Assembly: GCA_903853895.1 (NCBI GenBank)
Contig: CAINUX010000037.1
Coordinates: forward strand, 1 to 45,855
Direction of reading: 5' to 3'
Length of the DNA: 45,855 nucleotides
DNA from: an uncultured beta proteobacterium
GTDB taxonomy: Bacteria > Pseudomonadota > Gammaproteobacteria > Burkholderiales > Burkholderiaceae_C
Positions 1 through 45,855 of the stretch are shown in pieces. Made by a program: the position numbers and the translations under genes. The number at the start of each line of letters is the position of its first letter. Position 1 is the stretch's first letter. Below the pieces are notes generated by a model, which ran no database searches, had not been told where the DNA came from, and saw only the letters and a program-made list of their open reading frames with translations.

Positions 1-180
1 CGGTAGCTCGGCGCCGTAGGAGAAGAGCAGCAGTGCAGCCGACAGCATCAAAATGGCGATGGCACCGCTCTTCATCAGGCCGCTGCCCGGACGAAGGTAG
101 GCAAAAACCATCAGCACGAGGCCGAGGCTGATGCTCAAGGCGCCGGCGATGAGGTAGAGCGTGAGTGTGCTGAAGTTCAC
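1..180 (-). CDS. membrane protein, N-terminal part only (cut by window edge)
   Basis: The reverse strand stays open from a GTG at 180 to the left edge and gives 60 residues. They form two strongly hydrophobic segments, about residues 4-27 and 34-53, joined by a short loop with Arg, Pro and Lys. The start is the GTG because no ATG or GTG follows upstream in frame before non-coding sequence begins; no clear ribosome binding site is seen. The pattern fits the N-terminal membrane anchor of a multi-spanning protein or of a membrane-bound signalling enzyme. The family cannot be named from this fragment. Confidence 0.5.
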   Translation of the reverse strand, partial: MNFSTLTLYLIAGALSISLGLVLMVFAYLRPGSGLMKSGAIAILMLSAALLLFSYGAELP

Positions 181-588
181 GATGACCGGGACTGAAATTG
201 AATGTCGATTTTTTGGGGTGCCCAAAGTATCGCATTCTGGTTCAATACGCCAGTGGCAGAAAGTTGCCCTGTCTCTGCGGCTAGCACACCGCCATTGGAG
301 CGCTGCTATGACGAAATCCGCGGACGATAGCTGTCTTGAAAATCATGAAACTGGTTTGCCTGCAAGCTGTCCGCTGTGAACGACTGGTACCGCCCCAAAA
401 CCGACTTCGGCGGCCCGGAAAAGTTCCATCGGCAAGAAACTCCATGGCTGAGTAAGTGAGCGTCTTCCACTGACACCTTGAAACTATCAAATACATAGCA
501 GTAGATCCATATTTCACGGGGGCTAGCGGCGGATTTTGCTAGAACAAAATCTACAAACAACCCATCATCACCATTCGCTGACCTGACC
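181..588. other. gene-free stretch between membrane protein and mocR-type gene
   Basis: About 400 bases in which short frames exist on both strands, but none has a ribosome binding site, a recognisable protein or the codon pattern of the neighbours. The only structured element is the repeat copy at 484-537. The left part should hold the promoter of the leftward gene ending at the window edge, but I see no convincing -35/-10 pair there. Confidence 0.5.
484..537 (+). repeat. dispersed repeat copy 1 (GCTA-N9-TAGC family)
   Basis: This copy starts with ACTA, nine bases, TAGC, then exactly 18 bases, GGGGGCTA, and ends with GCGGCGGATT. It is intergenic, about 50 bp past the stop of the leftward regulator gene. 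It shares its internal spacings with the copies at 1748, 8414, 9854, 25161 and 26913. Confidence 0.75.
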
Positions 589-2022
589 TTACTGCTCCGC
601 CCGCAGTCGCTCAAACGTGGTCCAGAACTGCGCATCCTGCGTGGTCGCAAAGTTGATACGCATCAGCGTGCTGGGCTGGCGTTCGGCGTGGAACAGGGCA
701 CCGGGAGCCAGCAGGTAGCCTTCGTCGAGCATGCGCTGGGACAGCGCGTCGGTGTCCACCCCGGTCTCGACCCAGCCAAACAAACCGGCGGGGGGCGATG
801 CAAAGCTGCAGCCATGCGCCAGAGCCAGCTTGACGCTGCGCGCGCGGGCCTGGTCCAGCCGGGTGCGGATGCGCTCGGCGTGGCGGCGCAGCTGGCCCTG
901 GTCTATGCACCAGGCCAGCGCCTTCTCCAACAGCGCGGGCGTGGTCAGGGTGGCCAGCAACTTGGTGTCGACAAAGGCCTCGACCAGTGCCGTGGGTGCC
1001 GCCAGAAAACCCACGCGCCAGCCGGGTGCCAGAATCTTGGCAAATCCGCTGACATAGATGGTGCGCTGCAGCCCATCCAAAGCACACAGGCGCGTGGCGT
1101 GGTCGGGCGCAATGTGGCTGTAGGTATCGTCCTCGACGATGTGGAAGTTGTGGGCATTGGCCAGCTGCAGCACGCGGTGGGCGCTGCCCGGCGTCAGGCA
1201 ATAGCCAGTCGGGTTGTGGAACACGCTGACACTGACAAACAGCTTGGGTGCATGCAGCTCGCAGTAGCGCGCCATCACGTCCAGGTCCGGCCCGTCGGCG
1301 CGCCGCGGCACCGGCAAGATGCGCATGCCTAAGGCGGTCAGGCGGGCAAACTCGATGGCCCAGCCAGGTTCTTCGACCATCACATAGTCCCCGGCACGCA
1401 GCAGCGTGCGGCTGACGATGTCCAGTGCATGCGTGGCACCCACCGTGGTGACGATCTGCGCGGGCGCGGCATGCACGTTGTGCGCCACCAGCTTCTGCGA
1501 CAGGGATTGGCGTAAGCCGCTGTCCCCCGCCGGCTCTCCGTATTGCAGCGAGAGCGATTGCAGCGCAGGGCCGCTGGTGACCTTGCGCACGGCGGCGGGC
1601 ATGAAGCTTGTCTCCAGCCAGTCGGGCGGGAAGACCCCCATGCCGGGCTGCGGCTTGTCAGACCCGCTCTGGAACATGCCGCGGATCAGTGCCGTCGCAT
1701 TCACCGGAACGTGCTGCGCCTGAAAACCTCCCCGGGTAACTGGCGACGCTATAATATTGGTAGCTGCATGGGCAGTGTTTTCGAGGGCTACAGCCAATTC
1801 CCGCACATAGAAACCGCGGTTTTTGCGGGCCTCGACCAGCCCCTGGGCCAACAGCTGGTCGTAGGCCGCCACCACCGTCGACGGACTCACGCCCTGCTGC
1901 TGGGCGCACTGGCGCACCGACGGCAGGCGCGCGCCCGGCGCCAGCAGGCGGGTACGGATGCGCTCGGCAAAACGGGTGCACAACTGCTCGGTGAGCGATT
2001 GCGATGCGGTCTTCATCAACAT
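589..2022 (-). CDS. MocR family transcriptional regulator (GntR-type HTH plus aminotransferase domain)
   Basis: 477-residue regulator with an N-terminal winged helix (about residues 5-72, containing LPSVRQCAQQQGVSPSTVV) joined to a fold-type I aminotransferase domain. The PLP lysine is visible in SGFAKILAPGWRVGF at about residue 329. MocR proteins bind PLP or an amino acid adduct and switch neighbouring transport or metabolic genes. The start at 2022 is chosen because a GAAGG sequence lies six bases upstream; an ATG two codons later is possible, while the longer frame upstream has no support. It is divergent from lysE and eamA type exporter genes, so control of amino acid export is the likely role. 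The linker after the helix-turn-helix (about residues 75-92) overlaps a dispersed repeat copy. Confidence 0.9.
   Translation of the reverse strand: MLMKTASQSLTEQLCTRFAERIRTRLLAPGARLPSVRQCAQQQGVSPSTVVAAYDQLLAQGLVEARKNRGFYVRELAVALENTAHAATNIIASPVTRGGFQAQHVPVNATALIRGMFQSGSDKPQPGMGVFPPDWLETSFMPAAVRKVTSGPALQSLSLQYGEPAGDSGLRQSLSQKLVAHNVHAAPAQIVTTVGATHALDIVSRTLLRAGDYVMVEEPGWAIEFARLTALGMRILPVPRRADGPDLDVMARYCELHAPKLFVSVSVFHNPTGYCLTPGSAHRVLQLANAHNFHIVEDDTYSHIAPDHATRLCALDGLQRTIYVSGFAKILAPGWRVGFLAAPTALVEAFVDTKLLATLTTPALLEKALAWCIDQGQLRRHAERIRTRLDQARARSVKLALAHGCSFASPPAGLFGWVETGVDTDALSQRMLDEGYLLAPGALFHAERQPSTLMRINFATTQDAQFWTTFERLRAEQ
1748..1799 (+). repeat. dispersed repeat copy 2, inside the MocR-type gene (antisense)
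   Basis: GCTA, nine bases, TAGC, 18 bases, GAGGGCTA, then CAGCCAATT. It lies within the leftward regulator gene, so it is read on the opposite strand and encodes about residues 75-92, in the linker between DNA-binding and aminotransferase domains. That linker varies in length and sequence in this family and would tolerate an in-frame insertion. Confidence 0.7.
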
Positions 2023-2130
2023 GGCGGGCCTTCGGTTGTGTCTGTGCTGTTCCAAGCAACCATACAGTTTCCGCCAATGAACGAATAACTGTACTGGTCG
2101 TGTGTTGATTTCAACTATAAAGTCTGTTGC
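2023..2130. promoter_or_regulatory. divergent promoter region with inverted-repeat operator candidate
   Basis: The gap between the divergent MocR-type and lysE-type genes holds TACAGTT at 2063-2069 and its exact inverse AACTGTA at 2087-2093. The flanks extend the symmetry: ACCA before the left arm and CTGGT after the right arm. This is a natural binding site candidate for the MocR regulator, which would control both itself and the exporters. A TATAAA at 2116-2121 is a possible -10 for the rightward genes, with no good -35, as expected for an activated promoter. Confidence 0.55.
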
Positions 2131-2742
2131 ATGACTTGGCAAGAATTTACGGCTTTACTGGTGCTGGCCACGGCGATGAGTTTCACGCCGGGGCCCAACA
2201 CGACCTTGTCCACCGCACTGGCCGCCAACGGCGGTCTGCGCCGCGCGATGCCCTTCGTCTGCGCCGTGCCGCTGGGCTGGGGCGCTCTGCTGCTGGTCTG
2301 CGCCTGGGGCCTGGGCGCACTGGTGCTGGCGCTGCCACTGCTCAACTGGGCGATCAAGATCGTGGGAGTGGCCTACCTGCTGTGGCTGGCCTGGAAGCTC
2401 AGCCAATCCCGTCAACTCAGCGAGGCCAGTGTGGCGGCCCTGACGGTAGGCTTTTGGCAAGGCGTGGCGCTGCAGTTTGTCAACATCAAGGCATGGATGC
2501 TGGCGCTGGCCATTGTCAGCGGCTGGATTGCTGGGCGTGGCGAATCGACGCAACGCCTGGCCATCGTCGTTCCCACCATGCTGGCCTTCGCTTTTGCCAG
2601 CAACCTGCTGTACGCCACCATGGGCTCCCTGCTGCGCGACTGGCTGCGCGGCCCGCAAGGCTCGGGCGAAAGGCTGCGTCTTTTCAACCGCACCATGGCG
2701 CTGGTGCTGCTGGTCACCGCCCTGTGGATGCTGACCCTGTGA
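2131..2742 (+). CDS. LysE/RhtB family amino acid exporter
   Basis: 203-residue inner membrane protein with about six hydrophobic segments. It begins in the way typical of the LysE/RhtB family, with SFTPGPNTTLSTALAANGG near residues 17-34 and an AIKIVGVAYLLWLAWKL segment after it. These proteins export amino acids or their derivatives using the proton gradient. The substrate cannot be read from sequence. No clear ribosome binding site precedes the ATG. Its stop codon overlaps the GTG start of the next gene, so the two are cotranscribed, and the divergent MocR regulator probably controls both. Confidence 0.9.
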   Translation: MTWQEFTALLVLATAMSFTPGPNTTLSTALAANGGLRRAMPFVCAVPLGWGALLLVCAWGLGALVLALPLLNWAIKIVGVAYLLWLAWKLSQSRQLSEASVAALTVGFWQGVALQFVNIKAWMLALAIVSGWIAGRGESTQRLAIVVPTMLAFAFASNLLYATMGSLLRDWLRGPQGSGERLRLFNRTMALVLLVTALWMLTL

Positions 2743-3650
2743 ACCATACGCCGCGCCAGATCAACCAGGGCCTATGGCTGGGCCTGCTGGGCATCGTCAT
2801 TTTTTCGGTGACGCTGCCCATGACGCGTCTGGCGGTGGGCACGCCCGATGCGCCCCAAATGTCGGGCGTCTTCATCGCCATGGGCCGTGCCGTCGTAGCC
2901 GCCGCGCTGTCGGCCATGTTCCTGATGGCCACCCGCGCACCCATGCCCAGCCGCGCGGACTGGCGCCCTTTGGCCATTACCGCCGCCGGCGTGGTGTTTG
3001 GATTTCCACTTTTCACCTCGATTGCCATGCGCTATGTGGAAGCCATGCACGCCAGCGTCATCGTCGGTGTGCTGCCACTGGCCACGGCTGCGGTGGGCGC
3101 GCTGCTGCACCGCCAGCGGCCCTCCACAGGCTTCTGGCTGTGCGCCGCACTGGGCAGCGCGTTGGTGGCAGCCTTTGCCGTGCTGCACTCCAACCCGTCA
3201 TCCGCCAGCACCGCAGAAATATCCATACACGGCGCCGATCTGTTGCTGGTCGCAGCCATGCTGTGCGCCGCCGTGGGCTACGGCTATGGCGCGCGCCTGT
3301 CCCACCATATGCGGGCCGAGCATGTGATTTGCTGGGCCCTGGTGATCGCCCTGCCCTTCACGCTGCCGCTTGCGACCGCCACCTGGCCTGGCGTGCCCAT
3401 GAAGGCCAGCACATGGTGGAGTTTTGGCTACCTCGCAGTGTTTTCCATGTGGCTGGGCTTTTTTGCCTGGTACCGGGGGTTGGCGCTGGGTGGCACGGTG
3501 CGCATCAGCCAGGTGCAATTGGTGCAACCATTCTTGAGCATGCTGTTCGCCGTTCCACTTCTGGGTGAGCAGCTCGATGCGGTGACGGTGGGCTTTGGTG
3601 TCGCGGTGATTGCCACGGTGTTTGTGGGCAAAAAAATGCCGGTTTGGTAG
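2739..3650 (+). CDS. EamA/DMT superfamily transporter
   Basis: 303-residue membrane protein with about ten hydrophobic segments in two repeats, as in drug/metabolite transporters of the EamA type. The first repeat opens with GLWLGLLGIVIFSVTLPMTRL and the second covers about residues 155-300, ending in a QLVQPFLSMLFAVPLLGEQL helix typical of the last EamA helices. The GTG start at 2739 overlaps the upstream stop (GTGA), which marks translational coupling to the LysE-type gene. The pair may export the same or related compounds. Substrate unknown. Confidence 0.88.
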   Translation: MNHTPRQINQGLWLGLLGIVIFSVTLPMTRLAVGTPDAPQMSGVFIAMGRAVVAAALSAMFLMATRAPMPSRADWRPLAITAAGVVFGFPLFTSIAMRYVEAMHASVIVGVLPLATAAVGALLHRQRPSTGFWLCAALGSALVAAFAVLHSNPSSASTAEISIHGADLLLVAAMLCAAVGYGYGARLSHHMRAEHVICWALVIALPFTLPLATATWPGVPMKASTWWSFGYLAVFSMWLGFFAWYRGLALGGTVRISQVQLVQPFLSMLFAVPLLGEQLDAVTVGFGVAVIATVFVGKKMPVW

Positions 3651-3735
3651 GGTCGCTGCGATGTACAAAACACCTTCGCCCTCACCTTGCGTGTCACGTC
3701 AGGATTTGCGCCTTTCGCTTACACACCTCTGGCCT

Positions 3736-3809
3736 GCCGGAGTGGGCATGGCAACGGCCCTCATATTGCGGGTACGCAGAAATCGGGCCATTGCCTCACC
3801 CACCCCGGC
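3736..3809 (+). repeat. imperfect hairpin element, copy L
   Basis: A 74-base imperfect palindrome centred on a GGTA loop (3771-3774). From the loop outward: TTGCG/CGCAG stem (one T-G pair), a 5-by-5 internal loop TCATA/AAATC, a GGCCC/GGGCC stem, then a longer outer stem with a few mismatches. The central 31 bases (3759-3789) match the reverse complement of 3879-3909 with two differences. Confidence 0.75.
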
Positions 3810-3857
3810 GAGTATGGGCGATGCGGTTCGCCGCCATGAAACCAACACCCCGCGCTG

Positions 3858-3933
3858 CAAGGGATTGGGGGGTGCCGGGGTCCGATTTCTGCGTACCCGC
3901 AGTATGAGGACGCCGGCATACCCCAATCCCTTG
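3858..3933 (-). repeat. imperfect hairpin element, copy R (inverted)
   Basis: A 76-base imperfect palindrome in opposite orientation to the copy at 3736. The outer arms 3858-3878 and 3913-3933 are 21 bases each with two mismatches. The inner stem pairs GTCC (3880-3883) with GGAC (3908-3911) around the same TCATA/AAATC internal loop and a perfect CTGCG/CGCAG stem. Where its sequence differs from the other copy, pairing is mostly kept by changes on both arms. Confidence 0.75.
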
Positions 3934-4013
3934 CCCCCACAATCTGTGGTGCGCACCGTATTGACACAGAACCCCGGACAATCAACAACCACAAAGCAAA
4001 GAGGACCAGACCG

Positions 4014-5216
4014 ATGAAACCCAACGACCTCCCCACCACGCCCTGGACCATGGCCCGCCGCGCCGCGCGCATGAACCCGTCGGTGATCCGCGAAATTCTT
4101 AAAGTCACAGAGAAGCCCGGCATCATCAGCTTCGCCGGTGGGCTGCCCTCCAGCAAGACTTTTCCGGTCGCCGAATTCACCGCCGCCTGCGCCCAGGTGC
4201 TGGGCAAGGACGCACAGGCTGCGCTGCAATACGCCTCCAGCGAAGGCTTTGCACCGCTGCGCGAGATGGTGGCCGCGCGCCTGCCGTGGGACGTGGACCC
4301 TGCACAGGTGCTGATCACCACCGGCTCGCAACAGGGGCTGGACCTGGTGGCCAAAATCCTGATTGACGCCGACAGCCGCGTGCTGGTGGAAACACCCACC
4401 TACCTGGGCGCGCTGCAGGCCTTCACCCCGATGGAGCCCGAGATCATCAGCGTGGCCAGTGATGACGAAGGCGTGGACATTGCAGACCTGGCCAGCAAGG
4501 TTGGCAGCGGTGCCAACAAGGCGCGCTTCCTGTACGTGCTGCCCAATTTCCAGAACCCCACCGGCCGCACCATGACCGAGGCGCGCCGCGCCGCGCTGGT
4601 GGCCAAGGCTGCCGAGCTGGGCCTGCCGCTGGTCGAGGACAACCCCTATGGCGATTTGTGGTTTGACACCCCGCCACCGGCGCCGCTAACCGCGCGCAAC
4701 CCCGAAGGCAGCATCTACCTGGGCTCGTTCTCCAAGGTGCTGGCACCGGGCCTGCGTCTGGGTTTTGTCGTGGCCCCCACGGCCATGTACCCCAAGCTGC
4801 TGCAGGCCAAGCAGGCCGCCGACCTGCACAGCCCGGGCTTCAACCAACGCATGATCACCGAGGTGATGCAGGGCGGCTTTCTGGACCGCCACATTCCGAC
4901 CATCCGCGCGCTGTACAAAGGCCAGCGCGACGCCATGCTGGCCGCACTCAAAAAAGACATGCCTGCCGACGTGACCTGGAATTCGCCCGATGGGGGCATG
5001 TTCCTGTGGGCGCGTTTGCCCGAGGGCATGAACGCGCAGGACCTGCTGCCCAAGGCCGTGGACAAAGGCGTGGCCTTTGTGCCGGGTGCGGCCTTTTACA
5101 ACGACCACGCCGACCCGCGCACCATGCGGCTGTCGTTTGTGACGCCCGATGGCGATGAAATCCGCAAGGGCGTGGCTGCGCTGGCTGCGGCCATTGCCGA
5201 GCACCGCAAGGCCTGA
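4014..5216 (+). CDS. PLP-dependent aminotransferase, class I/II (LysN-like)
   Basis: 400-residue fold-type I aminotransferase. The PLP lysine is at about residue 241 in GSFSKVLAPGLRLGF, preceded by NFQNPTGRTM and VEDNPYGDL, the asparagine and aspartate motifs that hold the cofactor. It has no DNA-binding domain. The opening (PWTMARRAARMNPSVIREIL, then ISFAGGLPSSKTFP) is like 2-aminoadipate and broad-range aminotransferases, so it should transfer an amino group from an amino acid to 2-oxoglutarate. AGAGGA about ten bases upstream supports the ATG. It is the first gene of a six-gene operon running to 9869. Confidence 0.92.
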   Translation: MKPNDLPTTPWTMARRAARMNPSVIREILKVTEKPGIISFAGGLPSSKTFPVAEFTAACAQVLGKDAQAALQYASSEGFAPLREMVAARLPWDVDPAQVLITTGSQQGLDLVAKILIDADSRVLVETPTYLGALQAFTPMEPEIISVASDDEGVDIADLASKVGSGANKARFLYVLPNFQNPTGRTMTEARRAALVAKAAELGLPLVEDNPYGDLWFDTPPPAPLTARNPEGSIYLGSFSKVLAPGLRLGFVVAPTAMYPKLLQAKQAADLHSPGFNQRMITEVMQGGFLDRHIPTIRALYKGQRDAMLAALKKDMPADVTWNSPDGGMFLWARLPEGMNAQDLLPKAVDKGVAFVPGAAFYNDHADPRTMRLSFVTPDGDEIRKGVAALAAAIAEHRKA

Positions 5217-5218
5217 CC

Positions 5219-5884
5219 ATGGCGCACACCGTCCATCTGTGGGGTCGCATCAGCTCGCTGAATGTGCGCAAGGTCGTATGGGCCGCGCAGGAGTTGGACA
5301 TGGCCTTTCAGCGCACCGACGCCGGCATGTCGTATGGCATCACCCGCACGCCGGACTACCTGGACAAGAACCCCAACGCTCTGGTCCCGATGATGGAAGA
5401 CGGCGACTTTGTGCTGTGGGAATCGAACGTGATCGTGCGCTACCTATGCGCCCGCTATGGTGCGGACCTGGGCCTGTACCCCGAAGACCTGCAGCCCCGC
5501 TTTGACGCCGAGCGCTGGATGGACTGGCAGCAGACCACGTTCAACCGCGCCGGTGGACAGGCTTTTTTGCAATTGGTGCGCACCGCGCCCGAGGCCCGCC
5601 AGCCGGCACTGGTTCAGGCCTCGGTCGCCGAGACCGAGCCACTGCTGGCCCTGCTGGACGCCCATCTGGCACAGCATGCCTACATGGGCGGCGATGCCTT
5701 TGGCATGGCCGACATTCCGTTGGGCTGCGAAATGCACCGCTGGTGGGGCATGCGAAGCGCGCAGTTCGATGCCTGCGGTGTGGCGCGCCAGGAAATTCAG
5801 GCCTTCCCCCATCTGCAGCGCTGGTTTGGCCAGCTGCAACAACGCCCCGCCACCCGCGGTGTGCTTGACATCACCTTGTCCTGA
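5219..5884 (+). CDS. glutathione S-transferase family protein
   Basis: 221 residues with an N-terminal thioredoxin-like domain (about 1-80) and an all-helical C-terminal domain. In the first domain, SSLNVRKV at 12-19 supplies the likely active-site serine, Pro57 is the cis-proline in NALVPMM, and Glu68-Ser69 form the glutathione-binding turn. The family conjugates or isomerises electrophiles with glutathione. It starts two bases after the stop of the aminotransferase gene, so the two are cotranscribed. The substrate is not evident. Confidence 0.9.
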   Translation: MAHTVHLWGRISSLNVRKVVWAAQELDMAFQRTDAGMSYGITRTPDYLDKNPNALVPMMEDGDFVLWESNVIVRYLCARYGADLGLYPEDLQPRFDAERWMDWQQTTFNRAGGQAFLQLVRTAPEARQPALVQASVAETEPLLALLDAHLAQHAYMGGDAFGMADIPLGCEMHRWWGMRSAQFDACGVARQEIQAFPHLQRWFGQLQQRPATRGVLDITLS

Positions 5885-5900
5885 ACGCAAGAACTTAACC

Positions 5901-6857
5901 ATGCAGCAACGCCCCTTCAAGCAAGTTGACGTCTTTACCGACCAGGCCTACCTGGGCAACCCGCTGGCCGTGGTGCTGGATGGCACAGGCCTCAGCACGG
6001 AAGACATGCAGCACTTCGCGCGCTGGACCAACCTGTCCGAGACCACCTTCGTGCTGCCGCCCACGCCGGACGCCGCAGCCCAGGGTGCCGACTACCAGGT
6101 GCGTATCTTCACCACCGCTTATGAAATGCCCTTTGCCGGCCACCCCACACTGGGCACCTGCCACGCCTGGCTGGAGCACGGCGGCGTGCCCAAGAATCCC
6201 GATAGGGTGGTGCAGGAATGCAAGGTGGGGCTGGTGAGAATCAGCCGCGCCAACAGCCGTGCCGCGTTTGCGGCTCCCGCCCTCAACCGGAAGGACGCGG
6301 CACCCGCACTGGTCCAGGCACTGGCCGATGCGCTGGGCTTGGCCCGCTCCAAAGTGCGGGCCAGCCAGCACCTGAACAATGGACCCAGCCACTTTGGCCT
6401 GCTGCTCGACAGCACGGATACGGTGCTGGCGCTGGCACCGGACTTTTCGCGGCTGCGCAGCGTCATGCAGGGCGCCGGCATCACCGGCGTTGGCGTGGCC
6501 GCCGTGCAGCCCGAAACCGCCACTACCGGCCTGATCGTCCGCTCCAACCGCGAGGCGCGCGCCTTTGCAGGCAGCCCGTCAGCCACCGCCCCGGGACCAA
6601 CGGACGACCCGGGTCTGGAAGTGCGCTTCTTCTTTGACCACGGCAACGGCATTGGCGAAGACCCGGTCACCGGCAGCTTCAACGCCAGCCTGGCGCAATG
6701 GCTGATCGCCCAGGGCCTGGCACCGAAGCGCTACACGGCGTCGCAAGGCACGTGCATTGGCGTGCAGGGCCGGGTCCACATCCACCAGGACGCGGGGGGC
6801 CAGGTTTGGGTCGGCGGCGACGCGGTCACCTGCATTACCGGAACCGTGCGACTATGA
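5901..6857 (+). CDS. PhzF family isomerase/epimerase
   Basis: 318-residue protein of the PhzF/diaminopimelate epimerase-like fold. Visible family marks are QVDVFTDQAYLGNPLAVV at the N-terminus, the catalytic glutamate at about residue 47 in NLSETTFV, AGHPTLG near residue 79, and the C-terminal GEDPVTGSFNASLAQWL. Members isomerise small acidic metabolites; only some are linked to phenazines, and no other phenazine gene is present here. The ATG at 5901 begins at the conserved first strand; a longer frame upstream is the shadow of the GST gene. The stop overlaps the next start (ATGA). Confidence 0.92.
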   Translation: MQQRPFKQVDVFTDQAYLGNPLAVVLDGTGLSTEDMQHFARWTNLSETTFVLPPTPDAAAQGADYQVRIFTTAYEMPFAGHPTLGTCHAWLEHGGVPKNPDRVVQECKVGLVRISRANSRAAFAAPALNRKDAAPALVQALADALGLARSKVRASQHLNNGPSHFGLLLDSTDTVLALAPDFSRLRSVMQGAGITGVGVAAVQPETATTGLIVRSNREARAFAGSPSATAPGPTDDPGLEVRFFFDHGNGIGEDPVTGSFNASLAQWLIAQGLAPKRYTASQGTCIGVQGRVHIHQDAGGQVWVGGDAVTCITGTVRL

Positions 6858-8188
6858 CGGCTGCCACGCCGCGCTTTGTCACTGGCTCGCTGATGCGCCA
6901 CGTGGTGGTGATGGCGGGAACCGGTGCCATCGGGCTGGTGGCCATTTTCGCGGTGGACCTGATCAACCTGCTCTACATCTCTATGCTGGGCGAGCAGGCC
7001 ATCGCAGCGGCCGTCGGGTTTGCCGGCGTGGTGGGCTTCTTCATGCTGTCGCTGTTCATTGGGCTGCTAATCGGGGTCACGGCCACGGTGTCGCGCACCA
7101 TCGGTGCCGGGCACATGCTAGAGGCACGGGCACTGGCCACGTCCAGCCTGGTGCTGGTGGCCGGTATTGCCGCGCTGGTGTCGGGCCTGACGCTGGTGTT
7201 CCTGGAGCCGCTGCTGCATCTGCTGGGGGCTAGGGACCGGGTACTGGAGCTGGCGCAGCGCTTTCTTATCATCGCGCTGCCATCCACTGTATTTCTGGGA
7301 GTCGGCATGGTCTGCTCGGCGCTGTTGCGCTCGGTGGGTGATGCGCGGCGCGCCATGCTGGTGACGCTGTTGCCGGCCATCGTGACCGCCATTCTGGACC
7401 CGCTGTTCATCTTCGGCTTCAAACTGGGGCTGGACGGTGCGGCCATCGTCATGGTGATTGCACGCAGCGTGCTGCTCGGTGTGGGCCTGTACGGCACGTG
7501 GCATGTGCACCACCTGCTGGCGCCCTTTGACCGCAGCCGCCTTGCTGCCGACGCACGCATGCTGTCCGTGGTGGCCGGGCCCGCCGTGCTGACCAATCTG
7601 GCCACACCGGTGGGCGCTGCCTTTGTCACGCACAGTGTGGCCGCATTCGGTGCATCGGCCGTCGCCGGCCAGGCCACCATCGAGCGCCTGACACCGGTGG
7701 CCTTCGGGCTGATCTATTCGCTCAGCGGTGCGGTCGGCCCGGTGTTCGCGCAAAACCTGGGCGCCAAACGGTTCGATAGGGTGCGCGAGAGTTTGCGCGC
7801 CAGCCTGGTCTTCATGGTGGTGGCGGTCGCCGCGGCCTGGCTGTTGATGGCGCTGCTGCAGGGGCCGCTGATCCGGGCCTTTTCGCTGGACGGTGTGGCC
7901 GCGCAGATGGTGCATGCCTTTTGCAGCTGGCTGGCGGCCAGCTTCTTTTTCATGGGTGCGCTGTTTGTCGCCAATGCGGCCTTCAACAACCTGGGCCGCC
8001 CGCTGTGGTCCACCGGTTTCAACTGGGCGCGCGCCACGCTGGGCACCATTCCCTTTGCATGGTGGGGCTCGCACTACGGGCCTATTGAAGTGCTGGCCGG
8101 CCAGGCGGCCGGTGCCGTAATTTTTGGCACGCTGTCCCTGGCCTGTGCCTTCTGGCTGACCCGGGTGCTGGGCGAGCCCGGCCGTTAG
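6854..8188 (+). CDS. MATE family efflux transporter
   Basis: 444-residue membrane protein with about twelve hydrophobic segments in two bundles, as in multidrug and toxin extrusion transporters. The first bundle carries DLINLLYISMLGEQAIAAA, and the second carries TNLATPVGAAFVTHSVAAFGASAVAGQATIERL as the repeat equivalent (two stretches of one region near residues 240-280). MATE proteins export organic cations or metabolites driven by sodium or protons. The start overlaps the PhzF-like stop by four bases. Lying inside a metabolic operon, it may export the pathway product or remove a toxic intermediate. Confidence 0.9.
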   Translation: MTAATPRFVTGSLMRHVVVMAGTGAIGLVAIFAVDLINLLYISMLGEQAIAAAVGFAGVVGFFMLSLFIGLLIGVTATVSRTIGAGHMLEARALATSSLVLVAGIAALVSGLTLVFLEPLLHLLGARDRVLELAQRFLIIALPSTVFLGVGMVCSALLRSVGDARRAMLVTLLPAIVTAILDPLFIFGFKLGLDGAAIVMVIARSVLLGVGLYGTWHVHHLLAPFDRSRLAADARMLSVVAGPAVLTNLATPVGAAFVTHSVAAFGASAVAGQATIERLTPVAFGLIYSLSGAVGPVFAQNLGAKRFDRVRESLRASLVFMVVAVAAAWLLMALLQGPLIRAFSLDGVAAQMVHAFCSWLAASFFFMGALFVANAAFNNLGRPLWSTGFNWARATLGTIPFAWWGSHYGPIEVLAGQAAGAVIFGTLSLACAFWLTRVLGEPGR

Positions 8189-8208
8189 AACACGAACACT
8201 GACACGCC

Positions 8209-8910
8209 ATGCACCCCGCCCCTGCCGCACCAACCGCACCCACGCTGGACCACCTCGTGGTCATGGCGACCAACCTCGACGACGGTGTGGCCTGGTGCGA
8301 GGCCACGCTGGGCGTAACGCCCGGCCCCGGTGGCGAACACCCGCTGATGGGCACGCACAACCGCCTGCTGAAGATCGCCACACCCGATTTTCTCACTGCC
8401 TATCTGGAAATCATTGCTATCAATCCAGTAGCTGCATCGCCATTACCGGCGAGGGCCAGACGCTGGTTTGACATGGACGATCCGGCGCTGAAGGCACGTG
8501 TCGCGCAGCTGGGGCCGGCGCTGGTGCATGCCGTAGTCAGCGTGACCGACATCCGCACCGCCGTGGCCGCTCTGGGCGCACAAGGCCTGGACCGGGGCGA
8601 GGTGCTGCAGGCCTCTCGCCCCACCGACCGCGGCCTGTTGCAGTGGCAGATCACCGTGCGCCCGGATGGCCAGCGGCTGTTCGACGGCTGTCTGCCCACG
8701 CTGATCCAGTGGGGGCCCACGCACCCCACCGACCACATGCCGGCCAGCGGCGTGACCCTGCACAGCCTGCGCGTGCAGCACCCCCAGGCCGACACGCTGC
8801 GTGCTGCCTACCGGGGCACGGGCTGGACCACGCAGGCGGTCGACACCGGTGCGCCCCGGCTGATCGCAACTTTGCAAACCCCCAAGGGACTCATCGAGAT
8901 CACCACATGA
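8209..8910 (+). CDS. VOC (glyoxalase-like) domain protein
   Basis: 233 residues resembling the Glyoxalase-3-like VOC family: LDHLVVMATNLDDGVAWCEATLGV at residues 13-36 starts the first babb unit, followed by GTHNRLLKI and YLEIIAIN. These proteins are often annotated only as glyoxalase-like, and the reaction is unknown. The gene sits 20 bases after the MATE stop and overlaps the next start by four bases. Residues about 70-84 are encoded by a stretch that matches a dispersed repeat, with AT-rich codons (GCT ATC AAT) unlike the rest of the gene. Confidence 0.85.
   Translation: MHPAPAAPTAPTLDHLVVMATNLDDGVAWCEATLGVTPGPGGEHPLMGTHNRLLKIATPDFLTAYLEIIAINPVAASPLPARARRWFDMDDPALKARVAQLGPALVHAVVSVTDIRTAVAALGAQGLDRGEVLQASRPTDRGLLQWQITVRPDGQRLFDGCLPTLIQWGPTHPTDHMPASGVTLHSLRVQHPQADTLRAAYRGTGWTTQAVDTGAPRLIATLQTPKGLIEITT
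8414..8460 (+). repeat. dispersed repeat copy 3, inside the VOC gene
   Basis: GCTA, nine bases, TAGC, 18 bases, then GAGGGCCA. The spacings equal those of the other copies, although the last part is more diverged. It is read in frame as residues about 70-84 of the VOC protein, starting at the GCT of the repeat, the same frame used by the two copies in dsbD. Natural VOC proteins have similar residues here, so chance resemblance is not excluded. Confidence 0.55.
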
Positions 8911-9869
8911 ACCTGCCCAGCCTGCACGACATCGAAGACGCGGCCCAAGTGGTCTACCGCGAATTTGCCGCCACACCCCAATACGCATGGGGCCTGCTAG
9001 GCCAGAAGCTGGGCGCCACCTGCTGGCTCAAGCACGAAAACCACACGCCGGTGGGCGCCTTCAAGATTCGCGGCGGCCTGACCTATTTCGACCAGTTGGC
9101 AAGGTCCGGCACCTTGCCCCAGGAGGTCATCAGTGCCACACGCGGCAACCACGGCCAGAGCATTGGCTGGGCGGCGCGCGCCCACGGCGTGGCCTGCACC
9201 ATCGTCGTGCCGCACGGCAATTCGGTGGAGAAGAACGCCGCCATGCGCGCGCTGGGCGTGACGCTGATCGAGCATGGCAGCGACTTCCAGGAAAGCCGGG
9301 AGCACGCCATGGCGTTGGCCGCAGACCGCGGCGCCCACATGGTGCCCAGCTTCCACGTCAACCTGCTGCGCGGTGTGGCCACCTACTGGTGGGAGCTGTT
9401 CAAGGCCGTGCCCGAACTGGACGTGGTCTATGTGCCCATTGGCCAGGGCTCGGGCGCCTGCTCGGCCATCATTGCGAAGCGGGCGTTGGGCCACAAGGCC
9501 CGCATCGTCGGTGTGGTCAGCGCCCACGCCACCACCTACGCGGATTCGCTGGCGGCCGGTCGCGTGGTGGAGGCCCCTGTGACCACGCTGTTGGCCGATG
9601 GCATGGCCTGCCGCGTGGCCGATGCCGAGGCGCTGGCCATCCTGCAAGGCAACATCGACCACATCGTGCAGGTGACCGACCTTGAGGTGGCCCAGGCCAT
9701 GCGCGACATCTTTGCCTGCACCCACAACGTGGCCGAAGGTGCTGGTGCCGCGGCCTTTGCTGCGGCGATGCAGGAACGTGAGCAGTTGAAGGGCCAGACC
9801 GTGGGCCTGGCGCTTAGTGGCGGCAATGTGGATAGCGCCATGTTCGCCAACGTGCTACACAATCAATAG
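8907..9869 (+). CDS. threonine/serine dehydratase-like PLP enzyme (fold type II)
   Basis: 320-residue enzyme of the tryptophan synthase beta/threonine dehydratase superfamily. The PLP lysine is Lys53 in PVGAFKIRGG, followed by SATRGNHGQSIGWAA, the phosphate- and substrate-binding loop, and GQGSGACSA as the glycine-rich cofactor-phosphate loop. Such enzymes deaminate threonine, serine or modified hydroxy amino acids such as hydroxyectoine products. No ACT regulatory domain is present, which fits a catabolic type. It is the last gene of the operon starting at 4014, and its stop codon lies inside a dispersed repeat copy. Confidence 0.88.
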   Translation: MNLPSLHDIEDAAQVVYREFAATPQYAWGLLGQKLGATCWLKHENHTPVGAFKIRGGLTYFDQLARSGTLPQEVISATRGNHGQSIGWAARAHGVACTIVVPHGNSVEKNAAMRALGVTLIEHGSDFQESREHAMALAADRGAHMVPSFHVNLLRGVATYWWELFKAVPELDVVYVPIGQGSGACSAIIAKRALGHKARIVGVVSAHATTYADSLAAGRVVEAPVTTLLADGMACRVADAEALAILQGNIDHIVQVTDLEVAQAMRDIFACTHNVAEGAGAAAFAAAMQEREQLKGQTVGLALSGGNVDSAMFANVLHNQ

Positions 9870-9909
9870 CTACATATTCATTATCCACGAGGGCTTGCGC
9901 CGAATTTTC
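9854..9909 (+). repeat. dispersed repeat copy 4, at the end of the dehydratase gene
   Basis: GCTA, nine bases, TAGC, 18 bases, GAGGGCTT, then GCGCCGAATT. It begins inside the last codons of the dehydratase gene and its first TAGC overlaps the TAG stop codon. The rest lies in the short gap to the convergent sensor kinase gene. Confidence 0.75.
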
Positions 9910-9964
9910 CGCACAATCTCCGGCCACAGAAGGACTTGGCGGTGTGTGACGCGTGTGCCGGCGC

Positions 9965-11359
9965 TCACCTGACGACCGGCAGCGTCAGCGCAGCACGCAG
10001 CCCGCCCAGCGGGGAATCCAACAGTTCCACCCGGCCGCCATAGAGCCGCGCCAGGTCATCCACGATAGCCAGGCCCAGGCCCGAGCCCGGCACCTGCTCG
10101 TCGGCACGCACGCCGCGGCGCATGACCACATCGCGCTGTGGCGCATCCAGTCCCATGCCATCGTCGTCCAGCGTCAGGGTGACCATGTCGTCGTCCACGT
10201 GGGCACTGATCTCAACCAAGTGCGCCGCCCACTTGCAGGCGTTGTCCAGCAGGTTGCCGAGCATTTCCTGCAGGTCCTGCGCTTCGCCGCGAAACGCCAG
10301 AGCGGCGGGCCAGGATTGCACGGTGATGGCGAGATCCCGCTGCGCATGGATGCGCTGCATGACCCGCACCAGGCCTTCCACCACCGGTAGCAGCTCCGTC
10401 TTGACACCCGGCACGCGGGTGGCGGCGGCGGCCTGGGCGCGCGCCAGGTGGTAATCGACCTGACGGCGTGCCACGCCGATTTGCTCCACCACCAGACGCG
10501 CCAGTTCCGGGTCATGCTGCTCTTTGGCCCGGGCTGCATTTGCCAGGACGCTCAGCGGCGTCTTCAGCGCGTGGGCAAGGTTGCCCGCGTGGGTTCGGGC
10601 GCGCTCGACCACATCGGCGTTGTGCGCAAGCACGGTGTTGAATTCCTCGACCAGCGGCATCACTTCGACCGGAAAGTCGCCGTCCAGCTGCGGCGTTTCA
10701 CCGCCGCGTACCCTGGCCAGAGCGGTGCGCAGGGCCCGCAAGGGGGACAGCCCGACTGAAACCTGCACCACGGCCGCCAGCACCAGCCCCGCACCCAGCA
10801 CGCCCAGCGCCAGCCACAACGCACCGTTGAAGCGGCTCACCGGCTCGGCCATCAGGTCCGCATCGGCAGCGGCCAGCAGGCGCAGGGTGTGGGGTTTTCC
10901 GTCCGGGCCATCGTCGATCCGCACACTGCGCTCGACCAGGCCCAGGCGCTTTCCCTGCGGGCCTACTACCTGGTGCACATGAATGTCACCCGCCTGCAGC
11001 GTATCCACCGGCGCGACCAGTGCCATGTCCCACAACGAGCGTGAACGCAGCATCGCCGTTGCCGGAGTCGCGCCCTGCCCCATGTCGTCCACCTGCCAGT
11101 AGTAGCCGGAGTAGGGCCGCCCAAAGCGTGGCTCGCTCAGTGGCAAGGTCAGCTGCGCACGCCCCTGGGCATCCAGCGTGATGTGGGCGGTCAACTGATC
11201 CAGATGGGTGCGCAGCTCGGCATGGAACTGGGTCTCCACATGCTGGCGAAACAGCGTGCCCAACCCCCAGCCGGCTACCAGGATCGTGCCCGCGACCCAG
11301 AACAGCGTGCCGGCCAACAGGCGGATGCGCAGCGAGTGGCGCCAGGCGGAAGGCGTCAT
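9965..11359 (-). CDS. sensor histidine kinase, PhoQ/QseC-like
   Basis: 464-residue inner membrane kinase. Helix 1 is at about 12-37, a periplasmic domain runs to about 178, helix 2 is at about 179-201, then a HAMP-like segment, the phosphoacceptor helix with His263 in AHALKTPLSVL, and an ATPase domain with NLLDNACKWA and GSGLGLAIVDDLARLYGG. The start chosen is the ATG at 11359; an in-frame TTG at 11365 is possible. It follows its response regulator with a gap of about ten bases, and both follow a PepSY gene, so the three form one operon. The signal is unknown; the cytochrome genes across the divergent promoter suggest a redox or metal cue. Confidence 0.92.
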   Translation of the reverse strand: MTPSAWRHSLRIRLLAGTLFWVAGTILVAGWGLGTLFRQHVETQFHAELRTHLDQLTAHITLDAQGRAQLTLPLSEPRFGRPYSGYYWQVDDMGQGATPATAMLRSRSLWDMALVAPVDTLQAGDIHVHQVVGPQGKRLGLVERSVRIDDGPDGKPHTLRLLAAADADLMAEPVSRFNGALWLALGVLGAGLVLAAVVQVSVGLSPLRALRTALARVRGGETPQLDGDFPVEVMPLVEEFNTVLAHNADVVERARTHAGNLAHALKTPLSVLANAARAKEQHDPELARLVVEQIGVARRQVDYHLARAQAAAATRVPGVKTELLPVVEGLVRVMQRIHAQRDLAITVQSWPAALAFRGEAQDLQEMLGNLLDNACKWAAHLVEISAHVDDDMVTLTLDDDGMGLDAPQRDVVMRRGVRADEQVPGSGLGLAIVDDLARLYGGRVELLDSPLGGLRAALTLPVVR

Positions 11360-11369
11360 GGGCAATGCA

Positions 11370-12032
11370 TCAAGAACCTGTGCTCAGGCGGTAGCCCAGG
11401 CCGCGCACGGTGGTGATCAGACCCGGTGGCAGCTTCTTGCGCAGGCGGGCAATGAAGACCTCGACGGTGTTCGAGTCGCGGTCGTAGTCCTGCGCGTAGA
11501 TGTGCTCCACCAGGTCGCTGCGCGAAACGACCTCGTCGCGGTGGTGCATCAGGTAGGCCAGCACACGGTACTCGTGGCTGGTCAGAATCAAAGCCTGGCC
11601 ATCGACGACGGCGCGGCTGTTGCGGGTGTCCATGGTCAGCGGGCCACACACCAGCTCTGCGCTAGCATGGCCCCCGGCGCGGCGGATCAGACCGCGCAGG
11701 CGCGCCAGCAGCTCTTCCATGTGGAAGGGCTTGGTCAGGTAGTCGTCCGCTCCGGCGTCGATGCCGGAGACCTTCTCGTGCCAGCCGTCCCGCGCGGTCA
11801 GGATCAACACCGGCATGGTGCGCCCGCTAGCACGCCACTTGCGCAGCACGGTGATGCCATCCATCTGGGGCAGGCCCAAGTCCAGCACCACGGCGTCGTA
11901 GGGTTCGGTGTCGCCCTGAAAGTGGGCGTCCACGCCATTGCTGGCCACATCCACGGCGTAACCAGCCTCGCGCACGCTCTGCGCCAACTGGGCTTGCAGC
12001 GTGGGTTCGTCTTCCACTATCAGGATGCGCAT
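11370..12032 (-). CDS. OmpR/PhoB family response regulator
   Basis: 220 residues: a receiver domain with acidic pocket Glu7-Asp8, phosphoacceptor Asp51 in VVLDLGLP and Lys101 in LTKPF, then a winged-helix DNA-binding domain ending in DSNTVEVFIARLRKKL and TVRGLGYRL. It resembles PmrA/QseB-type regulators, which bind direct repeats. Its ATG overlaps the stop of the upstream PepSY gene (TAATG), showing translational coupling. Paired TTCA boxes in the divergent promoter at 12437-12475, repeated at 17853-17891, are its likely targets. Confidence 0.94.
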   Translation of the reverse strand: MRILIVEDEPTLQAQLAQSVREAGYAVDVASNGVDAHFQGDTEPYDAVVLDLGLPQMDGITVLRKWRASGRTMPVLILTARDGWHEKVSGIDAGADDYLTKPFHMEELLARLRGLIRRAGGHASAELVCGPLTMDTRNSRAVVDGQALILTSHEYRVLAYLMHHRDEVVSRSDLVEHIYAQDYDRDSNTVEVFIARLRKKLPPGLITTVRGLGYRLSTGS

Positions 12033-12388
12033 TAGCGTTCTCCAGTCTGCGGGGGGTTGCGGGACTTGCTGCCCAGCACCGTGCCATCGCGGGCATCGAC
12101 CTTGAGCTTGACCAAGGCACCGCCAGTGCGCAAGACCTTGACCTTATAGATCCAGCGTTCGCTGCGGTTCTCATGGTCGCGTTCCAGCTCCACGTCCATG
12201 ACCTGGCCGGGGTAGGCGCGCTCCACGCGCTCCAGAATCGTCTTGAGTGGCAGCACCTCACCGGCCTGCAGCGCCTTGCGGGCGCGCTCATGGTCTTCCT
12301 CGTCGGCATGGGCCACACCGCTGCCGGCCAGCAAGGCCAGGCTGAGTGGCAGTGCCAGCCAGCGCCATGGAAAAAGGGGTTGTGCCAT
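12032..12388 (-). CDS. periplasmic PepSY domain protein
   Basis: 118 residues with a signal peptide (hydrophobic core about residues 10-24, cleavage near GVAHA-DEE) followed by one PepSY domain: LPLKTILERVERAYPGQVMDVELERD and then the WIYKVKVL strand. PepSY domains are small periplasmic binding or inhibitory modules often paired with two-component systems that respond to metal or redox state. It is the first gene of an operon with the response regulator and kinase, so a role as an accessory sensor is plausible but inferred. A left-facing -10 (TATAAA on this strand, 12425-12420) precedes it. Confidence 0.88.
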   Translation of the reverse strand: MAQPLFPWRWLALPLSLALLAGSGVAHADEEDHERARKALQAGEVLPLKTILERVERAYPGQVMDVELERDHENRSERWIYKVKVLRTGGALVKLKVDARDGTVLGSKSRNPPQTGER

Positions 12389-12410
12389 CCGATGCGTATG
12401 AAGAGGTATT

Positions 12411-12528
12411 CAGGCCCTGTTTATAGCCCCGCGAACCTGAACGGCAGATGAACGCAGAGTTCACCTTCTGTTCAGTTCACCCCAAGCATAGTCGCTCCCA
12501 TGTTCACTGTTCTTAGGAGTCCTCCATG
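12411..12528. promoter_or_regulatory. divergent promoter copy 1 with paired TTCA boxes
   Basis: Two direct-repeat boxes face away from each other: on the reverse strand GTTCAT then GTTCAG (12453-12437), on the forward strand GTTCAC then GTTCAG (12459-12475). In each, the second TTCA lies 16 bases before a -10-like hexamer: TATAAA leftward (12425-12420) and CATAGT rightward (12487-12492). TAGGAG at about 12514 and an ATG at 12526 follow. The arrangement fits an OmpR-type dimer activating both directions. The 118 bp recur at 17827-17944 with 13 differences and no gap. Confidence 0.7.
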
Positions 12529-12573
12529 CCATTGATGCAAAAGCGGCCCATTAGGCAGTACTTCCACAATTGA
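12526..12573 (+). pseudogene. 15-codon frame at the duplicated start site
   Basis: The ATG and its TAGGAG binding site belong to the duplicated 118-bp region, where in the second copy they start the SHP-like cytochrome gene. Here the sequence changes right after the ATG and the frame ends after 15 codons. It is best read as the leftover start of a gene displaced by the inserted segment. It might still be translated as a leader peptide, but nothing in it suggests a function. Confidence 0.4.
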
Positions 12574-12629
12574 TTCATCGAAACATGAACAACTGACAGC
12601 GTGACCAATTTCGAAAAAAAGGATTTCAG

Positions 12630-13499
12630 ATGACCAACACCTTACTCGAAGAATCACTGCAACCGTGCGTTCCAACCACCGCAGAGGCAGAACCCAAGCA
12701 GATCAACTTGTTGCCATGGAGTGCGCCTTTGGGCTGGCTAAAGCTGGGCTGGAAGGACATCGCCGCACACCCTCTTACCAGCCTCTTCTATGGCCTTCCC
12801 TTCTGGTGCATGGCCGTGGTACTGGATGCCGTGTTTGAGTTTGAACCCGAGTACGCCATGATGGCGGTCTCAGTCTGCCTGCTTCTTGGTCCATTCGCGG
12901 CCATGGGGCTCTACGACGCAAGCCGTCGCCGTGAACAGGGTTTGGCGTCTGATTTCATGGGATCGCTGACCTGCTGGAAGCAACATCTGCGCAGTATGGG
13001 GATGCTGGCCGGAGTATTGCTGGTGCTGGCGTTGCTGTGGGGTCGAGCGTCGTTGGTCGTGACGGCGTTGTTTTTCAATACCATCATGCCGTCTGACTTC
13101 GATGTCATGGAGGCCGCACTGAGCGCCGACAACTGGGAGTTTGTCATTGCGTACGCTGTTGTCGGCGGTGCTTTCGCAGCCCTGGTATTTGGCCTCTCGG
13201 TGGTGTCGGCGCCGATGATCCTGGACCGTGATAACGACGCGATTACGGCCGCCATCACCAGCCTGGAAGTGGTGGGAAAAAACGGTGCTGCGATGCTGCT
13301 GTGGGCAGCACTGATCGCCTTACTGGTGGGTATCTCCGTGCTGCTCCCGATGGCTGTGGGACTGGCAATGGTTGGCCCGCTGCTGGGGCACGCCAGCTGG
13401 CATGCGTACCGCGACTCCGTGCGCTGGCCAGTCAATGTGAAACCGCTCAAGAAGTGTGTCATCAGCTCCAATTCAAACTCAAACGGAAGAAACCTATGA
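12630..13499 (+). CDS. DUF2189 family integral membrane protein
   Basis: 289 residues with about six hydrophobic segments between residues 50 and 265 and a polar N-terminus. GWLKLGWKDIAAHPLTSLFYG followed by a membrane segment and MGLYDASRRREQG match the DUF2189 family as I know it; the function is unknown. AAGGA seven bases before the ATG supports this start. The stop overlaps the next ATG (ATGA). It is the first full gene of the segment between the two promoter copies, so it may be driven by the rightward promoter near 12487. Confidence 0.75.
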   Translation: MTNTLLEESLQPCVPTTAEAEPKQINLLPWSAPLGWLKLGWKDIAAHPLTSLFYGLPFWCMAVVLDAVFEFEPEYAMMAVSVCLLLGPFAAMGLYDASRRREQGLASDFMGSLTCWKQHLRSMGMLAGVLLVLALLWGRASLVVTALFFNTIMPSDFDVMEAALSADNWEFVIAYAVVGGAFAALVFGLSVVSAPMILDRDNDAITAAITSLEVVGKNGAAMLLWAALIALLVGISVLLPMAVGLAMVGPLLGHASWHAYRDSVRWPVNVKPLKKCVISSNSNSNGRNL

Positions 13500-13777
13500 A
13501 ATGCCCAATCTGCCCGGACTCCAACCTCCTGATTACCGACCGCCAGGGTGTTGAAATTGACTACTGCCCCCAGTGCCGGGGCGTTTGGCTAGATCGGGGT
13601 GAACTCGACAAACTGATTGAACGGTCTACGACTGGTGCAGGTGTCATGCCAGCCCAGCAGCCCAACTACCCACAACACGGATACCCGCGAAAGGACGAAC
13701 ACCATTCGTCACAGCATGGTGGTTATGGGCATGGACAGCATCGCAAAAAATCCTGGCTCGCCGAAATTTTTGATTGA
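13496..13777 (+). CDS. TFIIB-type zinc ribbon protein
   Basis: 93 residues. Cys3, Cys6, Cys24 and Cys27 (CPIC and CPQCRGVWLDRGELD) form a zinc ribbon of the zf-TFIIB type common in small bacterial proteins. The rest is low in complexity and rich in His, Gly, Gln and Lys, ending in a short SWLAEIFD motif. The histidine-rich tail could bind metal ions, and a cation efflux gene follows. The function of these proteins is not known. It is translationally coupled to the DUF2189 gene. Confidence 0.85.
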   Translation: MKCPICPDSNLLITDRQGVEIDYCPQCRGVWLDRGELDKLIERSTTGAGVMPAQQPNYPQHGYPRKDEHHSSQHGGYGHGQHRKKSWLAEIFD

Positions 13778-13843
13778 CCACAACGAGTGCCCGTTCGAAG
13801 GAAGCGCTCAATAGAGCTGAAGAATGATGGAACAATCCTTACT

Positions 13844-14779
13844 ATGATTTCTCTGTTGCCAGTTCGATGGTTGACCCCAAAACGGTTGCTGTGGGCCTCC
13901 ATCGCGGTGGCCGTCACCACCATTGCACTCAAAACGCTGGCCTGGTACGTCACCGATTCGGTCGGGTTGTTGTCAGATGCCATGGAGTCGTTTGTGAATC
14001 TGGCAAGCGCCGTTTTTGCATTGATGATGGTGACGATTGCGCAGCGCCCTGCGGACGAAGCGCATCCATATGGTCACCACAAGGCAGAGTACTTTTCCTC
14101 TGGCTTTGAAGGCATTCTGATCGTTGGCGTGGCGATGGGCATTATCTGGGCTGCAGCCTCACGGCTGTTTGAACCGCAACCACTGCAGGAACTGGGCTGG
14201 GGCTTGGCCCTTTCGGTGTTGAGTTCTGCGCTTAACGGACTGCTGGCCTGGGTGATGTTCAGCTCGGCCAAGGCGCACCGATCCATTGCTCTGGAGGCCG
14301 ATGCGAGGCACTTGGTCACCGATGTCTGGACATCCGCGGGGGTGGTAGCGGGTCTGATCGGAGTGATATTGACTGGCTGGCTCTGGTTAGACGCCGTTGC
14401 TGCCATTGGCGTGGCATTGAACATTCTCTGGGAAGGTGGTCATCTGGTGTGGCGATCGTCGCAAGGGCTGATGGACGAGGCCGTTGAGCCCGACGTTCTC
14501 AGGGAAATCCAGAAAACACTCGATTCTTTTGATCAACAAACCATTCGCTTTGACCATGTCATCACCCGACGCTCGGGTCAACGCCGGTTCGTGGACTTGC
14601 ATATGCACATGCCATCCAGTTGGACCCTGGGTCGTGCCGCAAAACTGCGCAGCAATGTCGAACAGGCGTTGATGGGTGCCGTGCCTGGTTTGCGCGCCAC
14701 TATTCAAATACTGCCCAGCGATGTAGAGGCCCATTTTGATGACCCGAAGGACATGAATGTTCCTTTTTCTGGGCCCTAG
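13844..14779 (+). CDS. cation diffusion facilitator (CDF) transporter
   Basis: 311-residue protein with six hydrophobic segments in the first 210 residues and a cytoplasmic C-terminal domain. The helix-2 site reads GLLSDAMESFVNLAS and the helix-5 site ADARHLVTDVWTS with the His and Asp pair of the metal site; HPYGHHKAEYFSSG is the conserved loop after helix 3. CDF proteins export zinc, iron, cadmium or manganese in exchange for protons. The metal cannot be assigned. The ATG at 13844 begins shortly before the first helix; a GTG at 13787 in frame is an alternative. No strong ribosome binding site is seen for either. Confidence 0.88.
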   Translation: MISLLPVRWLTPKRLLWASIAVAVTTIALKTLAWYVTDSVGLLSDAMESFVNLASAVFALMMVTIAQRPADEAHPYGHHKAEYFSSGFEGILIVGVAMGIIWAAASRLFEPQPLQELGWGLALSVLSSALNGLLAWVMFSSAKAHRSIALEADARHLVTDVWTSAGVVAGLIGVILTGWLWLDAVAAIGVALNILWEGGHLVWRSSQGLMDEAVEPDVLREIQKTLDSFDQQTIRFDHVITRRSGQRRFVDLHMHMPSSWTLGRAAKLRSNVEQALMGAVPGLRATIQILPSDVEAHFDDPKDMNVPFSGP

Positions 14780-14979
14780 TCGGGAGTCACCAACCCATCC
14801 ACTGATGGTTCCAAAAAACTGCCTTCTTGGTGCAACCTCAATCGGTGCACCAGCGCACCGACAACGCAGGGATATGGGAATACCGTCCAACCAGGTCAAC
14901 GCGGCGTGGCGCCACATAGGCCTGACGACTTCTTTGGTTAATCAAGCATTAAGAATGCTCGCGTAAGCTTGGCTCATAC

Positions 14980-16269
14980 ATGACATCGCTCTACCTGATA
15001 CTTTGGATTGCGGGAGGCGTCCTGCTTCAACTGGCAGTCTATTTGAGCATTGGATTCTGGCGCCACTGGCAGTCGTACCAAGCTCTGCGCAATGTGGCGC
15101 AAGAGTTTGACACCGCCGCGAACCCAGACGTTGCGCCTGAGGAGTTGCAGCCGGTAGCCGCAGCATGGTCGGGTTATCGCAGCTTTCGTGTCGAACGCAA
15201 GGTGCAGGAAGACACTACCAAACAAGTCTGTTCGTTTTACCTCGTCCCCGAGGATGGCAAGCCGCTGCCCACGTTCTTGCCAGGCCAATTTCTCACCTTT
15301 CAGCTGGACGCGCCTGCCGTGTTGACTGGTAGCCAACCAGTCATCCGTTGCTACTCGCTGTCCGACGCGCCACATTCCACGCACTACCGCATTTCCGTCA
15401 AGCGCGCACCCGCGCCTGTTGGCAGTCCCTATCCAGCGGGCATTTCCTCGAACTATTTGCATGACCATATCCAGGTGGGAAGCCAGTTGCAGGTGCGGGC
15501 TCCTGCGGGTCACTTCCATATTGACCGCAGCGACGCACCGGTTGTGCTGATCGGCGGTGGCATCGGCATCACGCCCATGCTGAGCATGCTGAACTGGTGC
15601 CTGAAGGAGCAGCCGACGCGCGAGGTGTGGTTGTTTTATGGCGTGCGCAACCGGTCCGAGCTGGTGATGCAAAACCACCTGGAAGACTTGGCTGCTCAGC
15701 AGCCGAACTTTCATCTTCATCTGTGCATGAGTGACCCGCATGCAGATGACCTGGACAAACATCCATCGGGACCGGTACACCACCACCATGGCCGCGTAGA
15801 CGTCAGCCTGCTGCGCCGCCTGCTGCCGCTCAAGCCTTACCACTATTACCTTTGCGGCCCCACTCCCATGTTGCAAAGCCTGGTTCCCGCGCTGGAAGAT
15901 TGGGGTGTACCGGATGGACGGATTCACTTTGAAGCGTTTGGCCCGGCATCCATCCCGCGCAAGAATTTGGCATCCGCCGCGCGGGCTACGTCCACGGGCG
16001 ACGACAAAGACGCTGCGGTTTTGGTCACCTTTGCCAAGTCAGGCAAACAGGAAATCTGGAAACCGGGCATGGGCTCACTTCTGGACTTTGCGGAAGGCCT
16101 TGGCATTGTGGTCAGTTCCGGGTGCAGGGCGGGTGGCTGTGGAAGTTGTCAGACCAGCATACGCTCTGGCGAAGTGGCCTACACGCAGGCACCAGACTTC
16201 GATCCCGAACCAGGCAGTTGCCTGCTGTGCGTCAGCACACCAAAGACGGCGGTCACCCTGGAGGCATAG
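14980..16269 (+). CDS. membrane-anchored flavin/2Fe-2S oxidoreductase
   Basis: 429 residues. One N-terminal membrane helix (about 3-27) is followed by an FAD-binding barrel with RCYSLSDAP, an NAD(P)-binding domain with GGGIGITPMLSML and CGPTPML, and a C-terminal plant-type ferredoxin domain with Cys382, Cys387, Cys390 and Cys417. The order helix-FAD-NAD-[2Fe-2S] suggests electron passage from NAD(P)H through FAD to the iron-sulfur centre at the membrane. Two genes follow at once, a membrane protein and an eight-haem cytochrome, which are natural onward carriers. A His-rich stretch (about residue 268) is unusual. The gap of 200 bp before it contains no gene. Confidence 0.9.
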   Translation: MTSLYLILWIAGGVLLQLAVYLSIGFWRHWQSYQALRNVAQEFDTAANPDVAPEELQPVAAAWSGYRSFRVERKVQEDTTKQVCSFYLVPEDGKPLPTFLPGQFLTFQLDAPAVLTGSQPVIRCYSLSDAPHSTHYRISVKRAPAPVGSPYPAGISSNYLHDHIQVGSQLQVRAPAGHFHIDRSDAPVVLIGGGIGITPMLSMLNWCLKEQPTREVWLFYGVRNRSELVMQNHLEDLAAQQPNFHLHLCMSDPHADDLDKHPSGPVHHHHGRVDVSLLRRLLPLKPYHYYLCGPTPMLQSLVPALEDWGVPDGRIHFEAFGPASIPRKNLASAARATSTGDDKDAAVLVTFAKSGKQEIWKPGMGSLLDFAEGLGIVVSSGCRAGGCGSCQTSIRSGEVAYTQAPDFDPEPGSCLLCVSTPKTAVTLEA

Positions 16270-16848
16270 ATGAAAAGTTCACTGTGGCGCGAACATGTGT
16301 TGCCCTTTACCTTGCTGCTGGGCCTTTTGGCTGCGGCCACCCTGGCGGGTGACTACGCCCTGCACCGCCTGAACCTGGTCTGGGTCGGGCGCTATCTCGG
16401 TATACCGGGCACGCTGCTGATCATCGGCTCGCTTTACTACTCGGCGCGCAAGCGCAAATGGGTTACCAATGGCGACCCCAAGTCGCTGCTCAAAATGCAT
16501 GAGTTTGGCACCTGGCTGGGCTCATTGATGGTGCTGATCCACGCTGGCATTCACTTCAATGCCATCCTGCCTTGGCTAGCCACCGTCGCCATGGGGGTAA
16601 ACGTGATCAGCGGCATGGTTGGCAAGATGCTGTTGAAACAATCGCGCCAGCATGTGCAAGGCGAGCGCGAACGCTTCCAACTGCGCGGCATGTCCAAGAG
16701 CGAGGTTGAACAGGCCGTGTTTTGGGACTCTGTCGCGCTGGGTGCGATGGCGCAGTGGCGCAAGGTGCACATCCCCATCTTCATCGTGTTTGCCGTATTG
16801 GCTCTGGGCCACATCTTCAGCATCTTTTTGTTCTGGGGCTGGGTATGA
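16270..16848 (+). CDS. integral membrane protein, candidate b-type cytochrome
   Basis: 192 residues with four or five membrane segments. Histidines sit inside hydrophobic segments: LLKMHEFGTWLGSLMVLIHAGIHF near residues 75-98 and KVHIPIFIVFAVLALGHIF near 164-182. Histidine pairs of this kind bind haem in cytochrome b561- and ferric-reductase-like proteins, so a role in moving electrons across the inner membrane is likely but inferred. It starts directly after the stop of the oxidoreductase gene and overlaps the cytochrome gene by four bases, so all three form one unit. Confidence 0.7.
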   Translation: MKSSLWREHVLPFTLLLGLLAAATLAGDYALHRLNLVWVGRYLGIPGTLLIIGSLYYSARKRKWVTNGDPKSLLKMHEFGTWLGSLMVLIHAGIHFNAILPWLATVAMGVNVISGMVGKMLLKQSRQHVQGERERFQLRGMSKSEVEQAVFWDSVALGAMAQWRKVHIPIFIVFAVLALGHIFSIFLFWGWV

Positions 16849-17576
16849 GCCGCACTTTGAAAATCATTCTGGCCATCAACCTTTTGGTGCTGGCGGTGCT
16901 GACGTTTGCCTACCCGCACCTGATGGTTGGCCCGGGAAAGCTGATTCCTGGCCACAAACAGCTCGATACGGATTGCTTTGCCTGCCATGTGACATTCACC
17001 GGAGTTGCTTCGACCAAATGCGTGAGCTGCCACAAGAGCGCTGACATTGGCCGTTTGACGACCAAGGGCGCGCCAGTTGCAAAGCCGCTCACGTCCACAC
17101 CGTTTCACCAGGAGTTGATCAGCCAGGACTGTGTGGCTTGCCATAGCGACCATGCGGGGGTCAAGCGCTACCACTTGAAAGGCTATTTCGACCACGCCCT
17201 GCTAAAGAAAGAAACCAGCAACCAATGCCAAAGTTGCCACAAATCACCGGCGGATGCGCTGCACAAGCAAATCACCGGCAACTGCGCCCAGTGCCACACC
17301 CAGAAGAAATGGACGCCAGCCACTTTTGAGCACGACAAGTACTTTGCGCTGGACCGCGACCACACCGCAACTTGTGTAACCTGCCATGTGCGCAATGACT
17401 ACAGCCGCTACACCTGCTATGGGTGCCATGAGCACACGCAGGCCAACATCCGGCGCGAGCACGTCGACGAGGGCATTCGCCAGTTTGATAATTGCGTGGA
17501 GTGTCATCGCAGTGGCAACAAGCACGACATCAAAGGAGGCAAAGGGAGAGAAGGCGATGGGCGGGACGACGACTGA
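16845..17576 (+). CDS. eight-haem c-type cytochrome
   Basis: 243 residues with an N-terminal membrane helix (about 6-25) lacking an obvious cleavage site, so probably an anchor, and eight CXXCH haem sites: CFACH, CVSCH, CVACH, CQSCH, CAQCH, CVTCH, CYGCH and CVECH. Extra histidines in conserved-looking positions (TPFHQELI, GYFDHALL, FEHDKYF) can serve as distal ligands, as in class III and related multihaem cytochromes. The C-terminus is charged and rich in Gly, Lys and Asp. It should carry electrons in the periplasm, fed by or feeding the two genes upstream. A partner outside the cell is possible but not shown. Confidence 0.92.
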   Translation: MSRTLKIILAINLLVLAVLTFAYPHLMVGPGKLIPGHKQLDTDCFACHVTFTGVASTKCVSCHKSADIGRLTTKGAPVAKPLTSTPFHQELISQDCVACHSDHAGVKRYHLKGYFDHALLKKETSNQCQSCHKSPADALHKQITGNCAQCHTQKKWTPATFEHDKYFALDRDHTATCVTCHVRNDYSRYTCYGCHEHTQANIRREHVDEGIRQFDNCVECHRSGNKHDIKGGKGREGDGRDDD

Positions 17577-17826
17577 ATAGTTGCCCCCTTGACGGACAGG
17601 AAATTCAACCGCATGAGACAAGGTGTGGCATGGGTTTTTGGGCGGAGAACTACCGCGGTTTCCCGAAACCTGAGCTGAAGCAGCTGCTCGCTGGCCGCAA
17701 GTCGACCTTTGGCCTGCCACACAGGCAAGCCGCTGCGCGTCATAGCGTTCCGACATCGGCGGGCCACGCGCCGGGGCAATATGCGGTGAGGGAGTGACAT
17801 CAGATCCATTCGGATCAAGGGGCATC
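17577..17826. other. gene-free stretch with possible gene remnant
   Basis: Together with the duplicated promoter this leaves 365 bases without a credible gene. A forward frame from about 17628 to 17797 (ATGGGTTTTTGGGCG onward) has coding-like codons but no ribosome binding site and no recognised family. It may be the tail or start of a broken gene at the right boundary of the inserted segment. Confidence 0.4.
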
Positions 17827-17944
17827 CAGGCCCTGTTTATAGCCCCGCGCACCTGAACGGGAGATGAACGCGGGATTCACTTTGTGTTCAGTTAACCCCA
17901 AGCATAGTCGCTCCCACATTCACTGTTTTTAGGAGCCCACCATG
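17827..17944. promoter_or_regulatory. promoter copy 2 with paired TTCA boxes
   Basis: Second copy of the 118-bp region at 12411-12528. The rightward box (ATTCAC at 17875, GTTCAG at 17886) precedes a CATAGT -10 at 17903-17908 and TAGGAG before the ATG at 17942, so it should drive the cytochrome operon under control of the OmpR-type regulator. The leftward box and -10 (TATAAA on the reverse strand, 17841-17836) are also kept, although no leftward gene lies next to it. That is a sign of duplication. Confidence 0.7.
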
Positions 17945-18364
17945 CATCTGAACCGCACCATCCCCGCTCTGCTGGCCTGTGCAGCCATCTTGTTGTCCGG
18001 CGCAGCCCAAGCCGGTGTGCGCGAAGACCAGTTGGCCCAATACGCCAGCGCCGCCAAGGCGGAAACACCCGGCTTTGTCGGGTTCTCGGCCGAACGCGGC
18101 AAGACCCTGCACACCCAAACCTTTACCGGGGGCAAGCCCGACACCCCCGCCTGCACCTCCTGCCACGGCAAGGACCCACGCGGCACCGGAAAAACCTCCA
18201 CTGGCAAATCTATCGACGCCATGGCCACCTCGGTGACCCCAACCCGCTACACCGACCCCGCCAAGGTGGAGAAATGGTTCAAGCGCAACTGCACCGAAGT
18301 GCTGGGCCGCGTCTGCACGCCGCAGGAAAAGGGCGACTGGCTGACCTTCATGCTGGGCCAATAG
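17942..18364 (+). CDS. SHP-like / DUF1924 monohaem cytochrome c
   Basis: 140 residues with a cleavable signal peptide (LLACAAILLSGAAQA-GVR) and one haem site, CTSCHGKDPRGTG, followed by a domain matching DUF1924. This is the family of sphaeroides haem protein, a small cytochrome whose haem can bind oxygen or other ligands. In other bacteria its gene neighbours a dihaem cytochrome and a membrane cytochrome b gene. The same arrangement occurs here, which supports the call. TAGGAG precedes the ATG. It is the first gene of the operon driven by the second promoter copy. Confidence 0.85.
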   Translation: MHLNRTIPALLACAAILLSGAAQAGVREDQLAQYASAAKAETPGFVGFSAERGKTLHTQTFTGGKPDTPACTSCHGKDPRGTGKTSTGKSIDAMATSVTPTRYTDPAKVEKWFKRNCTEVLGRVCTPQEKGDWLTFMLGQ

Positions 18365-18389
18365 ACATCCACCGACACAGGAAACTGCC

Positions 18390-18881
18390 ATGACAATTCC
18401 TTATCGTCCCATCATCCTCGGCGTGCTGGTGCTGGGCTTCTCGGCCCTCGTTCTGGGCCGTGCCCAGGCCGGCGGCAGCCACTACTTCGCGCCAGCCACC
18501 AACACCGTGGTCAAGGAAGAGTGTGGCAGTTGCCACCTGACCTTTGCACCGTCCATGCTGCCCGCCAGTTCGTGGACCCGCATGATGGCCAACCTGAAGG
18601 ACCATTTTGGTGACGACGCCTCGGTTGATCCCAAACTGGCCGCCGAGATTACCGCCTTTCTGGTGGCCAACGCAGGCGACCAGGGCGGTCAACGTTATGG
18701 AGCCAAGCTGCTGCGCGGTGTCTCTGCCACCAATGCTCCACTGCGCATCACTGAACTGCCCAAGTGGGTCGGCGAGCACCGCAAGGTGCCCGACTGGGAG
18801 TGGAAACACAAGGACGTGCGCACCAAGGCCAACTGCGCGGCCTGCCACACCAATGCCGAACTCGGCTACTACGACGAATAA
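18390..18881 (+). CDS. dihaem cytochrome c (DHC-like)
   Basis: 163 residues with an N-terminal signal peptide (VLVLGFSALVLGRAQA-GGS) and two haem sites, CGSCH near residue 46 and CAACH near the C-terminus, matching the dihaem cytochrome family that pairs with SHP. WTRMMANLKDHFGDDASVDP between the sites is typical. It is expected in the periplasm, passing electrons from a membrane partner to the SHP-like protein. It lies 25 bases after the SHP-like gene with an AGGAAA-type binding site. Confidence 0.88.
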   Translation: MTIPYRPIILGVLVLGFSALVLGRAQAGGSHYFAPATNTVVKEECGSCHLTFAPSMLPASSWTRMMANLKDHFGDDASVDPKLAAEITAFLVANAGDQGGQRYGAKLLRGVSATNAPLRITELPKWVGEHRKVPDWEWKHKDVRTKANCAACHTNAELGYYDE

Positions 18882-18897
18882 ACCGCAGGACCCCACC

Positions 18898-19296
18898 ATG
18901 ATACGCATCAAACTCACCCTCTCCACGCTGGCCGTGGTTGGCACACTGCTGACCGCCATGGCGTTCACCCTGCCCGCCAGGGCCAGTGACCGCAAGACAG
19001 CCGCCACCACCGAACAGCCGTGGCTGCCCATCCCGCAGATCTACACCAAGCTGGAAGCAGCCGGCTACCGCAACATCGAGAAAATCGAGCGCGAACATGG
19101 CACCTATGAGGTGCGCGCCACGGATCGCCAGGGCACACGCGTGCGGCTGGACATGCATCCGCAGACCGGTGCCATTCTGGAGCGCGGCGCGCGCAAACCG
19201 GCAATGGACAGCACCGAGCGTCGCCAGCGCCCGTCAGCCGAGTGCAACGAGCGCCGTTGCCGTGACGACATGCCACCCAAGGCGGCGACACCATGA
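18898..19296 (+). CDS. periplasmic PepSY domain protein
   Basis: 132 residues: a signal peptide (about 1-29, cleavage near ARA-SDR), one PepSY domain (IPQIYTKLEAAGYRNIEKIERE, then GTYEVRATDRQGTRVRLDM), and a basic C-terminal tail with two cysteines in ECNERRCRDD. It is a second PepSY protein beside the one at 12032-12388, on the other side of the inserted segment. Function unknown; periplasmic binding of a metal or contact with the ferric-reductase-like protein are guesses from context. GCAGGA precedes the ATG, and the stop overlaps the next start (ATGA). Confidence 0.82.
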   Translation: MIRIKLTLSTLAVVGTLLTAMAFTLPARASDRKTAATTEQPWLPIPQIYTKLEAAGYRNIEKIEREHGTYEVRATDRQGTRVRLDMHPQTGAILERGARKPAMDSTERRQRPSAECNERRCRDDMPPKAATP

Positions 19297-20600
19297 AGAC
19301 ACTGATCACGCTGCTGCTGGGCCTGGTCGGCCTGGCCTGGGGCTGGGACCTGATGCAGGCGGTGCCGCCCGCCGGGGCACACCCTCTGTGGATTGCCCGC
19401 CAGCAATTGCTGACCCTGAGCGGTTTTCTGTCGATCGCCCTGATGTCGCTGGTCATGTTGCTCGCAACGCGCCCGGCCTGGCTGGAGTCGCCCTTGGGCG
19501 GCATGGACCGTGTCTATCGCACGCACAAGTGGGCCGGCATCCTGGCTGTGGCTCTTGCCGCACTGCACTGGCTGATCGAAATGTCCGGCGACATCCTGAA
19601 GTCGCTCATTGGCCGCGAAGGCCGCGTGCCCAAAGAGCAGTTCGCCGGCTTTCTGGAGGTGCTGCGTGACCTGGCCAAAGATATGGGTGAGTGGGCCATC
19701 TACGCCGTGCTGGCCATGCTGGTGCTCACGCTATGGAAGAAGTTTCCCTACCGCACGTGGAGCATCCTGCACAAGGCCATGCCGGTGATCTATCTGATGC
19801 TGGCCCTCCATGCCGCCCTGCTGGCGCCAACGGCTTACTGGCTGCAACCCGCCGGGGCGCTGCTGGCCTTGCTGCTTGCGGTGGGTGTGTACGGAGCCAT
19901 CCGCTCGCTGCTGGGCAGTATCGGCCGCAGCCGGGTGGCCACGGGGCGCATCGTGGCCGTTGAACACCCGTCCCAAGATGTCACCACCGTGCGCTGCCAG
20001 CTGGAACAGGGTTGGCGCGGCCACCAGGCGGGCCAGTTTGCGTTTGTGACCTTTGAGGACCGCGAGGGCGCCCACCCCTTCACCATTGCCAGCGCCGACC
20101 ACGGTGACCACACGGTCAACTTCCAGATCAAGGCCCTGGGCGACTACACCGGTGCGCTGGCGCAGCGCCTGCACCCCGGTCAGACGGTACGCGTGGAGGG
20201 ACCCTATGGCCGCTTCGACCTGGAACGCCGCAACCCCAAGGCCCGGCAGATCTGGATTGCCGGTGGCATTGGCGTAACGCCCTTCCTGGCGTGGCTGGAG
20301 TCCCTGCAAGCCCAGCCCGACCAGGGACCCGCGGCCGAGCTGCACTATTGCACCCGCGACCAGGACGGCGACGCCTTTGTGCCGCGTCTGCAAGCCCTGT
20401 GCGCCACGCTGCCGGGCATCCAGTTGCATATCCATGGCGCGCGCCAGGGCAGCACATTGAAGGCAGCGGCGTTGCATGGCGCGCATTCAGCGGAGATATG
20501 GTTCTGCGGCCCCAGCGGACTGGCGAACTCACTGCGCGAAGGGCTGCGCGCCCTGGGCGCACGGCCCCGCTTCCACCAGGAGGCGTTTGAGATGCGCTGA
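19293..20600 (+). CDS. ferric-reductase-like transmembrane flavoprotein
   Basis: 435 residues. The first 210 hold about six membrane helices with histidines at haem-binding positions (RTHKWAGILAVALAALHWL and ILHKAMPVIYLMLALHAALL). The second half is an FAD/NAD(P)-binding reductase with HPFTIAS for FAD and GGIGVTPFLAWLESL and WFCGPSGL for the nucleotide. This is the NOX/ferric reductase plan: electrons move from cytoplasmic NAD(P)H over FAD and haem to the periplasm. It is the last gene of the operon and the probable electron source for the dihaem and SHP-like cytochromes. Confidence 0.9.
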   Translation: MKTLITLLLGLVGLAWGWDLMQAVPPAGAHPLWIARQQLLTLSGFLSIALMSLVMLLATRPAWLESPLGGMDRVYRTHKWAGILAVALAALHWLIEMSGDILKSLIGREGRVPKEQFAGFLEVLRDLAKDMGEWAIYAVLAMLVLTLWKKFPYRTWSILHKAMPVIYLMLALHAALLAPTAYWLQPAGALLALLLAVGVYGAIRSLLGSIGRSRVATGRIVAVEHPSQDVTTVRCQLEQGWRGHQAGQFAFVTFEDREGAHPFTIASADHGDHTVNFQIKALGDYTGALAQRLHPGQTVRVEGPYGRFDLERRNPKARQIWIAGGIGVTPFLAWLESLQAQPDQGPAAELHYCTRDQDGDAFVPRLQALCATLPGIQLHIHGARQGSTLKAAALHGAHSAEIWFCGPSGLANSLREGLRALGARPRFHQEAFEMR

Positions 20601-20666
20601 CAACAAACAGGGGCGCGTGTCGCCCCGACGACATGGCGCTCCGAATGCTTGCCTTAGATTCTGTCC

Positions 20667-21335
20667 ATGGGAAATCTTTATCTGGTACGACACGGGCAGG
20701 CTTCGTTTGGCGCTGCGGACTATGACAAGCTGAGTGAACTCGGGCACCGACAGAGTGTGCGCTTGGGCGAATACTTTGCAGCGAAAGGCACGCGTTTTGA
20801 CGCCGTGCTGACCGGCACGCTGAAACGCCATGCACAGACCTGGGACGGCATTGCGCAAGGTGCGCGTCTGAATTTGCAACCGGAACTGTGGCCAGGTCTG
20901 AACGAGTTCGACAGCGCGGCCGTGATTGCCGCCATCCACCCGGAACCGCTAGCCGCCACCGACACACCGGAGATGTACAAGTTCCACTTCCGGCTGCTGC
21001 GCGATGGCCTGACCCAATGGATGAATGGCGTGGTCAGCCCCAAGGGCATGCCCAGCTACAACGACTTTGTGCACGGCGTCACCGCGGCGCTGGACCATGT
21101 GCGCAAGGAACACACCGGCAACGTGCTCATTGTCAGCAGCGGCGGCCCCATCTCCACGGCGATCGGACACATTCTGGGCACGGTGCCCGAAAAAACCATT
21201 CAGCTCAACATGCAGATCCGCAACAGCGCCGTGACTGAGTTCCTGTTTACGCCCAAGCGCCACCTGCTGCTGACGTTCAACTCCCTGGCCCATCTGGACG
21301 GTGCAGAATATGCACCATGGATCACCTACTCGTAA
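20667..21335 (+). CDS. histidine phosphatase family protein
   Basis: 222 residues of the phosphoglycerate-mutase-like superfamily. The catalytic histidine is His9 in LYLVRHGQ; a second conserved region is VLIVSSGGPISTAI, where the usual second histidine of the SHG motif is replaced by Gly-Gly. The enzyme should act on a phosphomonoester; whether the missing second histidine lowers activity is unclear. The 3' end overlaps the start of the SUMF1-like gene by 19 bases if the ATG at 21317 is used there. Confidence 0.85.
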   Translation: MGNLYLVRHGQASFGAADYDKLSELGHRQSVRLGEYFAAKGTRFDAVLTGTLKRHAQTWDGIAQGARLNLQPELWPGLNEFDSAAVIAAIHPEPLAATDTPEMYKFHFRLLRDGLTQWMNGVVSPKGMPSYNDFVHGVTAALDHVRKEHTGNVLIVSSGGPISTAIGHILGTVPEKTIQLNMQIRNSAVTEFLFTPKRHLLLTFNSLAHLDGAEYAPWITYS

Positions 21336-22372
21336 GACCGGCTTGCCAACTACCGCAACCTGAGCACCCCCGCAAACAGCTGGCCTGTAGGCTGGCTGGG
21401 CTGGTGGTGGCAGCGACAGGTCTCATGGGTTGCGTGCATGCGCCTGTAGCGCCTGCAAAGGTGTACAACGCACTGGGCATTTCCATGGTTCGCATACCGG
21501 CTGGCGAGTTTTTGATGGGCAGTGACGAGTCCATTGCAAGCCTGGAAAGGGACTTTCCCTTGATGGAGCGCGAGCGACTGGAGGAGCTGCGCGACGAGGC
21601 CCCGGTGCACCGGGTACGCATCACCCGGGATTTTTATCTGGGCCAAACTGAGGTGACCGTGGGGCAGTTCCGCAGGTTCCTCCTGGCATCGGGCTACGTG
21701 CCCGAGTCCATTGCCGATGGCACCGGCGGCTATGGCTACAACACCCAGCATAGGCCCAAGGGCGCGCGCGGGGAACAATTTGACGGGCGCAACGTGCGCT
21801 ACAGCTGGACCGACCCCGGTTTCGCCCAGACCGACGACCACCCGGTGGTCAACGTGACGTGGAACGACGCCCAGGCCATGGCCCAATGGCTCAGCAAAAC
21901 CGAACACCGCCGCTACCGGTTGCCGACCGAAGCCGAGTGGGAGTACGCGGCGCGCGCCAGCACCCGCACGCGCTACCACAACGGGGACGACCCGCAGGGC
22001 CTGACGGCGGTTGCCAACACCTTTGATGCCAAGGCAAAACCCCTATGGCCGGCCTTTGCAGCCCATGCCCTCCAAGGCGACGACGGCTATACCTTTACGG
22101 CACCGGTGGCCAGCTTCGCGCCCAATGCCTTTGGCCTCTACGACATGCATGGCAACGCCTGGGAGTGGACCAGCGACCTGCACGACGACAACTACTATGC
22201 CCGGTCCCCGGTCGATGACCCACAGGGGCCAAGTGAGGGCTCGGTCTATGTGCGCCGGGGCGGTTCGTGGCACACCTGGCCGCTGTATGTGCGGTCCAGC
22301 TACCGTAACTGGAATTCCCCCCAGACCCGCTACACCCTGGTGGGCATGCGCCTGCTCATGGAAGCACCGTAG
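21317..22372 (+). CDS. SUMF1/FGE-sulfatase-like domain lipoprotein
   Basis: 351 residues. The N-terminal segment ends in LAGLVVAATGLMGC, a lipobox whose cysteine (about residue 39) would carry the lipid anchor. The rest is a formylglycine-generating-enzyme-like domain: MVRIPAGEFLMGSDE, VTVGQFRRFL, PVVNVTWNDAQAMAQWLS, YRLPTEAEWEYAARA, GLYDMHGNAWEWTSD and VRRGGSW. The catalytic cysteine pair of true formylglycine enzymes is absent after VRRGGSW, so it is probably not a sulfatase activator. Other members of the fold bind ligands or work in cell-envelope processes. No sulfatase gene is nearby. Confidence 0.88.
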   Translation: MDHLLVRPACQLPQPEHPRKQLACRLAGLVVAATGLMGCVHAPVAPAKVYNALGISMVRIPAGEFLMGSDESIASLERDFPLMERERLEELRDEAPVHRVRITRDFYLGQTEVTVGQFRRFLLASGYVPESIADGTGGYGYNTQHRPKGARGEQFDGRNVRYSWTDPGFAQTDDHPVVNVTWNDAQAMAQWLSKTEHRRYRLPTEAEWEYAARASTRTRYHNGDDPQGLTAVANTFDAKAKPLWPAFAAHALQGDDGYTFTAPVASFAPNAFGLYDMHGNAWEWTSDLHDDNYYARSPVDDPQGPSEGSVYVRRGGSWHTWPLYVRSSYRNWNSPQTRYTLVGMRLLMEAP

Positions 22373-22376
22373 CAAG

Positions 22377-23657
22377 CTACCCCGGCAACTTGATCTCGAC
22401 GACCGTGCGCCCGGGTTTGCTGACAATAGAAACGGTGGCTCCAATGGACACCGCACGCTCACGCATCGCCCCCAGCCCATTGCGCGTTCCGACCACAGGA
22501 TCAAAGCCGCATCCATCGTCAATCACACGCACAAAAATGTGGTTCATCCCCAAGGCATCTGCAGTTGCAGGTGCGACTACGCCACGGGTCGCGGTGTGTC
22601 CTTCGATGCGCAGGATATGGGCGTGACTGTGTTGCAGCACGTTCGACATCGCTTCAAACATCATGAACTGCAACTCGCTCATGGCGCTGGCGTCCAGGCT
22701 CTGGCTGATTGGCAGCTGCTCCACATGCCACTGCATTTCAATACCCATGGCGGCAAACCGGGGACCCAAGCGGTAGCGCATGTTGGCCAACAGCGCTGTC
22801 ACGTCGCCCGGCACCAGATGAATGGCATCAATCGACAGTTTGAGCTGGTCCATGCCATCGCGCAACGTCTGCAGGACCTCGGCACGCGCCGGGAAACTGC
22901 GGTTTTCGCCCTCCGCCTGCAGTTGGCGCATGGCCGAGCTGATGTGTGCACCCACGCCATCGTGCATATTGCGCAGGATGCGCGAACGCTCCGACACGCG
23001 CTCCTGAATGCGGGCCAGGCGCTCCAGTTCCTTGCGGCTCTCCAGCACTTGCTGCATGGCGACGCTGCTGTTGTGGTCAAAGGTCAGTGCGAACAGGAAC
23101 AACACGGTGACCAGCCCACCGATGCAGATCATCCTAAAGGCCATCTCATGCTCCAGCCAGTACAACTGCGGAAACTGGTATCCCTGCAGCGTAGCCACCC
23201 CATAAGCCAATGGAATCGAAAAACACACGACCATCCAGATCAATGCATCCAGACTGAAGCCCAGCAACAGCACCGCTGCGACCGGTACCAGCACGAACCA
23301 CGGCGTCACCGGTGAGTGCAGGCCACCGGAGAAGAAACTGCACCCCAAGATGGCCACAAACACGCAATTGGCCATGTACAAATTCACACTCAGGCGCAGA
23401 CGCCCGCAGGATCGAAAGTAGAACAGGTTCGCGAACAACAGCGCCGTACCGGTGGTCATCAGCACGGCACCCGCATAGAAACCGATGAACAGCGACGTCA
23501 GGGCATACAGCAGGCAGAACAGCAGATTGATCAGACAAACGTACACCAGCATCCGGCTGGGGCGGTGCAGGCGCTGGTCCATGCCATCACTGGCTGGCGC
23601 GAACCAGGTGACCAGCGGATCGAGTCGGGCAAGTACGGGGTTGGACAGCGGGCGCAT
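22377..23657 (-). CDS. NarX/DesK-type sensor histidine kinase (orphan)
   Basis: 426 residues. Five or six membrane helices occupy about 36-192 without a large periplasmic domain, then a coiled segment leads to the phosphoacceptor region ILRNMHDGVGAHISSAMRQL (His232), and an ATPase domain follows with EAMSNVLQHSHA, IDDGCGFD and NGLGAMRERA. The MHDGVG form marks the HisKA_3 subgroup, which normally pairs with a NarL-type regulator; none is encoded in the window. It ends four bases from the convergent SUMF1-like gene. The signal is unknown; the multi-helix input resembles membrane-state sensors. Confidence 0.88.
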   Translation of the reverse strand: MRPLSNPVLARLDPLVTWFAPASDGMDQRLHRPSRMLVYVCLINLLFCLLYALTSLFIGFYAGAVLMTTGTALLFANLFYFRSCGRLRLSVNLYMANCVFVAILGCSFFSGGLHSPVTPWFVLVPVAAVLLLGFSLDALIWMVVCFSIPLAYGVATLQGYQFPQLYWLEHEMAFRMICIGGLVTVLFLFALTFDHNSSVAMQQVLESRKELERLARIQERVSERSRILRNMHDGVGAHISSAMRQLQAEGENRSFPARAEVLQTLRDGMDQLKLSIDAIHLVPGDVTALLANMRYRLGPRFAAMGIEMQWHVEQLPISQSLDASAMSELQFMMFEAMSNVLQHSHAHILRIEGHTATRGVVAPATADALGMNHIFVRVIDDGCGFDPVVGTRNGLGAMRERAVSIGATVSIVSKPGRTVVEIKLPG

Positions 23658-23696
23658 GGGCGACGTGAGCGTACCGGAAAAACCGCGCAGTCTTGT

Positions 23697-24581
23697 TTAG
23701 GCCACGTGGTTCGAGAGCACCGTCATGGGCAACTGGTGCAATTCCTCCAGCAAGCGCGCCAGCGCGCGCCCCGCCGCGTCCAGCACGGCACGCCCCTTGT
23801 CCGCACTGGCGGCGGCGGCGTTGCCGACTGCCCCGTGTGGGTTGTAGTCCTGCATTTGCCAGCCCAGCTTGGCGCTCTTGCCATTGCCCAGGATGCCAAA
23901 CCGTGCGGCCCGGTCCTCGGACGTGGAGGTGAAATTCCGGGCCCGCGCCATGGCCACCAACTCTGGCGCCAGCGCCAGCATCATGGAGGTTTCGATTTCC
24001 CCAGCGTGGATGCCAAAGCGGTGCTCGTGGGCACTGAACAGGGCATTCACATCTTCGCCCTGCGGGCCTACCAACGGCAGGCCAAACCAGTTGACGCTGT
24101 ATACCAGCATCCCCAGTCGAGCGCGCAAATCGCGGGCCACGATGTCCATCACCCCCACCTGCCCGCCGTGGGAATTGAGGAGCACCAGTTTCTTCACGCC
24201 GCTGGCCGCCACGCTCTCGGCTATATCGGTCCACAGGCGGATCGTGGTTTCGGCCTTCAACGTGAGCGTGCCGGCAAAGCGCGCGTGCTCGGGGCTCAGG
24301 CCCACGGTCTGCGTCGGCAAAAACAGGGCGGGCACGTGGGCACCAAGGTGCGCTAGCGACGCCGTCACCACGCCGTCCACCAGCGCGCTGTCGACCCGCA
24401 AGGGCAGGTGGGGCCCGTGCTGCTCGGTTGCGGCCACCGGCAGCACCGCGATGGTCTGCTCCAGCTGGCCGGCGGCCTTGCACTGCGCAAAGTCGTGCGT
24501 GCTGCAGTCCGCCCAATAGCGCGAGGGGTAGTGCGAGAAGGCCAGGGCTGGTGCGGTGACAGCGGAGGGGGCGTCAGTCAT
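23697..24581 (-). CDS. creatininase family amidohydrolase
   Basis: 294 residues of the creatininase/MftE superfamily. Metal ligands are visible in EQHGPHLPL (Glu and His near residue 53), LLNSHGGQVG and HAGEIETSMM. Members hydrolyse cyclic amides such as creatinine or formamides in flavin-like breakdown; the substrate here is unknown. The start is the ATG at 24581, where the conserved domain begins soon after; a longer frame upstream would run through the divergent DUF167 gene and is not credible. It is divergent from that gene with 75 bases between starts. Confidence 0.85.
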   Translation of the reverse strand: MTDAPSAVTAPALAFSHYPSRYWADCSTHDFAQCKAAGQLEQTIAVLPVAATEQHGPHLPLRVDSALVDGVVTASLAHLGAHVPALFLPTQTVGLSPEHARFAGTLTLKAETTIRLWTDIAESVAASGVKKLVLLNSHGGQVGVMDIVARDLRARLGMLVYSVNWFGLPLVGPQGEDVNALFSAHEHRFGIHAGEIETSMMLALAPELVAMARARNFTSTSEDRAARFGILGNGKSAKLGWQMQDYNPHGAVGNAAAASADKGRAVLDAAGRALARLLEELHQLPMTVLSNHVA

Positions 24582-24656
24582 GGTGCAGAAAAACGTGGAT
24601 GGGTTGGACGATGGTAACTTGGTCCGGCGCAAAATGGTGCGCAGTATCATGCGCCC

Positions 24657-24989
24657 ATGCCCACCAACCGACCCCGCAATGCCACTGGCGATTCCTTCTT
24701 TGCCTGGGATGGCGACACCCTGATCGTCAACATTCTGGGCAAGCCGTCGGCTACAAAGGACGCCATTGGCAAGCCCAAGGGCACGCAGCTCAAGGTCAGT
24801 GTCACCGCCGCGCCCAAGGATGGCAAGGCTACAGACTATATGGTGCGTTTTCTGGCGCCGCAGTTTGGCGTTGCCGTGTCCGACATCGAAGTGGTGTTTG
24901 GCCAGGAGAACGTGAACAAGCAGTTGCGCATCCACGCGCCCAAGAAGTTGCCGGCTGTGTTTTCACAGGCCGCGCTGGACCTGCAATAG
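24657..24989 (+). CDS. DUF167 (YggU-like) family protein
   Basis: 110 residues: a short domain with LIVNILGKPSATKDAIG, LKVSVTAAPKDGKATDYMVRFLA and the following helix, matching the DUF167 family of small cytosolic proteins of unknown function. Family members are near 100 residues, so it appears complete. It is divergent from the creatininase-like gene and followed by a possible terminator hairpin before dsbD. Confidence 0.8.
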   Translation: MPTNRPRNATGDSFFAWDGDTLIVNILGKPSATKDAIGKPKGTQLKVSVTAAPKDGKATDYMVRFLAPQFGVAVSDIEVVFGQENVNKQLRIHAPKKLPAVFSQAALDLQ

Positions 24990-25034
24990 CGCGGCTACCC
25001 ACCCGGCGCACGGTGCCACAATCGGGCCTTCTTC

Positions 25035-25064
25035 TTCCGCGGATCGCTCCGCAGCGGAACTTTT
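25035..25064 (+). terminator. possible Rho-independent terminator
   Basis: TTCCGC (25035-25040) can pair with GCGGAA (25054-25059), followed by CTTTT. A nested alternative pairs GCGGA (25039-25043) with TCCGC (25048-25052). The T-run is short, so termination would be weak. Confidence 0.35.
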
Positions 25065-25090
25065 AGGGAGCCACCGGCTCACAATTTGTA

Positions 25091-27367
25091 ATGACCCACG
25101 CACTACAGACCCCACGGCGCCAACAGACCGCCCCGCAAACGCATTCCATCCCACTTCGAGTTGCTATTTTTTTAATAGCTTCGTGCGCAATATTGACGGG
25201 GGCTAGAGCCCAGATTCTTTTAAAGAACTCCGCCCCGAACAGTGCTGTGACGGCGGTCGTTCAAACCGACCAGGTCCGCGCCGAGCTGGTGGCCCATGCG
25301 CCCGATGGCGTGGCCGCCGGCAAGACGGTGTGGTTGGGGCTGCAAATTCGGCACCAACCGCAGTGGCACACCTACTGGAAGAACCCCGGAGACTCCGGCC
25401 TACCTACCATTCTGCAATGGAGTCTGCCGGCGGGCGTGGCGGCCGGCGACATCGCCTGGCCGACACCGCACCGCATTGCCATCGGCAACCTGGCCAACTA
25501 CGGGTTTGACGGCACGGTACTGTTGCCGGTGCCCCTGACCGTCGACAAGTCTTTTCAGCCATCGGCCAGCGGCACGCTCGACATCCGCCTGAGCGCATCG
25601 TGGCTGGTCTGCCGCCAGGAATGCATCCCGCAGGAGGGCAACTTCGTCTTGCATGTACCGGTGCAGGGTTCCACCGCGTCCCATGGTGCCGATTTTGACG
25701 CAACGCGCACCGCCAGCCCCCAGGCTTTGGCCGGGTCCGCCCAGGCCAAGGTCTCCGGTGACGCCCTGATCCTGACGGTCAACGGTCTGCCCGCCAGCTG
25801 GAGCGGGCGCGCCCTGCAGGCGTTTCCGGAAACCCCCAATGTGACTGAGCCCGTCAGCTCGCCGCAGACCGCCGATGCGGTGGCCAGCAATGCCACCGCC
25901 CCCAAGCTGGGCACCCAGGCGTGGAACAACGGTGTGTGGACGGGGCATTTTCCGCTTTCCGCACAGCGCGAATCGGCGCACGACACGCTGCCCATGGTGC
26001 TGGCCTTGGGCGCACAGAGCCTGCGCACCGTGGCCGCCGTCAGTGGTGCCTGGCCCGCGCTGGGTGCATCCGGCGCACCGCAAGCTCTTCCAACCAGCCC
26101 CGCCAACGCAAGCGTCCCCGCGGCAGCCAGCACCGACACCGGCTGGGGCGCCTGGGGCCTGGCCCTGGTCGCCGCAGTTCTGGGCGGCCTGATCCTGAAT
26201 CTGATGCCCTGTGTGCTACCGGTGCTGGCCATCAAGGTGTTGGGCTTTGCCCGCCACAGCGAGCACAGCCGTGGGTCGCAACGCGCCCAGGGGCTGGCGT
26301 ACACGCTGGGTGTGGTGCTGTCCTTTGTGGCGCTGGGCGGCCTGATGCTGGGCCTGCGCGCCAGTGGCGAACAACTGGGCTGGGGCTTTCAACTGCAATC
26401 ACCGGCCGTAGTGGCGGTGCTGGCCACTTTATTCACGCTTCTGGGCCTGAACCTGGCAGGTCTGTTTGAAATCGGCAGCGTGCTGCCACACCAGCTGGCG
26501 TCCATGCAGGCCCGCCACCCGGTGGTGGATGCCTTTCTATCCGGCGTGCTGGCGGTGGCCGTTGCTTCTCCGTGCACGGCCCCTTTCATGGGCGCATCGC
26601 TGGGGTACGCCATCAGCCTACCGGCCGCGCAGGCACTAGGCATCTTCGCGGCTCTGGGGCTGGGACTGGCGCTGCCGTTTCTGGCCGCCGCCTGGGTACC
26701 CGCGGTCGGAAACTGGTTGCCCCGCCCCGGCGCCTGGATGGACACCATGCGGCGCTTTATGGCGTTCCCCATGCTGGCCACGGTAGTCTGGCTGGTCTGG
26801 GTGCTGGGCCATTTGAGCGGTGTGGATGGGGCCGGCGCCCTGCTGGCACTGCTGCTGACGCTGAGCCTTGTGGTCTGGTCGCTGAACCTGACCGGTACCA
26901 GTCGTACCGGTTTCGCTATTGTTTCAGTAGCGGCTCTGGCAGGTTTGACGGGGGCTATCGGCCCATTGGTCACACGCATGGAGGACATGGGCACGCTCTC
27001 GACCTCCAGTGCACCGAGCGGCACGGCGTCCGCCTGGCAGGCCTGGACACCCGGGCGGGTCGAGGCTGAGCTGGCCGCAGGCCATCCGGTGTTCGTCGAC
27101 TTCACTGCCGCCTGGTGCATCACCTGCCAGTACAACAAGAAAACCACACTGAGCAATGCCGACGTGTTAGCGGACATGCGCGCCCACCAGGTGACCTTGC
27201 TGCGCGCCGACTGGACGCGCCGTGACCCGGCCATCACCCTGGCTTTAGAACAGCTCGGGCGCAGCGGTGTGCCGGTCTACGTGCTGCACCAGGCCGGGCG
27301 GCCACCCGTGGTGTTTTCGGAAATTCTGGACAAACAGGAAGTGCGTGCAGCCATTGCCAAGCTTTAG
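25091..27367 (+). CDS. dsbD: thiol:disulfide interchange protein DsbD (ScsB-like)
   Basis: 758 residues. A signal peptide (hydrophobic core 24-35, cleavage near ARA40-Gln41), a periplasmic DsbD N-terminal-type domain (about 55-330, opening with WHTYWKNPGDSGLP), a membrane domain with NLMPCVLPVLAIKVLGFARH and ASPCTAPFMGASLGYAI carrying the two redox cysteines, and a C-terminal thioredoxin domain with Cys676 and Cys679 in AAWCITCQ. DsbD passes electrons from cytoplasmic thioredoxin to periplasmic targets and supports cytochrome c assembly, fitting the many c-type cytochromes in the window. Two dispersed repeat copies lie inside the gene, one encoding the signal peptide core and one a late membrane helix (about 609-626). 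Confidence 0.93.
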   Translation: MTHALQTPRRQQTAPQTHSIPLRVAIFLIASCAILTGARAQILLKNSAPNSAVTAVVQTDQVRAELVAHAPDGVAAGKTVWLGLQIRHQPQWHTYWKNPGDSGLPTILQWSLPAGVAAGDIAWPTPHRIAIGNLANYGFDGTVLLPVPLTVDKSFQPSASGTLDIRLSASWLVCRQECIPQEGNFVLHVPVQGSTASHGADFDATRTASPQALAGSAQAKVSGDALILTVNGLPASWSGRALQAFPETPNVTEPVSSPQTADAVASNATAPKLGTQAWNNGVWTGHFPLSAQRESAHDTLPMVLALGAQSLRTVAAVSGAWPALGASGAPQALPTSPANASVPAAASTDTGWGAWGLALVAAVLGGLILNLMPCVLPVLAIKVLGFARHSEHSRGSQRAQGLAYTLGVVLSFVALGGLMLGLRASGEQLGWGFQLQSPAVVAVLATLFTLLGLNLAGLFEIGSVLPHQLASMQARHPVVDAFLSGVLAVAVASPCTAPFMGASLGYAISLPAAQALGIFAALGLGLALPFLAAAWVPAVGNWLPRPGAWMDTMRRFMAFPMLATVVWLVWVLGHLSGVDGAGALLALLLTLSLVVWSLNLTGTSRTGFAIVSVAALAGLTGAIGPLVTRMEDMGTLSTSSAPSGTASAWQAWTPGRVEAELAAGHPVFVDFTAAWCITCQYNKKTTLSNADVLADMRAHQVTLLRADWTRRDPAITLALEQLGRSGVPVYVLHQAGRPPVVFSEILDKQEVRAAIAKL
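25161..25220 (+). repeat. dispersed repeat copy 5, encoding the DsbD signal peptide
   Basis: GCTA, nine bases, TAGC, 18 bases, GGGGGCTA, then GAGCCCAGATT. The first part is a perfect hairpin (GCTATT and AATAGC around TTTTT); the last part holds GGGCT and AGCCC facing each other. It is read in the frame that starts at the GCT and encodes the hydrophobic core and AxA-type cleavage site of the DsbD signal peptide. Confidence 0.8.
26913..26968 (+). repeat. dispersed repeat copy 6, encoding a DsbD membrane helix
   Basis: GCTA, nine bases, TAGC, 18 bases, GGGGGCTA, then TCGGCCCATT. It encodes about residues 609-626 of DsbD in the same reading frame relative to the repeat as the copy at 25161. The product is hydrophobic and forms the last membrane helix before the thioredoxin domain. 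Confidence 0.75.
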
Positions 27368-27397
27368 CTTTGCATCACACCGTTCGTTGAATTGCAC

Positions 27398-27814
27398 ATG
27401 CCCCCTGATTCCAACCCCCAAACCGACATCGCCTTCATCCTGGCGCATTGCCGCACGGTCGCCGTGGTCGGCCTGTCCCCCAAGCCGTACCGTGACAGCT
27501 ACCGGGTGGCGCAGTACATGCAAACGCATGGCTGGCGCATCGTGCCCATCAACCCCAATGCCAGCAGCATCCTGGGCGAAACCGCCTACGCCACCCTGGC
27601 GGATGCGGCCCGCCACCACCCGATTGATTTGGTCAACGTGTTTCGCAACAGCGACGACGTGCCCCCGGTGGTCACTGACTCCATAGCCATCGGCGCCAAA
27701 GCCATCTGGATGCAAATGGGCATCAATCATGACAGCGCTGCCGGACAGGCCCGCGCCGCCGGGCTGCGGGTGGTGCAGGACAAGTGCCTGATGGTGGAGC
27801 ACCGCCGGAGCTAG
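27398..27814 (+). CDS. CoA-binding domain protein (YccU-like)
   Basis: 138 residues with one Rossmann-type CoA-binding domain: [34 protein letters not shown] (two adjoining strands and helix, near residues 20-55), then [16 protein letters not shown] and [14 protein letters not shown]. These stand-alone domains are widespread; the ligand is CoA or a related nucleotide and the role is unclear. It lies 30 bases past dsbD. The ATG at 27398 is preferred over an in-frame TTG two codons earlier. Confidence 0.85.
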
Positions 27815-27855
27815 CCCCCCCGCTTACCCACGTCGTGTGCTGCGACAATAGGGGG

Positions 27856-29061
27856 ATGAACGCACCGCACACCACCCCCGGCACGCCTGCTGCCCAAGAC
27901 GCCACTTTCGCCAACCACCAGAACGCGTCTTTCCTGCAGGCCTGCCTGCGCCAAGCGACCGACCACACACCGATGTGGCTGATGCGCCAGGCCGGACGCT
28001 ATTTGCCCGAATACCTCGCCACACGTATCAAGGCCGGCAACAGTTTCATGGGGCTGGCGACCAACGTGGAGTACGCCACCGAAGTCACGTTGCAGCCGTT
28101 GGACCGCTACCCGTTGGACGCGGCCATTTTGTTCAGCGACATCCTGACCGTGCCCGATGCCATGGGCCTTGGTTTGAGCTTTGGCGCGGGCGAGGGCCCA
28201 CGCTTTGCCACTCCGGTGCGCGATGAAGCAGCGGTGGCGGCGCTGGCCGTGCCGGACATGGACAAACTGCGCTACGTGTTCGACGCAGTAACCTCCATCC
28301 GCAAGGCGCTGACCCAGCCCGACGGCAAGTCCCGCGTGCCACTGATCGGGTTTTCGGGCAGCCCCTGGACGCTGGCCTGCTACATGGTCGAAGGCGCCGG
28401 CTCCAGCGACTACCGGCTGATCAAAACCATGCTCTACAGCCGCCCGGATCTGATGCACCGCATTCTGGCCATCAACGCCGACTCCGTGGCCACCTACCTG
28501 AACGCCCAGATCGATGCCGGCGCCCAGGCCGTGATGATTTTTGACAGCTGGGGCGGCGTGCTGGCCGACGGCGCGTTCCAGCAGTTCAGCCTGGCCTACA
28601 CCGCGCGCGTGCTGGCCCAGCTCAAAAAGACCCACACCGATGCCGCGGGCAACACCATTCGCATTCCGCGCATCGTGTTCACCAAGGGCGGTGGCCTGTG
28701 GTTGCAGGAAATGGCGGCGCTGGACTGCGAGGTGCTGGGCCTGGACTGGACTGTAAATCTCGGCAAGGCCCGCGCGTTGGTGGGTGGCGCTGAATATGCG
28801 TCAGGCGTGAACGGTCCCGGCAAAGCCCTGCAGGGAAACATCGACCCCAATGTGCTGTTTGCCCCACCTGCACACATCGCCACCGAAGTGGCCCGCGTAC
28901 TCGACAGCTTTGGCAAGCCCTACCAGGGCACGGGCACCGGCCCCACCCATATCTTTAACTTGGGCCACGGCATCAGCCAGTACACACCGCCCGAGCATGT
29001 GGCGGCGCTGGTCGAGGCCGTGCATAGCCATTCCCGCGCCATGCGGGCCCGCGGCGCCTAA
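27856..29061 (+). CDS. hemE: uroporphyrinogen decarboxylase
   Basis: 401-residue enzyme of haem biosynthesis that removes four carboxyl groups from uroporphyrinogen III to give coproporphyrinogen III in the cytoplasm. Family marks are clear: [15 protein letters not shown] at the active-site entrance, [36 protein letters not shown], and the C-terminal [16 protein letters not shown]. The usual bacterial length is about 350, and the excess is an unconserved N-terminal extension and one loop. GGGGG precedes the ATG, and an extended -10-like TGCGACAAT lies just upstream, so it may have its own promoter. Confidence 0.97.
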
Positions 29062-29098
29062 CACTTTTTGGACCGGAATTTGACGCATGGTGTTTCAC

Positions 29099-29107
29099 TT
29101 ATGCACA
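29099..29107 (+). promoter_or_regulatory. DnaA box candidate
   Basis: TTATGCACA matches the DnaA box consensus TTATNCACA exactly. It lies 38 bases after the hemE stop codon. Confidence 0.45.
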
Positions 29108-29230
29108 AAAACAGGGAAGCTCCTTCTGTCTGGGCCTTTGTGGCAGCGATCGGCGCTATGAATCCCATAGCGTCTGTAAGTCGTTGATTCATAAGGATTT
29201 CAAACTTTGCTTTTTTTGTGGGCATTCCAG

Positions 29231-29257
29231 CCAAAGCCTTGATTTTCAAGGCTTTGG
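29231..29257 (+). repeat. perfect 12-bp hairpin between hemE and priA
   Basis: CCAAAGCCTTGA (29231-29242) is followed by TTT and its exact reverse complement (29246-29257). No T-run follows on the right, so it is not a canonical terminator for hemE; on the reverse strand a run of seven A/T pairs lies 14-21 bases beyond the stem. It might stabilise the hemE transcript end or act as a DNA structure. Confidence 0.6.
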
Positions 29258-29285
29258 CGCTCCCCAAGACAAGATATCAACAAAG

Positions 29286-29294
29286 TTATCCACA
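29286..29294 (+). promoter_or_regulatory. DnaA box candidate (perfect)
   Basis: TTATCCACA, the strongest form of the DnaA box, with an A-rich left side (CAACAAAG) and GAAACAC on the right. It lies 131 bases before the priA start. Confidence 0.55.
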
Positions 29295-29424
29295 GAAACA
29301 CTGAGTTGATCTCAAAGTCCATTCAAATCAAGCACTTAGCAATACTTTCGCAAGTCAACATCAACAAATTCGCCCAAGTTGCCGTTTGCTCTGCAAGCTG
29401 CACAGTAGCCCCCATCGATCCTCC

Positions 29425-31677
29425 ATGACCCACTGGCTTTGTGTACTGGTTCAAACCCCGGCCCATGCCACCCTGGGGTCGGTACTCAGCTATCGAAGTG
29501 AGTCGGCACTACCGAGCGGAACGCTGGTGCGTGTGCCACTGGGCCAGCGCGAAACACTGGGCGTGGTGTGGGATGCTGATGCCGCTCAGGCGACTGGCGA
29601 GTTCGACCCGGCGAAAGTACGCTCGGTGGCCGGTGCATTGGAAGGCATTGCCCCCCTCAGCCCGCAGTGGCAACAACTGGTTACATTTGCCGCCCAGTAT
29701 TACCAGCGCTCGATTGGCGAAGTGGCCCTGGCGGCATTGCCACCGCAGCTGCGCGAGCTGTCACCAATCCAAGTGCAGCGCCGCCTGGCACGCAGCAAGA
29801 ACCCCAAGCCCCCGCCGGTTGAAAGCGGCAACCCCGGCGCGACTGGCTCCAGCCAATCGCAAGGCCGGCTCCCACCAGCACTGAGCCACGAACAAGCAGC
29901 AGTGGTTGCCCAGGTCGAGTCACACGCCGGACCCTTTCTGCTGTTTGGCGCCACCGGCAGCGGCAAGACCGAGGTCTACCTGCATTGCGTGCAAACCCTG
30001 CTGGCCAGCGATGCACACTCCCAGGCACTGGTCATGGTGCCGGAGATCAACCTCACCCCGCAGTTGGAGGCACGCTTCAAGGCGCGTTTTGCCCCCCTCT
30101 ACGGCGACGATGCCGTGGTGTCGCTGCACAGTGGCATGACCAACCCACAGCGCTTGCGCAGCTGGCTCAGTGCGCACAGCGGCAGCGCGCGCATCGTACT
30201 GGGCACACGCATGGCGGTTTTTGCCTCCATGCCGCAGCTGCGCCTGATCGTCGTCGACGAAGAGCACGACCCCAGCTACAAGAGCAGCGAGGGCGCGCGC
30301 TACTCAGCCCGTGACCTGGCCGTCTACCGGGGCCGCCTGGAGGGCGCCAAGGTGCTGCTGGGCTCGGCCACACCGTCGCTGGAGAGCTGGCACCACAGCC
30401 GCCCCGCAAAAGAGGGTGGGCGCTACCTGCGCCTGAACATGCCCAGCCGCATTGGCACACCGGCGCTGGACGAACAAGAAATTGCTGCCAAAACGCCAAC
30501 GGCGCAACAGGTCACGCGCACCGCCGCCGGCACTCCCGACGGCCTGCCGCTGGTGCGCCGGGTGGACATGAACCACCAGCACCGCCATGCGGTGTTCTCG
30601 ATTCCCTTGCTCGAAGCCATCAAGGAGCGCGTGGCCCGCGGCGAGCAGAGCATGGTTTTCCTGAACCGGCGCGGCTATGCGCCGGTGCTACATTGCACCG
30701 AGTGCGACTGGAAAAGCGAGTGCCCACACTGCAGTGCGTTCCGGGTTTTTCACAAGATTGACCGGACGCTGCGCTGCCACCACTGCGGCTTCACCGAGCG
30801 CGTGCCGCGCGCCTGCCCGACCTGCGGCAACCCCGACATCGCACCGTTGGGGCGCGGCACCGAGCGTCTGGAAGAGCACCTGGCCGAGCTGCTGGCCGAT
30901 ATACGCAGACCCGGCACGGTCAACGAAGCTTTTCCCGACGGCGAGCCAGTGCGGGTGGCCCGCATCGACGCCGACACTACGCGCCTTAAAGGCGAGTTGC
31001 AGAGCCAATTGGCTGCGGTGCACGCAGGAGATGTGGACGTGCTGGTGGGCACACAAATGATTGCCAAGGGCCACGACTTTCGCCGCATCACACTGGTGGC
31101 GGCCGTCAACCCAGACGGAGCGCTGTTCTCCAGCGACTTCCGAGCCTCCGAGCGGCTCTTCAGCCTGCTGATGCAGGCTGCCGGCCGCTCCGGGCGCGAC
31201 GCCGCATTAGGCGAACACAGTGAAGTGTGGATTCAAACCTTTCAGCCCGCCCACCCCTTGTACGCGGCCCTCAAACGCCACGACTATCCGGCCTTTGCCG
31301 CCGCACAGCTGCAGGAACGTGCGCAGGCCGGGCTACCGCCGTTCACCGCCCAGGCGCTGGTTCGCGCCGAAGCCCGCACCCAGGACATCGCCCAAGGCTT
31401 TCTGAATGCTGCCAGCCTGGCCGTCCAGACCGACATGGCCCAGTGGGAAGGTTGGGCGCCGGTGCTATCCCAGATCACGCTCTTCCCGGCCGTCCCCATG
31501 AGTATCCAGCGGGTGGCCAATATCGAGCGCGCCCAGATGCTGGTGGAAAGTCCGTCGCGCGCCGCCCTGCAACAGTTTTTGAGCGCCTGGCAAGCGGTGT
31601 TGCATGCCACCCGACAGCAGCCCGTGGGCAAGGGCCTGATCCGCTGGGCCGTGGACGTCGATCCGCTGGCGATCTAG
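29425..31677 (+). CDS. priA: primosomal protein N', replication restart helicase PriA
   Basis: 750 residues. An N-terminal DNA-binding domain (WLCVLVQTPAHATLGSVLSY) is followed by a superfamily 2 helicase core with Walker A GATGSGKTE and a DEEH box in VDEEHDPSYK. Next come the zinc-binding cysteines (CTECDWKSECPHC and CHHCGF, CPTCGNPD), then the second helicase lobe with VLVGTQMIAKGHDF and QAAGRSGR. PriA recognises stalled forks and reloads the replicative helicase. The ATG at 29425 matches the family N-terminus; 13 codons upstream are an unsupported extension. The 3' end overlaps the convergent kinase gene by four bases. Confidence 0.96.
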   Translation: MTHWLCVLVQTPAHATLGSVLSYRSESALPSGTLVRVPLGQRETLGVVWDADAAQATGEFDPAKVRSVAGALEGIAPLSPQWQQLVTFAAQYYQRSIGEVALAALPPQLRELSPIQVQRRLARSKNPKPPPVESGNPGATGSSQSQGRLPPALSHEQAAVVAQVESHAGPFLLFGATGSGKTEVYLHCVQTLLASDAHSQALVMVPEINLTPQLEARFKARFAPLYGDDAVVSLHSGMTNPQRLRSWLSAHSGSARIVLGTRMAVFASMPQLRLIVVDEEHDPSYKSSEGARYSARDLAVYRGRLEGAKVLLGSATPSLESWHHSRPAKEGGRYLRLNMPSRIGTPALDEQEIAAKTPTAQQVTRTAAGTPDGLPLVRRVDMNHQHRHAVFSIPLLEAIKERVARGEQSMVFLNRRGYAPVLHCTECDWKSECPHCSAFRVFHKIDRTLRCHHCGFTERVPRACPTCGNPDIAPLGRGTERLEEHLAELLADIRRPGTVNEAFPDGEPVRVARIDADTTRLKGELQSQLAAVHAGDVDVLVGTQMIAKGHDFRRITLVAAVNPDGALFSSDFRASERLFSLLMQAAGRSGRDAALGEHSEVWIQTFQPAHPLYAALKRHDYPAFAAAQLQERAQAGLPPFTAQALVRAEARTQDIAQGFLNAASLAVQTDMAQWEGWAPVLSQITLFPAVPMSIQRVANIERAQMLVESPSRAALQQFLSAWQAVLHATRQQPVGKGLIRWAVDVDPLAI

Positions 31678-33242
31678 CCCCCCAGGACCCTCGGAAACAC
31701 CACACGGATACGGCTGCCCTCACCCGGCGCACTGTGCACCGAGATCTGCCCACCCAGGATACGGGTCACGATGCCATGGACGATGTTCATGCCCAGGCCG
31801 GTACCACCGCGCCCCATCTTGGTCGTGAAGAAAGGATCGAAGATGCGGGCCCGCACGGCGTCGTCCATGCCCACGCCGTCATCGGCCACGACCAGTTCCA
31901 CCGTATCGGCGTCCACTGCGGCGATGGTCACGGAAATGCGCCCGGTGGCGCCCTTTTCAAACGCATGGATCGTGGCATTCATCACCAGGTTGGTCAGAAC
32001 CTGCCCATAGCGCCCGGGGAAGCTGTCGCACACCAGATCGGCGCAGAGGATTTTTTTCACCTCACAACCCGACTTGCGGAGGGTGGGTTGCAGCATATTG
32101 AGAATCTCGGTGGTCACCTCGGCCAGGTCAAACTCACGCCGCTGATCACTGGTTTGGTCCACCGCCACCTGCTTGAAGTCAGAAATCAGATGCGCGGCCC
32201 GCTGCAAATTGCTCATCGACAGCGCAAGGCCCTCGTCCGCCCGTTCGATGAACTGGTTCATGCTGGAGCGCCGCATAGACCCAGTCGCCAGCTCAAGCTT
32301 GAGGTCCGACAGATCGGACTGGAGGGTGGACGCAACCGTCAATGCATTGCCGATGGGTGTATTGAGCTCATGGGCTACACCCGCCACAACACGCCCCAGG
32401 GACGCCAGTTTTTCGGTCTGGATGATCTCTTCCTGTGCGCGCTCCAGTGTGAGCAAGGTTCGCTCCAGCGACTCCGTGCGCTCGGCCACGCGCTGCTCCA
32501 GGTGTTCGTTGGCGTCCGTCAGCTCCTGGTTGCGGCTCTCCAGCTGGGCAATCAGGTGCAAGAGCGCCAAGCGGGTAGCCTCCAGACTGTCGGCCAATGC
32601 GCCCACCTCGTCCCGGAACACGTGCCGGATGGGAACATCAAGCTGGCCCTTTTCGATGCGCCCGGAGGCCTCCACCAGTTCTTCCAGTGGCCGCACCAAT
32701 CGCCAGTGCATGAGCAACAAAATAACGATCAGGGCACCCGCCGAAATTTGCGCGCCGTGCTTCAGGTATTGCATGCGCACCTCGGTGACTTTGCGCAAAT
32801 AGCCCGCGGTGGACATCTGGATCGTGAGCTTTCCCACCATGGTCTTGTTACGCTCGACCACGTGGGTCGTAGCATCGACCATGCTTGCATTTTCCGCCGC
32901 GCGCTTGCGGGTGGCAAACGGGGTGCCTTTGTCGTCCCAGATGTCAATGGACACCACGTCCGGATTGACAAAGGCCGCTTCCATGATGGAGTTGGCCTGT
33001 TCCGCCTCAAACTGCCACAAGGGTTCGCGCAATGCCAAGGCAGTCAAGGCGCCCAGGTGGTCCATTTCGGTATGAATCTGTGCGATATGCTGTTCGCGCA
33101 AATCGGACGTTTGCTCCACATAGGACAAAAAGGAAGCCAGCAAAACCCCCCCCACCACCGTCAATGCGATGGCCACCCGCAAAGAGTGGACGCGAAGCCA
33201 AAGCTTGCGATAACGATCGAACGATGACCCAGAGTTCGGCAT
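31674..33242 (-). CDS. membrane sensor histidine kinase
   Basis: 522 residues. Membrane helix 1 lies near 22-45, a periplasmic domain of about 120 residues follows, then helix 2 (GALIVILLLMHWRLV), a HAMP domain, a long coiled coil (about 225-275) and the kinase core: LASLGRVVAGVAHELNTPIGNAL with the phosphoacceptor histidine, NLVMNATIHAFE, ADDGVGMDD and GRGGTGLGMNIVHGIV. No response regulator gene is adjacent. It is divergent from a periplasmic binding protein gene, which may supply a ligand signal. The ATG at 33242 is chosen over an in-frame TTG at 33275. Confidence 0.88.
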   Translation of the reverse strand: MPNSGSSFDRYRKLWLRVHSLRVAIALTVVGGVLLASFLSYVEQTSDLREQHIAQIHTEMDHLGALTALALREPLWQFEAEQANSIMEAAFVNPDVVSIDIWDDKGTPFATRKRAAENASMVDATTHVVERNKTMVGKLTIQMSTAGYLRKVTEVRMQYLKHGAQISAGALIVILLLMHWRLVRPLEELVEASGRIEKGQLDVPIRHVFRDEVGALADSLEATRLALLHLIAQLESRNQELTDANEHLEQRVAERTESLERTLLTLERAQEEIIQTEKLASLGRVVAGVAHELNTPIGNALTVASTLQSDLSDLKLELATGSMRRSSMNQFIERADEGLALSMSNLQRAAHLISDFKQVAVDQTSDQRREFDLAEVTTEILNMLQPTLRKSGCEVKKILCADLVCDSFPGRYGQVLTNLVMNATIHAFEKGATGRISVTIAAVDADTVELVVADDGVGMDDAVRARIFDPFFTTKMGRGGTGLGMNIVHGIVTRILGGQISVHSAPGEGSRIRVVFPRVLGG

Positions 33243-33347
33243 AGTGGAGTAGTGGTTTGCGCCACTGTAACGCAAAGCGAAACCGAAGACCTGCGCATCT
33301 ATCAGGACGCAAGGGGGTTGGACTGAAGTGGCTCAAACCCTCTGGAC

Positions 33348-33376
33348 TTGCAGGAACCACAGCGAATACATACTAT
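33348..33376 (+). promoter_or_regulatory. sigma-70-like promoter of the binding protein gene
   Basis: TTGCAG (33348-33353) and TACTAT (33371-33376) are separated by exactly 17 bases and stand about 20 bases before the ATG at 33397, with GGAGG between. It is one of the better promoter matches in the window. Confidence 0.55.
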
Positions 33377-33396
33377 GTGCACTGGAGGCTTCCTTG

Positions 33397-34158
33397 ATGA
33401 ACATCAACCTTTTGCGCAAGACCATAGTCTTGCTGACGCTTGGGACTGCCCTCGGCACCAGTCAGGCCGAAACACTCGTGGTCTTGGGTGATCACGCGTA
33501 CGCGCCCATCATCTACACCCTGAACGGAAAGCCTGCGGGTCTGCTGCCGGCCATTCTGGAGCGTGCTTCTGCGCTGACAGGTGACCGCTACGACCTGCGA
33601 CTAACCCCGTGGAAGCGGGCCTACGAGTTGGCTGCCCGCGGAGAGGGCGGGGTCGTTGGTGTGTCGTTTAACCAGGAGCGTGCCAAGAGTTTTGACTTCT
33701 CCAGACCCATTTACGACGACGACATTCACATCGTCACCCTCAAGACCAAAACCTTCCCCTACGCCAAACTGGAAGACCTCAAGGGCAAGACCATTGGTGG
33801 CATCAGCGGCGCCAGCTATGGCGACGACGTTGACAAGGCCATTGCCGGTGGCTTGTTTGTGGTGGACCGCGACGTTGGGCAAGCCGGGCGGCTGCGAAAG
33901 CTGCTGGCCGGAAGACTGGATGCGGCCTTTATCGGCAACGGGCTGGCTGGTTTCGAAGCTACCGTCACCAGCCAGGGGGAACTGAGTAACAACCGGGCGC
34001 AGTTCGTGGTCTTGCCCGTTCCCCTTGCCCGCGACCCACTGCATCTGGCGTTTCCAAAAGGCATGAACAAGCGCGAGGCCTTGAATCGGTTTGATGCCGC
34101 GTTGGAAAAAATGAGGCAAAACGGTGAACTGAAAAAGCTGGCCACCTCCGGAAAATAG
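33397..34158 (+). CDS. periplasmic substrate-binding protein (SBP family 3-like)
   Basis: 253 residues: a signal peptide (TIVLLTLGTALGTSQA-ETL) and two alpha/beta lobes typical of family 3 solute-binding proteins, with DHAYAPIIYTLNGKPAGLLPAIL (first lobe, near residues 32-54), GVSFNQERAKSFDFSRPI, LEDLKGKTIGGISGASYG at the hinge and DAAFIGNGLAG. No transporter membrane or ATPase gene is nearby, so it may serve as a signal receptor rather than for uptake. It is divergent from the sensor kinase gene. GGAGG ten bases before the ATG supports the start. Confidence 0.88.
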   Translation: MNINLLRKTIVLLTLGTALGTSQAETLVVLGDHAYAPIIYTLNGKPAGLLPAILERASALTGDRYDLRLTPWKRAYELAARGEGGVVGVSFNQERAKSFDFSRPIYDDDIHIVTLKTKTFPYAKLEDLKGKTIGGISGASYGDDVDKAIAGGLFVVDRDVGQAGRLRKLLAGRLDAAFIGNGLAGFEATVTSQGELSNNRAQFVVLPVPLARDPLHLAFPKGMNKREALNRFDAALEKMRQNGELKKLATSGK

Positions 34159-34183
34159 CGCCGCAAGCAGCGCTGATCTGGCG

Positions 34184-35746
34184 CTATGGCATTTTCGGGT
34201 AACCCGTAATCTGCTGGATGGCCCGGTACAGCGGCTGAAGCCTGCCATACATCTTCTGGTACACGCGATGGTACAGCGCGTCATAGGTGGCGTGGTTCGC
34301 GGCAACCGGCTCGAAGGTCTTGCCGATGCGGGTCATGGCCTTGAGCGCGGTATCAAAGTCCGGGTGCAAGCCTAGTCCCACGGCTGCGTCAATGGCGGCA
34401 CCCAGACCAGACGTTTCATACACATGCGGGCGCGACGTGGGCAGGCCAAAGATGTCGGCGGTGAGTTGCATGGCCGCGTCGCTCTGCGAGCCCCCGCCCG
34501 AAACGCGCAGTTCAGTGATGGGTACGCCGCTGCGCTTCTCGATGCGCTCCTTGCCCTCGCGCAGCGCGTAGGCCAGGCCTTCGAGGATAGCGCGGTAGAC
34601 GTGGGCGCGGGTATGCACATCGCCAAAGCCGATGATGGCGCCCTTGGCCTCGGGGCCCGGGATCTTGATGCCCGGTGACCAGTAGGGTTGCAGCATCAGG
34701 CCCATGGAACCTGGCGGCACCGAGTTGACCAGTGCATCAAACAGCACCTCGGGCGCAACACCGGTCTGGGCCGACTGGTTCTGCTCGTGGTGGCCAAACT
34801 GCTGCTTGAACCAGTTGACCATCCAGTAGCCACGGAAGATCTGCACCTCGGTGCTATAGGAGCCGGGTATCGCCGACGGGTAGGGCGGGATGAAGGGTGT
34901 CACCTCCAGATACTTCGCGCTGGTGGTGTTGATGGTGGCCGTAGTGCCGTAACTCAGGCAGCCGATGTGCGGCTGCTGACAGCCTGCACCGATGACCTCG
35001 CAGGCCTTGTCCGCGGCAGCAGCCATCAGCGGCGTGCCCACGGGTATGCCGGTGGCGGCGCTCGCTGCCGCGTTGATGCTGCCCATGCGGGTGCCAGGCG
35101 TCACCAGTTGCGGAAACCACTCCGGTTTGACGGCCAGCGCTTGCCACTTCCAATCGCTGGCTTTGGCCCATGCCAGCTTTTTGTAGTCAAACGGGACATA
35201 GCCCACTTGCGAACCGATGGAGTCCACAAAGCTGCCGCACAGACGGTAGTTCAGGTAGCCCGACAGCATCAGGTATTTGTCGGTCTGGTCCCAGATGTCG
35301 CGCTGGTGGGCCCTGATCCAGTTGGCCTCTGCCTCACCCCGAAAGTAGTTGATGGTGTGTTGCACGCCGGCCAGCTTGAAGCCCAGCTTCCACAACAGGC
35401 CGATAGGAGGCACGTCATCGGTGCGGCGCTGGTCCAGCCAGGTGATGGCGGGGCGCAGGGGCTTGCCGTGCCGGTCCAGGTTGATCACGGTGCCGCGCTG
35501 CGTGGTGACGGCCACGCCCCGCACCGTGTCGCGCACGCCAGGGTTCTGCGCCCATAGGGTTTGGCAGGCGGTGCAGACGGCCTGCCAGTAGTCCTCGGGG
35601 TCATGCTCGGCCCAGCCCGGATGCTCCGAGAAATAGGCCTCCAGATGCACCTGCGTCTTGGCAACGATATTCCCCTGCAGATCAAACAACAGCGCGCGCA
35701 CGCTCTGCGTACCGTTGTCGATGGACAGGATGGTGGGCTCAGACAT
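34184..35746 (-). CDS. FGGY family carbohydrate/polyol kinase
   Basis: 520 residues with the two-domain FGGY fold: ILSIDNGTQSVRALLFD opens the first ATPase domain, HPGWAEHDPEDYW and ITWLDQRRTD follow as substrate-side motifs, and the second domain carries GCLSYGTTATINT and LRVSGGGSQSDAAMQLTADIFG. These kinases phosphorylate sugars or polyols such as glycerol, xylulose or erythritol. It is unlike classical GlpK in detail, so the substrate is left open; with glpD next door, a polyol entering glycerol-phosphate metabolism is likely. GGAGA precedes the ATG. The start overlaps the glpD 3' end by eight bases. Confidence 0.9.
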   Translation of the reverse strand: MSEPTILSIDNGTQSVRALLFDLQGNIVAKTQVHLEAYFSEHPGWAEHDPEDYWQAVCTACQTLWAQNPGVRDTVRGVAVTTQRGTVINLDRHGKPLRPAITWLDQRRTDDVPPIGLLWKLGFKLAGVQHTINYFRGEAEANWIRAHQRDIWDQTDKYLMLSGYLNYRLCGSFVDSIGSQVGYVPFDYKKLAWAKASDWKWQALAVKPEWFPQLVTPGTRMGSINAAASAATGIPVGTPLMAAAADKACEVIGAGCQQPHIGCLSYGTTATINTTSAKYLEVTPFIPPYPSAIPGSYSTEVQIFRGYWMVNWFKQQFGHHEQNQSAQTGVAPEVLFDALVNSVPPGSMGLMLQPYWSPGIKIPGPEAKGAIIGFGDVHTRAHVYRAILEGLAYALREGKERIEKRSGVPITELRVSGGGSQSDAAMQLTADIFGLPTSRPHVYETSGLGAAIDAAVGLGLHPDFDTALKAMTRIGKTFEPVAANHATYDALYHRVYQKMYGRLQPLYRAIQQITGYPKMP

Positions 35747-37373
35747 GGCTGCTCTCCGGTGTGGTCGCCCAGGGGGTCGGGCTGTAGTGCTGCTGCCACA
35801 GCGTCCGGTAGGCGGATTCCTCGGCCTCCCATCGCGCATCGTCCCAGCCGAGTTCGCCCTGGCAGATGGACCGAATGCGGGGCAACAGGTCGACGCCGCC
35901 GCCGCGCAGCAGCAAGCCCAGGCGGGTGCGGCGCAGCATCAGGTCTTGCAGGTGCACAACAGCCTCATGGCGCGCCGCCCAGCGCAACTCCACCCACAGC
36001 GTTTCGGTGCCGCTGATGGTTTGCAATTCATTGTCCTCTGCCGCCGCCACGACGTTGTCTGCCAGCGGTCCGTAATGGCCTTGCAGGCGCTGGCGTTGGT
36101 GGGTGCTCAAACCACCATGCAGCGGCAGCGCCGCAGCGCTCGCCAGTAGCGGACTGTTGATGGGCAATTCCTGCGCATGGGGCAATCGCTGCGCAACGTG
36201 CCGCAAGGCGTCCAGCGCGATCAACCGGAAGGTGGTCAGCTTGCCACCGGTCACGGTGAGCAGGCCCTGCTCCATCCAGACCGCGTGGTCGCGTCCTTCC
36301 TTGGACGGGTCGGCTTTGCCGGTGTCCACTACCGGGCGCACGCCGGCGTAGGTGGCAATCACGTCGTCCGGCGTGAGACGCAGTTGCGGAAACTGAAACT
36401 GCAGTGCATCCATCAGGTAGCTGATTTCGGCCGGGGTGATGCTGGCCTCCTGCTGCAAGTCGCCCGCGTGGTCGATATCGGTAGTGCCGACCAGTGTGGC
36501 ACCTTCCCACGGAAAGACGAACACCGGCCGCCCATCCTTCGGGTGCATCAGGCTGACGGCCTGTGCCACCGGCAAGCGCCAGGCCGGCAGCACCAGATGG
36601 CTGCCGCGCAGCGGGCGCAGCCGGGCAACCGCGCCCTGCTGCTGGCGCAGCCCATCGGCCCAGGCCCCGGTCGCATTGATCACCACCGTGGCCCGCACGG
36701 CATGGGGCTCGCCGCTGACGGAATCGACCACGCGCACGCCATTGACGTCACCGTCAGTGCGGTCATCCATGCGCAACAACTTCTCCACCCGCAGGTAGTT
36801 GATGGCCACGCCGCCCAGGCTGCGGGCCTCTTGCAGCACGCGCAGCACCAGCCGCGCGTCATCAGTCTTGGCATCCAGGTAGCACATGCCGCCCTTCAGA
36901 TCCGTTCGATCGATGTGGGGTGCCAGCATCAGGAATTCATCAACGGGATAGTGGTGGCGCGCCCGTTGTCCGGCCATGCGGTCGTAGACGGCCAGGCCCA
37001 GCTGAAACAGCCATCGCCCCGGCTTGCGGCCCCGGTAGTCGGCAAAGGCAAAACTCTGCGGGTCCACCAGACCCTGGGCCTGGTGCAGCAGGTGCTGACG
37101 CTCGCGCACGGAGTCGCGGGTCAGACGCAACTGGCCTTGCTTCAAGTAACGCAGGCCGCCATGCACCAGCTTGGAGGAGCGACTGGACGTGCCCCAGGCA
37201 AAGTCTCGCTGTTCGACCAACAGTACCGTGAGTCCCCGGCGCGCCGCTTCGAGCAGAATGCCGGCGCCGGTGATGCCGCCGCCGATGACGATGATGTCCC
37301 ACGTGCGGTCCAATAGCGGGGCCAGCGGTTGCGCCCTGGGGTCTGGTGGTGCCATGGCATGCACCGTGGTCAT
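35739..37373 (-). CDS. glpD: glycerol-3-phosphate dehydrogenase, FAD-dependent
   Basis: 544-residue flavoenzyme that oxidises glycerol-3-phosphate to dihydroxyacetone phosphate and passes electrons to quinone at the inner membrane. The FAD site is IIVIGGGITGAGILLEAARRG near residue 28 (Rossmann motif), followed by TSSRSSKLVHGGLRYL, LRGSHLVLP, VFVFPWEGATLVGTTD and VTGGKLTTFR, all typical of GlpD. The usual length is about 500. Its ATG overlaps the stop of the upstream oxidase gene (ATGA), so the three genes form one unit. A much longer frame upstream on this strand is the shadow of that oxidase. Confidence 0.93.
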   Translation of the reverse strand: MTTVHAMAPPDPRAQPLAPLLDRTWDIIVIGGGITGAGILLEAARRGLTVLLVEQRDFAWGTSSRSSKLVHGGLRYLKQGQLRLTRDSVRERQHLLHQAQGLVDPQSFAFADYRGRKPGRWLFQLGLAVYDRMAGQRARHHYPVDEFLMLAPHIDRTDLKGGMCYLDAKTDDARLVLRVLQEARSLGGVAINYLRVEKLLRMDDRTDGDVNGVRVVDSVSGEPHAVRATVVINATGAWADGLRQQQGAVARLRPLRGSHLVLPAWRLPVAQAVSLMHPKDGRPVFVFPWEGATLVGTTDIDHAGDLQQEASITPAEISYLMDALQFQFPQLRLTPDDVIATYAGVRPVVDTGKADPSKEGRDHAVWMEQGLLTVTGGKLTTFRLIALDALRHVAQRLPHAQELPINSPLLASAAALPLHGGLSTHQRQRLQGHYGPLADNVVAAAEDNELQTISGTETLWVELRWAARHEAVVHLQDLMLRRTRLGLLLRGGGVDLLPRIRSICQGELGWDDARWEAEESAYRTLWQQHYSPTPWATTPESSHV

Positions 37374-38998
37374 GGCGTGTGGGTGGAAGTGGGGTTGGAC
37401 GCGGGCGCAGGTAGCAGCTTGCCGGGGTTCATCATGCCTTCGGGGTCGAAGTGCAGGAAAAGGCTGCGCATGGCCGACAAGCCCAGCGGGCCTTTCTCGG
37501 CCTCCAGATACGGCGCGTGGTCCAGCCCAACACCGTGCTGGTGGCTGATGGTGCCGCCATTGGCCACAATGGCCTTGCACACCGCTGTCTTCAGGCTGCG
37601 CCAGCGGGCCAGGTCGGTCCCATAGTCGCCAGAAAGGCGGTAGGCAAACGTGGTGTACACGCTGGCCCCTTGGGCATAGACGTGGGACAGGTGGGTGTAG
37701 GTGTGCACGCGCTCGCCACTCTGTGCCAGCGCATGCGTGGCGGCACTTTCCATGGCCAGCATCATGGGCGTCACGCGGGGCCAGTCGCAGGCGGTTTCCA
37801 CTGTGTCGATGGCGTACCCCTTGAGCCACAACGAATTGCGCAAGTAGACGTTGCGAAACCGATTCTCTTTCCACTTCTTGCCCATGGCCTGCCCGATGGC
37901 GACCCCTTGATGGCTGCGTGCAATGCGTTGGGCGCTCTTGAGCGCATGGGCCACGGTATCGCTCTGGCCCGTGGCACCAATCATCAGCATGCATTTCTGG
38001 TCTTTGCAACCGCGCCAGGCCAGGTAGCGCTCCAGCAGACCGATGAGGGTCTTGTGCCCAGCCATTGTCAGCGTGGTCAGCGTCTCCACCGGGTTGGACA
38101 GGCGCAGCATGGACAGTGGCAGCTTGGCCTGCACGATGGAGCGCACGGCTGCTTGCGCCTGCTCCCAGCTGGGGAAAAACAAGGTGTGGAACTCTTCGCG
38201 CTGCGGCAGTGGTGTGATACGCACCGTGGCTTCGGTCAGGATGCCGATGCGCCCCTCCGAGCCCAGCACCATTTCGCGCAAGTCCGTGCCCGCCGCCGAG
38301 GCCGGAAACGTGGCCACATTCAGCGTCCCCACGGGTGTCTCGACCGTGCCTCCGGCGAACAACTGCTCGATGCGGCCGTAGCGCAGCGACTGCTGGCCCG
38401 ATGAGCGCGTGACCACCCAACCGCCCAGCGTGGAGTATTCAAACGACTGCGGAAAATGCCCCAGCGTGTAGCCCTGCGCCCGCAATTGCGCCTCCAGGTC
38501 CGGGCCCAGCACGCCAGCGCCAAAGGTGGCCAGCTGGGCCTGGCGGTCCAGGTTGATCAGGCCGCACAGACGCGACAAGTTGATGGTCAGCACAGCCTGC
38601 CCGCCTTCGGGCACCGTCAGGTGGCCGACGACGCTGGTGCCGCCGCCCATGGGAATTACAGCCGCGCCGCAGGCTGCAGCGTAGTGCAGCAAGGCCCGAA
38701 CCTGTTCGCCATTTTCGGGAAAAGCCACGCCGTCGGTCACCACGCCCACCTTGCCGCTGCGCATCTTCAACCAGTCGGGCAGGCTGTGGCCCAGGCTGTT
38801 GCGCATGCGGGTCTCGGCTCGGGTGTCGACCAACGGATGGGCCGGCAAGCGGCTTGGCGGTATGCCGGCACAGGCCTGTGCCAGGGTCGCATCTGCCGAT
38901 GGTACGCCGGCGCCGATGCGCTGCTCCAGAAACTGCATGGCCTCCGCAGGCAGGACCAGTTCTATCGCATCGTCACCCCAGCCATTCCAGCGCTTCAT
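37370..38998 (-). CDS. FAD-binding oxidase, alkyldihydroxyacetonephosphate synthase-like
   Basis: 542 residues of the PCMH-type FAD family. The FAD-binding domain includes IPMGGGTSVVGHL and FPQSFEYSTLGGWVVTRSSGQQSLRYGRIEQL, and the C-terminal part ends in SHQHGVGLDHAPYL and FDPEGMMNPGKLL, as in alkyl-DHAP synthases and glycolate/lactate oxidase subunits. Alkyl-DHAP synthase makes ether lipids; bacterial relatives beside glpD and a polyol kinase may instead oxidise a hydroxy acid or sugar acid. The ATG at 38998 has AGGAGA upstream and is preferred over upstream in-frame starts. It is the first gene of the operon, divergent from an AraC regulator. Confidence 0.88.
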   Translation of the reverse strand: MKRWNGWGDDAIELVLPAEAMQFLEQRIGAGVPSADATLAQACAGIPPSRLPAHPLVDTRAETRMRNSLGHSLPDWLKMRSGKVGVVTDGVAFPENGEQVRALLHYAAACGAAVIPMGGGTSVVGHLTVPEGGQAVLTINLSRLCGLINLDRQAQLATFGAGVLGPDLEAQLRAQGYTLGHFPQSFEYSTLGGWVVTRSSGQQSLRYGRIEQLFAGGTVETPVGTLNVATFPASAAGTDLREMVLGSEGRIGILTEATVRITPLPQREEFHTLFFPSWEQAQAAVRSIVQAKLPLSMLRLSNPVETLTTLTMAGHKTLIGLLERYLAWRGCKDQKCMLMIGATGQSDTVAHALKSAQRIARSHQGVAIGQAMGKKWKENRFRNVYLRNSLWLKGYAIDTVETACDWPRVTPMMLAMESAATHALAQSGERVHTYTHLSHVYAQGASVYTTFAYRLSGDYGTDLARWRSLKTAVCKAIVANGGTISHQHGVGLDHAPYLEAEKGPLGLSAMRSLFLHFDPEGMMNPGKLLPAPASNPTSTHTP

Positions 38999-39034
38999 AT
39001 CGATCTCCTGTGCATTCGGGTGCAGCATCCGATT

Positions 39035-39057
39035 GCTACACTGGACGCCACTGTAGC
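39035..39057. promoter_or_regulatory. palindromic operator candidate between oxidase and araC-type genes
   Basis: GCTACACTGG (39035-39044) and CCACTGTAGC (39048-39057) are inverted with one mismatch around ACG. The site lies 37 bases from the oxidase start and 52 bases from the AraC-type start, and TACACT within it resembles a -10. It could be the binding site through which a regulator controls both directions. AraC proteins usually bind direct repeats, so another regulator is possible. Confidence 0.45.
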
Positions 39058-39108
39058 CACCCCCGCCCGCGGTGTATTGCGCTTTCATGACAAAGAGCTT
39101 GTTCCATC

Positions 39109-40164
39109 ATGCCAACCCGCGACTTCGCCACGTCTAGCCCCTCGGGCGGCCGGGTGGCGGGCGCGTACGTGCAACCGCTGCTGGAGCTGGCCGTGGAGCG
39201 CGGTGTGGGCTTGGCGGCATTGGCCGTTGCCGCCGGTTTGCCTGAAGACGCGCTGTCCCCCATGCCCGAATCCCTGGCCGCCGCAGACTATGTGCGCCTG
39301 CTGGATGCGGGCGCCGAGCTGGCCCGCCACCCGCACTTTGGCCTGCACGTGGGGGAGCGGGTCAAACTCGGGACCTACAGCGTCTATGGTCTGATCCTGC
39401 TGAGCTGTCGCGACCTGGGACAAGCCTTTGCACAAACTCTGCGCTATGAAAGCCTGGCACATGATCTGGGCCGCTCCGAGCTGGGCGTGCAGGATGGCAC
39501 CGCCCATTACCAATGGCACAGCCACTTTCCACATGCCAGCCGCCACCTGGCCGAGAGCGTGTTCGCCGGCGTGCGCGTGTTCGGCAACTGGCTGGCCGGC
39601 ACGCCCTTGCCCGCGGCACCGGTGTCCTTCACCCATGGCGCCCCGGCCGACGTCAGCGAACACCACCGCCTGTTTGGGCCGGATGTGGAGTTTGGCGCCA
39701 GCACCAATTGCGCCCGCTTCGATGCGGCGCTGCTAGCCCTGCCCGTTCCCAATGCCGATGTCGGGCTATACCCGGTATTGCAGCAGCATGCCGAACAGCT
39801 GCTGCAGAAGAAATTGCGCGTGCAGGGCGAAGCGGGAATCGTGGCCCTGGTGCGGGCCAGCATCGCCAGCCACCTGGCGCAAGACAGTGCCAGTCTGACC
39901 CGGATCGCTCAGGATGCAAACCTGTCACCGCGCACGCTGCAACGCAAGCTCAGCGACGCAAACACCAGCTTTCAGCAGCTGCTGGACCAGACGCGCCAGG
40001 CGCTGGCGCAAGGGTATTTGCTGCGTCCCGACTTAAGCCTCGCCGACATTGCATTTCTGCTGGGCTACCAGGACCAGAGCGCGTTCAACCATGCGTTCAG
40101 AGAGTGGACGGGCGGCAGCCCGGGCAGTTACCGAGAGAGGCGCGGACAACCCGGGGCGGTCTGA
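39109..40164 (+). CDS. AraC family transcriptional regulator (OruR/VirS-like)
   Basis: 351 residues. The N-terminal part is of the Arabinose_bd type (LGTYSVYGLILLSCRDLGQAF), and the C-terminus holds the double helix-turn-helix: LTRIAQDANLSPRTLQRKLSDANTSF (first motif, near residues 263-288) and LSLADIAFLLGYQDQSAFNHAFREW (second motif). Regulators with this plan respond to small metabolites and usually activate a neighbouring catabolic operon. Being divergent from the oxidase-glpD-kinase operon makes that operon its likely target. Confidence 0.92.
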   Translation: MPTRDFATSSPSGGRVAGAYVQPLLELAVERGVGLAALAVAAGLPEDALSPMPESLAAADYVRLLDAGAELARHPHFGLHVGERVKLGTYSVYGLILLSCRDLGQAFAQTLRYESLAHDLGRSELGVQDGTAHYQWHSHFPHASRHLAESVFAGVRVFGNWLAGTPLPAAPVSFTHGAPADVSEHHRLFGPDVEFGASTNCARFDAALLALPVPNADVGLYPVLQQHAEQLLQKKLRVQGEAGIVALVRASIASHLAQDSASLTRIAQDANLSPRTLQRKLSDANTSFQQLLDQTRQALAQGYLLRPDLSLADIAFLLGYQDQSAFNHAFREWTGGSPGSYRERRGQPGAV

Positions 40165-40181
40165 CGGGACTTGCACCCTTT

Positions 40182-41153
40182 TTAGGTCATCAGGGCCACG
40201 GCACTGGCGAAGGTAAAAAACGCCGCCGCGGTGGACACCAGAATGATGCGCGCAATGCGCCCGTTGTCGGCGCCAAAGCGTTCGGCCAGCAGGGACACGT
40301 TGCTGGCGCTGGGCAGTGCCGACAACAGCACCAGCACTGTCAGGGCAAAACGGTCCAGCGGCACGCCCATCTGGATGGCGCCCGCCCCCACCAGCAAGAC
40401 CAGCAAGGGGTGCAAAAAGAGTTTGATAGCGGCCACCGGCACCACTTCCATCCAGTGCACGGGGTGGGCCTCACCGGACTGCGCCATCAACTGGGAACGC
40501 GCCAGCACCGCACCAATGGTAAACAACGCCACCGGCGAGGCCGAATCGGCGAGCAGCCCCACGGTCTGCACGACGGGCTTGGGCAAATCCAGTTGCAAGG
40601 CCGACACCACGGCACCCAACAAAATGGACCAGGGCATGGGGTTGGTGGCCACGCCCTTGAGGGCATTTTTGGCGGCCTGCCCGGCCGATGAGCCCTCACC
40701 ACCATCCCCATCCAACCGTGACAGTGCAATGCACAAGGATGTGGTGATCACCATGTCGACCAGAATCGTGACGATTGCTGGCCCGGCAGCCTTGGGGCCC
40801 AACAAGGCGACCAAAAGGGGCACCCCCATAAAACCGGTATTGGGAAAGGCGCCGACCAGGGCACCAAAGGCAGCATCATTCCAGCCAATGCGCCCGTGCC
40901 GCGTCACTGCCACGACAAAGCCCACCATGACCAGCGCACACGCGAGGTAGGTCAGCGCCACATGGGGGTCCAGCAACTGCGCAATCGGCGTGCTGGCGCC
41001 AAAGCGGTACAGCATGCACGGCAATGCGAAAAACAACACAAAGCTGTTCAGCCCGGGGATGGCAGCCATGGGCAACATGCCCCGGCGTGCGGCCACAAAG
41101 CCACACAGGACCAGCGCGAAAAAAGGAAAGGTGACGGTAAGGATTTGCAGCAC
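40182..41153 (-). CDS. AEC family transporter
   Basis: 323 residues with about ten hydrophobic segments, opening with LQILTVTFPFFALVLCGFVAARRG and containing FGALVGAFPNTGFMGVPLL, as in the auxin efflux carrier family. Bacterial members move malate, malonate or other small organic acids. The GTG at 41153 gives the usual family N-terminus; an ATG at 41210 would add 19 polar residues before it, and neither has a good binding site. It converges on the AraC-type gene and is divergent from rep. Confidence 0.87.
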   Translation of the reverse strand: MLQILTVTFPFFALVLCGFVAARRGMLPMAAIPGLNSFVLFFALPCMLYRFGASTPIAQLLDPHVALTYLACALVMVGFVVAVTRHGRIGWNDAAFGALVGAFPNTGFMGVPLLVALLGPKAAGPAIVTILVDMVITTSLCIALSRLDGDGGEGSSAGQAAKNALKGVATNPMPWSILLGAVVSALQLDLPKPVVQTVGLLADSASPVALFTIGAVLARSQLMAQSGEAHPVHWMEVVPVAAIKLFLHPLLVLLVGAGAIQMGVPLDRFALTVLVLLSALPSASNVSLLAERFGADNGRIARIILVSTAAAFFTFASAVALMT

Positions 41154-41213
41154 GGGTGGATTGTCCGGTATTTTTGACGCCCCACTGGACTTCAATGCAC
41201 AAGAATGCACTCC

Positions 41214-41264
41214 TATTATGATAGCTAACTAGTTAGCATTTACGAGGGCTAGAGGCCATTTTTA
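41214..41264 (+). repeat. dispersed repeat copy 7 (shortened)
   Basis: GCTAACTAGTTAGC is a perfect 14-bp palindrome replacing the usual GCTA-N9-TAGC, only six bases follow instead of 18, and then GAGGGCTA and GAGGCCATT as in the other copies. It lies in the gap between the divergent AEC-type and rep genes, near their promoters. Confidence 0.6.
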
Positions 41265-41367
41265 TCAGGGACTACATAAAATATACCCAAAATGGGTATT
41301 GCTGTGTCATTTCATGCCCCCACGCACGCCCGGTAAGATGGCGCGCTTGTCTGCCTGCAAAGCCTGA

Positions 41368-43527
41368 ATGTCTGCCCCCTCGCCTTCCAACGCCTCCCCC
41401 ACCATCGCTCATGGCCTGAACCTGGCCCAGCAAGAAGCCGTCAACTACATGCACGGCCCTTGCCTGGTGCTGGCCGGCGCCGGTTCGGGCAAAACGCGGG
41501 TGATTACCCACAAGATTGGCCGCCTGATCCAGGCTGGCATGCCACCGCAGCGCATTGCGGCCATTACCTTTACCAACAAGGCCGCCGCCGAAATGCGCGA
41601 GCGCGCCAAGGGCCTGATTGGCAAGGCCGCCAAGGATGTGGTGGTGTGCACCTTTCACGCCCTGGGCGTGCGCATGCTGCGTTTAGACGGCGCCGTGCTG
41701 GGCCTCAAGCCTCAGTTCAGCATCCTGGACAGTGACGACGTGACCAGCATCCTGAAAGACGCCGGTGGCAGCACCGATGCCGCCACGGCCCGCCAATGGC
41801 AGTGGACGATCAGCGGCTGGAAAAGCGCGGGGCTGAACGCCGAGCAGGCCCTGGCCCAGGCGGCTGACGACAACGCGCGCATCACCGCCATCGTCATGGC
41901 CCGCTATGAGGAACGCTTGACCGCCTACCAGAGTGTGGACTTTGATGACCTGATCAGCCTGCCACTCAAGCTGCTGCGTGACCATGAGGCAGTGCGCCAG
42001 AAGTGGCAAGGGCTGATGGGCCATGTGCTGGTGGACGAATACCAGGACACGAACGCCACGCAGTATGAAGTGCTGAAGCTGCTGGTGGGCGGCAACCCGG
42101 CCGCCAGCGCGCGTTTCACCGCGGTGGGCGACGATGACCAGTCCATTTACGGCTGGCGGGGCGCCACGCTGGACAACCTGCGCAAGCTGCCGGTGGACTT
42201 TCCAGCGCTCAAGGTCATCACGCTCGAGCAAAACTACCGCTCCACCAGCGCTATCCTGCGCGCGGCCAACAATGTCATTGGCCCCAATCCCAAGCTGTAC
42301 CCCAAGAACCTGTGGAGCGACCTGGGTGAGGGAGAGCCGGTGCGCGTCGTGGATGCCGACAACGAAGAACACGAGGCCGAGCGTGCCGTGGCCCGTATCC
42401 AGAGCCTGCGCGCCGAGGGAACCCTGGCCCAGGCCGGCAAGCAGTACATGGAATTCCGCGACTTTGCCGTGCTGTACCGCGCCAACCACCAGGCCAAGCC
42501 GTTCGAGAAGGCGCTGCGCAAAGCCAACATTCCGTACAAGGTGTCAGGCGGCCAGAGCTTTTTTGACCGGGCCGAAATCCGCGACCTGTGCGCCTGGTTT
42601 CGCCTGTGGGCCAACAACGACGACGACCCGGCCTTCTTGCGCGCGGTGACCACGCCTAAGCGCGGCATTGGCCACCAGACGCTCGGCACACTGGGCGTTT
42701 TTGCCAGCCAATACAAGCTCAGCCTGTTCGAATCGCTGTTCTCCAACTCCCTGGGCTCGGTGCTGGCCGCTAAGGCCGTAGGCAGCCTGCACGAGTTTGG
42801 CCGCTATGTGAACGACCTGGAATACCGCGCCCGCCAAACCGAAGGCGCTGAGGCCGCCCGGGCGTTCATGATGGATTGGCTCAAGGACATTGGCTACGAA
42901 AAACATCTGCTCGACGGCGAGGACAGCGATAAGGTCGCTGCGGCCAAGTGGTCTAACGTGCTGGAGTTTTGCGATTGGATGGCGTTGCGTTGCGGCGGTG
43001 AACTCGATGACACTGCCGGTGTGTCAGTGCGCGAAGTCAAGACCCTGATGGAAGTCGCCCAGACCATTGCGCTGTTGTCCACCATCAGTGAACGCGAAAA
43101 AGACCAGGACGTAGTCACCCTGTCGACCCTGCACGCGTCCAAGGGGCTGGAGTGGCCGCATGTGCTGCTGGTCGGCGTCACCGAGGGCATGCTGCCGTTC
43201 AAGCTGAACGATGGCGCGGATTCACTGGGTGGCTCCGACAGGGCGCACGAGTCGGCCAACGAGGACCTGGCGCAACGGCTGCAGGAAGAACGCCGCCTGA
43301 TGTATGTGGGCATCACCCGGGCCCAGCGCAGCCTGGCGGTGAGCTGGACGCGGCGGCGCAAAAAGGGCCGCGAGATGGTCGCCGCGCTGCCCAGCCGTTT
43401 CATTGCAGAAATGGGGCTGGACAAGACCACGGTGCGCGAAGACCCACGTGAAAAACTCAAGGCTCTGCGGGCAGAATTTGCCCAAAAGGCGCTTACCAGC
43501 GCCGCTGCAGCGGCTCAGATTCGGTAA
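41368..43527 (+). CDS. rep: ATP-dependent DNA helicase Rep
   Basis: 719 residues of superfamily 1A helicase. Motifs in order: LNLAQQEAV (Q motif), LAGAGSGKTRVIT (Walker A), ITFTNKAAAEM, VDEYQDTNATQYE (motif II), GDDDQSIYGWRGA (motif III), LEQNYRST, the 2B region with YKVSGGQSFFDRAEIRDL, LHASKGLEWPHVLLVGV, and YVGITRAQRSL. The details are closer to Rep than to UvrD. Rep moves 3' to 5' on single-stranded DNA and clears proteins ahead of replication forks. It carries about 40 residues more than Escherichia coli Rep, partly at the C-terminus. Confidence 0.93.
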   Translation: MSAPSPSNASPTIAHGLNLAQQEAVNYMHGPCLVLAGAGSGKTRVITHKIGRLIQAGMPPQRIAAITFTNKAAAEMRERAKGLIGKAAKDVVVCTFHALGVRMLRLDGAVLGLKPQFSILDSDDVTSILKDAGGSTDAATARQWQWTISGWKSAGLNAEQALAQAADDNARITAIVMARYEERLTAYQSVDFDDLISLPLKLLRDHEAVRQKWQGLMGHVLVDEYQDTNATQYEVLKLLVGGNPAASARFTAVGDDDQSIYGWRGATLDNLRKLPVDFPALKVITLEQNYRSTSAILRAANNVIGPNPKLYPKNLWSDLGEGEPVRVVDADNEEHEAERAVARIQSLRAEGTLAQAGKQYMEFRDFAVLYRANHQAKPFEKALRKANIPYKVSGGQSFFDRAEIRDLCAWFRLWANNDDDPAFLRAVTTPKRGIGHQTLGTLGVFASQYKLSLFESLFSNSLGSVLAAKAVGSLHEFGRYVNDLEYRARQTEGAEAARAFMMDWLKDIGYEKHLLDGEDSDKVAAAKWSNVLEFCDWMALRCGGELDDTAGVSVREVKTLMEVAQTIALLSTISEREKDQDVVTLSTLHASKGLEWPHVLLVGVTEGMLPFKLNDGADSLGGSDRAHESANEDLAQRLQEERRLMYVGITRAQRSLAVSWTRRRKKGREMVAALPSRFIAEMGLDKTTVREDPREKLKALRAEFAQKALTSAAAAAQIR

Positions 43528-43536
43528 GGCCGCGGC

Positions 43537-44103
43537 TTAGCGCATTCCGTCGTAGCCGGTGCGTACCGTGAAATCGGCGAAACCCGAGCCCCCGCTGGGT
43601 GGGGCGATTCCAAAAAACGTGTCATGCAGTTCAGACAGCACCATCATGGCAAGGGCCGCGTCCTGATTAAAACCGATGCGGGCATGTCCCATGCCATCGC
43701 CCCCGCTCAGAATCAATTTTGAAATGTATTCACTGCATTCCTTGTGACCCCATAGGCTGCGGATGGTGTTGGCGATGCGGTGGTGGTGCAGTTCCACGAT
43801 TTGTAGTGCCGCGTCTTTGCGCTGATTGAGGGCCAGGCGATACAACTGATCCGGGTGAATGGGGGCTCCGTCTTCCATCATGGCCAACGGCACGGTCTGC
43901 AAAAAATTACCCGAAGCGTCCGGCAGGTTGTCGATGACCGGGAGCGAGCTTAAACGCGAATCCTGCTCGGCAACGGCACTTTCCCACAATCCCCACGTCG
44001 TTTCCGGATCGTCTTCAACGACCTCCAGCCCACGGGAATCCACAGCATCCTTGCCCGGGGAGTCATCAGACTTCTTGCCCTTGCCAAGAAAACCACTGAA
44101 CAT
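43537..44103 (-). CDS. hypothetical protein
   Basis: 188 residues, not recognised. The first 45 are charged and rich in Gly, Lys, Ser and Asp and probably disordered; the rest looks folded and mainly helical, with QLYRLALNQRKDAALQIVELHHHRI and AALAMMVLSELHDTFFG. There is no signal peptide and no membrane segment. GGAG about nine bases before the ATG and even codon use support a real gene. It converges on rep with a gap of nine bases. Confidence 0.65.
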   Translation of the reverse strand: MFSGFLGKGKKSDDSPGKDAVDSRGLEVVEDDPETTWGLWESAVAEQDSRLSSLPVIDNLPDASGNFLQTVPLAMMEDGAPIHPDQLYRLALNQRKDAALQIVELHHHRIANTIRSLWGHKECSEYISKLILSGGDGMGHARIGFNQDAALAMMVLSELHDTFFGIAPPSGGSGFADFTVRTGYDGMR

Positions 44104-44495
44104 GGAACCACTCCGTAGTTTGTGTGAATGCTACTCCAGCCGGAGCATCTTTGCCACCATTGCATGCGTCGGGACACATGGATAGGACAAAACGAGAATA
44201 CCAACTGAAAAGTCGGCTTTGAATATTCGCCCAACAATGCAGCCACCCGTGTCAGACATTGCCGATGGGTGGATTGTACGGGTCGATGGTTTTCTTCCCC
44301 GCCAATCGCATCCCGTTTCCGTGAAGTTGTTCACACTATCGAACTTCACTTGCGGAGCTGGTCGACGCCACTAACAGTCCTCGTCTTGGCAGCCATTGAC
44401 ACCTACAGCGAGCGGTCATGCAAGTCTCAAATGGCTAGGCCAAAGTAGAGTCTGACCACTAACGTTTCGCAAGATTGAAGTAAGCAACGAGTCTC
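44104..44495. other. gene-free stretch with a decayed gene fragment
   Basis: About 390 bases without a credible intact gene. It holds the degenerate fragment at 44373-44420 that matches part of the small gene at 44858-45067. The left end should contain the promoter of the leftward 188-residue protein, but no clear hexamers stand out. Confidence 0.5.
44373..44420 (-). pseudogene. decayed fragment of the small gene at 44858-45067
   Basis: Forty-seven bases (44374-44420) match 44943-44989 with eight differences and no gap. On the reverse strand the fragment reads HDRSL, a stop, then VSMAAKTRTV, against HDRSLAVAMAAKTRAV in the intact gene. The internal stop and the loss of similarity on both sides show it is a remnant. 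Confidence 0.5.
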
Positions 44496-44837
44496 ATGCT
44501 GCAGTGCAACATGAATGATTCCACAAACATCCAACTTGGCCTAGAAGACCTGCTCGCCGAATTGCACTTTGCTCGCAGAAACGAGCAACTCGGGCAACTT
44601 GCTTTGCTGGCCTACTGCGAGGTCAAGGGATGGGCACGAAGGGCTGGTAAGTCAGATTTGGCTGACACTGCGCTGCGGATGTTTTCCGATAGTCCCTGCG
44701 CCAGCAAAGATGCATTCCTTCACGGCATTGACGACCTGATCGCAACGTTGGAACTGCACGAACGCGAGTATCAACGAGCCAACGCTCGGTACTCTGCCAA
44801 TGTACGAACGGCTCGCCCAGTTGTGGAGCACCATTGA
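44496..44837 (+). CDS. small hypothetical protein
   Basis: 113 residues, helical and soluble, with LEDLLAELHFARRNEQLGQLALLAYCEVKGWARRAG split over two predicted helices near residues 16-52 and a second charged helix LELHEREYQRANARY near the C-terminus. No family is assigned. The start is uncertain: an ATG at 44511 would remove five residues, and neither has a clear binding site. Codon use is less GC-rich than in the core genes, as in the rest of this end of the window. Confidence 0.55.
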   Translation: MLQCNMNDSTNIQLGLEDLLAELHFARRNEQLGQLALLAYCEVKGWARRAGKSDLADTALRMFSDSPCASKDAFLHGIDDLIATLELHEREYQRANARYSANVRTARPVVEHH

Positions 44838-44857
44838 ACGGTTCCTCAAGAAACCAT

Positions 44858-45067
44858 TCACCCGTGCCAGCAGTCGTTTTGCTTCCTAAAGATCACTTCC
44901 CCAGTCGGGGTATGCACGACCCGGATCTCACCGCCGCAAGGCACAGCCCTCGTCTTGGCAGCCATAGCCACTGCCAACGAGCGGTCGTGAACCATGAACT
45001 GATTGGTTGCTGTACCCTGCTCCCCGCCAAGCATGGCCCATTGTCGGCTCTTCAGGGTCCGATCCAA
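44858..45067 (-). CDS. small hypothetical protein
   Basis: Up to 69 residues if the TTG at 45067 is used; an ATG at 45034 or 44995 would give 58 or 45. The C-terminal half, AVPCGGEIRVVHTPTGEVIFRK, looks like a compact beta-structured unit. Not recognised. A decayed copy of its middle part lies about 570 bases to the left. It converges on the 113-residue gene. Confidence 0.42.
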   Translation of the reverse strand: MDRTLKSRQWAMLGGEQGTATNQFMVHDRSLAVAMAAKTRAVPCGGEIRVVHTPTGEVIFRKQNDCWHG

Positions 45068-45183
45068 TTTCGCTCTTCGGCATGGGCTTCTTAGCCGACT
45101 TCACGCCCGGATCGGCACGCTACTGATGTATCAGCCGTTTTGGTATTCGACAAGACGCGGGGGCATCGTGTATCGATACCTGT

Positions 45184-45774
45184 TTAAGCCTTCTTGCGAC
45201 GCCTCAGGCAAAGACCAGCAACGCCCAAACCAACTAGTGCGAGTGTTGCAGGCTCCGGAATCTGAGAAACATCCCGCTCGTAGCTGGTGAAGCTCACGCC
45301 GCCATAAGTCAGGCTGGCGCAAACAACTGTATTCCCAGTACAACCGAGTTCCCCACTAGGGGACGCGATCGAATCGGTTGTGAAAATATCTGAAGAAACA
45401 AAAAGCCGTTCGGAGCCATCGGTGTAATAGGCAGCCGCAATAAGATGAGCAAAAGAGGGCAGAGATTCATTGATCGTAAACGCCGCTATCAGCGCGTTCC
45501 CAGACCACGACAGAGCAAAATTGGTGATCCCGTCTCCACCAGGAGCTGGTCCGCCCACGATGAGACCTTTGCCCGTATCTGCACCAGTAAGGCTGATGGT
45601 CAATGTGCCGCCTATTGGATTGCCAGTTGCGGAGTCGATCCAGTTAGATTCTGTAAATGAGTAATTTTTATATACGAGTGCCGCCTCGGCACGAGTTGGC
45701 ATCAAGACAATACAACAACAGGCCAACCCAATCCATGCTGTCAAATTCCGATAGACTTTTGCGAGAGACTTCAT
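45184..45774 (-). CDS. PEP-CTERM sorting domain protein
   Basis: 196 residues with an N-terminal signal peptide (WIGLACCCIVLMPTRAEA-ALV), a beta-rich exported body without known domains, and a C-terminal PEP-CTERM tripartite signal: IPEPATLALVGLGVAGL, the hydrophobic helix, then LRRRKKA. Such proteins are recognised by an exosortase (EpsH) and delivered to the cell surface or exopolysaccharide; no exosortase gene is in the window. The ATG at 45774 has AAAGGA upstream and is preferred over a longer frame to 45849. Confidence 0.9.
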   Translation of the reverse strand: MKSLAKVYRNLTAWIGLACCCIVLMPTRAEAALVYKNYSFTESNWIDSATGNPIGGTLTISLTGADTGKGLIVGGPAPGGDGITNFALSWSGNALIAAFTINESLPSFAHLIAAAYYTDGSERLFVSSDIFTTDSIASPSGELGCTGNTVVCASLTYGGVSFTSYERDVSQIPEPATLALVGLGVAGLCLRRRKKA

Positions 45775-45855
45775 AAAGTTCCTTTGGCGACCTGTGATTG
45801 ACCAATCAGTTTGGTTAGACGCAAGAACTGAGCCGTTAGGAAATAGCAAAGCTAA

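Follow-up and report, generated by a model that had tools for sequence, protein, structure and literature searches.

A dispersed DNA element of about 60 bp with species-specific spellings in Comamonadaceae, tentatively read as a self-recognition signal for DNA exchange

The window analyzed here, a stretch of 45,855 nucleotides from an uncultured beta proteobacterium, carries seven copies of a short element that are best explained as members of one genome-wide family of DNA recognition sites, acting at the level of DNA rather than of RNA or peptide. Our best reading, held with a little less than even confidence, is a self-recognition site that resembles uptake sequences and was spread by molecular drive, and a self-recognition signal for DNA exchange fits the data better than a mobile element or a hairpin. 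We propose that the transformation machinery includes a species-specific DNA receptor that would bind the site of about 56 bp on incoming DNA, so that self DNA would be preferred. Repeated import and recombination would then spread the receptor's favorite spelling and homogenize it at many places, and this drive would overwrite tolerant coding stretches in place. Protein binding, DNA uptake as the context of the element and its spread by recombination are what we infer from the comparisons below.

The initial annotation of the window listed six copies with fixed 9- and 18-base spacing and a seventh, shortened copy. A pattern scan of the window found the geometry [G/A]CTA-N9-TAGC-N18-GRGGGCYW exactly at all six sites, all on the plus strand, with pattern starts at 483 (ACTA), 1748, 8416, 9854, 25163 and 26915. 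The annotated positions 8414, 25161 and 26913 designate the same copies with two extra leading bases relative to the starts at 8416, 25163 and 26915. The seventh copy is not shortened; its unit lies in register at 41207-41262 with the same spacing and a degenerate first arm (ACTCC for GCTAY). The conserved unit measures about 56-64 bp, and copies taken with the two leading bases span core positions -2 to 53. The features are as follows.

481-536, plus strand: element copy 1, with first arm ACTAT, non-coding by our gene calls.
1746-1801, plus strand: element copy 2, antisense in the MocR-type gene at 589-2022 (minus strand), in the linker behind the GntR domain.
8414-8469, plus strand: element copy 3, sense, frame 0, in the glyoxalase-like (VOC) gene at 8209-8910.
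9852-9907, plus strand: element copy 4, whose TAGC gives the stop codon TAG (9867-9869) of the gene at 8907-9869.
25091-27367, plus strand: dsbD, host gene of copies 5 and 6.
25161-25216, plus strand: element copy 5, sense, frame 0, encoding AIFLIASCAILTGARA near the DsbD N terminus.
26913-26968, plus strand: element copy 6, sense, frame 0, encoding the hydrophobic stretch AIVSVAALAGLTGAIG of DsbD.
41207-41262, plus strand: element copy 7, intergenic, with a degenerate first arm.
41285-41297, no strand assigned: companion dyad ACCCAAAATGGGT, at position +76 of copy 7.

The coding overlaps first noted in the window were confirmed: antisense in the MocR-type gene, sense in the VOC gene and twice in dsbD, and through the stop codon at the end of the gene at 8907-9869, whose product we take by sequence recognition to be a dehydratase. 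The frame at 25091-27367 is likewise taken to be dsbD by sequence recognition, and the glyoxalase-like (VOC) assignment and the GntR domain (residues 11-73 of the MocR-type protein) come from Pfam. By our own reading the AIFLIASCAILTGARA region of DsbD appears signal-peptide-like. The companion dyad ACCCA-N3-TGGGT stands at +76 in 7 of the 9 copies from this genome that have it; the others lie at +75 and at +86, about one helical turn beyond +76.

In the 4.69 Mb genome of the window (G000), the exact pattern with a GCTA head occurs 114 + 117 = 231 times and its reversed control not at all. This is far above chance, contrary to the chance-level count that the initial annotation had named as refuting, and an over-representation such as DNA uptake sequences (DUS) display. 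A tighter pattern allowing up to 3 mismatches gave 262 + 277 = 539 occurrences (control 1), and a profile search gave 103 copies (control 0) in a 0.85 Mb sample, composed of the window and 40 stretches of 20 kb from contigs where the exact pattern was known to occur at least once. The resulting estimate of about 570 copies may be high, because the sampled contigs were already known to carry matches. One copy was dropped for a missing flank, leaving 102 for analysis. Across the family, the sequence model R1 matches 57 of 150 genomes (at most 36 candidates scored per genome), which bears out the presence in Comamonadaceae that the initial annotation had stated for such repeats. Within a single genus some genomes have no copy and others several hundred.

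The copies are spelled in dialects that are uniform within a species. Positions 20-26 read TCCCGCA in 19 of 20 copies of the relative G009, and positions 22-26 read GTGCA in 16 of 20 copies of G041. The dialects and matrices of these two genomes derive from the first 20 zero-mismatch places in each, found with positions 18-22 free, C or T at 23 and GCA fixed at 24-26; the pattern search counted 400 copies in G009 and 218 in G041 (control 0). Such within-species uniformity is a property of DUS, here seen in 20 selected copies each for G009 and G041. G000 and the relative G003 have a loose middle and the tail CGAGGGCTA in 46/102 and 82/108 copies, a uniformity partly built in because the matrix was trained on GRGGGCYW-type copies. 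The dialect spelling extends to orthologous coding copies. In the G009 region syntenic with the window all four copies read CCCGCA, and the G009 copy in the MocR-type gene scores 28.5 with its own matrix against -5.2, -10.8 and 8.5 with those of G000, G003 and G041. At the first dsbD site G009 has GCTGCTCCCGCACTATCCACGGGCTCTA, which changes the encoded residues; at the second the dialect is only partial.

Many copies are kept at orthologous places. G000 and G003 have 15 of 20 comparable copies in common, with the framework 88% identical and the variable positions 55%, and all 15 keep the same relative orientation. The five G000 copies without a G003 counterpart lie at 16178 in stretch L133, 2556 in L134, 8496 in L137, and 481 and 9852 in the window (copies 1 and 4); at the projected place of copy 1 the left flank does not align. 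In the reverse comparison 5 of 20 G003 copies have no counterpart in G000, and two G003 copies sit in stretches absent from G000. At the place orthologous to the MocR copy an element is present in G003, G009, G015, G007, G001, G020 and G041, and none was recognized in G014, G018 and G006. Orthologous VOC copies occur in G003 and G012, with a flank-to-flank length of 70 in all. Copy 7 has a counterpart in G003 and none by the head pattern in G012, G015, G041, G046, G001 and G007; G009 has other DNA on the right side of the locus, and by our own count the unit falls in a stretch of 166 b that corresponds to 30 b in G046. From these alignments, the copy 7 locus and the two G003 copies look like insertion or deletion rather than respelling.

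Protein conservation as the sole cause, which the initial annotation had named as a competing explanation, does not account for the dsbD copies. Rare ATA and GCT codons persist there, and the element is constrained as DNA at these sites. ATA makes up 33/37 and 33/45 of the isoleucine codons at the two sites, against 5.8% elsewhere in the gene and at most 18% in the 17 other dsbD columns with at least 30 isoleucines. The column-by-column comparison is the fairer control, and binomial P values ignore phylogeny.

The initial annotation drew particular attention to use of the repeat inside proteins. Rickettsia palindromic elements are repeats inside reading frames, and a peptide module inserted in frame in their manner would suit the 39 of 102 copies that lie fully in called genes, 28 of which use two frames (13 sense in frame 0, 15 antisense in frame 1). 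Gene starts are rough, since the calls came from a home-made codon-model script run on sequence with the elements masked; copy 5 was counted as intergenic in this tally, its gene call beginning at 25247 and the open frame at 25091. By our own reading of the consensus, however, the favored frames are those that the framework leaves free of stops; orientation within genes is balanced (18 sense, 21 antisense) and 63 of the 102 copies lie outside genes or at an edge. Nor was length changed at four of six coding sites judged: at both dsbD sites and in MutL and an acyl-CoA ligase the copy occupies the place of native residues, unlike the Rickettsia elements. The MocR linker varies in length both with and without the element. 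In a tRNA nucleotidyltransferase, comparison with a solved relative shows 9 + 9 additional residues, at the element and behind it, and this enzyme may therefore carry an insertion. Copies are often in genes as annotated, but a role of the repeat as a protein module is for the most part unsupported; we judge an inserted peptide module very improbable and mostly refuted already.

The inverted arms GCTA/TAGC and GGC/GCC, along with a low copy density between divergent genes (0.12 per kb; tandem genes have 0.48 and convergent genes 0.40), could suggest an RNA hairpin acting as a terminator, processing or regulatory structure, and two small hairpins had been proposed from the window. These hairpins found no backing. 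Pairs 3:13 and 4:12 do not covary (mutual information, P 0.91 and 0.49), paired cells amount to 76.3% against 77.2% in shuffles, RNAalifold predicts 0 pairs on 49 copies, and Rfam has 0 matches at gathering score in the window. With the balanced orientation in genes also counting against it, an RNA element is the least probable of the readings we weighed.

The two halves of the dyad head, GCTAY-N7-RTAGC, vary independently, as they would in the site of a protein dimer. A chromosome-structuring or segregation protein might bind the copies as dispersed DNA anchors, with dialects arising by co-evolution with the protein. Conservation in place with unchanged relative orientation agrees with this, as do the companion dyad and the spacing: no G000 interval is under 862 b (0/84 below about 860 b, 8.3 expected) and 1/84 exceeds 20 kb (6.9 expected). 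Against it, hundreds of sites respelled together, genes included, would be hard to achieve by site-by-site selection; moreover, copy number varies from none to several hundred within one genus, and the relation to GC skew is weak (P 0.03), with the window alone accounting for 7 of the 31 copies that lie on the plus strand where the skew is negative. We consider such an anchor site unlikely. Replication polarity was rejected as an explanation given the weak skew relation. The window pairs 483/1748, 8416/9854 and 25163/26915 had raised a preferred distance of 1-2 kb, which we do not claim because intervals above 860 b are close to exponential. Of 10 proteins scanned from three element-free 20-kb stretches (L126, L129, L151), 9 had Pfam matches to ordinary enzymes, transporters and similar families and one had none, which gives no sign of foreign or special gene content.

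An ancient, non-autonomous repeat of the REP/MITE kind, formerly mobile and by now largely immobile, with a framework kept for movement, would also leave hundreds of copies scattered in both orientations, with fewer of them between divergent genes. Some copies lying within sequence absent from a relative, and the extra residues in one enzyme, accord with it. No pair among the 102 copies is more than 82% identical (mean 55%), and therefore there was no recent burst; the four coding sites without added length are a further difficulty. G000 has no copies scoring between background and about 22, but 5 of 113 G003 copies score below 24, and scores in relatives run from 10 upwards, partly through dialect mismatch. 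The element resembles REP sequences with RAYT (PMC3733652) as a short dispersed repeat with inverted parts, but lacks a covarying hairpin or predicted consensus pairs, near-identical copies and a correlation with the transposase. Y1_Tnp occurs in 29 of 31 genomes of the genus whether elements are present or not (G000 has one such gene), and RAYT mobilization was rejected. We hold a mobile repeat to be rather improbable.

The self-recognition reading draws on the dialects, the respelled orthologous coding copies, the unchanged length at four of six coding sites, the DNA-level constraint in dsbD, the few close neighbors in G000 and G003 (2 of 78 G003 intervals under 860 b, 10.1 expected) and the finding of only 4 viral stretches with the G000-type pattern, a count for one dialect with no denominator of suitable hosts. 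Against it, the information in the element is far above the need of some 570 sites, a density of one copy per 8 kb is low for a DUS, and the conserved 56-64 bp or so exceed the 9-12 bp of a DUS. Close pairs occur in G015 (339 b, L165) and G007 (359 b), and the insertion- or deletion-like loci and the partial dialect at the second G009 dsbD site also count against it. ComEC was rejected as the matching trans-factor. It is present in 10 of 14 genomes with at least 20 copies, 14 of 15 with none and 2 of 2 with 1-3 copies, without association among these 31 genomes. G000 has ComEC, G020 and G045 have fragments only, and neither Pfam nor tblastn found it in G012 or in G041 (99% complete, 218 copies).

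Neisseriaceae DUS are comparable in being abundant, inside and outside genes, kept at orthologous places, and uniform within and different between species (sections at hand of PMC3630211 and PMC2397512). Their dialects follow phylogeny (PMC3630211). They are commonest where the core genome is permissive, and recombination is often their origin (PMC2397512). Unlike the element, they are about 10-12 bp long (DUS measure 9-11 bp in the part of PMC4212676 available) with thousands of copies per genome, and their receptor, ComP, is known, whereas that of the element is hypothetical; the element also has no link with ComEC. The uptake sequences (USS) of Pasteurellaceae share a relatively even spacing, as reported for H. 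influenzae, and a core with extended flanking positions (parts of PMC7811141 and PMC5217627); their 9-bp consensus AAGTGCGGT is unrelated in sequence and has no dyad head. In the sections of the cited literature at hand, a genome-wide repeat for uptake specificity is given only for Neisseriaceae and Pasteurellaceae. For Comamonadaceae, sequence-specific transformation has been measured: it requires type IV pili in Verminephrobacter eiseniae, and Acidovorax temperans was transformed with same-species DNA only, with no uptake sequence named for either in the available part of PMC4212676.

If the element is the missing signal, this gap becomes directly testable, and its dialects would predict which species can exchange DNA. 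More tentatively still, we suggest a previously unrecognized Comamonadaceae self-recognition signal of about 60 bp, whose dialect drive may rewrite residues of conserved proteins such as DsbD and set barriers to gene exchange between species. Whatever its function, an element of about 60 bases that stands at hundreds of dispersed sites and is respelled from species to species, within genes too, is a strong case of concerted evolution. It also cautions that a rare codon or an odd residue in a Comamonadaceae protein may be dictated by DNA.

Our literature search, which was incomplete and does not establish absence from print, found the element nowhere named as an uptake or recognition sequence; the sections of PMC2755013 at hand mention palindromes only under CRISPR and in one reference. 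A 2017 list of motifs chosen as mostly intergenic gives, without function, the spaced pairs GCTTAT(N)5AAGCG in Acidovorax ebreus (114 copies) and ATAGCT(N)22CAAAAG in Polaromonas naphthalenivorans (125 copies), and the section concerned describes neither the full unit nor dialects (PMC5217627). Judged by sequence and position, both pairs are probably parts of the element in other dialects.

The six window copies that the initial annotation had credited with fixed internal geometry (GCTA-N9-TAGC, 18 bases, GRGGGCYW) matched that description exactly in a pattern check of the window, while the seventh, described there as shortened, has its full length and a degenerate first arm. That the copies exceed chance was borne out in the window's own genome, G000 (4,686,225 bases in 292 contigs scanned), where the exact pattern occurs 114 and 117 times on the two strands (backwards-read control, 0) and a tighter one, allowing three mismatches at most, 539 times (control, 1). 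A position matrix spanning positions -2 to 53, trained on 43 exact copies and then iterated, recovered 103 copies in 845,855 bases of G000 and none in reversed-sequence controls, and the count was unchanged at thresholds from 10 to 18. If the sampled density holds genome-wide, this extrapolates to about 570 copies. The family is discrete in G000, as the 102 fully flanked copies score from about 24 upwards. Five of 113 matrix matches in the relative G003 score below 24, and 80 public dsbD loci yielded 90 matches scoring from 10 upwards (control, 0), the low scores being due in part to species dialects. The rough framework reads TTGCTAY-N2-WWW-N2-RTAGC ... CA ... ACGAGGGCTAGMGGC..ATTT. A lone head, GCTATGAATCCCATAGC, at window positions 29155-29171 has no tail and is probably a chance occurrence.

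Of 25 genus members in a first survey, 12 had the strict pattern; none of 16 genomes from other families did. A sequence-only model built from 49 copies matched 57 of 150 Comamonadaceae genomes at E 0.001, and at the dsbD sites the element is carried by, among others, records named Rhodoferax, Polaromonas and Acidovorax. Counted with one spelling, copies ranged from 0 to 291 across genus genomes, and the G000-type pattern was present in four stretches of a viral collection. Motif pairs from Acidovorax ebreus and Polaromonas naphthalenivorans, given no function in the passages that describe them (PMC5217627), look like pieces of the same unit.

Orthologous copies take the spelling of their own species. 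A pattern with a free middle found 400 copies in G009 and 218 in G041 (controls, 0); among 20 zero-mismatch copies sampled from each of these relatives, the middle was TCCCGCA in 19 from G009 and GTGCA in 16 from G041. The middle is loose in G000 and G003, where the CGAGGGCTA tail is carried by 46 of 102 and 82 of 108 copies, respectively. All four G009 copies in the region syntenic with the window contain CCCGCA, and the G009 copy in the MocR-type gene scored 28.5 under its own matrix versus -5.2, -10.8 and 8.5 under those of G000, G003 and G041. At dsbD site 1 (25161 in the window) G009 has its own spelling, with the encoded residues altered to match, and at site 2 (26913) it is only partly in dialect. 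A less clear case is that of G000 and G003, which lie close to each other: their two matrices did not distinguish their MocR copies.

The DNA of the element is itself under constraint, apart from the protein. Among 81 DsbD frames (80 public loci and the window), the isoleucine at RTA is encoded by ATA in 33 of 37 frames at site 1 and the site 2 isoleucine in 33 of 45, against an ATA share of 5.8% for isoleucine elsewhere in dsbD. By ATA fraction, three element-site columns rank first to third (0.89, 0.73 and 0.22) of the 20 columns with at least 30 isoleucines, the highest outside the element sites being 0.18, and the six columns richest in GCT, of 93 alanine-rich ones, all lie within element sites. 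Between G000 and G003, 15 of 20 comparable copies are common to both, with relative orientation kept in 15 of 15. These agree at 381 of 435 framework cells and 116 of 210 variable positions (baseline for non-orthologous own copies, 0.73 and 0.32), and their gapless flanks at 551 of 900 and 534 of 900. Framework agreement was 0.88 for the eight in-gene copies (flanks 0.72 and 0.74) and 0.87 for the seven not wholly in genes, whose flank values of 0.49 and 0.42 are lowered by indels.

The DsbD proteins of the relatives G006 and G018 have both stretches at equal length and in ordinary codons, with no element recognised in either gene. In MutL the copy spans AAINSIADCAILSRANGQS and aligns without gaps to a solved MutL, the closest gap (two residues) falling directly behind it; the copy in an acyl-CoA ligase aligns gapless too. 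In a tRNA nucleotidyltransferase the copy begins at the RRDLTIN motif, and comparison with a solved relative shows 9 + 9 extra residues at and behind the element. The MocR linker between the flanks measures 70 nt in G000 and 61 to 88 nt elsewhere, with the element present or absent. Between genes, two of the five G003 copies missing from G000 lie in stretches that G000 is without, and intergenic copy 7 (41207-41262) lies within 166 bases that correspond to 30 bases in the relative G046, by hand count.

Pairwise identity among the 102 G000 copies averages 55% with a maximum of 82%, which excludes a recent expansion. The two hairpins proposed from the sequence did not hold up: their pairing score was no better than that of shuffles, RNAalifold predicted zero pairs on 49 copies, and the head arms showed no covariation (P 0.91 for pair 3:13 and 0.49 for pair 4:12). 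Dependence between positions is strongest among near neighbours, chiefly at positions 26-32 and 51-53. An Rfam search of the window returned zero family matches. One transposase-family gene was considered as a partner:

C106:20281-20607 (stretch L031): Y1_Tnp (RAYT-like) gene, single in G000

The tie was rejected, the distribution of Y1_Tnp being unrelated to element presence; 29 of 31 genomes in the genus have a member of the family, element-free ones among them.

The 102 G000 copies comprise 39 wholly within called genes (18 sense, 21 antisense), 26 across a gene edge and 37 between genes, the last tally including the 25161 copy, which is in truth coding. Intergenic copies number 3 in 24.6 kb between divergent genes, a lower density than the 26 in 53.7 kb of tandem and the 8 in 19.9 kb of convergent gaps. 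At three copies a called gene has its start within the element, in antisense at element position 13 (L115 8293, L122 11366 and L150 16702). The smallest interval in G000 is 862 bases, and none of 84 fell below 860 against 8.3 expected; in G003 two of 78 did (593 and 638 bases) against 10.1 expected. This scarcity of close neighbours is not absolute outside these two genomes, with copies 339 bases apart in G015 (L165) and 359 bases between two copies in G007.

We tentatively rank first, at slightly under an even chance, an uptake-type self-recognition site. As with known uptake sequences, sites recur across species, are spelled per species and often lie in tolerant places (PMC3630211, PMC2397512), and close copies are few in G000 and G003, which resembles the relatively even distribution of H. 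influenzae uptake sequences (PMC7811141). These likenesses, and the occurrence of sequence-specific transformation within Comamonadaceae (PMC4212676), are the grounds for the ranking. The unit is, however, far longer than a DUS. A literature search of incomplete coverage found no source naming it as an uptake signal. The distribution of ComEC lends the uptake reading no support: the gene was found in 26 of 31 genomes, including 10 of 14 with at least 20 copies and 14 of 15 with zero. By tblastn it was absent from G041 and G012 and present only as short fragments in G020 (C257) and G045 (C404), which are contig breaks or decayed genes. The main rival explanation is that the element is the binding site of a chromosome-structuring protein. 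One window feature bears on both:

Window 41285-41297: palindrome ACCCAAAATGGGT, following copy 7 at +76

This companion dyad, ACCCA-N3-TGGGT, follows nine of the 102 G000 copies (seven at +76, one at +75 and one at +86) and stands at +76 in 2 of 108 G003 copies. It suggests a DNA complex with more than one protein, whether the element serves in uptake or in structuring the chromosome.

The window also holds two direct repeats, one of 138 nt and 86% identity (12392-12529 and 17808-17945) and one of 68 nt and 75% identity (44353-44420 and 44922-44989).
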